34,784 nt of DNA, taken from assembly GCA_017551165.1 (NCBI GenBank), contig JAFZMO010000090.1, positions 1-34,784 on the forward strand, read 5' to 3'. A program made the translations under genes and the position numbers. Shown here piece by piece: positions 1 through 34,784 of this stretch (positions within the stretch are counted from its first letter, which is position 1; the number at the start of each line of letters is the position of its first letter). The notes beneath the pieces were generated by a model, which was not told the origin of the DNA, searched no databases, and worked only from the letters and a program-made list of their open reading frames with translations. Source of the DNA: Lachnospiraceae bacterium. GTDB taxonomy: Bacteria; Bacillota; Clostridia; Lachnospirales; Lachnospiraceae.

Positions 1-719
1 TCCACGTCCTGGCATACGACCGCGAGACGCTCGAGGCCCATACCGGTGTCGATGTTCTTATTCTCTAGCCCTTCGTAGCCGCCCTTGCCGTCGCCGTTGA
101 ACTGCGTGAACACGTTGTTCCACACTTCCATATAGCGGTCACAGTCGCAGCCTACGGTACAGCCGGGCTTGCCGCAGCCGTACTTCTCGCCGCGGTCATA
201 GTAGATCTCCGAGCAGGGGCCGCAGGGACCTGCGCCGTGCTCCCAGAAGTTGTCGGCCTTGCCGAATCGGAAAATGCGGTCCTTCGCTACGCCGATCTCC
301 TTGTTCCAGATGTCGAACGCCTCGTCGTCATCCTGGTAGATGGACGGATACAGGCGGTTCTCGTCGAGACCGAGCACCTTGGTCAGGAACTCCCAGCTCC
401 ATGCGATCGCCTCGTGCTTGAAGTAATCGCCGAACGAGAAGTTGCCGAGCATCTCAAAGAAGGTGAGATGTCTTGCGGTCTTGCCGACGTTCTCGATGTC
501 ACCCGTGCGCACGCACTTCTGGCATGTCGTCACGCGGCGGCGCGGAGGGATCTCCTGTCCCGTAAAGTAAGGCTTCAGCGGAGCCATACCGGCGTTGATC
601 AGAAGAAGGCTCTTATCGTTCTGCGGAACAAGGGAAAAACTGTTCATCTTCAGATGATCCTTGCTCTCGAAGAACTCCAGGTACATTCTCCGAAGTTCGT
701 TCACTCCGTACTTCTTCAT
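1..719 (-). CDS. alaS: Alanyl-tRNA synthetase, N-terminal part (cut by window edge)
   Basis: Class II aminoacyl-tRNA synthetase that charges tRNA-Ala in the cytoplasm. Only about 239 N-terminal codons are present; the 3' end lies outside the window. The protein begins [17 protein letters not shown] and shows AlaS catalytic-core signatures: [12 protein letters not shown] near residue 40, [12 protein letters not shown] near 60, a long [17 protein letters not shown] stretch, and [14 protein letters not shown]. The ATG at 719-717 is preceded by a strong AGGAGG, and this ribosome binding site overlaps the stop codon of the upstream xylanase gene (TAGGAGG). No T-box leader is visible directly upstream, although many Firmicute synthetase genes have one. 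Identity is very secure; full length cannot be judged. Confidence 0.97.
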
Positions 720-734
720 GGTTTTGTCTACCTC

Positions 735-1976
735 CTAAAGTTCGATCGCCTTGACGGTCGGATCCTGCATGGCTCCGTACCAGGCGCGTTTTTTTACTAA
801 TTTGCCGCCCTTGTACTTGTACAACAGCGGATACTCATCGGCTCTCCAGGACGCTGCATCGTACAGGCCCCAGATCGTGATGCAGTCGATGTCGATCGTT
901 CCGGCGGCCTTGGCCTCGCGGATCTTCTTAAAGAGAACCCGGTACTTCATCGCCTGCAGCTCAATGTTCGCATCGCTCTCGTCCTCGATACCGATGTCGA
1001 GCTCGGTGATCTGGACCTTATATCCGGCCGCGGTGAACTTCTCCGCAGTCTTCTTCACCTGGCGCTCCACCGAGTTGGAGATCGTCAGATGGCACTGCAT
1101 ACCGATGCCGTCGATATTGCCCGCGTCAAGGATCGGCTGCAGAACCGTGAGGATCTGCGATACCTTGTCGTAGCAGTTGTAATCGTTGTAGTACAGGTCA
1201 ACGCCCTCGGGCGCATACTTGCGTGCGTACTCGAACGCGTAGTTCATGAAGTCCGGTCCGACCACCTCATACCAGAGGCTCTTGACGCGCATGCCGTTCG
1301 GGTCGCCCTCGCCGGGGTTGATCGCCTCGTTGACGACGTCGTAGCAGTACACCTGGCCGGGATAGTGCTCCTCCATGTACTCCATGACCTGCTTGATGTA
1401 GCTCTCCATGCGCTTGAGCATGACCTCACGGCTCACCTTGGCGCCTTTCGCGGTGTAGTCCTCCGTGAAGAACCAGCTCGGCGTCTGCTGATACCAGAGC
1501 AGCGTGTGGAAGCGAACGGCGATCCCGTTCTCCTTCGCGATCCGCATGCTGCCCTCAATGTGCTCGATGTGGATCACGGGCTCGGTGTACGTCTCCGGCA
1601 ATCCCTTCACGCAGGCGTCGCGGTTTAGGATCGCATCCGGCTTGGTCTCATTTTCAAACGTCATGCTGTTGAAGTTGGCGGCAATGTCCGCCTGAAGGTT
1701 CGGGTTGCTCAGCATGTTGAGCGGAAGCGCCACACCGACCTTGAAATCATCGGCATATACCTGCTTGAGCGTCATGTCATCAAGCGGGTTCGGCGTCGGT
1801 GTCGGAGTTGCGGGAACCTCGGTGGGCGTCGGAGTCGCGGTCGGTTCTAAAACCGCCGGTGTCGGCGTCGGCGTTGCCGCACTGTCCGAGCTATTCTTGC
1901 CGCATGCCGCCAGCATGGACACCATAAGCGCAAGTATTGCGATCAAAGCGATCGCGGTACGGGTATTTCGTCTCAT
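735..1976 (-). CDS. GH10 endo-1,4-beta-xylanase, lipoprotein
   Basis: Predicted extracellular, membrane-anchored xylanase (413 aa) cleaving internal beta-1,4 bonds of xylan. Residues 1-25 form a lipoprotein signal ending in lipobox LAAC (Cys25). A Pro/Thr linker (TPTPTP repeats) spans about residues 35-64, followed by a GH10 barrel. The acid/base Glu217 lies in YDVVNEAIN and the nucleophile Glu325 in ITELDIG; the late WGLYDAASWR motif is also typical of GH10. The ATG at 1976 is preceded by AGAGAGGAAC. A longer reading frame runs upstream through the tRNA gene and is not credible. No carbohydrate-binding module is visible. The gene sits between a tRNA terminator and alaS, an odd place for a xylanase, and I see no clear promoter of its own. 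Confidence 0.93.
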   Translation of the reverse strand: MRRNTRTAIALIAILALMVSMLAACGKNSSDSAATPTPTPAVLEPTATPTPTEVPATPTPTPNPLDDMTLKQVYADDFKVGVALPLNMLSNPNLQADIAANFNSMTFENETKPDAILNRDACVKGLPETYTEPVIHIEHIEGSMRIAKENGIAVRFHTLLWYQQTPSWFFTEDYTAKGAKVSREVMLKRMESYIKQVMEYMEEHYPGQVYCYDVVNEAINPGEGDPNGMRVKSLWYEVVGPDFMNYAFEYARKYAPEGVDLYYNDYNCYDKVSQILTVLQPILDAGNIDGIGMQCHLTISNSVERQVKKTAEKFTAAGYKVQITELDIGIEDESDANIELQAMKYRVLFKKIREAKAAGTIDIDCITIWGLYDAASWRADEYPLLYKYKGGKLVKKRAWYGAMQDPTVKAIEL

Positions 1977-2030
1977 GGGTTGTTCCTCTCTTTCGCGTGT
2001 AAGGGACAAACAATGTGCGTAAAATGAAGA

Positions 2031-2060
2031 ACGGACCGGATCTGACAAGATCCGGTCCGT
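2031..2060 (-). terminator. Intrinsic terminator after tRNA-Glu
   Basis: A perfect 13-bp inverted repeat (ACGGACCGGATCT and its complement) with a 4-nt loop lies just past the tRNA 3' end. On the minus strand it is followed by a T-rich stretch (TTCTTCATTTTA). It should release the short tRNA transcript; any read-through would enter the xylanase gene. Confidence 0.85.
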
Positions 2061-2063
2061 GAA

Positions 2064-2135
2064 CAGCTTGTGGGGGAATCGAACCCCCGTTTTCGCCGTG
2101 AGAGGGCGACGTCTTGACCCCTTGACCAACAAGCC
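2064..2135 (-). tRNA. tRNA-Glu (anticodon CTC)
   Basis: A cloverleaf can be folded by hand. The 7-bp acceptor stem is GGCTTGT/ACAAGCT with a G-U first pair. The D stem is GTC/GAC around AAGGGGTCAA. The anticodon stem is TCGCC/GGCGA with loop CTCTCAC, giving anticodon CTC that reads GAG. The variable loop is AAAC, and the T arm is GGGGG-TTCGATT-CCCCC. The discriminator base is G, and no 3' CCA is encoded. It is flanked by its own promoter and terminator. Confidence 0.95.
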
Positions 2136-2151
2136 AAATGCTGCGTTAATG

Positions 2152-2180
2152 ATATTACCAAATCCTCAAAGAAATTGCAA
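2152..2180 (-). promoter_or_regulatory. Sigma-A promoter for tRNA-Glu
   Basis: On the minus strand, -35 TTGCAA and -10 TAATAT are separated by exactly 17 bp, with the -10 about 17 bp before the tRNA 5' end. Confidence 0.8.
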
Positions 2181-2182
2181 GC

Positions 2183-2215
2183 ACTTTTTTGAACTTTTTT
2201 TATTTTGTTTTTTGG
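2183..2215 (-). promoter_or_regulatory. A-tract UP-element-like sequence
   Basis: Directly upstream of the tRNA-Glu -35, the minus strand has three A-runs of 6-7 bases (AAAAAACAAAATAAAAAAAG, then CAAAAAAG). This is unlike the GC-rich surroundings and resembles UP elements that boost stable-RNA promoters by contacting the RNA polymerase alpha subunit. Confidence 0.5.
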
Positions 2216-2228
2216 GGGCGAAAAAGCG

Positions 2229-4274
2229 TCAGTTCTCCGTCGTTTTCAGACGGTAGATGCAGAACTCCCATTCGTCGTCGTAGCGCGAGTAGACTTTCTC
2301 GCACACACTCTCGATCAGTGCCTCGTTGAGACGCGCGTCGTTGTTGCGGATGCGATGCTGAAGCACCAGGTAATTCGCGTCGCATCGCCCGATCGCCTCC
2401 CAGAGATTCCGCTCTGTCTTTGCATGGATGAGCGAATTCATGATCTCCTCACGCTCCGCCGCATCGTATCCCGCGTCGTGCACAAAGCCGTAGTAGCCGA
2501 AATAGTTCTGAAATCCCGCCGTGTTCATCATGCTGATAAAATTGTCAGGCCCTAAGAAGATCGTGTCCCTCGTGATCTGGTTATCCTTCGCCCAGTCGAG
2601 AAGCGGCGGGTGAACCTCATAGCGATACGCCTTATCCGATTTACATTTGTCGAGAACGAGATAAAAATCGTACATGCCCGTCGCCGTCAGCGGCAGGATC
2701 ATCACCAAGGCCGCAAGAAGGCAGGCGATCCTCGTGATCTGCTTCTTCCCCGCACTCATCATGCTGCACAGAGCGATACCGCCCTGCAGTCCGAACCAGT
2801 AGATGGAGAACAGCATATACTTGTGGTTCTGCATCGGCTCCGGTGTCATCAACACGTGGAAGCCGAACACAAACGGCACGGCGGACGCGATCATCACGAT
2901 CCTTCGGACACTGTCCGTGCGGATGAACCAGATCACCAGTAGCGGGATCATCAGCCCGAGCAGCAGCCACATGTGCGTCACGATCGCCGAGAGACTTGTC
3001 TCCTCAAGCGCCCACGCCTTCACAAAGCGGATTTGGAACTGCCCCATGCTTCCGGTACACAGCTTCGTCTCGGTGAACGCGAGAGCCCCCGCGATCACCG
3101 CGGTCAGGATAAACGCAAACTGGTTCGAGGAGAACCATGCGATCACAAACAGGAACAGAAGTGCCGCGATCACGGAGTGCGCGCTGAACAAGCCGCACAT
3201 GCCGAGCACGAGCCCCGCAAACACGGCGGTCAGCCACACGGAGCGCTTGGCCGGCATCGCCTCCTTGAGGAACACCTCCCGCAGATACGCGCTGCGGCCG
3301 AGTTTCTTCGCACGGAGTTCTCTTCTCTCCTTGATGCCGATGATCAGGTACGGCAGGAACAGACTGATGACGAACATCGCAACCGCGTACCCGAAGATCA
3401 GATGCCGCTGGTTGATGAGCGCGTTCGGCTGATAGATGCCCCACCATTCGTTGACGGTCTTGCCCATGTACGTCTCATTGGTCTTGAACGCCTCGCGAAG
3501 GTTTCCCCAGTTTTCCCGAACAAACGAGACAATGCCCCACGAGGAGCGGAACATCACTAAAAGCCACACGACATGGCAGTAGTTCTTGCGCCCGCACAGA
3601 CGGAAGAAGCACTCGTACACGCCGCAGAAGAACGCGGTCATCGCGAGCACGCTGGGCACGTTGTACGCAAAATCGATCCGCAGGCCGAGGAACTCCAAGT
3701 TGCCCGCAAGGAAATCCATCATAAAGTGGTAATTGATCCCGGCATTCGTGAAGTACGGGAACTGCGCCGGCAGTTTCTCCCACACGGAAAATGACCGGAT
3801 CATATTCACGTGGAGTGCAAAATCCTCCACGATCGGCGCCGGAAGGCAGATGTCCCCGTGGAGCACGCGGAAACTCGCGATCATCAGCACCACGGACACC
3901 GCGAGCGACGCCGCAAAATACAACATCTCACTCGTGGTCGGCCGGAGCGACTTCACAAGCTCCTTCCCGTGCACGCGCCTGCGCACCGCCAGGATCACAA
4001 CCGTCGATCCGACCACCATGACCGGCATGACGATCGCGTTCGCATAGCCGAGCGGATGCGCCGTGTTTTGAAGTGCACAGCCGACGATGTACGTGAGCCA
4101 CGTGACGAGCGCCGTACCCGACAGGAAGCAAGCCGGAAACATCGCAAACAGCGGGTTGCGGGCACGCTCCCCGGCGACGGTCATGATTTTCCGCTGCATC
4201 ACGCGCGGTACGAGCGCCATCACAAGCGCAAAGCCCGTGAACATGCTGATCAACAAAAACAATACAGCTAACAT
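2229..4274 (-). CDS. Large polytopic membrane protein, possible GT-C-like fold
   Basis: Protein of 681 aa, not recognised with certainty. It has many hydrophobic helices through most of its length (starting MLAVLFLLISMFTGFALVMA) and a hydrophilic C-terminal part of roughly 150 residues. After the early helices comes a loop containing EDFALHVNMIRSF and PYFTNAGINYHFMMDF. An acidic residue plus His in the first long outer loop is typical of GT-C glycosyltransferases that use lipid-linked sugars, so a cell-envelope sugar-transfer role is possible but inferred. It starts 33 bp after polC with no terminator between, so it is probably the last gene of that operon. GGGGGAG lies only 2-3 nt before the ATG, which is tight. 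A small hairpin (2238-2254) overlaps its 3' end. Confidence 0.6.
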   Translation of the reverse strand: MLAVLFLLISMFTGFALVMALVPRVMQRKIMTVAGERARNPLFAMFPACFLSGTALVTWLTYIVGCALQNTAHPLGYANAIVMPVMVVGSTVVILAVRRRVHGKELVKSLRPTTSEMLYFAASLAVSVVLMIASFRVLHGDICLPAPIVEDFALHVNMIRSFSVWEKLPAQFPYFTNAGINYHFMMDFLAGNLEFLGLRIDFAYNVPSVLAMTAFFCGVYECFFRLCGRKNYCHVVWLLVMFRSSWGIVSFVRENWGNLREAFKTNETYMGKTVNEWWGIYQPNALINQRHLIFGYAVAMFVISLFLPYLIIGIKERRELRAKKLGRSAYLREVFLKEAMPAKRSVWLTAVFAGLVLGMCGLFSAHSVIAALLFLFVIAWFSSNQFAFILTAVIAGALAFTETKLCTGSMGQFQIRFVKAWALEETSLSAIVTHMWLLLGLMIPLLVIWFIRTDSVRRIVMIASAVPFVFGFHVLMTPEPMQNHKYMLFSIYWFGLQGGIALCSMMSAGKKQITRIACLLAALVMILPLTATGMYDFYLVLDKCKSDKAYRYEVHPPLLDWAKDNQITRDTIFLGPDNFISMMNTAGFQNYFGYYGFVHDAGYDAAEREEIMNSLIHAKTERNLWEAIGRCDANYLVLQHRIRNNDARLNEALIESVCEKVYSRYDDEWEFCIYRLKTTEN

Positions 4275-4307
4275 ATCTCCCCCATGGGACTATCCCGTAG
4301 TATTCGT

Positions 4308-7300
4308 TCAACTGCCGATAGAGACGTCGCCGAAGAAATCCTCCAGGCGCATCTGGTTTGTCTCCTGCAGATCCGTGAGAAGTCCCACGCTCTGCAACAG
4401 ATCTGTCACGCTCTTGCCGACGCCGCAGCGGATGCGGAAATCCTCCCTCGAGAGGAACGGATCATCCGGATCGGAGTTCTCCTCGATCGACTGCGCCGCA
4501 ACGGCACCGAGGCCGCTGATCGACGTGAGCGACGGCATGATCTTGTCGCCGACGATGCTGAACTTAGTCGCCTTGGCACGGTAGATGTCGATCGGCGCAA
4601 AATCATATCCGCGCGCGTACATTTCCTGCACAAGACGCATATCCTTCAACTCGCCCTGCTCCTTGTCGGACAGCGCAAGCTCCCTGCGGTTGCTTGCGTT
4701 ACACCGCTTGTAGTCGCGCATGATCTTCTCAAGCTTCTCCTGGCCTCTCGCCATGATGTCGTAGTTGAAGTTGTTCGCACGGATCGTAAAATACGCCGTG
4801 TAGTACATCAAAGGCAGGTACAGCTTGAAGTATGCCACGCGGAACGCCATCATGACGTATGCGCACGCATGCGCCTTCGGGAACATATACTTGATCTGTT
4901 TGCAGGACCAGATGTACCAGTCGGGCACGTTGTGGTCCTTCATCTCCTGCTCATGCTCGGGCGTCAGGCCCTTGCCCTTGCGGACCTTCTCCATGATACC
5001 GAACGCATCCTTGTTCGGCAATCCCATCGCGATCAGATAGGTCATGATGTCGTCGCGGGTACAGATCGCCGTTGAGAGGGTACATTTTCCGTCGTGAATG
5101 AGGTCCTGCGTGTTGTTCGTCCACACGTCGGTACCGTGTGACAGTCCGGAGATGCGGATCATGTCCGAGAAGGACTGCGGCTTCGTCTCCATGAGCATCT
5201 TGATGACGAAGTTCGTGCCGAGCTCGGGAAGTCCGAGACTTCCGGTCTCGCAGCCGTCGATCTGCTCGGGTGTGATGCCGAGCGCCTCCGTGCTGTACAT
5301 AAGAGACAGCACCTTCGGATCGTCCATCGGCAGCGTCTTGACGTCGAGTCCCGAGAGGTCCTCGAGCATTCGGATCATCGTCGGATCTTCGTGTCCGAGG
5401 ATGTCCAGTTTTAGGAGGTTGTGGTCGATCTTATGGTAATCGAAGTGCGTCGTGATCGTGTCCGTCGTCATGTCGTTCGCCGGGTGCTGCACGGGCGTGA
5501 ATGTGTCGATCTCCTCGCCGTGCGGGAGAACGATGATTCCGCCGGGGTGCTGACCGGTCGAGCGACGCACGCCGACGCAGCCGCCGACAAGTCGGTCGAT
5601 CTCCGCGCTTCGTTTCGGAACGCCGTGCTCCTCATAGTACTTCTTGATGAAACCGTACGCCGTCTTGTCCGCGAGCGTACCGACAGTGCCGGCGCGGAAC
5701 GTGTGTCCCTTGCCGAAGAGTACCTCCGTGTAGGCGTGTGCCTTGCTCTGGTACTCGCTCGAGAAGTTCAGGTCGATATCGGGCTCCTTGTCGCCGTAGA
5801 ACCCGAGAAACGTCTCAAACGGAATGTTCTGACCGTCTCTCGTGAGCGGTCTTCCGCAGTTCGGGCAGTCCTTCGCAGGAAGGTCGAACCCGGACTTTAA
5901 GTTGTATGCTTTTACATCCTCGGAGTCGAAATCCGAGTAGTGACAATGCTTACAGAAATAGTGTGCCGGCAGCGGGTTCACCTCGGTGATCCCGGCCATC
6001 GTCGCCACGAAGGACGAGCCGACGCTGCCTCGTGATCCGACGAGATAGCCGTCGTCATTCGAGTGCTTCACGAGTCGCTGCGCGATGATGTACATGACCG
6101 CGAAACCGTTGTTGATGATGGAGTTGAGCTCCTTCTCCAGTCGGTCCGAAACGATCTGCGGAAGGTTCTCCCCGTACCACTCGTGCGCCGTTCCGTAGCA
6201 GATGCTGCGGAGCTCGGAGTCCGAGTTCTCGATGACGGGAGGGCATTTGTCGGGGCGGACCGGATTGATCTTCTCGATCATGTTGTTGATCTTGTTCGGG
6301 TTCTCCACGACGATCTCATACGCCTTCTTCTCCGGAAGGTACGTGAATTCGTCGAGCATCTCCTCGGTCGTGCGGTAGTAAAGAGGCGGCTGATGATCCG
6401 CGTCCTTGAAGCCCTTGCCCGCCATGATGATGCGCCGGTAGATCTCATCCTCCGGGTTCAAAAAATGTACGTCACAGGTGGCGACACACATTTTCCCATG
6501 GGCGTCCGCGAGGTCGACGATCCGCTTGTTCAGTGACTTCAGGTCGTCCCAACCGGTCACCTGCGGGATCGTCTCATCCTCGATCATATACTGGTTGTTC
6601 CCGAGCGGCTGGATCTCATAGTAGTCGTAGAAATCGCTGATCCGCTTGATCTCCTCCTCAGGCTTGTCGAACAGGATCGCACGGAACAGCTCTCCCGCCT
6701 CGCACGCGGAACCGATGATCAGACCCTCACGCATCTGCCGCAACAGACTCTTCGGGATACGCGGCTTTCCGACGGCACCGCGCTGGTAAAAATAATCAAT
6801 ATGAGACTTCGAAACCAGCCGGTACAGGTTGTTCCGGCCGACGTCGTTCTTGCAGAGCAAAATGATATGGTAGCTCGGCAGCTTGCGGATCGCATCCTTG
6901 TCGAGCTCGAGATCGTACGGCGTTCCGTCGGGCTTCGTCACACCCTCGTCGTCGACGATGTAGCCCTCCATACCGTAAATGATCTTAAACTTCTTGTATG
7001 CTTCCTTCTTCGCCTCGTCGTCGCCGAACTTCGAAGGATCGATGGCATGCGCCGCGTCGACGAAGGACTGCACGACGCCGTGGTCCGTGATCGCGATCGC
7101 AGGGTGTCCCCACTCGAATGCGCGCTTCACGATCGTCGCCGTATCCACGACGGCGTCCATATCGCTCATCTGCGTATGGCAGTGAAGCTCGACGCGCTTC
7201 ACCTCGGCGTTGTCCTTTCTTTTTATGCGGGTATCCTCGGACTTGCGGATGCCCGAGACCTTGCCGATCCCGAGCTCCTTCGTGTAGCGGTCGTCCTCGG

Positions 7301-8315
7301 TCTCGCCCGCAAGACACACAAAGCAGCCCTCCTTCAGGTTCTCAAGGACGGCACCGACCTCCGGCGTCGGGACATAGATCTTCACTGCGATGGAGTCCTC
7401 AAAATCGGTGATCGCGAACGAGACGAGCGTCTTCGTCACGCGCTTCACCTCGCCGCTCTCCTGCTCATCCCTGCGGATCAGCTCGCGGGATTCAAGCTTG
7501 AACACCTGACCCTGAACAACAACATTTTGCTCGGGATCGAGGATCGACGAGATCGGCGTGATGGACGAGTAGTCAAACGATCTTCCGTAGAAGATCGCCG
7601 GGTCGTCCGGTGCTTTTCTTCTGCGCTGGAAGCCCTGCTGGGCGCGCGGCTCCTCCGCCGCGGGCTCGCGCTTTTGCTTGACCGTGAGGTCCTTCGGCTT
7701 GCGCTCCGCGCCTGTGCCCGCATACTCTGCAGCCGTGCGGTTCCGAAGCTGCTTGGCGATATACTCGGACGCCGAGTATGTGCGCTCCGCAGGATACGTC
7801 TCCTGCAGATCGCCCGGCTCCTCATAGACCACGCTGAGGTTTTGGAAACGGTCGCTCCAGAAGCGGAAGCTGTCCGTGAGGTCCCCGACAAACTCATGCT
7901 CAAAGCTTAAAAACAGACTGTCCCCCGGGAGCGTCACCTTCACAGTGCTGCCGCTCGCCGTGAAGTCTGCGGTCTCAAGAACGGCGTTGTGCATTTTCCG
8001 AAATGTCCCGCCGTACTCCTCGCGGATCAGGTCAAGGAGGGACCGGAGCGCCTTCTGCTCGTCCTCCCCCTCCTCGATACAGCGAAAGCGCGCGCGGATC
8101 TCCACGCCGGCGTGCACATCGGCAAATGCCTGCTTTTTGACCGTATCCGAGAGCATACGAAGCACGCCGTACGGAATCATCTCGTCCGATACGGCGTGTA
8201 TGGTTATCCTGTTGTTGGTTCGATTGATCGTGATCTTACTGACCTCAAGCCCCTGCGTCTCGCGTCGAAGCTCGGGGGTCAGCTGCAATCGTTTGATTGC
8301 CTGTTCAATTTTCAT
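4308..8315 (-). CDS. polC: DNA polymerase III PolC-type alpha subunit lacking the exonuclease domain
   Basis: Main replicative polymerase of low-GC Gram-positives; 1335 aa. In order: N-terminal domain (about 1-240, with a charged linker near 200-235); OB domain (about 262-365); PHP domain beginning ELHCHTQMSDMD (378-387) and AIAITDHGVVQSF (406-418); polymerase core with GSRGSVGSS (760-768); zinc-binding Cys788/791/817/820; catalytic PDIDLNFS (845-852); and KLDILGHEDPT. Bacillus PolC carries a DnaQ-type exonuclease of about 170 residues inside the PHP region. Here YGMEGYIVDDEG (447-458) is followed by only about 20 residues before SYHIILLCKND (481-491), and no exonuclease motif is present. The ATG overlaps the end of ispG by 11 nt, with GGAGG 5 nt upstream. 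The reading frame is intact, so this is not simple decay. Confidence 0.96.
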   Translation of the reverse strand: MKIEQAIKRLQLTPELRRETQGLEVSKITINRTNNRITIHAVSDEMIPYGVLRMLSDTVKKQAFADVHAGVEIRARFRCIEEGEDEQKALRSLLDLIREEYGGTFRKMHNAVLETADFTASGSTVKVTLPGDSLFLSFEHEFVGDLTDSFRFWSDRFQNLSVVYEEPGDLQETYPAERTYSASEYIAKQLRNRTAAEYAGTGAERKPKDLTVKQKREPAAEEPRAQQGFQRRRKAPDDPAIFYGRSFDYSSITPISSILDPEQNVVVQGQVFKLESRELIRRDEQESGEVKRVTKTLVSFAITDFEDSIAVKIYVPTPEVGAVLENLKEGCFVCLAGETEDDRYTKELGIGKVSGIRKSEDTRIKRKDNAEVKRVELHCHTQMSDMDAVVDTATIVKRAFEWGHPAIAITDHGVVQSFVDAAHAIDPSKFGDDEAKKEAYKKFKIIYGMEGYIVDDEGVTKPDGTPYDLELDKDAIRKLPSYHIILLCKNDVGRNNLYRLVSKSHIDYFYQRGAVGKPRIPKSLLRQMREGLIIGSACEAGELFRAILFDKPEEEIKRISDFYDYYEIQPLGNNQYMIEDETIPQVTGWDDLKSLNKRIVDLADAHGKMCVATCDVHFLNPEDEIYRRIIMAGKGFKDADHQPPLYYRTTEEMLDEFTYLPEKKAYEIVVENPNKINNMIEKINPVRPDKCPPVIENSDSELRSICYGTAHEWYGENLPQIVSDRLEKELNSIINNGFAVMYIIAQRLVKHSNDDGYLVGSRGSVGSSFVATMAGITEVNPLPAHYFCKHCHYSDFDSEDVKAYNLKSGFDLPAKDCPNCGRPLTRDGQNIPFETFLGFYGDKEPDIDLNFSSEYQSKAHAYTEVLFGKGHTFRAGTVGTLADKTAYGFIKKYYEEHGVPKRSAEIDRLVGGCVGVRRSTGQHPGGIIVLPHGEEIDTFTPVQHPANDMTTDTITTHFDYHKIDHNLLKLDILGHEDPTMIRMLEDLSGLDVKTLPMDDPKVLSLMYSTEALGITPEQIDGCETGSLGLPELGTNFVIKMLMETKPQSFSDMIRISGLSHGTDVWTNNTQDLIHDGKCTLSTAICTRDDIMTYLIAMGLPNKDAFGIMEKVRKGKGLTPEHEQEMKDHNVPDWYIWSCKQIKYMFPKAHACAYVMMAFRVAYFKLYLPLMYYTAYFTIRANNFNYDIMARGQEKLEKIMRDYKRCNASNRRELALSDKEQGELKDMRLVQEMYARGYDFAPIDIYRAKATKFSIVGDKIMPSLTSISGLGAVAAQSIEENSDPDDPFLSREDFRIRCGVGKSVTDLLQSVGLLTDLQETNQMRLEDFFGDVSIGS

Positions 8316-9378
8316 TGCCTGCCTCCGCGCTCAGCCTGTCAAGCTCCTCCCGCAACGCATCCAAAAGCTTATCCTCCGGCACCTTCCGAAGGATCTCGCC
8401 CTTGCGGAACAACAATCCCTCGCCCTTGCCGCCGGCGATCCCGAGGTCTGCCTCGCGCGCCTCGCCGGGTCCGTTCACGACGCAGCCCATGACTGCGATC
8501 TTAATGTTCAAGCGGTCATAATGACCGATCATGTTCTCCACCTGCTGTGCAAGACCGATCAGATCGATCTGCGTGCGCCCGCACGTCGGACACGAAACCA
8601 TCTCGATCCCGCCCTTGCGGAGATCGAGCGCCCGAAGGATCTGCTTCGCCGTGCGAACCTCCTCCGCGGGATCTCCCGTGAGCGACACGCGGATCGTGTC
8701 ACCGATGCCCTCATGGAGCAAAATGCCGATGCCGACCGAGGACTTTATATTGCCCATCATCACGGTTCCGGCCTCGGTGATGCCGACATGGAGCGGGTAG
8801 TCCGTGCGGTTTGCGATCATCTCGTGCGCACGGATCGAAAGCATCACGTCCGACGACTTGATGCTGATGACGATATTATGAAAATCGGCTTCCTCGAGCA
8901 TGCGCACCTTGTCGAGCGCACTCTCCACAAGCCCCTCCGGCGTCACTCCGCCGTACTTGGCAACAAGCTCCTTCTCCAAAGAACCGCTGTTGACGCCGAC
9001 ACGGATCGGAATGCCCGCCGCCTTCGCCGCCGCAGCGACCTCACGGACCTTGTCCTCGCCGCCGATGTTGCCGGGGTTGATGCGGATCTTGTCCGCACCG
9101 GCGCGGATGGCCGCAAGTGCAAGCCGGTGATCAAAGTGAATGTCCGCGACAAGCGGGATGTGGATGCGGCTTCGGATCGCCGTGATCGCCTCCGCAGCCT
9201 CCTGCGTGGGAACGGCAACACGAATAATGTCACAGCCCAGGCCCTCGAGCTCGAGGATCTGCGCGACTGTGGCGTCTACATTTTCCGTTTTGGTATTGCA
9301 CATCGACTGGATCAGGATCGGATTGCCGCCTCCGATCACCCGGTCACCGATCCGCACTGTCTTCGTATGCACTCCCAT
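8305..9378 (-). CDS. ispG: 4-hydroxy-3-methylbut-2-en-1-yl diphosphate synthase
   Basis: Iron-sulfur enzyme of the MEP isoprenoid pathway (GcpE); converts MEcPP to HMBPP. At 357 aa it is the usual bacterial length. It begins MGVHTKTVRIGDRVIGGGNP, then IQSMCNTKTENVDAT. The C-terminal part carries the [4Fe-4S] ligand motifs SCPTCGRTQIDL and MGCVVNGPGEA. The ATG at 9378 is preceded by GGAGGTCCT. It lies 11 bp after rseP and overlaps polC by 11 nt, so it is tightly coupled in the dxr-rseP-ispG-polC run. Dxr, two genes upstream, belongs to the same pathway. Confidence 0.97.
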   Translation of the reverse strand: MGVHTKTVRIGDRVIGGGNPILIQSMCNTKTENVDATVAQILELEGLGCDIIRVAVPTQEAAEAITAIRSRIHIPLVADIHFDHRLALAAIRAGADKIRINPGNIGGEDKVREVAAAAKAAGIPIRVGVNSGSLEKELVAKYGGVTPEGLVESALDKVRMLEEADFHNIVISIKSSDVMLSIRAHEMIANRTDYPLHVGITEAGTVMMGNIKSSVGIGILLHEGIGDTIRVSLTGDPAEEVRTAKQILRALDLRKGGIEMVSCPTCGRTQIDLIGLAQQVENMIGHYDRLNIKIAVMGCVVNGPGEAREADLGIAGGKGEGLLFRKGEILRKVPEDKLLDALREELDRLSAEAGNEN

Positions 9379-9389
9379 AGGACCTCCGC

Positions 9390-10943
9390 TTATCTCGGCA
9401 GGATCATGCCGAACACATTTGAAATATCGTTAAACAGAATGATTACCATCAACAGCATGAGCAAAATGAAACCGACGAGCGTGACGTACCCCTCCACTTT
9501 CGGGTTCGCCTTCTTGCCGCGGATCGCCTCGATGAACAAAAACAGCAGCCGTCCGCCGTCCAGCGCCGGGATCGGCAGAAGGTTCATCACACCGAGGTTT
9601 GCGCTCAGAAGGATTGCCCAGTTGATGAGGTTGAGGAACGCGTAAAATGCGCCGTCCGTCTTGTAGCTCTCATCCACCACGTTGCTCATCTCGGAAACGA
9701 TGCGCACCGCTCCGCCGACGTCCTCCTTGTGTGCCTTGCCCTTGAGCATGTATGCAAGGCTCTTGATCGTCGCCTTGATCCAGTAAGTCACCTCATGGGC
9801 ACCGTAGCGGATCACGCCGATCGGGCCGACCTTCTCGCGGTAATCGATGTTGTACCCGAAGCCCAGACTGTACGACTCCTGGAGGATCGGGTTCACGGTG
9901 TACGTAAGCTCCTGTCCGTCTCTCTCGACGACAAACACCACCGGGTCCGCACCGATCGGATGCTCATCCACATAGTTGCGGAAATCCGTCGCCGTGCCAA
10001 TGGTCTCACCCTGGAAACGAACGATCTTGTCACCCACCTTGAGGCCTGCCGCCTCCGCAGCTCCGACAACCTGCGTGAGCGTCATCGGAACGACCGTGCC
10101 GTCGCGGTACTCGTTGTATCCGATACCGCACATGTATCGCTTGGTATAGACGCTGTCATACGTCTTCTCGTACGTCTTGCCCTCGTGCTCGTACTTGATC
10201 GTGATCGTCGTGGTCGGCACGCCGTCAAGGTTTTCGTACAGCGTCAGGTCGCGTCCGATCGTGATGGAGTGTCCCTCATATTCCAGTATCTTATCGCCGA
10301 CGGCAAGTCCTGTGGCGGATGCCACCTCATCGGACACCGTCGTCACCAGCGCCGGGTCATAACCGATCGATCCGAGGATGATGCATGCGAGCAAAAACGC
10401 CAGTATAAAGTTGAAAAACGGTCCTGCGAAAATGATGCTGATGCGCTGCCATACACTCTTGTTGCGGAACGCACCGCTGTCGTGAAGGATGCGGTCTCTG
10501 CGCTCCTTTGCACGAGCCTCTCGCTCCTCCTCGGTCAGCCCGGATGCGGCAACCGCATCCTCGTTTGTCTCATCGGGATCCCCGTGGTCCCCGGCGAGCG
10601 TCTCCACCTCGTCCTGGTCATCGGGACTTCCCTCGCCGACCGTCTCGACGAGCGCCTCATCATCGCCGAGCATCAGGCAGGAGCCGCCGAACGGCAACAG
10701 CTTGATCGACCAGCGCGTGCCGCTCTTCTTTGCCTTCCAGCTCACGAGCGTCGGACCCATGCCGAGCGAGAACTCCTTGACCTTAACGCCGTTTAAGCGC
10801 GCGATCAGATAGTGTCCGAGCTCGTGGAAACAGATCACGAGACCGATCATCAGGATCGCGAGCAATATGTTCAGATGTCCCGTAAGGATCAGCGCGGCAA
10901 TGCCTGCGATCAGCAGCGCGGCGCCGATAACCGTCTTTCTCAT
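9390..10943 (-). CDS. rseP: Site-2 intramembrane zinc metalloprotease (RseP/RasP family)
   Basis: Membrane protease that cleaves transmembrane segments of anti-sigma factors and leftover signal peptides. It has 517 aa, longer than the usual 340-430. The zinc site HELGH is at residues 40-44 in an early helix and the third ligand motif LDGG is at about 461-464 (MNLLPIPALDGGRLLF). Two PDZ-like segments are visible: ATGLAVGDKILEYEGHSI (about 210-228) and AAGLKVGDKIVRFQGETI (about 298-315). Most of the extra length is an acidic, charged insert at residues 95-150, between the MLGDDEA motif and the AFRNKSVWQR motif. The ATG at 10943 lies 7 bp after dxr ends; GAGGTGA upstream overlaps the dxr stop. 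Confidence 0.95.
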   Translation of the reverse strand: MRKTVIGAALLIAGIAALILTGHLNILLAILMIGLVICFHELGHYLIARLNGVKVKEFSLGMGPTLVSWKAKKSGTRWSIKLLPFGGSCLMLGDDEALVETVGEGSPDDQDEVETLAGDHGDPDETNEDAVAASGLTEEEREARAKERRDRILHDSGAFRNKSVWQRISIIFAGPFFNFILAFLLACIILGSIGYDPALVTTVSDEVASATGLAVGDKILEYEGHSITIGRDLTLYENLDGVPTTTITIKYEHEGKTYEKTYDSVYTKRYMCGIGYNEYRDGTVVPMTLTQVVGAAEAAGLKVGDKIVRFQGETIGTATDFRNYVDEHPIGADPVVFVVERDGQELTYTVNPILQESYSLGFGYNIDYREKVGPIGVIRYGAHEVTYWIKATIKSLAYMLKGKAHKEDVGGAVRIVSEMSNVVDESYKTDGAFYAFLNLINWAILLSANLGVMNLLPIPALDGGRLLFLFIEAIRGKKANPKVEGYVTLVGFILLMLLMVIILFNDISNVFGMILPR

Positions 10944-10950
10944 TTCTTCA

Positions 10951-12144
10951 TCACCTCTTCAGCAATTCGTACGTATCCCTCTCCGCCGCAAGGATCGTTG
11001 CAAGATCCGGCGACTCGATGATCCGATGCGCATCGACGGCGCGTCGGATCATGCGCGGGATATCCATAAATCCGCATTCCCCCGCAAGGAATTTCGCGAC
11101 CGCAAACTCGTTGGCCGCGTTGTACACGACCGGAAGCGTCGTTCCGGTCATCTGCCCGTGCGCACAATCCTGCGCAAGCACCTCTCCGGCGAGCGCAAAC
11201 GCCGGAAAATTCTCGGGATCCGGCCGCAGGAACTCAAGCCTGCCGACCGCAAACAGATCCAGTTCATCCGCGATCCGATCCTTCCGCTTCGGATAACAGA
11301 TCGCATACTCGATCGGAAGCCGCATGTCGGGCGTTCCCATCTGTCCCACGACCGCACCGTCCGTGAACTCCACGGCGGAGTGCAGCACACTCTGCGGGTG
11401 GATCACAACCCGGATCTGGTCAGGGCGAAGTCCAAACAGCCACCTTGCCTCCATCATCTCGAGGCCCTTGTTCACCATCGTCGCGGAGTCGATCGTTATT
11501 TTCCGACCCATCGACCAGTTCGGATGCCGCAGCGCGTCCTCGACGGTAAATGTCTCCATCTCCTCCTTCGTCTTTCCGCGGAACGGGCCGCCGGAGGCCG
11601 TGAGAAGGATCTGTCGAACGGACGGATGTCCCTCAAAGAAGGAATCCCGCTCGCCGTCGAGCGTCTGCAGCGACTGAAAGATCGCCGAGTGCTCGCTGTC
11701 GATCGGATATAACGATACCTTATGTTTGCGCAACAGCGGGATGATCAGATGTCCCGCTGTCACGAGTGTCTCCTTGTTCGCCAGCGCGATCGTCTTGCCC
11801 GCTTCGATCGCAGCGATCGTCGGGCGGATGCCGATCATGCCGACAACCGCAACCACAGTCATGTCGACACCGTCCATAGCTGCGGCCTCGAGCAGTCCGT
11901 CCATGCCCTCAACAATGCGCACATTGGAAAGGTCCGCGATGCGTCCGCGAAGATCCTCGGCCGCGTCCTTTTCATAGACACAGACAAGCTTCGGCAGAAA
12001 CTCGCGCACCTGCTGCTCCAGAAGGTCCACGCTCGCGTTGGCCGCAAGCGCAACAACCTCGAGCTCGTCGGGGTACATGCGCACCAATTCCAATGTCTGA
12101 CGTCCGATGGATCCCGTCGATCCGAGGACGGACAGATGTTTCAT
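10951..12144 (-). CDS. dxr: 1-deoxy-D-xylulose 5-phosphate reductoisomerase
   Basis: Second step of the MEP pathway: NADPH-dependent rearrangement and reduction of DXP to MEP. It has 397 aa from the chosen start. The NADPH-binding LGSTGSIGRQTLELV is at the N-terminus; the substrate and metal site shows in PIDSEHSAIFQSL; NKGLEMMEARWLF and IHPQSVLHSAVEF are family signatures. The ATG at 12144 has AGAGGAG about 9 nt upstream and places MKHLSVLGSTGSIG at the start, as in homologues. A TTG 24 nt further upstream is in frame but lies inside the cdsA end and has no support. It is 13 bp after cdsA. Confidence 0.97.
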   Translation of the reverse strand: MKHLSVLGSTGSIGRQTLELVRMYPDELEVVALAANASVDLLEQQVREFLPKLVCVYEKDAAEDLRGRIADLSNVRIVEGMDGLLEAAAMDGVDMTVVAVVGMIGIRPTIAAIEAGKTIALANKETLVTAGHLIIPLLRKHKVSLYPIDSEHSAIFQSLQTLDGERDSFFEGHPSVRQILLTASGGPFRGKTKEEMETFTVEDALRHPNWSMGRKITIDSATMVNKGLEMMEARWLFGLRPDQIRVVIHPQSVLHSAVEFTDGAVVGQMGTPDMRLPIEYAICYPKRKDRIADELDLFAVGRLEFLRPDPENFPAFALAGEVLAQDCAHGQMTGTTLPVVYNAANEFAVAKFLAGECGFMDIPRMIRRAVDAHRIIESPDLATILAAERDTYELLKR

Positions 12145-12157
12145 ACGATTGCTCCTC

Positions 12158-12958
12158 TCAGAACACAAGCGTCAGCAACAGGAAAGTCGCAGGCGCCGTG
12201 AAGATCACGCTGTCAAAACGATCCAGGATACCGCCGTGGCCGGGGATCAGCTTGCCGTAGTCCTTGATCTCGTGCTGGCGCTTGATGCCGGACGCCGCAA
12301 GGTCACCGAACTGCGAGAGCACCGAAGCGCACGCGCAGATCACGGGAAATGCGATCATCGGGCTGCCGACTGCCGTGAGTTTGCTCTCAAAGATCAATGC
12401 ATACAGGAAACCGAGAAGCGCTGCGCCGAGCACGCCGCCCACACAGCCCTCGACGGACTTCTTGGGGCTCAGCACCGGAAACGCCTTGTGCTTGCCGATC
12501 AGTCTTCCCACGCAGTACGCGCACGTGTCGGAGCCCCAGGCTCCCAGGAACACGAGCCATACGAGGTACACGCCGCTGTCGAGCTCGCGGATACGGTAGA
12601 TGCAGCACATCGTGACCGCCACATAGAACAGGGCGAAGTAGCACGCCAGGATCTTCGTAAACTCATACCGCGGATACCCGATCACGAAGCAGATGAGAAG
12701 CGTCAGAACAAAGACGATCACCATGGGCATCGTGTACGTGTCCTGCTCGAAGCGGATCAGAAGGTAATACCCCGCCGCTGCGAGCAGACTCAGGATCGAC
12801 GGCACGCTGAAATGCGCCTTGAACACTCTCTCCAGCTCGATCATTCCGATGCCGGAGACCAGCAGCAGAACTCCCCACAGGACCCAGCCTCCCATGTAGA
12901 TCGCACCGATGGCGATCAACACCAGAAGGATTCCGCTGATCAATCGTTCCTTAAACAT
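12158..12958 (-). CDS. cdsA: Phosphatidate cytidylyltransferase
   Basis: Integral membrane enzyme making CDP-diacylglycerol from phosphatidate and CTP, the branch point for phospholipid synthesis. It has 266 aa with several hydrophobic helices. The C-terminal signature is present: GSDTCAYCVGRLIGKH, then LSPKKSVEGCVGG, and finally KDYGKLIPGHGGILDRFDS, which carries the metal-binding Asp residues. It starts 12 bp after uppS and is followed by dxr, the conserved Firmicute order. Family length and motifs are normal. Confidence 0.97.
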   Translation of the reverse strand: MFKERLISGILLVLIAIGAIYMGGWVLWGVLLLVSGIGMIELERVFKAHFSVPSILSLLAAAGYYLLIRFEQDTYTMPMVIVFVLTLLICFVIGYPRYEFTKILACYFALFYVAVTMCCIYRIRELDSGVYLVWLVFLGAWGSDTCAYCVGRLIGKHKAFPVLSPKKSVEGCVGGVLGAALLGFLYALIFESKLTAVGSPMIAFPVICACASVLSQFGDLAASGIKRQHEIKDYGKLIPGHGGILDRFDSVIFTAPATFLLLTLVF

Positions 12959-12970
12959 AGTTCCTCCAAG

Positions 12971-13708
12971 TCAACCGGTCACACCGCCGAACCGGCGGTC
13001 TCTCCCGGCGTAATATGCGATCGCTTTCTGCAGTTCTTTCTTGTTGAAATCCGGCCAGAGCACATCCGTAAAATAAAACTCCGTGTATGCAAGCTGCCAA
13101 GGCAGAAAGTTCGATGTTCGCATCTCACCGCTCGTGCGGATCATCAGATCGGGATACGGGATCCCCGCGGTGTCAAAGTACGAGTAAAAAAGCGCTTCGT
13201 CGAGCTCCTCGGGCTTTCTCTTCCCCTCGGCACACTCCGCCGCAAACGATCTCGCGGCGCGCAGGATCTCGTCCCTTCCGCCGTAGTTGATCGCCACCTG
13301 GAACTTCAGTCCCGTATTTACCGATGAAACTCTCTCGAGCTCGCGGATGCTCTCCTGCAGGTCCTCGGCGAGCGCGGAGGTGTCTCCGATCACATGCACG
13401 CGCATGTTGTTCTTGCTGCTTCGCGCAATACTGTCCTTCATGTACTTGCGCAGCAGGTTCATGAGCGCGTCGACTTCCTCCTTGGGACGGGCCCAGTTTT
13501 CCGTGGAAAATGCGTAGATCGTCAGGTACTCGATCCCCAGATTCCATGCGTCCTCACAGATCTGCTCCGCGACGCGGCTGCCCTGTGCATGTCCGGCATT
13601 GCGCGGGAGGAACCGTTTCTTCGCCCATCGCCCGTTTCCATCCATGATGATGGCGACATGTCGCGGCACTGCCGTTACCGGCGTCTCTTCTTTCTTCAGA
13701 AAAGCCAT
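12971..13708 (-). CDS. uppS: Undecaprenyl diphosphate synthase (cis-prenyltransferase)
   Basis: Makes the C55 lipid carrier for peptidoglycan and wall polymers by adding isopentenyl units to farnesyl diphosphate. It has 245 aa. The catalytic Asp23 is in HVAIIMDGNGRWAKKR (residues 17-32). YLTIYAFSTENWARP, VAINYGGRDEI and the C-terminal PDLMIRTSGEMRTSNFLPWQ are family signatures. The ribosome binding site is weak: AAGGG lies about 12 nt before the ATG. A hairpin with a T-run separates it from frr upstream, so it may begin a separate transcription unit or be attenuated. Confidence 0.97.
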   Translation of the reverse strand: MAFLKKEETPVTAVPRHVAIIMDGNGRWAKKRFLPRNAGHAQGSRVAEQICEDAWNLGIEYLTIYAFSTENWARPKEEVDALMNLLRKYMKDSIARSSKNNMRVHVIGDTSALAEDLQESIRELERVSSVNTGLKFQVAINYGGRDEILRAARSFAAECAEGKRKPEELDEALFYSYFDTAGIPYPDLMIRTSGEMRTSNFLPWQLAYTEFYFTDVLWPDFNKKELQKAIAYYAGRDRRFGGVTG

Positions 13709-13755
13709 ATCGTTCGTTACCCTTATCGTGTATTCCCGTTCTCCCCGCTGTCACA

Positions 13756-13780
13756 CGAAAAGGGCGCTTGTGACGCCCTT
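13756..13780 (-). terminator. Probable terminator or attenuator between frr and uppS
   Basis: Inverted repeat AAGGGCG / CGCCCTT with a 7-nt loop lies about 40 bp past the frr stop, and on the minus strand it runs into TTTTCG. The stem is short (7 bp), so termination may be partial. No good promoter was seen between it and uppS. Confidence 0.55.
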
Positions 13781-13816
13781 CGCAGTCCGCGGTCTTCCCG
13801 GGTTGCCGTCCGTAGA

Positions 13817-14365
13817 TCAGACGGTCATGATTTCTTTGGTCTTGTCCTCGACAGTCTTGTCGATGTCCTCGATGAAGCGGTCGGTCATCTTCTGAGCATC
13901 CGTCTCCATCTTCTTGGTTTCATCCTCGGAGATTTCCTTGCCTGCCTTCTTGATCGCATCGTTCGCATCACGGCGGATGTTGCGGATCGCTACCTTCGCA
14001 GCCTCACCCTTCTTCTTGACATCCTTCGCAAGCTCCTTACGGCGATCCTCGGTAAGCTCCGGGAACGTCAGGCGGATGATCTTGCCGTCGTTGCTCGGCG
14101 TGATTCCGATGTCGGAAGCCATGATCGCCTTCTCGATCTCCTTGATCATCTTCGACTCCCAAGGCTGGATCGCGATCACGCGTGCCTCCGGAACCGAAAC
14201 GTTTGCAACGCCCTGAAGATTGGTGGGCGTTCCGTAGTAGTCAACGCGGATCTTGTCCAAGAGGTGCGGGTTCGCGCGTCCTGCGCGGATGTTCGCATAC
14301 TCCTCCTTGAGGAAATCCAGCGTCTTCACCATGTTTGCCTCAAAAGGCTTCAAAATCTCATGCAT
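13817..14365 (-). CDS. frr: Ribosome recycling factor
   Basis: Cytoplasmic factor that, with EF-G, splits the post-termination ribosome. At 182 aa it matches the family's usual 185. Conserved stretches include RAGRANPHLLDKIRVDYYGT, the VPEARVIAIQPWE region, and the C-terminal helix LTDDR-type sequence ending in DKTVEDKTKEIMTV. AGGAGGG precedes the ATG by about 8 nt. It follows pyrH by 55 bp, the standard neighbour. Confidence 0.97.
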   Translation of the reverse strand: MHEILKPFEANMVKTLDFLKEEYANIRAGRANPHLLDKIRVDYYGTPTNLQGVANVSVPEARVIAIQPWESKMIKEIEKAIMASDIGITPSNDGKIIRLTFPELTEDRRKELAKDVKKKGEAAKVAIRNIRRDANDAIKKAGKEISEDETKKMETDAQKMTDRFIEDIDKTVEDKTKEIMTV

Positions 14366-14420
14366 ATGTAAACCCTCCTGTCTGCGCCTGTTGCGCCTTC
14401 TGTCTTATTGGTTATTCGCT

Positions 14421-15128
14421 TCAATCCACCGTCACTACGGTGCCGGTGTTGTTGCCGGACACATTGTTGACAATGCTGTCCGCCTCGTTCAGCGAGAATA
14501 CGAGCGTGGGGATCTTGTTCTCCATGCACATGACCGTCGCGGTGAGGTCGAGCACCTTCAGCTTCTTGTCGAGAAGCTCCTGGTAGGTCACCGTCGTGTA
14601 CTTCTTCGCGTTCGGATTCTCCTTCGGATCGGAGTCGTACACGCCGTCCACGGCTCTCGCCATGACGATCGCATCGCAATCCAGCTGTACTGCCCGAAGT
14701 GCCGTCGCCGTATCGGTCGAAAAATAAGGATGTCCGGTTCCGCCGGCAAGGAAGATCACGCTGCCGTTCTTCATCGCCGCAACCGCCTTGTCCTTCGAGA
14801 ACAACTCACTCACGGTACCGCATGCGAACGGTGTGTAGATCTCGGTCTTCATCCCGCAGCAGCGGCAGATCTCCGACATGTAGATGCAGTTCATCACCGT
14901 AGCAAGCATTCCGATGGAGTCGGCCTTCGTGCGGTCGATCGTCTCGCTGCTCCTGCCTCTCCAGAAATTGCCTCCGCCGATCACGATCGCAACCTGCGTT
15001 CCGTCTGCCACCAGCCTGGCGATCTGCTTTGCAACCTCCATGCAGGTTGCCTCGTCGAATCCGGTCCTGCGGTCACCCGCAAGCGCCTCGCCGCTCAGTT
15101 TCAAAAGCACTCTTCCGTACGTACCCAA
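14421..15128 (-). CDS. pyrH: UMP kinase, TTG start
   Basis: Hexameric bacterial UMP kinase making UDP from UMP and ATP. It has 235 aa from the chosen start. Signatures: RVLLKLSGEALAG at the N-terminus, VIGGGNFWRGR, LAGGTGHPYFSTDTA and ARAVDGVYDSDP. The frame stays open 19 codons further upstream to an ATG, but AAAGGAGA lies 8 nt before a TTG at 15128, which puts the start where homologues begin (GTYGRVLLKL). A TTG start is therefore likely. In most Firmicutes pyrH follows tsf directly; here a sugar transporter operon lies between them. Confidence 0.95.
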   Translation of the reverse strand: MGTYGRVLLKLSGEALAGDRRTGFDEATCMEVAKQIARLVADGTQVAIVIGGGNFWRGRSSETIDRTKADSIGMLATVMNCIYMSEICRCCGMKTEIYTPFACGTVSELFSKDKAVAAMKNGSVIFLAGGTGHPYFSTDTATALRAVQLDCDAIVMARAVDGVYDSDPKENPNAKKYTTVTYQELLDKKLKVLDLTATVMCMENKIPTLVFSLNEADSIVNNVSGNNTGTVVTVD

Positions 15129-15229
15129 CTTCGTATCTCCTTTCGGAATGCCCGGCACGTTGCCGTGCTCTTTTTTCCGAAACACATTTTACCATACTTG
15201 AACTTTCAAATCAACCAAAAACATAAATC

Positions 15230-15260
15230 GGGGAACCGCCGTCGATCACGGCGATCCCCC
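15230..15260 (-). terminator. Terminator of the sugar ABC transporter operon
   Basis: Imperfect inverted repeat around GGGGGATCGCCGT / ACGGCGGTTCCCC, followed on the minus strand by ATTTATGTTTTTGG. It lies 33 bp past the second permease stop and should insulate pyrH from sugar-regulated transcription. The stretch 15129-15229 otherwise holds only the pyrH ribosome binding site; no clear pyrH promoter was identified. Confidence 0.75.
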
Positions 15261-15292
15261 GAGGGAAATTCATGCATTTTCCGAAGTGACGA

Positions 15293-16192
15293 TCATTCCT
15301 TCACGCCGCCGAGCGCTACGCCGCCGACGATATACCGAGCAAAGATCAGGTATACGACGATGACCGGGAGCACTGCGATGGTCATGGAGAGGTACTGAAC
15401 GCCGAGGTCCTTGTCCTTCTCAGCCGCGGAACGCAGCGAGTAGATGAGGATCGGGAGCGTTCTCTTCTTCGGCTCATTGATCAGCAATGCGGGCATGTAG
15501 TAGTTGTTCCAGCTTGCGACAAACGCAAAGATCAACTGAACTGCAAGTGCCGGCTTCATGAGCGGGAGCACGATCCGGTTGAGGATACCGAGCTCCATCG
15601 CACCGTCGATGCGGGCCGCCTCCACGAGCGACATCGGAAGGTTGCTTCGCATGTACTGTATGATGTAGAAGAACGTCACCGGCGCCGCGATCGAAGGTAA
15701 GATCAGCGGCAGGAAGTTATTTTTCATGTTGAACGTGTTCACGATCATGTTGTAGAAACCGAGCGACGTAACCTGCGTCGGGATCATCATGATCGCAAGG
15801 ATGAACACGTAGAAGAAATTGCGGCCCGGGAAACGGTATGCGTGGATCGCAAACGCCGTTACCATCGAGAAATACACATTCAGGATCGCCGACGAGAACG
15901 CGATGATCGCGCTGTTGATCAGACCTCGTGTGAAGTTCAGCGAACCGCCGCTCATCTTCTTCCAGTTCTTGATCAGGTTCTTGCCGGGCAGAAACGCAAA
16001 CTTGGTGTTGATCTCCGCATGCGCTCTTGTCGCGTTAATGATCAGAAGGTAGAACCATACAAGACACAGAAGGCTCAGAAGAACGAGAACCACATAGGCA
16101 ACAACCTTTATGGCTGCCATGCTCATCGATTTCTTGACTTCATACTGCGGCTTCTTCTTATTGTTTACAATATCGACATCAATTTTATCCAT
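15293..16192 (-). CDS. Sugar ABC transporter permease, MalG-like
   Basis: Inner component of a carbohydrate importer (CUT1 type). It has 299 aa and about six hydrophobic helices, starting with VVAYVVLVLLSLLCLVWFY after a 30-residue cytoplasmic N-terminus. The EAA loop that docks the ATPase is seen in LVEAARIDGAMELGILNRI, followed by VLPLMKPALA. The start at 16192 has a strong AAAGGAGG 6 nt upstream; a longer frame extends 19 codons into the preceding gene end and is rejected. It lies 13 bp after the first permease. No ATP-binding subunit is encoded nearby, so it probably uses a shared MsmK-type ATPase. Confidence 0.93.
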   Translation of the reverse strand: MDKIDVDIVNNKKKPQYEVKKSMSMAAIKVVAYVVLVLLSLLCLVWFYLLIINATRAHAEINTKFAFLPGKNLIKNWKKMSGGSLNFTRGLINSAIIAFSSAILNVYFSMVTAFAIHAYRFPGRNFFYVFILAIMMIPTQVTSLGFYNMIVNTFNMKNNFLPLILPSIAAPVTFFYIIQYMRSNLPMSLVEAARIDGAMELGILNRIVLPLMKPALAVQLIFAFVASWNNYYMPALLINEPKKRTLPILIYSLRSAAEKDKDLGVQYLSMTIAVLPVIVVYLIFARYIVGGVALGGVKE

Positions 16193-16205
16193 GTTCCGCC
16201 TCCTT

Positions 16206-17168
16206 TCAGTTCTCGTTGTCGTCTCGATGTACCATCGAGAGGTAGACAAGGAAGCTCAGAACACCGGTCACAAGGAGAAGTACGACGGACAACGCGCCGG
16301 CGCTTCCGTAGTTGCTGCTCTTCGAGATCGAGGTGCTCAGCTGCATGATAACCGTCTTGATCGCGGGCTGCGATGTCTTGAAGATATCACGTCCGGCAGG
16401 GTTGCCCATGCCCTTCGTGATGATCTGCGGAACATCGAACATCTGGATACCGCCGATCAGTGAGGTGATCATAACGTACACAAGGATCGGCTTCAGGATC
16501 GGAAGCGTGATCTTGCGGAACACCTGGAACTGGCTCGCACCGTCCACTTCAGCGGCCTCAAACAGCGAGTCGTTGATGCCCATGATACCGGCCATCAGCA
16601 GGATCGTTGTGTTACCGAACCACATGAGGAAATTGATCGCCGAGATCAGGATACGCGTGGATCCGACATGCGCCCAGAAGTCATAGTCCTCGGCGATGAA
16701 ACCGAGATTCTCCAACAGATGGAACATGGGTCCGGATCTTGCGAACATCAGGTAAAAGATCATACCGAAAGCGATAGCCATGATCAGGTTCGGCAGATAG
16801 ATAACCGTCTTGAAAAATCCTGCCGCACGGATGCGAAGCCGGTTGTTGGCAAACCAGGACGCAAGCAGCAGGGATACCACGATCTGCGGGATAAAACCGA
16901 TGATCCACAGAACAAATGTATTGAAAAACAGTCGCATTGTGTCTGCGCTGAAGATTTCCTTGTAATTTTTCAGACCGCAAAACTCTTCCACTTCTTCGAA
17001 CATCTGCGTGGTGTATTTGGTGAAAAAGCTGAAATAGATCGTCTGGATAAGCGGCCATAAAGAAAAGACCAGAAAAGTAGCAAAAAAGGGAATCAAGAAA
17101 ATGTATCCCCATTTGTTTCTCCCCAGTCTCGCGCGCTTGATCTTCGTTGTGTTAGTTGATTCGCTCAT
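16206..17168 (-). CDS. Sugar ABC transporter permease, MalF-like
   Basis: Partner permease of the same importer; 320 aa. The first helix is WGYIFLIPFFATFLVFSLWP (about residues 25-44), and several more follow. The EAA loop reads LFEAAEVDGASQFQVFRKI, then TLPILKPILVYV. The ATG at 17168 is preceded by GGAG about 8 nt upstream. It follows the binding-protein gene after a 128-bp gap that contains a strong hairpin. The substrate cannot be read from the sequence; the xylanase and uronate genes in the window make a plant-wall oligosaccharide plausible, but this is inference. Confidence 0.93.
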   Translation of the reverse strand: MSESTNTTKIKRARLGRNKWGYIFLIPFFATFLVFSLWPLIQTIYFSFFTKYTTQMFEEVEEFCGLKNYKEIFSADTMRLFFNTFVLWIIGFIPQIVVSLLLASWFANNRLRIRAAGFFKTVIYLPNLIMAIAFGMIFYLMFARSGPMFHLLENLGFIAEDYDFWAHVGSTRILISAINFLMWFGNTTILLMAGIMGINDSLFEAAEVDGASQFQVFRKITLPILKPILVYVMITSLIGGIQMFDVPQIITKGMGNPAGRDIFKTSQPAIKTVIMQLSTSISKSSNYGSAGALSVVLLLVTGVLSFLVYLSMVHRDDNEN

Positions 17169-17226
17169 AGATGCATCTCCGAAATCAGTTTCTTAGGTAT
17201 GGGAATGATCTGAGTCTGTCATTGTA

Positions 17227-17257
17227 ATACCGGATGCCCGCTCGGGGCATCCGGTAT
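17227..17257 (-). terminator. Intercistronic hairpin between binding protein and permease genes
   Basis: Perfect 13-bp inverted repeat ATACCGGATGCCC with a 5-nt loop, 40 bp past the binding-protein stop. The following minus-strand sequence (TACAATGACAG) is not T-rich. It is more likely an mRNA-stabilising or partial attenuation element that keeps binding-protein levels above permease levels, as in malE-malF, than a full terminator. Confidence 0.65.
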
Positions 17258-17296
17258 ACATTCGTTTCGTATGGCGGTAATCCGCCGGTTGTTGAA

Positions 17297-18694
17297 TTAC
17301 TTAACCTTAAGGTCGTCCGTATTCAACTCAGGATAGAGCGTCTTGATCTCCTTCTTGAAGTTCTCAAGAGCCTCTTCCTTCGTGCAGTTTCCAAGGTAGT
17401 ATTCCTTCATTGCAGCCTGGAACTTCTCGTTGCAACCCTGATCGTATGCGGAAGCATAGTCGATGTGGATCTTCTTAGCGCCCTCAGCAAGGATGCCGTA
17501 GATGTTCTGTCCGCCGAGATACTTGTTACCAACAGAGCTGTCAGCAGCAAGCTTCTCCATAGCAGGCTGGTCGTTTACGAAATCGGAGAACGTCTGCGCA
17601 AGCTTAACAAGCGTATCGGTGTCTGCCGTCATCTTCATCATGATGTCCTTGATCAGAACTTCGTTGTCGGTACCTGCTGCAGCGCAGATCCAGGTGCCGC
17701 CCCAGAAGTAACCCTCGGGACCAACGGTGATGTGCCACTTGCCTGCCTCACCAACGGAGCCGGGCTCGGAGCAGTTCATGCAGAAGTCGATGAACCAAGC
17801 GGGTCCGAAGTAGCAGAATACCTTACCGGACATATCAAAACCGCTCTTCCAGCCGTTGTCACCCCAAAGGGAATCCTTAACATTGTAACCGTTGTCCGTG
17901 AACTTCTTGGTCTGCTCAACCCACTCCCAGATTCTGTCGTCGATCTGAACCTTGGTTCCGTTAACCCAAGCGGACTTAACGTTGTTGGAGAATACACGGT
18001 AGGTATCATCGAAACCTGCTACCATCGTGTAGCCTTTTTCCTTCATCTTCGCAGCCGTAGCCTCGAAGGAAGCCCAATCCTTAAGGTACTCCTGAACCTT
18101 GTCTACATCGGAGGTGCCGAGAACTTCCTCAGCGATATCCGTTCTGTAGATAAGAGCTGCAGGACATCCCTGCCAGGACGTACCCTTGATGTTACCCTTG
18201 GAATCCTTAACGATATCCTGGGTGTAAGTGTACTGATTCTTGAAATCCTTTGCTACGTCGATACCAACCTCTGCAAGTGCAAGAGATACGTTGGGCTCAA
18301 CATACTTCAGAGCGTAGTCAGCCTCGATGAGGAACAAGTCAACCTTGTCATCTGCCGAAGCGCTGCCCTGCTGCTTCAACGCGTTGTCAAGCGCCTGCTG
18401 ATAAGCGTTGTTCTCGCTGGGGGTAATGTTCCACTTAACGGTAACATCACCGATCTTGCCGGTTGCAGCATCAACCTTGGTGTAGCCGGGATACAGCTCC
18501 TCAAGGCGCTGCTTGAACTCTTCGTTCCAGCAATAGATGTTGAGGGTCTTACCCTGCTCGCCGAACTCTGTCTTAACAGCAGCCGGCTCCTTCTTTTCGT
18601 CCTTGGTTTCGTTCTTGCTGCCGCAAGCTGCGAGGCAGCTGACTACCATAGCCAGAACGAGTACGAGCGAAAGGAACTTCGTAACTTTTTTCAT
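17297..18694 (-). CDS. Sugar ABC transporter substrate-binding lipoprotein
   Basis: Extracellular solute-binding protein (family 1 type) of 465 aa, anchored to the membrane by lipid. The signal peptide is MKKVTKFLSLVLVLAMVVSC with lipobox LAAC (Cys24), then a charged linker rich in Lys and Glu. The mature part starts GKTLNIYCWNEEFKQRLEELY, typical of sugar-binding proteins, and is rich in Trp and Tyr (for example WGDNGWKSGFD), as expected for stacking on sugars. The ATG at 18694 has AGGAG about 9 nt upstream; a GTG three codons earlier overlaps that site and is rejected. It is transcribed from the promoter at 18782-18810 and is the first gene of the operon. Confidence 0.95.
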   Translation of the reverse strand: MKKVTKFLSLVLVLAMVVSCLAACGSKNETKDEKKEPAAVKTEFGEQGKTLNIYCWNEEFKQRLEELYPGYTKVDAATGKIGDVTVKWNITPSENNAYQQALDNALKQQGSASADDKVDLFLIEADYALKYVEPNVSLALAEVGIDVAKDFKNQYTYTQDIVKDSKGNIKGTSWQGCPAALIYRTDIAEEVLGTSDVDKVQEYLKDWASFEATAAKMKEKGYTMVAGFDDTYRVFSNNVKSAWVNGTKVQIDDRIWEWVEQTKKFTDNGYNVKDSLWGDNGWKSGFDMSGKVFCYFGPAWFIDFCMNCSEPGSVGEAGKWHITVGPEGYFWGGTWICAAAGTDNEVLIKDIMMKMTADTDTLVKLAQTFSDFVNDQPAMEKLAADSSVGNKYLGGQNIYGILAEGAKKIHIDYASAYDQGCNEKFQAAMKEYYLGNCTKEEALENFKKEIKTLYPELNTDDLKVK

Positions 18695-18781
18695 GGTGAA
18701 CACTCCTTCACTTTTTTTACAGTGGCTTTCAAGCCGCTGTTCGGGTCGTGATTTGCCCTATGCAAACCCGCCAACGTCGCC

Positions 18782-18810
18782 ATTATAACCGATAACATTG
18801 ACAAGTGCAA
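18782..18810 (-). promoter_or_regulatory. Sigma-A promoter of the sugar transporter operon
   Basis: Minus-strand -35 TTGCAC and perfect -10 TATAAT are separated by 17 bp. The start point would lie near 18775, giving a leader of about 80 nt before the binding-protein ATG. The region 18811-19003 has no gene; it is AT-rich and carries the repeats listed separately. Confidence 0.85.
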
Positions 18811-18814
18811 GCGG

Positions 18815-18877
18815 TTTTTCACAATTTCTTCATATTTTTTGAGAAGGCGTTCCCGAAGTTATGTGCATTTTTCACAA
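18815..18877. repeat. Two direct repeats of TTGTGAAAAA upstream of the sugar-operon promoter
   Basis: The 10-mer TTTTTCACAA (TTGTGAAAAA on the minus strand) occurs at 18815-18824 and 18868-18877, 53 bp apart, about five helical turns. The nearer copy ends 4 bp before the -35. This spacing suits a regulator binding twice on one DNA face. No regulator gene is adjacent. Confidence 0.45.
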
Positions 18878-19003
18878 CAATAAGGTAAATTTCTCTTCCT
18901 TAGAATGCTAAATTGCAGCACATTTTCCTTTTGTCACTATTGCACAACGGTTTTATGCGTAACGCGTTATTGCGAGTGCCAGTGCCCGTTTCAAGGCATA
19001 AAA

Positions 19004-19033
19004 CAAGGGGCATCCCATTCGGAATGCCCCTTG
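19004..19033 (-). terminator. Intrinsic terminator after tsf
   Basis: Inverted repeat CAAGGGGCAT / ATGCCCCTTG with a 10-nt loop, followed on the minus strand by TTTTATGCC. It lies 33 bp past the tsf stop and ends the rpsB-tsf unit. Confidence 0.8.
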
Positions 19034-19066
19034 CGGAATAGCATTATTTTTACATTTCAGTGGAAA

Positions 19067-19996
19067 TTACATTCCCATCTGCTTTGCAACTTCCTCAGCG
19101 AAGTTCTCCTCGCGCTTCTCCATACCCTCGCCGGTCTCGAAACGTACGAACTTCACGATGTCGATGTCCTTGGAAACGCTTGCAACGTATGCTGCAACCT
19201 TCTTCTCCTGATCCTTGACATAGATCTGGTCAACAAGGCAGATCTCCTTGAGCTCCTTGTCAAGACGGCCCGGAACGATGCGCTCGATGACGATGTTCTC
19301 CGGCTTCGGCTTAGCGCTCTCGGCATTCTCCTTGAGTGCTTCCTTCGTGATGATCTCGGTCTCGCTTGCGATGAAGTCAGCGGAGATCTCCTCCTTGCGA
19401 ACGTAAGCGGGCTTCATAGCGCATACCTGCATAGCGATGTTCTTTGCGCACTCGATCGTAGCGTCGTTTGCCTCGCCCTTCATCTGAACAAGGATGCCGA
19501 GCTTGCCGCCGTTGTGGATGTAGCTTACTACAAAGCCGTCCTCAGCAACGATCTTCTCGAAACGACGGATGGAAAGCTTCTCGCCGATAACTGCAACGAG
19601 GTTCGCCTGAGCCTCCTTCACGCTGATGGAAGGATCCTCGCACCAGGGCTCTGCAAGGAAGCAGTCGATGCAAGCGGCATCCGTGGAAGCAGCCTGCTTG
19701 GCAACCTTGGCAACAAACTCCTGGAACTTCTCGTTCTTCGCAACGAAGTCGGTCTCGGAGTTCACCTCAACAACCGCTGCGGTCTTGTAATCATCGGTAA
19801 CGAACGCTGCGCAGATACCCTCTGCAGCGATTCTGCTCTCTTTCTTTGCAGCCTTGGCAAGTCCGTTCTCACGAAGCCAAACAACTGCCTTCTCCATATC
19901 TCCGTCGGTCTCGGTAAGAGCCTTCTTGCAGTCCATCATGCCTGCGCCGGTGGACTCGCGGAGATCCTTAACCATGCTTGCTGTAATCGTAGCCAT
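19067..19996 (-). CDS. tsf: Elongation factor Ts
   Basis: Nucleotide exchange factor for EF-Tu in the cytoplasm. It has 309 aa, normal for the family. The N-terminal UBA-like domain MATITASMVKDLRESTGAGM, followed by MDCKKALTETDGDMEKA, is characteristic, as is the core SETDFVAKNEKFQEF. It follows rpsB by 80 bp; a GC-rich hairpin lies in that gap. It ends at a terminator rather than continuing into pyrH. Confidence 0.97.
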   Translation of the reverse strand: MATITASMVKDLRESTGAGMMDCKKALTETDGDMEKAVVWLRENGLAKAAKKESRIAAEGICAAFVTDDYKTAAVVEVNSETDFVAKNEKFQEFVAKVAKQAASTDAACIDCFLAEPWCEDPSISVKEAQANLVAVIGEKLSIRRFEKIVAEDGFVVSYIHNGGKLGILVQMKGEANDATIECAKNIAMQVCAMKPAYVRKEEISADFIASETEIITKEALKENAESAKPKPENIVIERIVPGRLDKELKEICLVDQIYVKDQEKKVAAYVASVSKDIDIVKFVRFETGEGMEKREENFAEEVAKQMGM

Positions 19997-20035
19997 AGTA
20001 TTCTCCTATCCGGGTTAAACCCTGTGTTTATGAAT

Positions 20036-20062
20036 CGCTGCCGCCCGGTCCGGGCGACAGCG
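20036..20062 (-). terminator. Hairpin between rpsB and tsf
   Basis: Inverted repeat CGCTGTCGCCCG / GGGCGGCAGCG (one G-T pair) with a short loop, 15 bp past the rpsB stop. No T-run follows on the minus strand (ATTCATAA), so it is more likely a processing or attenuation element than a strong terminator. Confidence 0.45.
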
Positions 20063-20076
20063 TATTGTTTCGCAAA

Positions 20077-20829
20077 TTACTGCTCGGAAGCCTCTTCTGC
20101 CTTCTCCTCAGCCTCAGCAGCGCCCTCGCTCGTATCAACGAGCTCCTCGCCCTGGTTAGCCTCGATGACAGCGTCAGCCATCTTGCCTACGATCAACTTG
20201 ACCGCACGGATCGCGTCGTCGTTGCCCGGGATGACATAGTCAAGCTCGTCGGGATCGCAGTTCGTGTCCGCAATACCGATCAGCGTGATACCGAGGGAAT
20301 GAGCCTCCTGAACGCAGATGCGCTCCTTCTTCGGGTCAACCACGAAGATCGCATCCGGAACCTGCGTCATATCCTTGATACCGCCGAGGTTCTTCTCAAG
20401 CTTCTCCCACTCCTTCTTGATGCCGATAACTTCCTTCTTGGGAAGCACATCGAACGTGCCGTCCGTCGACATCTTCTCGATCTCCTTCAGACGTGCGATA
20501 CGAGAACGGATCGTCTTGAAGTTCGTGAGCATACCGCCGAGCCAACGCTCGTTAACATAGTACATACCGCAGCGCTCGGACTCGCTCTTGATCGAATCCT
20601 GTGCCTGCTTCTTCGTTCCTACGAAGAGGATCTTGCCGCCGTCAGCAACGATGTTCTTCACTGCTGCGTAAGCCTCATCAACCTTACCTACAGACTTCTG
20701 CAGGTCGATGATGTAGATACCGTTTCTCTCGGTATAAATGTACGGAGCCATCTTAGGGTTCCAACGTCTCGTCTGGTGACCGAAATGTACACCGGCCTCC
20801 AGCAACTGCTTCATTGAGATTACACTCAT
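20077..20829 (-). CDS. rpsB: 30S ribosomal protein S2
   Basis: Small-subunit ribosomal protein, 250 aa. It begins [20 protein letters not shown], followed by [23 protein letters not shown]; the conserved Asp-rich region around [12 protein letters not shown] and ALGIPLI-type sequence ([17 protein letters not shown]) are present. The C-terminus is an acidic, low-complexity tail of Glu and Ala. The ATG at 20829 is preceded by GGAGG. It has its own promoter and a structured leader of about 95 nt. Confidence 0.98.
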
Positions 20830-20869
20830 GTCAGTACCTCCATTTGGTTTGTTCTTCCGCGCAGCCCCT

Positions 20870-20899
20870 AAAAGGCAAACCCCGAGGGGAACCGGCCTT
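20870..20899 (-). promoter_or_regulatory. Hairpin in the rpsB leader
   Basis: In the rpsB 5' leader the minus strand folds as AAGGC ... CCCC TC GGGG ... GCCTTTT: an outer 5-bp stem, an inner 4-bp stem and a T-run. It could be an attenuator or a site for feedback by S2; this is inferred from position and fold only. Confidence 0.4.
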
Positions 20900-20930
20900 C
20901 CGTCAGCAGCGCGTGATTAGTGACTATGGC

Positions 20931-20959
20931 AGTATACCACAGCATTTTCAAGGTTGCAA
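20931..20959 (-). promoter_or_regulatory. Sigma-A promoter for rpsB-tsf
   Basis: Minus-strand -35 TTGCAA and -10 TATACT with a 17-bp spacer, about 100 bp before the rpsB ATG. Confidence 0.85.
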
Positions 20960-20976
20960 GCAAAAATACGGTTTTT

Positions 20977-20992
20977 CGGAAAATATTTTCCG
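20977..20992. repeat. Perfect 16-bp palindrome CGGAAAATATTTTCCG
   Basis: Perfect palindrome between the codY stop (13 bp away) and the rpsB -35 (17 bp away). Each half is the 8-mer that recurs across the window. It resembles a CodY-type operator but also fits a general repeat; see findings. Confidence 0.7.
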
Positions 20993-21005
20993 CGCGCCCG
21001 GGAAA

Positions 21006-21785
21006 CTACCGCTCCGACGGGCTGTTCTCGAGAATATCGATGAAATACGGATTCACGATCTTCACATACGTGCCCTTCATTCCGGACGAGCGGGACTCGA
21101 TGATGCCGGCGCTCGCAAGCTTGCGAAGCGCGTTGACGATGATCGAGCGCGTGACCTTGATGTCGTCCGCGATCTTGCTCGCGACAAGCACTCCCTCGAT
21201 GCCGCGGATCTGGCTCACGACCTCGCGGATCGCACTCAGCTCGCTGAACGAGAGCGTGTTGATCGCGCTGCGCACGTTCTGTCGGCTGCGCACCTCCGCA
21301 GCGGACTCCTCGTTGACGGAGCGCATGATCTCGAGGCCCACCACCGTCGTCGCGTACTCGCTGATGATGATGTCGTCGATCGTGTACGGCTCTTTGCTGC
21401 GGTACAGAAGAAGCGTTCCGTGGCGCTCACCCGCGATGTCGATCGGCGAGGCGATGCCGGACAATCCTTCGGCGCACTCCTCCTCGAAGCCGAGCATCGG
21501 CATGCTCATATTTTCCTTTGTGGAGAGAATGTTCAGAAGACGCTCGTTGAGCGCGGGATCCGCGAGTTCTCCGACCTCCGAACGCAGAAGGCTCGGCAGC
21601 ATCGGCACGTCGGACCGAAGCGCGACGCCGAGGATCTTTCCTCTCTTGCTGAGGACAAACACGTTGGATCCGAGCGTCTCTCCGAGAATTTTACAGATAT
21701 CGGAAAATACGACCTTCTCCGCGTTTGATTTGTCGTGCAGCAGGTTGTTGATCCTGCGGATTTTGTCAAGCAGAACGACACTCAT
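21006..21785 (-). CDS. codY: Global transcriptional regulator CodY
   Basis: GTP- and branched-chain-amino-acid-sensing repressor of low-GC Gram-positives; 259 aa, the family length. It has an N-terminal GAF-type sensor domain (about 1-160; MSVVLLDKIRRINNLL at the start) and a C-terminal winged helix-turn-helix at about 202-245 (ASKIADDIKVTRSIIVNALR, then SAGIIESRSSGMKGTYVK), near-identical in character to known CodY. The start ATG at 21785 follows AAAGGTGA. A small hairpin (GGGCGC/GCGCCC, 21803-21819) lies in its leader. In Bacillus, codY follows xerC-hslVU; here the upstream gene is the AroB/AroA-like fusion. An ATTTTCCG word lies early in its own coding region (21701-21708). Confidence 0.97.
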   Translation of the reverse strand: MSVVLLDKIRRINNLLHDKSNAEKVVFSDICKILGETLGSNVFVLSKRGKILGVALRSDVPMLPSLLRSEVGELADPALNERLLNILSTKENMSMPMLGFEEECAEGLSGIASPIDIAGERHGTLLLYRSKEPYTIDDIIISEYATTVVGLEIMRSVNEESAAEVRSRQNVRSAINTLSFSELSAIREVVSQIRGIEGVLVASKIADDIKVTRSIIVNALRKLASAGIIESRSSGMKGTYVKIVNPYFIDILENSPSER

Positions 21786-21876
21786 GGTTTCACCTTTGTT
21801 GCGGGCGCATCCGGCGCCCTGACCTTTCCGTGTAATTGTTACTTTCCTTTGTATGTCTGACCGGACCTTTCACCGA

Positions 21877-24231
21877 TCAGATCAGTTTTTCAAGCTCTTC
21901 GTAAAACTCCGGGAACGAGCGGTTCACTGCATCCGCGTCGGTCACCGTCACCGGCTGCTCGCAGCCCCAGGCAGCGATCGCCGCCGTCATGGCGATGCGA
22001 TGATCGCCCATCGAGTCCACGATACCGCCGTTCAAGCAGCCGCGTCCCTCTATGATGTATGCGTCCGTCTCGCCCTCTTCGTCCTCGGTCGGCACGCGCT
22101 CAATGCGGATGTCGGCACCGAGCGTTGCGAGCACCATGGCGATGCTCTGCATGCGGTTGCCCTCGCGGTCCGCGAGCACCTCGAGTCCTGCGATCGTCAC
22201 CGTGACACCGTCCGTGAGCGACGCTGCAAGTGCGACGCAAGGGATCAGGTTCGGGTAGTCGGCAAGTTCAAGCCGTACCTCGGTCTCTCCCTCGTTCACC
22301 GCCCTGCGAAGCGTGTCCAGGAATTCCGTGATCACGCGCTCTGCCTGCATCGATGCCTTCGGAAGCTCGAACACCTCCACAGGCTCACCGGTGATGTACG
22401 ACAGCGTCTCAAACACTGCGCCGACCGACCAGTCGCGCTCCGGCGTGATGTTGCGCAGTCCGAACCGGTCGTAGCGCTGGTCGCCCTCGATCCGGTAACC
22501 GTCCTCGGTGATCTCCACCGAGACGCCCGCCGTGTGCAGCACGTTGATCGTCAGGTTGATCAGGTTCTTCCGGTACATCCCCTTAGGCACCGTGATCGTG
22601 CTCTCGCCGTGCAGCAGAGGCAGCGTAAACAGAAGTCCGCACACCTGCTCCGCAGCGTTTTTATCGGAAAATACGAACTCGCCGGGTTCCAGCTGTCCCT
22701 CGACGACATATTCCGACTGCTCCTTGTACACGGTGATCTTCATACCGTGCTCGGTGAGGATCCTGCAAAATCCCTCATGCGGACGCAGGAACAGTCCTGC
22801 TCCGAGCGACATGCGCACCGATTCGATATCGAGCGCGCCCATCAGAGGTAGCAAGAGTCGGAACACCGTCGCGCTCTCGCCGCACGGAAGAGGATTTTCC
22901 TCCGCGGACAACAGTTCCCGAAGGCACTTGCCCATCGCGCCGATGTCATCGCCCGGCATCTCCGAGAGATCCAGGAGCGAAAAGCCGTCCAAAAACCACG
23001 CGAGAGCCATGCGGATCACAAGCTCCTTCGCGTACGGCACGATCACCTCGCCGGGCTTCACAACGCCGGCGCAGATCGTCCTGCAGGTACCCATCGCACG
23101 CGCCATGGCGGCGATGTACTCTGCGTTTCTCATCTTGATATATCCCCATCCGATGTCGCGGACGACCGCGACCTTGCGGAATGCTTCTTCGTTGTCCTCC
23201 GCGTCGTCCTGCCGTTCCGCGCACAGATCCAGCCGGTCGCGGATAGTCTCCCACAACTCGGACGTTCCGGTCGGAAGGCCGTACTGCATGAGTCTTGTTG
23301 CGAGGTAGCGGTACCTCTTGCGGTCGCACTGTCCCTCCGAGACGGAAAACTGCGCCATGACGCCGAGTGCGGATGCGAGGGCGTACCCTCGGGAGACCTC
23401 AAATCCCGACGCCTCACGGATCGCCGCCGCGAGATCATCGCCGAGCACACGATACTCTTCTTCCTGTCTTGCTTTTGTGACGGGGGCATTGCTCTCGGCA
23501 ACGGTTCTGGTGCGGATCGCATCATTTTCCGCTGCTGCTCTGGCGCCGACACAGGCGATGACCAGCTCCTCTGAGGGGACCGGTACACTGCTGCCGGGCT
23601 CCGGGACCGTGAGATCGCGGATCTTCGGCAGACTCTTCGTCACCTCGTCAAACCCGAGCAACGAATCGCGAACGACATATGCATAGCCGCTCCTCATGTG
23701 GGAATCGGGCAGCGTGGCGAGGAACTCCGTGTCACACACCACACAGGCCGGCGTAACCGCGACTCCGGCAGTCTCTGCGGCACCTCCCACCGTGAGGCAG
23801 TACCGTCCGCTCATGCGCGGCGCGATCATGGCCGTGAGTGTCGTCGGGATCTCGGCAAACCGAAGTCCTCTCCGGTACGTTCCCGCGGTAAAACCGACGA
23901 GGTTCAGAAGTCCGCTTCCGCCCATTGCGACCAAAAGACAATCCCCCCAGTGACCGGTCTGGCGCAGGTGTCCCACGAGTCTCTCATACACCGAAAGACT
24001 CTCCGGATCATCCACCTCCGGAAACGAAAAGCGTGACACCGCGTATCCGAGTCCGCGGAGCAACTGCTCCGCACGGCTCGCATACAACGCTGCCACTGTC
24101 TCATCACATACCAAACATGCGGACCCTATTCCCGGGCACGACTTCGGAAGATCCTCCGCGAGCCGGTCGAGTGCACCGCTTCCGCAATACACTTCATAGG
24201 GTCGATCACTGTTCACCCGTATCTGTTCCAT
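21877..24231 (-). CDS. Fused AroB-like / AroA-like protein with degenerate active sites
   Basis: 784 aa. Residues 1-385 resemble 3-dehydroquinate synthase (AMGGSGLLNLVGFTAGTYRR at 102-121, FAEIPTTLTAMIAP at 125-138), and residues 386-784 resemble EPSP synthase (VPYAKELVIRM 398-408, CGESATVFRLLLP 450-462, DWSVGAVF 600-607, GDHRIAM 742-748, SFPEFYEEL 772-780). Many key positions differ. In the AroB half, the GGGVxGD, VGGKTG, AEVIK, GHTxGH and HGEA motifs read GGSGLLN, MSGRYC, AYVVR, GDDLAAA and RGYA, so all zinc ligands appear lost. In the AroA half, Lys402, Arg407, Arg458, Arg483, Glu690, His744 and Arg745 match, but the Ser after Lys402 is Glu403, the SSQ motif reads AEQ, PDL reads PNL (Asn661), and KESDR reads REGNR. 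It overlaps topA by 26 nt. A shikimate-pathway role is uncertain. Confidence 0.75.
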   Translation of the reverse strand: MEQIRVNSDRPYEVYCGSGALDRLAEDLPKSCPGIGSACLVCDETVAALYASRAEQLLRGLGYAVSRFSFPEVDDPESLSVYERLVGHLRQTGHWGDCLLVAMGGSGLLNLVGFTAGTYRRGLRFAEIPTTLTAMIAPRMSGRYCLTVGGAAETAGVAVTPACVVCDTEFLATLPDSHMRSGYAYVVRDSLLGFDEVTKSLPKIRDLTVPEPGSSVPVPSEELVIACVGARAAAENDAIRTRTVAESNAPVTKARQEEEYRVLGDDLAAAIREASGFEVSRGYALASALGVMAQFSVSEGQCDRKRYRYLATRLMQYGLPTGTSELWETIRDRLDLCAERQDDAEDNEEAFRKVAVVRDIGWGYIKMRNAEYIAAMARAMGTCRTICAGVVKPGEVIVPYAKELVIRMALAWFLDGFSLLDLSEMPGDDIGAMGKCLRELLSAEENPLPCGESATVFRLLLPLMGALDIESVRMSLGAGLFLRPHEGFCRILTEHGMKITVYKEQSEYVVEGQLEPGEFVFSDKNAAEQVCGLLFTLPLLHGESTITVPKGMYRKNLINLTINVLHTAGVSVEITEDGYRIEGDQRYDRFGLRNITPERDWSVGAVFETLSYITGEPVEVFELPKASMQAERVITEFLDTLRRAVNEGETEVRLELADYPNLIPCVALAASLTDGVTVTIAGLEVLADREGNRMQSIAMVLATLGADIRIERVPTEDEEGETDAYIIEGRGCLNGGIVDSMGDHRIAMTAAIAAWGCEQPVTVTDADAVNRSFPEFYEELEKLI

Positions 24232-26230
24232 GTGTCACGCCCCTGTCCTTCGGCGCCTGCGTATCCCGGGGCGCCTGCCACGACATATATTCACACTCCG
24301 GATATCCGGAGCATCCGTAATACCGCTTGCCGCGCTTGGTCCTGCGGATGATCAGTTCCTTTCCGCAGTTCGGGCAAGGGATTGCGGTCTTCTCCACATA
24401 GGGCTTGGTAAACCGGCACTCCGGGAATCCCGGGCAAGCGAGGAACTTGCCGTGAGGGCCGTATTTGATCACGAGCATCCTGCCGCACTCCTCGCACGGC
24501 TGGTCGCTCACCTCGTCCGCAATCTTCACGGATTCCAGCTCCTTCTCCGCGGAGGCGACCGCCGCCGTCAGATCGGGATAAAAATTGCGGATTATATTTT
24601 TCCAGTTGACGTCGCCTTCCTCCACACCGTCGAGCAACAGCTCCATGTTGGCCGTGAAGTCGACCGCGACGATCGACGGGAATGCCTTCTTCATCATATC
24701 GTTGACCGCCTCGCCGAGCTCGGTCACGAACAGGCTCTTGCCGTCCTTCGCAACATAGTGTCTCGTGAGAAGCGTCGTGATCGTCGGCGCGTACGTACTC
24801 GGACGTCCGATGCCGAGTTCCTCCATCGTGCGGACCAGGCTCGCCTCGGTGTAGTGTGCCGGGGGCTGCGTAAAATGCTGCTCGCCCTCGACCTCCGCCT
24901 TCGCGAACTCCATGCCGACCTCGGGTACATAGCGGGCGTTCTTCTCCGTCTCCTTCTCATCCTCGGACTCGGAGTATACGCTGCGGTATCCCTCGAACAC
25001 GGTCTTCGTCGCGCTCGCTGCGAACGCATGCTTGCCGTCGCTGATCGTGAAGGAGGTCACGCTCGAAACGCACTCCGCCATGCGGCTTGCGATGAAGCGC
25101 TTCCAGATCAGCTGGTACAGCCGGAACTGCTCGTTGGACAGCTGGTCCTTGACCGACGCCGGCGTGATATCGATATAGGTGGGACGGATCGCTTCATGCG
25201 CGTCCTGGATCTTCTTGGCTGAACCGTTGTCCGCGCGCTCCGCTCCGAGGAACTCCTTGCCGTAGCGCTCTTCGATAAATGCCGTAGCGCTCGCAGCAGC
25301 CTCGTCGCTGACGCGGGTGGAATCGGTACGCAGATACGTGATCAGACCGATGCTTCCGTGTCCCTTGACCTCAACGCCCTCGTACAACTGCTGTGCGACG
25401 CGCATGGTCTTCTGCGTGCTGAAATTCAATTTTCTCGAGGCGTCCTGCTGAAGCGTACTCGTCGTGTACGGAAGCGGCGCCTTCTGCCGTCTCTCGCTCG
25501 CCTTGCGCTCCGTCACCTTGAACGAAGCTCCCTCCACGGCGGCGATCACCTTCTTCGCCTCCGCCTCCGAGGACAGCTCCGCATGGTGTCCGCCCTTGCT
25601 GTATACCGCCGTGATCGGCTCCTTGTGGGTTCCGTCGAAGAACCGTCCTTCGATCGTCCAGAACTCGCGCTTATCAAACGCAGCGATCTCGCTCTCGCGG
25701 TCGCTGATGATGCGAAGCGTAACCGACTGCACGCGTCCCGCGCTCAGTCCGCGCTTCACCTTCGACCACAGGATCGGGCTGATCTCATAGCCCACCATAC
25801 GGTCGAGCACACGGCGCGCCTGCTGCGCATCCACGAGATCCATATTGACGCTGCGTGCGCCCGAGAGCGACGCCGTGACGGCGTTCTTCGTGATCTCGTT
25901 GAACGTGATTCGCTTGGTATCCTTCTCGCTCAGCTTGAGCACCTGCATCAAATGCCAGGAGATCGCCTCTCCCTCGCGGTCGGGGTCAGTTGCGAGAAAT
26001 ACTTTCTTCGCCTTCTTGACTTCCTTGCGAAGCTCCGCGAGAAGGTCTCCCTTGCCGCGGATCGTTATATAGTGCGGGTCAAAATCGTGATCCGTGTCGA
26101 CGCCCAGGGTGCTCTTCGGAAGGTCGCGAACGTGACCGCCCGAGGCGATCACCTTATAATCCTTGCCGAGAAACTTCTGAATCGTCTTCGCCTTGGCCGG
26201 CGACTCTACGATCACAAGGTATTTTGCCAT
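24206..26230 (-). CDS. topA: DNA topoisomerase I
   Basis: Type IA topoisomerase relaxing negative supercoils. It has 674 aa. The Toprim domain starts MAKYLVIVESPAKAKTIQKF and carries ATDPDREGEA (80-89). LSAGRVQSVTLR is at 162-173. The catalytic Tyr299 is in LITYLRTDS. Two C-terminal four-Cys zinc motifs follow: CEEC...CPGFPEC and CPNC...CSGYPEC. The stop lies inside the downstream AroB/AroA-like gene (26-nt overlap). It starts 25 bp after dprA, as in many Firmicutes. Confidence 0.98.
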   Translation of the reverse strand: MAKYLVIVESPAKAKTIQKFLGKDYKVIASGGHVRDLPKSTLGVDTDHDFDPHYITIRGKGDLLAELRKEVKKAKKVFLATDPDREGEAISWHLMQVLKLSEKDTKRITFNEITKNAVTASLSGARSVNMDLVDAQQARRVLDRMVGYEISPILWSKVKRGLSAGRVQSVTLRIISDRESEIAAFDKREFWTIEGRFFDGTHKEPITAVYSKGGHHAELSSEAEAKKVIAAVEGASFKVTERKASERRQKAPLPYTTSTLQQDASRKLNFSTQKTMRVAQQLYEGVEVKGHGSIGLITYLRTDSTRVSDEAAASATAFIEERYGKEFLGAERADNGSAKKIQDAHEAIRPTYIDITPASVKDQLSNEQFRLYQLIWKRFIASRMAECVSSVTSFTISDGKHAFAASATKTVFEGYRSVYSESEDEKETEKNARYVPEVGMEFAKAEVEGEQHFTQPPAHYTEASLVRTMEELGIGRPSTYAPTITTLLTRHYVAKDGKSLFVTELGEAVNDMMKKAFPSIVAVDFTANMELLLDGVEEGDVNWKNIIRNFYPDLTAAVASAEKELESVKIADEVSDQPCEECGRMLVIKYGPHGKFLACPGFPECRFTKPYVEKTAIPCPNCGKELIIRRTKRGKRYYGCSGYPECEYMSWQAPRDTQAPKDRGVTHGTDTGEQ

Positions 26231-26255
26231 ACTTTCTTCCGTCCTCTCCTCGTCA

Positions 26256-27425
26256 TTACGACTCTGTGTCCTTCACACTGTAGCAGCCCGGTGAGATCCT
26301 CTCGATCCACCCTCCGCGCTCCAGCGAATACAATATATTCGTGAGCTCCGAGGGCGTCATTCCGGACTCCCAGACAAGCTGATCAAAATGTTTCGGACTT
26401 AAACGCAAAAAAGCATACACTATTTTTTCGTCGCTTGCAAGTGGCTTTTTCTTATTTTTCGACGAAGGCCCGGGAAGCCTTTGGATTCCGTTGTCGGGAG
26501 TCGCCATGCGCAGCTGCCCGTCCTCCGCCTCCCGATACACCGTGACTCCGTGCTGCGCCGCAAGGTCGGTGAGCACCTCCCCGGGGTTTGTCACAAGTTG
26601 TGCTCCCTCCCGGATCAGCTGGTTGCAGCCGGCGCTGTTCGCGTCGGTCACACGCCCCGGAACAACATAGATACTCTTGCCCTGCTCGAGCGCCCGGTCG
26701 ACCGTGATCAGCGTCCCGCTCTTCGCGTGCGCCTCCACGACGACCACCCCGTCGCTCAGTCCTGCGATGATCCTGTTCCGATGCGGAAAATGATGCGGCA
26801 GCCCCGGTACGCCCGGCCCGTACTCCGAACAGATGCACCCGCGGTCCATGACCTCGCGGTACAATAAAACATTGTTTCGCGGGTACACGACACCGATCCC
26901 CGAACCGAGCACCGCGACCGGAAATCCCTCGCCGTTCACACAGCCGCGGTGTGCTGCCGCATCGATCCCCATCGCAAGGCCGCTCACAACCGCGGCACCG
27001 AAATCCCCGAACGCCTGCCCGAACTGCCTCGCGACAAGCTCACCGTACGGGGAAGCCCTCCTCGTGCCGATGACGGCCACGGACAGCGGCAGATCCGAGG
27101 GAGGAAGGCTCCCCTGGACAAACAAGCCTACAGGCGCATCCGGGATCCTCCGAAGGCGGTCCGGAAACTCTTCATCCTCATGCCACAGAAACCGGATCCC
27201 GTCGCGGTCCATCTTCGCGAGAAGCTTATCACAGTATGCAGCATTTCTCGTGGAGACAAGCCGTTCCGCAGTCTCCTCCGCAAGACCGCACTGTTCCTGC
27301 AATTCTTCCTTCTCTGCCGCGTACACCCCGGAGGGCGTCACAAACGCTGTCAGAAGTTTCTTCCGCACGGCGTTGTCCGTGACCGTGCTGCACAGCCACA
27401 CTGCATGATACCTCTCAGGACACAT
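26256..27425 (-). CDS. dprA: DNA processing protein DprA
   Basis: Binds incoming single-stranded DNA during transformation and loads RecA; cytoplasmic. 389 aa from the chosen ATG. Rossmann-type core: VAVIGTRRASPYG (116-128), SGLAMGIDAAAHRG (148-161), HHFPHRNRIIAGLS (211-224) and EAHAKSGTLITV (231-242). A winged-helix domain forms the C-terminus (ending near SLERGGWIERISPGCYSV). The ATG at 27425 has GGAGGAGG 6 nt upstream and overlaps the comM end by 11 nt, so the two competence genes are translationally coupled. The longer upstream frame is a shadow within comM. Confidence 0.96.
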   Translation of the reverse strand: MCPERYHAVWLCSTVTDNAVRKKLLTAFVTPSGVYAAEKEELQEQCGLAEETAERLVSTRNAAYCDKLLAKMDRDGIRFLWHEDEEFPDRLRRIPDAPVGLFVQGSLPPSDLPLSVAVIGTRRASPYGELVARQFGQAFGDFGAAVVSGLAMGIDAAAHRGCVNGEGFPVAVLGSGIGVVYPRNNVLLYREVMDRGCICSEYGPGVPGLPHHFPHRNRIIAGLSDGVVVVEAHAKSGTLITVDRALEQGKSIYVVPGRVTDANSAGCNQLIREGAQLVTNPGEVLTDLAAQHGVTVYREAEDGQLRMATPDNGIQRLPGPSSKNKKKPLASDEKIVYAFLRLSPKHFDQLVWESGMTPSELTNILYSLERGGWIERISPGCYSVKDTES

Positions 27426-28941
27426 TGGCATCCTCCTCCATGCGGAATCCGATCGCCTCCGTGACATGTCGGTTACCGACCTTCGTGCTCCCGTCGAGGT
27501 CGGCGATCGTTCGCGCCACACGCTTCAGCCGGTAATAACCGCGCGCGGAACAGCCGGTCTCCTCAGCATAGTGCGCAAGCAGCACGCTTGCTTCGCGGTC
27601 AAGCGCAAACAAGCGGTCGGCCGCCTCCCCCGGAACCTCCGAGTTGTACCGGTACGGTGTACCCTTGTACCGCTCCCGCTGTACGCTGATCGCGCACTCC
27701 ACTCGTCTGCGGATCCCCTCGCTTGTGTCCCCGCTCGGCGCATCGCCCGCAGACAATTCCTGCACGGGGATCCCGGGCATCGTCGCACACAGGTCGATCC
27801 GGTCGAGGATTGGTCGGCTGATCCTTCCTTTATATCTCTTGATCATGTCAGGAGTACAGGTACACCGGTTGCGGTCGGGATAATATCCGCACGGGCACGG
27901 GTTCATCGCCGCAACGAGCATGAATTTGGCGGGGAACTCCACATTGCCGTTTAGGCGCGCCACATGGATACGCTTCTCCTCAAGCGGCTGCCTTAGCACC
28001 TCGATGCTCCCGCGCCGAAACTCGGGAAACTCATCGAGGAACAGCACCCCGAACGAGGCGAGCGAGACCTCCCCGGGGATCGGCATCCTTCCGCCGCCCG
28101 CGAGCGCAGGCACTGTGGCCGTGTGGTGCGGCGATCGGAACGGGCGCTTCCGCATCATCCCGCCGTCCGCCGGCAACAGCCCCGCGACGCTGTACACCTT
28201 CGTAAGCTCCAGACTCTCCTCGAACGTCAGCTTCGGCATGATCCCGGGAATCCGGCTCGCAAGCATCGTCTTGCCCGACCCGGGCGGTCCCGTCAGGAGC
28301 AGGTTGTGCATCCCGGCCACCGCGATCTCCGCAGCGCGCTTCGCCAGAAACTGCCCTCGGATCTGCGCAAAATCCCCGACCGTTTCCGTGTCCGCCCCGT
28401 TCCACTGTACGGGCTCCGCAAGCGTCCCCCCGGTGTCCGTAAAATGTCTCGCCGCCTCCGCGAGGGACGACACCCCGTAGACACGGATTCCCTCCACGAG
28501 CGCACCCTCCTCCAGATTGGCGCTCGGGATGATGATCGAGTGAAAGCCCCGTTGCTTCGCCTCGTACACGCACGAGAGAATGCCCGTGACGCCGCGAACT
28601 CTGCCGTCCAGACCGAGTTCCCCCACAAACCCGTATCCGTCCGTCAGCACCGCGGGAATGATGTCGCAGGCGCACAGGATCCCCATGGCGATCGGCAGAT
28701 CATAGCCGGTGCCGCCCTTGCGCTCGTCCGCGGGCGACAGATTGACCGTGATGCGCTTCGCCGGTATAAAAAATCCCGAGTTCTTCATCGCGACGCGAAC
28801 GCGCTCCCTCGCCTCGCGCACCTCCCCCGCAAGATACCCCACAAGATCGATCCCGGGCAAGCCTCCCGACACATCCGCCTCCACCCGGATGACCGAGGCC
28901 TCGATCCCCGAGACTGCAAAACTGTACACCGAACAGATCAT
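27415..28941 (-). CDS. comM: ComM/YifB AAA+ helicase (Mg-chelatase-like)
   Basis: AAA+ protein that in Vibrio promotes branch migration during natural transformation; long annotated as an Mg-chelatase relative. 508 aa. The N-terminal Lon-like domain begins MICSVYSFAVSGIEASVIRV and GGLPGIDLVGYLAGEVREAR. Walker A is GPPGSGKT (218-225); Walker B is LFLDEFPEF (300-308). A Cys-rich NPCPCGYYPDRNRCTC motif follows. The ATG at 28941 is preceded by GGGAGGAAGG. A longer reading frame runs back through the nrdR terminator and is rejected. Confidence 0.95.
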   Translation of the reverse strand: MICSVYSFAVSGIEASVIRVEADVSGGLPGIDLVGYLAGEVREARERVRVAMKNSGFFIPAKRITVNLSPADERKGGTGYDLPIAMGILCACDIIPAVLTDGYGFVGELGLDGRVRGVTGILSCVYEAKQRGFHSIIIPSANLEEGALVEGIRVYGVSSLAEAARHFTDTGGTLAEPVQWNGADTETVGDFAQIRGQFLAKRAAEIAVAGMHNLLLTGPPGSGKTMLASRIPGIMPKLTFEESLELTKVYSVAGLLPADGGMMRKRPFRSPHHTATVPALAGGGRMPIPGEVSLASFGVLFLDEFPEFRRGSIEVLRQPLEEKRIHVARLNGNVEFPAKFMLVAAMNPCPCGYYPDRNRCTCTPDMIKRYKGRISRPILDRIDLCATMPGIPVQELSAGDAPSGDTSEGIRRRVECAISVQRERYKGTPYRYNSEVPGEAADRLFALDREASVLLAHYAEETGCSARGYYRLKRVARTIADLDGSTKVGNRHVTEAIGFRMEEDANVS

Positions 28942-29064
28942 ACCTTCCTCCCATTTTCCTATCGCAGCGCCGAAAACCCGACACATTCCGCACGCCGCAT
29001 ACCTCTCAATCCGGTTTAAGCATACGCCATCCCAAGCGGCAAATCCATTCGCAGAGTATATGAA

Positions 29065-29098
29065 AAGACGGCCTCTCATTTTCATGAAAAGCCGTCTT
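29065..29098 (-). terminator. Intrinsic terminator after nrdR
   Basis: Inverted repeat AAGACGGC / GCCGTCTT with an 18-nt loop; the minus-strand 3' side continues TTTTCATAT. It separates nrdR from comM. No convincing comM promoter was found between 28942 and 29064. Confidence 0.65.
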
Positions 29099-29174
29099 CG
29101 AAAGTACTTTTTCATTTTTCAATTGACACTATGCCGAAAATGAACCCTCGTTTTCGTACACATTGCCAACCGCC

Positions 29175-29633
29175 TTAATTCTCATGGTCCAAAAGCGTCT
29201 TGAGCTCGTCCATGAACGTGTTGACGTCCTTAAACTCGCGGTAAACCGACGCGAAGCGAACATACGCAACCTCGTCGAGTTTCTTAAGCTTGTCCATCAC
29301 CAGCTCGCCGATGCGGTAGCTCGGGATCTCCTTCTCTTCCATAGAAAAGATCTCCGTCTCGACCTCGTCCACCAGCTTGCGGATCTGCTCCACACTGATG
29401 GGGCGCTTGTGGCAAGAAGCGTACACACCTGCCTCGATCTTCGAGCGGTCGTACGTCTGGCGCACATTGCCCTTCTTGATCACGACAAGCGGGATCGTCT
29501 CAACCTTCTCGTAGGTCGTAAAGCGCTTCTCGCACTCGTCACACTGTCTTCTGCGGCGGATGGAATTGGATTCCTCCACCGGACGTGAATCGATCACTCT
29601 CGTATTTTCCGTTCCGCAATAGGGACACTTCAT
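29175..29633 (-). CDS. nrdR: Transcriptional repressor NrdR
   Basis: Zinc-ribbon plus ATP-cone repressor of ribonucleotide reductase genes; senses ATP/dATP. 152 aa, the family length. The zinc ribbon uses Cys3, Cys6, Cys31 and Cys34 (MKCPYCGTENTRVIDSRPV and RRRRQCDECEKRFTTYE). The ATP-cone follows (VVIKKGNVRQTYDRSKIEAG). It stands alone between the DUF4867-like gene and its own terminator. No ribonucleotide reductase gene is in the window. Confidence 0.97.
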   Translation of the reverse strand: MKCPYCGTENTRVIDSRPVEESNSIRRRRQCDECEKRFTTYEKVETIPLVVIKKGNVRQTYDRSKIEAGVYASCHKRPISVEQIRKLVDEVETEIFSMEEKEIPSYRIGELVMDKLKKLDEVAYVRFASVYREFKDVNTFMDELKTLLDHEN

Positions 29634-29690
29634 CTCTCTACCTCCCGGTCATCACACGCTTTGTTGTTCCATTCGTACTGAGGTCCTGGA

Positions 29691-30329
29691 TCAGATGTCT
29701 GCAGCGATGTCGATGTTGACACCGGTGAGACCGATCACTGCGCCCTGCTTCGCCTCGGAAGCCTCGGGATGCGCAATGAGCCACTTGTTGGCTGCGAACA
29801 GTCGCGCGTCATCATCGTTCTTGACGGTGATCGCGGGCTTGTCGAGGTTCGTTCCCTTCGGGAGAACGATCACCACGCGGAACTGTGCGCCGAGCTTGGC
29901 GCTGCAGGGTGCATAGTGGAGCGTCGTCGCATAGAGCTCAACGCCGGTGCCGGCCGGGCAGAAGAACGCCTCAACCTTCGACGTGTCGAGCATCTTGCCC
30001 ATGCAGTCCTGCTGCTTTGCAAGCAACAGAATGCAGTCCGTAGCAGCGATATCGATCTCACTGTCGCGATGGTACTCGAGGCAGTTCAGCTTCGTGTTCG
30101 TACCGTTGCAGTATCCGATCTGGATCGGCATTCCGCCGTAGCAGTTGTTCGTAAAATCAGCCATCGCCGGAGTAGCCTCGAGGTTTGCATCCGACGGAAC
30201 GTACACAACCGCATCCACCGGTGCGGGAGTTGTCTCCGTGAGAACCTTGAGCAGCTCGTCCGTGTCATACCCCGTTACAACTCTTCCGTATGCCTCAAAT
30301 GCGGCATCGTTAACGTTTTGAATTTTCAT
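29691..30329 (-). CDS. DUF4867-like protein, possible cupin-type sugar isomerase
   Basis: 212 aa. I associate this sequence with the DUF4867 family seen in Lachnospiraceae, but from memory only. No signal peptide or membrane helix is evident. Features that look cupin-like are CLEYHRDSEIDIAATDCILL (His and Glu spaced as in a metal-binding cupin motif) and FFCPAGTGVELYATTLHYAP with a later His. It follows the KdgK-type kinase by 92 bp in the same direction and probably in the same transcript, and faces uxaC. A role as an isomerase or accessory enzyme in uronate breakdown, analogous in place to KduI, is inference from context. The ATG is preceded by AGGAGGAAGGAAC. Confidence 0.6.
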   Translation of the reverse strand: MKIQNVNDAAFEAYGRVVTGYDTDELLKVLTETTPAPVDAVVYVPSDANLEATPAMADFTNNCYGGMPIQIGYCNGTNTKLNCLEYHRDSEIDIAATDCILLLAKQQDCMGKMLDTSKVEAFFCPAGTGVELYATTLHYAPCSAKLGAQFRVVIVLPKGTNLDKPAITVKNDDDARLFAANKWLIAHPEASEAKQGAVIGLTGVNIDIAADI

Positions 30330-30355
30330 TGTTCCTTCCTCCTGTTTATCCGTAA

Positions 30356-30412
30356 CGGGCTCTGCCCGTCGGTTTCTCTATCTGCCTCGGGCTCATCGCC
30401 CGTCGGTCTCTT
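30356..30412. repeat. Imperfect tandem repeat with two small hairpins in the kdgK-DUF4867 gap
   Basis: CGGGCTCTGCCCGTCGGTTT (from 30356) and CGGGCTCATCGCCCGTCGGT (from 30388) are near copies about 32 bp apart. Each contains a CGGGC/GCCCG stem with a 3- or 5-nt loop. No T-run follows. It may stabilise or tune the bicistronic mRNA. Confidence 0.5.
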
Positions 30413-30421
30413 CGGAAAATG

Positions 30422-31444
30422 TTACCGCTGCACGCGTCCGCTTCCGTCGCCGCCCGCAAGCGTCTCCACCTCGGAGCGCTTAACGTGGTTGAAGTCGCCG
30501 GGGATCGTGTGCTTGAGTGCGCTTGCCGCAACCGCAAACTCGAGCGCATCCGCCGCGCTCTTGCCGTCGATCAGTCCGCAGATCAGACCGGCCGCAAACG
30601 AGTCGCCGCCGCCCACGCGGTCCACGATGTGAAGCTTGTACGTCTTCGAGTGATAGAACGTCTCGCCGTCCCAGATCGCTGCCGACCACGCGTTGTCCGT
30701 CGCCGAGAAGCTCTCGCGCAACGAGCTCACGACATAGCGGAACCCGAACTGCTCCTTCATCTGACGGAACATCGACTCGTATCCGGCGAGCTCGAGGGAG
30801 CCCTTCGTCACATCGGTGTTGCCGGGCACAAACCCGAGCACCTTCTGCGCGTCCTCCTCGTTGCCGATGCACACGTCCACGTACTGCATCAGGTCGGTCA
30901 TGACCGCCTTCGCCTTCTCACTGCTCCACAGCTTCTTGCGGTAGTTGAGGTCGCACGAAACCGTAAGGCCGTGCTTCTTCGCCGCGATCAACGCCGCCTT
31001 CGTCACTGCCGCCGCGGAATCGCTGATCGCCGGCGTGATCCCCGTAAAATGGAACCACTCCGCGCCCTCGAACGCCGCGTCGAAATCAAAGTCCTCGGGC
31101 TTCGCCTCCGCGATCGAGGAATGTGCTCTGTCATAGATGACCTTCGAGGGACGAACCGATGCGCCTGTCTCCAGATAATAGATTCCGAGACGCTCGCCGC
31201 CGCGCACGATGTGCGAGCAGTCGACGCCCTCTCTGCGAAGAGCCATCAACGCGCTGTCGCCGATCTCGTTGTCGGGAAGCTTCGTGACATACGAGACATC
31301 GTATCCGAACCCCGCGAGGGAAACCGCGACATTTGCCTCTCCTCCGCCGTAGCATACGTCAAACGTATCGGCCTGTACAAATCTCTGATAGCCGGGCGTG
31401 GAAAGCCGAAGCATAATCTCCCCGAGCGTAACGATCCGTGCCAT
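30422..31444 (-). CDS. kdgK: 2-keto-3-deoxygluconate kinase (PfkB family)
   Basis: Cytoplasmic sugar kinase of the PfkB/ribokinase family, 340 aa. It begins MARIVTLGEIMLRLSTPGYQ; GGGEANVAVSLAGFG (33-47) is the substrate-side signature, and DRVGGGDSFAAGL (275-287) holds the catalytic Asp281 and anion hole. LGIYYLETGASVRPSKVIYDR (86-106) is typical of KDG kinases. Divergent to uxaC and upstream of the DUF4867-like gene, it fits hexuronate catabolism: uronate to KDG to KDPG. The KDPG aldolase is not in the window. The ATG at 31444 follows GGAGGTGATTTTGT. Substrate is inferred from motif and context. Confidence 0.85.
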   Translation of the reverse strand: MARIVTLGEIMLRLSTPGYQRFVQADTFDVCYGGGEANVAVSLAGFGYDVSYVTKLPDNEIGDSALMALRREGVDCSHIVRGGERLGIYYLETGASVRPSKVIYDRAHSSIAEAKPEDFDFDAAFEGAEWFHFTGITPAISDSAAAVTKAALIAAKKHGLTVSCDLNYRKKLWSSEKAKAVMTDLMQYVDVCIGNEEDAQKVLGFVPGNTDVTKGSLELAGYESMFRQMKEQFGFRYVVSSLRESFSATDNAWSAAIWDGETFYHSKTYKLHIVDRVGGGDSFAAGLICGLIDGKSAADALEFAVAASALKHTIPGDFNHVKRSEVETLAGGDGSGRVQR

Positions 31445-31499
31445 ACAAAATCACCTCCGCGTGCGCAGATTCCGGGCGCGCAAAGCGCGCATATTCCTT

Positions 31500-31507
31500 C
31501 GGAAAAT
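31500..31507. promoter_or_regulatory. CGGAAAAT word in the kdgK leader
   Basis: TTCGGAAAATG lies just after the kdgK -10, in the transcribed leader. It reads CATTTTCCGAA on the minus strand, close to the CodY-box core (ATTTTCWGAA). A repressor bound here would block transcription. Confidence 0.35.
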
Positions 31508-31517
31508 GCTGTAATCT

Positions 31518-31546
31518 ACTATATCACAGATTCCCCCGTGGTTCAA
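31518..31546 (-). promoter_or_regulatory. Sigma-A promoter for kdgK
   Basis: Minus-strand -35 TTGAAC and -10 TATAGT with a 17-bp spacer. The -10 is flanked by AATCT/AGATT inverted repeat arms. Confidence 0.75.
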
Positions 31547-31610
31547 GCGGTTTTCTTACATTTTGTGCCGTCCTCGAGGGGTTTGCACCATACGTAGTGT
31601 TTTTCAATGA

Positions 31611-31618
31611 ATTTTCCG
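31611..31618. promoter_or_regulatory. ATTTTCCG word upstream of the uxaC promoter
   Basis: AATTTTCCGAAAGAT (31610-31624) lies 21 bp before the uxaC -35 and matches 12 of 15 positions of the CodY consensus AATTTTCWGAAAATT by my comparison. Confidence 0.45.
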
Positions 31619-31639
31619 AAAGATGAGCCCCCGATCACC

Positions 31640-31668
31640 TTGACAGTGTTTCTCCGATGTGGTATAGT
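31640..31668 (+). promoter_or_regulatory. Sigma-A promoter for uxaC
   Basis: Perfect -35 TTGACA and -10 TATAGT with a 17-bp spacer, about 45 bp before the uxaC ATG. Divergent from the kdgK promoter, with about 94 bp between the two -35 boxes. Confidence 0.85.
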
Positions 31669-31712
31669 TCCGTAGAAAAGCACCAAACTGCTCCGAAAGC
31701 GAGGAAACATCA

Positions 31713-33125
31713 ATGGTCTTCATGGACGACAATTTTCTCTTGACCAATGAGACGGCGCGCGTTTTGTATCATCAGTACGCGTCCGAGCTGCCGATCATCG
31801 ATTACCATTGCCATATCCCCGCGGAGGAGATCGCAAAGGACGTTCACTTCTCCTCGATCACCGACCTGTGGCTCGGCGCCGACCACTACAAGTGGCGCGC
31901 GATGAGACTCAACGGCGTGAAGGAAGAGCTGATCACCGGCGACGGCGATCCGTATGAGAAGTTTGAAGCGTTCGCAGGCACTCTCGAGCGCGCGATCGGC
32001 AATCCTCTGTATCACTGGAGCCATCTCGAGCTGCAGCGCTATTTCGGCGTCAACGAGCCTCTCAACCGCGAGAGCGCCCGCCGCATCTATGATCTCTGCA
32101 ATCAGGTACTCACCGATCCTTCCATGTCCGCACGCGGCCTCATCCGCCGCTCCAACGTGCGCCTTCTTTGCACGACCGACGATCCCGCCGACGATCTTCG
32201 CTGGCATCGTCTGATCGCGATGGACGCGACCTTCCCCGTGAAGGTTCTTCCGGCGTTCCGTCCTGACCGTGCGGTCGACATCGAGAAGAAGGATTACGCC
32301 TCCTACATCCGCGGAGAGCTCGGCAGAGCCTACGGCCACAACATCCAGCTGTACCAGGATCTGAAGGACGCCCTTAAGAGTCGCATCGCATTTTTCGCGG
32401 AACACGGATGCAAGACGGCGGACCACGGCATGGCGTATGTCGCATACGCTCCCTGCAGCGACGAGCAGGCGGAGGTGATCTTCCGCAAGGCGATGAACAG
32501 CGAGCCCGTCGATCTGTACGAGCAGCTGCAATTCCGCACCAATCTCCTGTCGTTCCTCGCGGCGGAGTACGCGAAGGCCGGCTGGGTGATGCAGCTTCAC
32601 TTCGGCGTCAAGCGCGACAACAACACAAAGCTTTTCCTGCAGTCCGGTGCCAACAACGGCTGTGACTGCATCGATACGTATACACCCTCTTCGGAACTTG
32701 CGGATTTCCTGAACTCGCTGTGCAAGCGCGACGCTCTTCCGAAGACGATCCTCTATCCCCTCAACCCCGCGGACAACGCCGCTGTCGGTACGATCATCGG
32801 CTGCTTCGCGGACAGCTCCGCCGCCGGCAAGGTGCAGCAGGGCTCCGCTTGGTGGTTCAACGACAACAAGAAGGGCATGGAGGAACAGATGACTTCGCTG
32901 GCCAACCTCGGAGTGCTCGGGAATTTCATCGGCATGCTGACCGATTCCCGCAGCTTCCTCTCCTACACGCGCCATGAGTATTTCCGGCGCATCCTCTGTA
33001 ACCTCATCGGGACATGGGTTACGAACGGCGAGTATCCGTGCGATCTCACGGCGCTCGGCGGTCTTGTCAGCGATATCTCTTTTTCCAATTGCAATCGATA
33101 CTTTGATTTAGGCCTTACGGTGTAA
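31713..33125 (+). CDS. uxaC: Glucuronate/galacturonate isomerase
   Basis: Converts glucuronate to fructuronate and galacturonate to tagaturonate, the first step of hexuronate use. 470 aa, normal for the family. Amidohydrolase-like fold; N-terminal PIIDYHCHIPAEEI (27-40) gives metal-ligand His32 and His34. LCTTDDPADDLRWH and MQLHFGVKRDNN are further signatures, and DSRSFLSYTRHEYFRRILCN near the C-terminus is typical of UxaC. The ATG at 31713 has GAGG 8 nt upstream; an ATG three codons later is possible. It has its own promoter and terminator. Divergent kdgK completes the logic. No uxaB/uxuB or uxaA/uxuA is in the window. Confidence 0.96.
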   Translation: MVFMDDNFLLTNETARVLYHQYASELPIIDYHCHIPAEEIAKDVHFSSITDLWLGADHYKWRAMRLNGVKEELITGDGDPYEKFEAFAGTLERAIGNPLYHWSHLELQRYFGVNEPLNRESARRIYDLCNQVLTDPSMSARGLIRRSNVRLLCTTDDPADDLRWHRLIAMDATFPVKVLPAFRPDRAVDIEKKDYASYIRGELGRAYGHNIQLYQDLKDALKSRIAFFAEHGCKTADHGMAYVAYAPCSDEQAEVIFRKAMNSEPVDLYEQLQFRTNLLSFLAAEYAKAGWVMQLHFGVKRDNNTKLFLQSGANNGCDCIDTYTPSSELADFLNSLCKRDALPKTILYPLNPADNAAVGTIIGCFADSSAAGKVQQGSAWWFNDNKKGMEEQMTSLANLGVLGNFIGMLTDSRSFLSYTRHEYFRRILCNLIGTWVTNGEYPCDLTALGGLVSDISFSNCNRYFDLGLTV

Positions 33126-33137
33126 TTCCCGTAAGGC
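33112..33137 (+). terminator. Terminator overlapping the uxaC stop codon
   Basis: Perfect 9-bp stem GCCTTACGG / CCGTAAGGC with an 8-nt loop, followed by TTTTGTTTG. The uxaC stop TAA lies in the loop, so a terminating ribosome covers the hairpin. Confidence 0.8.
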
Positions 33138-33179
33138 TTTTGTTTGTGCGCATGTGCGCGCAGGGAAACAACTTGTTTA

Positions 33180-33194
33180 GGTCGCATCGCGACC
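33180..33194 (+). promoter_or_regulatory. Small hairpin before pyrB
   Basis: GGTCGC-ATC-GCGACC, 6-bp stem, ends 13 bp before the pyrB ATG and just before the AAAGGA ribosome binding site. No convincing promoter and no PyrR-type leader was recognised in 33138-33207, so how pyrB is expressed is unclear. Confidence 0.35.
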
Positions 33195-33207
33195 GGAAAG
33201 GACTGCC

Positions 33208-34140
33208 ATGAAACATCTCATCAGCCCGATGGACCTGTCGCTCGATGAGCTCACTGAGCTCCTCGAACTCGCGCAGGACATCATGAAGGACCCGGAGCGC
33301 TACCGCCACGTGTGTGACGGCAAGAAGCTCGCCACCTGCTTCTACGAGCCCAGCACCCGCACCCGGCTCTCGTTCGAGGCGGCCATGCTCAACCTGGGCG
33401 GCTCCGTCCTCGGCTTCCAGAGTGCCGACTCGAGCTCCGCAGCGAAGGGCGAGAGCGTCTCCGACACCATCCAGATCATCTCCTACTACGCGGATATCTG
33501 CGCGATGCGCCACCCGAAGGAGGGTGCGCCCTACGTCGCCTCCAAGCACGCGCGCATCCCCGTGATCAACGCGGGCGACGGCGGCCACAACCATCCGACG
33601 CAGACGCTCACCGACCTTCTCACGATCCTGGAGCTGAAGGGACGCCTCGACAACATGACCATCGGTCTGTGCGGCGACCTCAAGTTCGGCCGGACCGTGC
33701 ACTCGCTCATCAATGCGATGGTCCGCTACAAGGGCATCCGCTTCGTTCTCATCAGCCCCGAGGAGCTGTGCATCCCCGCCTACCTCAAGGAGGAGGTGCT
33801 CGACGCACAGGGCATCCCGTACAAGGAGGTCCGCTCGCTCGACGAGGTCATGCCTGAGCTCGACATCCTCTACATGACGCGCGTACAGCGTGAGCGCTTC
33901 TTCAACGAGGAGGACTACATCCGCTTGAAGAACTCCTTCATCCTCACCCCGGAGAAAATGAAGCTCGCCCGCGACGACATGTTCGTGCTGCATCCCCTGC
34001 CGCGCGTCAACGAGATCTCGGTCGAGGTGGACTCCGATCCGAGAGCCGCGTACTTCCGCCAGGCAGGCTTCGGCGTTTACGCGCGCATGGCACTGATCAT
34101 TCTGATGCTCGGTCTCAAGGACCGCATTCCCCAGGCATAA
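33208..34140 (+). CDS. pyrB: Aspartate carbamoyltransferase, catalytic subunit
   Basis: Commits carbamoyl phosphate and aspartate to pyrimidine synthesis. 310 aa, normal length. The carbamoyl-phosphate loop [13 protein letters not shown] is at 45-57; further signatures are the SSSAAKGES loop, [18 protein letters not shown], and [10 protein letters not shown] near the C-terminus. AAAGGACTGCC precedes the ATG. It is followed after 12 bp by pyrI, implying an E. coli-like allosteric complex rather than the free trimer of Bacillus. Third positions are very rich in C, more so than in many neighbours. Confidence 0.98.
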
Positions 34141-34152
34141 GGAGGTGGACAT

Positions 34153-34584
34153 ATGTTAAATATCGGAGGACTTCACCAGGGAGTCGTCATCGACCACATC
34201 AAGCCCGGCCAGGGCATGCAGATCTACGAGTACCTTGAGCTCGGCAAGCTCGACTGCTGCGTGGCCATCATCAAGAACGCCTCGAGCAACAAGATGGGCC
34301 GCAAGGACATCATCAAGATCGAGGGCCCGATCACGGTCAACCTCGACACGCTCGCCGTTCTCGACCCCGGCATCACGCTCAACTTCATCGAGAACGACGT
34401 CATCGTCTCGAAGAGAACCGTGTGCCTTCCCGAGGAAGTTACGAACATCCTTCGCTGCAAGAACCCTCGCTGCATCACCTCGATCGAGCAGGAGCTGCCG
34501 CACCGCTTCCGCCTCACGAACAAAGAAAAGCGCATTTACCGCTGCGTCTACTGCGAGCAGAAGTACAAGGAGACGAACGTCTGA
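34153..34584 (+). CDS. pyrI: Aspartate carbamoyltransferase, regulatory subunit
   Basis: Binds CTP/ATP and joins PyrB trimers into the allosteric complex. 143 aa, somewhat shorter than E. coli PyrI (about 153). The N-terminal nucleotide-binding domain starts MLNIGGLHQGVVIDHIKPGQ; the C-terminal zinc domain uses Cys102, Cys107, Cys131 and Cys134 (CKNPRC and CVYC). The ATG follows AAGGAGG by 6 nt. It ends the operon; two hairpins follow. Confidence 0.97.
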   Translation: MLNIGGLHQGVVIDHIKPGQGMQIYEYLELGKLDCCVAIIKNASSNKMGRKDIIKIEGPITVNLDTLAVLDPGITLNFIENDVIVSKRTVCLPEEVTNILRCKNPRCITSIEQELPHRFRLTNKEKRIYRCVYCEQKYKETNV

Positions 34585-34616
34585 CGGACATTTTCCGAAC
34601 TATCGACTACAACGAA

Positions 34617-34643
34617 AGAGGCCTGCCGAACCGGCAGACCTCT
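34617..34643 (+). terminator. First hairpin after pyrI
   Basis: AGAGGCCTGCCG / CGGCAGACCTCT, one mismatch, 3-nt loop, 33 bp past the pyrI stop. No T-run directly follows, so it is weaker evidence of termination than the next one. Confidence 0.5.
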
Positions 34644-34656
34644 CAGACTGAAGACA

Positions 34657-34689
34657 ATCGCGATTTTGGAAACGCTCCAAAATCGCGAT
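34657..34689 (+). terminator. Main terminator of pyrB-pyrI
   Basis: Perfect 14-bp stem ATCGCGATTTTGGA and its complement with a 5-nt loop, followed by GTTTTTATG. Beyond it, 34690-34784 shows no gene. Confidence 0.85.
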
Positions 34690-34784
34690 GTTTTTATGTT
34701 TTCCTTACGCTCTACTGAACGAAAAGCTCATTTTTCTTAAAAAATCCGTGTCAGGACCATCCAACATCCCCCTCCGATCCAGCA

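Follow-up and report, generated by a model that had tools for sequence, protein, structure and literature searches.

The window analysed here, 34,784 nt of DNA from a member of the Lachnospiraceae, contains 20 exact copies of the 8-nt word CGGAAAAT, lying within and between genes that include polC, dxr, codY, dprA, a yifB/comM-type ATPase gene and pyrI (Table 1). Every one of the 20 positions listed in an earlier note on this DNA proved exact, and its orientation split was reproduced by exact count, 11 copies reading ATTTTCCG and 9 reading CGGAAAAT on the forward strand.

Table 1. Copies of the word and selected genes in the window
Feature	Position	Strand	Context
word CGGAAAAT	268..275	+	within alanyl-tRNA synthetase gene fragment (3-719, -)
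word	3785..3792	+	within gene 2229-4244 (-), no Pfam match
word	4186..4193	-	within gene 2229-4244 (-)
word	5084..5091	-	within polC (4308-8315, -)
word	7993..8000	-	within polC
word	9280..9287	-	within ispG (8305-9378, -)
word	11203..11210	+	within dxr (10951-12168, -)
word	11498..11505	-	within dxr
word	15276..15283	-	intergenic; stop of ABC-permease-like gene (15293-16249, -; family matches under cut-offs) 9 nt before
word	20977..20984	+	first half of 16-bp inverted pair 3' of codY
word	20985..20992	-	second half of inverted pair CGGAAAATATTTTCCG; 13 nt past codY stop
word	21701..21708	+	within codY
word	22665..22672	+	within aroB-like/aroA-like fusion gene (21877-24231, -)
word	23524..23531	-	within aroB-like/aroA-like fusion gene
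word	26784..26791	+	within dprA
word	29604..29611	-	within nrdR (29175-29633, -)
word	30413..30420	+	intergenic; 1 nt past stop of KDG-kinase-like gene (30422-31444, -; family matches under cut-offs)
word	31500..31507	+	divergent spacer, KDG-kinase-like gene / uxaC
word	31611..31618	-	divergent spacer, KDG-kinase-like gene / uxaC
word	34590..34597	-	intergenic; 5 nt past stop of pyrI (34153-34584, +)
dprA	26256..27521	-	TIGR00732, E 4e-67, above cut-off
yifB/comM-type AAA ATPase gene	27415..29115	-	TIGR00368, E 3.2e-153, above cut-off
codY	21006..21785	-	tested and disfavoured as reader of the word

Abundance and form of the word

Among the 8-mers of the window the word ranks first, with 20 copies against 1.16 expected from a trinucleotide Markov model, and dinucleotide shuffles of the window gave a mean of 1.39 and a maximum of 5 (100 shuffles). 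The excess claimed for the window holds for the whole genome (2.54 Mb), where 649+673 = 1,322 copies stand against 6+5 = 11 of the reversed word, a control whose dinucleotides are not matched to those of the real word. Ten of the 22 genomes of the genus contain 1,163-1,839 copies each, against 8-35 of the reversed word. Six genomes of the genus are metagenome assemblies, and the closest named relatives are uncultured Lachnospiraceae, several of them rumen-derived. Regional statistics refer to 291 kb of the 2,543 kb of the genome that carries the window (2.4 kb masked, L062) and to 50-130 kb of each other genome.

Codon bias as the full cause, the outcome named beforehand as fatal to the claim, failed to account for the count: the called genes of this genome (251.6 kb) hold 111 copies, against 10.8 (sd 3.3, maximum 17) in 60 within-gene synonymous codon shuffles, and thus the word withstands this test; the same null was surpassed in five of five genomes. 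Enrichment of the 9-mer rose from 4.6-fold below 46% GC (2 copies) to 30-fold at 58% GC or more (53 copies), and since it is strongest in GC-rich DNA, this is the opposite of a composition effect. When foreign DNA was considered in 3-kb bins, the 9-mer was enriched 4.6- to 4.8-fold in low-GC bins and 14- to 30-fold in the rest, DNA below 50% GC amounting to just 36 kb with 5 copies.

The core of the word is CGGAAAATG within CGGAAAAT, 8-9 nt long, and its T-rich left side was the only extension found. The extended form TTCGGAAAATG suggested earlier was recovered, TTCGGAAAAT occurring 53 times against 1.0 expected and TCGGAAAATG 47 times against 1.5. Near-match enrichment was graded, being 22.0-, 3.0-, 1.0- and 0.9-fold at zero to three mismatches, against 0.6, 0.7, 0.9 and 1.0 for the reversed word. 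The flanks carry slight information past about 3 bases in genes and about 5 between genes; as they are nearly uninformative, the word is no part of a longer repeat.

Placement, turnover and related words

The word is about fourfold denser in intergenic than in coding DNA (1.67 and 0.44 per kb); since the gene caller misses genes in the low-GC region L055 1-16,000, at least two of the "intergenic" copies (L055 4551, 4990) sit in open frames. The clustering just past stop codons that had been noticed by eye was borne out, 21 of the 99 copies that fell outside the called genes of five genomes being found 0-9 nt past a stop and a single one 0-9 nt before a start; in gene direction, 14 of these 21 read ATTTTCCG and 7 the reverse. 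A terminator role found no support in positions 20,000-34,784 of the window, where scanned terminator-like sites were no commoner than in shuffles (13 against 10.7, sd 3.8) and no stem lay over a copy. One T tail, following the stem at 23502-23519, runs into the intragenic copy at 23524, on the strand opposite to the gene concerned.

Within genes, the earlier claim that all codon frames are used was correct as to their presence, but the use is uneven: read in the sense direction in five genomes, a single frame holds 78 of 129 copies of CGGAAAAT and 71 of 158 copies of ATTTTCCG. The distribution of 256 intragenic copies over ten bins was uneven yet not terminal, so that a bias to gene ends is absent from this set. 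Neighbouring copies are spaced fairly evenly (CV 0.88), and 12 of the 13 pairs no more than 60 bp apart are inverted, an arrangement that can form terminators in known DNA uptake sequences.

Of 39 comparisons made with four close species, 14 showed the word intact, against 6-14% for the flanking 8-mers; it relocates between species yet stays abundant. Related words have GG..AATG in common. One of these, GGNCAATG, is the form of G110, from another genus, and of G191; counted as CGGNCAATG, it reached 1,107 copies against 49 reversed genome-wide in G110 and 572 against 24 in G191, while GGAAAATG is the form of the clade of G000. In the sister clade CGGCAAATG is raised in G016, G008 and G004, more weakly and as a mixture, and three of the ten word-rich species show it raised as well, which points to a mixture rather than a switch. 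Inside the genus of the window the word densities follow a CodY tree. Two of its members, G006 and G017, have kept ComEC and the pilus ATPases, yet hold little of either word.

Competence genes and a candidate receptor

As judged from family matches, the genus has transformation genes, namely those for predicted ComEA, ComEC, DprA (which handles incoming DNA), YifB/ComM and a type IV pilus cluster. ComEC was found in 20 and ComEA, above the family cut-off, in 21 of the 22 genomes of the genus, at least 17 have a PilB-type ATPase of full length, and G011 shows a pilB-T-C-pilins-D-M cluster. ComEC discriminates nothing, being present in 16 of 17 chosen genomes, word-rich and word-poor alike. PilB and PilT were not found in the word-rich G191 (87% complete) and G245, whose T2SSE matches are about 430 residues long (CpaF-sized) or weak, but both are present in the word-poor G138 and G092, and thus the word is untied to that pilus. 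PilT was accordingly rejected as the determinant, its presence being unlinked to the word (299 genomes of the family, 180 above cut-off; T2SSE in 12 chosen genomes).

A minor pilin encoded close to the end of the pilus cluster was considered as a candidate receptor. A long helix followed by a beta sheet is predicted for it (mean pLDDT 81.4, pTM 0.68), and we take it to be similar to the FimT/GspH-type pilins. A sequence search against solved structures (E up to 10) gave 19 entries, 18 of pilin type, all aligned inside the first 65 positions of the profile, and one clostripain. The pI of the part after residue 45 ranged from 5.4 to 9.8 in 15 species and did not match word density among them (6.1 in the word-rich G005, 9.5 in the poorer G004); the minor pilin might be the receptor, but since its pI is unlinked to word density, this remains a guess.

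Possible roles of the word

Three roles had been suggested for the word, and the best supported is that of a DNA uptake word, the "self" label by which certain bacteria select DNA for import; copy number, graded mismatches, orientation balance, related words and competence genes all agree with it. On this basis CGGAAAAT is somewhat more probably than otherwise a candidate DNA uptake sequence of naturally transformable Lachnospiraceae. A receptor borne by a pilus or placed elsewhere on the cell surface would bind free DNA carrying the word; the bound DNA would be drawn in, a single strand passing ComEA and ComEC, and the incoming strand would be recombined with the help of DprA and RecA. We propose that, as word-bearing fragments would be taken up more often, recombination would spread the copies, which would accumulate by molecular drive. 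They would gather wherever the sequence tolerates them, in either orientation and most densely between genes, and where a lineage changed the preference of its receptor, the word would shift along with it, giving dialects.

A chromosome-maintenance signal, another of these roles, fared differently in its non-polar and polar forms. The word could mark where an abundant protein of the nucleoid, or one that organises the chromosome, binds without polarity, its specificity having drifted from one lineage to the next, and this is consistent with the even spacing, the preference for intergenic DNA, the retention of the word above its flanks in close species, the variation tolerated at certain positions only, and a presence independent of PilB/PilT; however, most positions are lost between species of the genus and the specificity would have to alter between lineages, and we regard this explanation as unlikely. 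The polar form is disfavoured more strongly. Chi and KOPS signals are polar with replication, and Chi has a similar size and copy-number range. An 8-mer that is not palindromic and numbers about 1,300 copies would suit a Chi-like recombination or KOPS-like translocation signal read one way along the chromosome, but the replication strands, assigned by GC skew for 295 of 386 copies from loci of at least 15 kb with |skew| above 0.03, carry 152 copies (C-rich strand) and 143 copies (G-rich strand), and reading in gene direction is likewise mixed (129 CGGAAAAT, 158 ATTTTCCG), which makes such a signal quite improbable.

It is still harder to believe that the word stems from a dispersed family of repeats or from bias in codon pairs, composition or mutation: each orientation does favour one frame in genes, but the codon shuffles, the intergenic density in excess of the coding one, the greater enrichment in GC-rich DNA and the little informative flanks all speak against it. 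The CodY box is a 15-bp palindrome, AATTTTCNGAAAATT, in promoter regions. The idea of an operator of CodY (or another regulator), prompted by the codY gene in the window and by the similarity of GAAAAT to half of that box, is barely credible, since the palindrome requires an A at -5, a position at which intergenic sites have T at 0.52 and A at 0.11, promoter bias is absent (2.28 copies per kb in divergent, 2.51 in convergent and 1.52 in tandem spacers), and the recognition helix TRS(I/V)IVNAL is identical in all 14 sequences compared, which come from species rich in the word, poor in it or with a shifted form of it, G110 not being among them.

We see about an even chance that the Lachnospiraceae, monoderm anaerobes of gut and rumen, own a family of DNA uptake words with the lineage dialects CGGAAAATG, CGGCAAATG and CGGNCAATG and a receptor for them that has no kinship to ComP, a system of independent origin and the first with sequence-specific DNA uptake outside two Gram-negative families. 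PMC12616744 describes sequence-specific uptake words as so far known solely from Neisseriaceae and Pasteurellaceae. A literature search, covering largely open-access articles and in part their excerpts, gave no recognisable report of a Gram-positive uptake word or of competence in Lachnospiraceae; a meningococcal uptake paper mentions the family once (PMC3388099). If the proposal is true, sequence-specific DNA uptake would be known for the first time from a monoderm, and this third case, independent of the others and found in Bacillota, would show that such words evolve repeatedly. Some common gut anaerobes would then swap DNA mainly with their own kind, adding the word to DNA would help to transform bacteria in which genetic work is difficult, and the old question of drive versus function would become testable in a new lineage with dialects.

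Several known systems invite comparison. HIP1 of cyanobacteria is a highly iterated 8-mer found in genes and spacers, like the word described here, but HIP1 is a palindrome and this word is not. In monoderms such as Streptococcus and Bacillus, DNA capture by the Com pilus is described as lacking sequence specificity (PMC12153270); in the present genus, too, DNA would enter by way of a type IV filament, ComEA and ComEC, although its cluster is of the pilB-pilT type. The hosts of the DUS and USS are Neisseriaceae and Pasteurellaceae, whereas the host here belongs to the Lachnospiraceae. The USS of Pasteurellaceae have a comparable copy number and a graded excess of near-matches (PMC1939737), as has our word, and their intragenic copies are biased to gene ends (PMC2346458), a trait absent here. 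The DUS belong to Gram-negative hosts, while the present host is a monoderm of the Bacillota. Accounts of the DUS nevertheless describe a likewise short word with more than 1,000 copies and dialects around a common core (PMC3630211), and inverted pairs among the copies (PMC1852404), as in the close pairs found here. DUS and USS are words of 9-12 nt that number some 1,000 copies or more, far above expectation, against a core of 8-9 nt and 1,322 copies in this genome, and they occur in both orientations with no replication-strand polarity, to which the 649/673 and 152/143 divisions of the present word correspond.

Abundance, placement and turnover of the word

The earlier note had counted by eye about 20 copies of the 8-mer CGGAAAAT and its reverse complement ATTTTCCG, and exactly 20 were found, all where it had placed them, 9 on the plus and 11 on the minus strand. 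The word ranks first among the 8-mers of the window, where dinucleotide shuffles gave 1.39 copies on average and 5 at most. The excess extends to the whole source genome (G000; 2,543,225 bases in 160 contigs, the window being the entire contig C63), with 1,322 copies (649 + 673) against 11 of the reversed word. When synonymous codons were shuffled within each gene (60 shuffles), 10.8 copies (sd 3.3, maximum 17) were expected in G000 genes against 111 observed, and four relatives gave 36 vs 3.5, 57 vs 7.7, 51 vs 9.6 and 32 vs 5.4. The AT-rich word is most enriched in GC-rich, native-like DNA: the enrichment of the 9-mer CGGAAAATG, taken over 3-kb bins from five genomes, rose with GC content from 4.6-fold (below 46% GC, 2 copies) through 4.8-fold (3 copies), 13.6-fold and 18.9-fold to 30.2-fold (at least 58% GC). 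Composition and codon use as the cause of the word are contradicted by these shuffles and by the GC trend.

In 291 kb of G000 (the window and 20 further stretches, one wholly N) 177 copies were located: 111 in genes, 64 between genes and 2 at the edge of a gene; the density is 1.67 per kb in intergenic DNA including the edges vs 0.44 per kb in genes, a few "intergenic" copies actually lying in genes that the gene caller missed. The left flank of the intergenic copies is T-rich (T 0.62 at -1, 0.61 at -2, 0.52 at -5) and G stands at position 9 in 0.59 of them; genic copies have the same pattern, more weakly. Among the single-change variants listed, the most enriched are changed at C1, G3, A4 and G9, the least enriched mostly at G2 or A5-T8. 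Over-representation at 0, 1, 2 and 3 mismatches is 22.0, 3.0, 1.0 and 0.9 (reversed word: 0.6, 0.7, 0.9 and 1.0), and exact CGGAAAATG reaches 1.5 in the relative G006 and 2.1 in G024. Outside genes in five genomes, 21 of 99 copies lie at most 10 nt 3' of a stop and 1 of 99 at most 10 nt 5' of a start. Among 386 copies in 691 kb of five genomes, 12 of the 13 neighbour pairs up to 60 bp apart are inverted; such pairs are about as frequent as chance would give (8 against about 5.4 expected within 25 bp; 5 against about 7.6 at 26-60 bp), and copy spacing is slightly more regular than random (CV 0.88).

Near codY, the G000 copies were intact in 2/9 cases in G011, 5/13 in G005, 3/8 in G009 and 4/9 in G014, together 14 of 39 aligned copies vs 6-14% of flanking 8-mers; in the more distant G019 and G002 2/11 and 1/11 were intact, near their flanks (12% and 8%). 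Close species retain the word more often than background, its places shifting and its abundance staying high, as drive predicts and not as fixed operators would behave.

Coordinates of individual features
Sequence	Coordinates	Feature
Window	2229-4244	Long gene, no Pfam match
Window	17297-18694	Long gene, no Pfam match
Window	20977-20992	Inverted word pair, perfect 16-bp palindrome, downstream of codY
Window	21877-24231	Single gene, AroB-like and AroA-like halves, both below family cut-offs; possible shikimate-pathway fusion
L055 (G000:C18)	1-16000	38-48% GC stretch (genome 56% GC); genes here are passed over by codon-based calling
L134 (G000)	3187-3849	ComEA with SLBB and HHH domains
L134 (G000)	6982-9270	ComEC with metallo-lactamase domain
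G015:C63	24535-25331	ComEC in two frames
G016:C57	53707-54488	ComEC in two frames, internal stops
G120:C11	11631-12647	PilT-like match within an 878-residue frame; possibly a fusion
L041	6684-7427	CodY relative outside Bacillota
L042	10001-10759	CodY relative outside Bacillota

Related words in the family

The 22 genomes of the genus carry 284 to 1,839 copies each, ten of them at least 1,163. A CodY tree of 25 rows, from which G020 is missing, contains a 10-row clade supported at 100/100, in which CGGAAAAT stands at 307-707 per Mb; a group of 7 has 155-255 together with 70-202 CGGCAAATG per Mb, and for G006 and G017 the values are 166 and 149 (CGGAAAAT) and 22 and 16 (CGGCAAATG). Since CGGCAAATG also reaches 101-172 per Mb in G003, G010 and G007, three of the ten species rich in the word (44-63 in the remaining seven), taste shifts rather than switches within the genus.

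De novo counts in 18 genomes placed CGGAAAAT or GGAAAATG top in G000, G005, G009, G002, G010, G007, G001 and G126, CGGCAAAT or GGCAAATG among the top words in G004, G008 and G016, and GGNCAATG (N, any base) top in G110; G007 also has CGGCAAAT, and G016 GGAAAATG, among its leading words, and no such word was clear in G006, G017, G024, G027, G245 and G329. Genome-wide, CGGNCAATG occurs 1,107 times in G110, 572 in G191 and 95 in G000 (reversed: 49, 24 and 47). Across 299 Lachnospiraceae genomes CGGAAAATG is highest in G000 (808) and G002 (763), followed by G110 (401), G245 (340), G289 (339 in 6.2 Mb, 93 reversed) and G126 (337), the other 293 holding 4-277. Sixteen genomes from other families of the order have 30-316 copies of the 8-mer vs 31-274 reversed, G028, G040, G032 and G031 standing 1.8- to 3.6-fold above their own controls.

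A second over-represented word, ACCTGTAC(GG), was seen in L092-L095 of G016 (17 vs 1.3) and is unlike the uptake-like word. Words of 9-10 bases, about 9-16 copies each, in L108-L111 (G031), L112-L114 (G028) and L146-L148 (G329) resemble pieces of longer dispersed repeats around GTGTGTGAGTAG, AGAAGGGGGC and CGAGTGAGGAGCC.

Transformation machinery and candidate readers

ComEC is present in 38 of 41 relatives (20/22 within the genus), its splitting in G015 and G016 being possibly decay or assembly error; the ComEA family is above cut-off in 37 of 41 (21/22; G016 below), and a full-length PilB-type ATPase occurs in at least 17 of the 22. The two com genes of G000 are separated by 3 kb, its pilus cluster is cut by the contig end within pilT, and the window encodes DprA and YifB/ComM. 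The cluster of G011 reads pilB-pilT-pilC-pilin-pilin-pilD-pilM plus more pilins; gene lengths are similar in G005, G002, G006, G016 and G007.

On balance, the pattern of the word is somewhat more probably than otherwise that of a DNA uptake sequence. This role, suggested in the earlier note, stood as far as the genomic pattern fits it, but the presence of PilB and PilT does not track the word. Of 299 family genomes, 180 have PilT above cut-off; the word-rich G191 (87% complete) and G245 gave no PilB/PilT-like match, whereas word-poor G138 and G092 have both, and G006 and G017 retain the machinery yet carry little of the word. ComEC occurs in 16 of 17 genomes, word-rich and word-poor alike. The sole ATPase match of G191 and G245, about 430 residues, is CpaF-sized, and we take the name from this size; if the uptake reading is right, their genera would need another filament, perhaps of Tad type. 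The Tad filament serves transformation in Micrococcus. Against uptake speak also the absence of a gene-end bias of intragenic copies and, in the one region scanned (window 20,000-34,784), of a terminator link. Binding of the word by an as yet hypothetical non-polar chromosome-binding protein seems rather unlikely; the uptake reading is slightly lowered, and this rival slightly raised, by the CGGCAAATG forms, which make a mixture and not a clean dialect.

An operator for CodY, also proposed earlier, was not borne out: the sites have no palindrome, and two-promoter spacers are no richer than promoterless ones. CodY could hardly be the reader either, its recognition helix TRS(I/V)IVNAL being identical in 14/14 sequences, whether the species is rich in the word, poor in it or has a shifted form of it (G110 left out). 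The CodY of the window matches 13 loci, the six nearest (76-91% identical) all from metagenome assemblies and three of these from rumen or omasum by record title; we infer a monoderm host of the Bacillota, family Lachnospiraceae. The two relatives outside this phylum are 39-40% identical, in records titled Synergistales and Sumerlaeota.

A replication polarity, as a chromosome-maintenance signal might have, was not detected: of the 295 copies (out of 386) on loci of at least 15 kb with clear GC skew, the C-rich strand carries 152 and the G-rich strand 143. Chi and KOPS signals are polar, and this balance speaks against a signal of their kind. Within genes 129 copies read CGGAAAAT and 158 ATTTTCCG in the sense direction.

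If true, this would be an uptake sequence in the Bacillota, a phylum without any found in the literature searched. According to the available parts of the sources, Neisseriaceae and Pasteurellaceae are the only families known to have uptake words (PMC12616744), and monoderm DNA uptake is described as lacking sequence specificity (PMC12153270). Known uptake words are tied to terminators (PMC1852404). The words of Neisseriaceae are described as dialects around a constant core (PMC3630211), and the related Lachnospiraceae words have in common the pattern GG, followed by two variable bases and then AATG.
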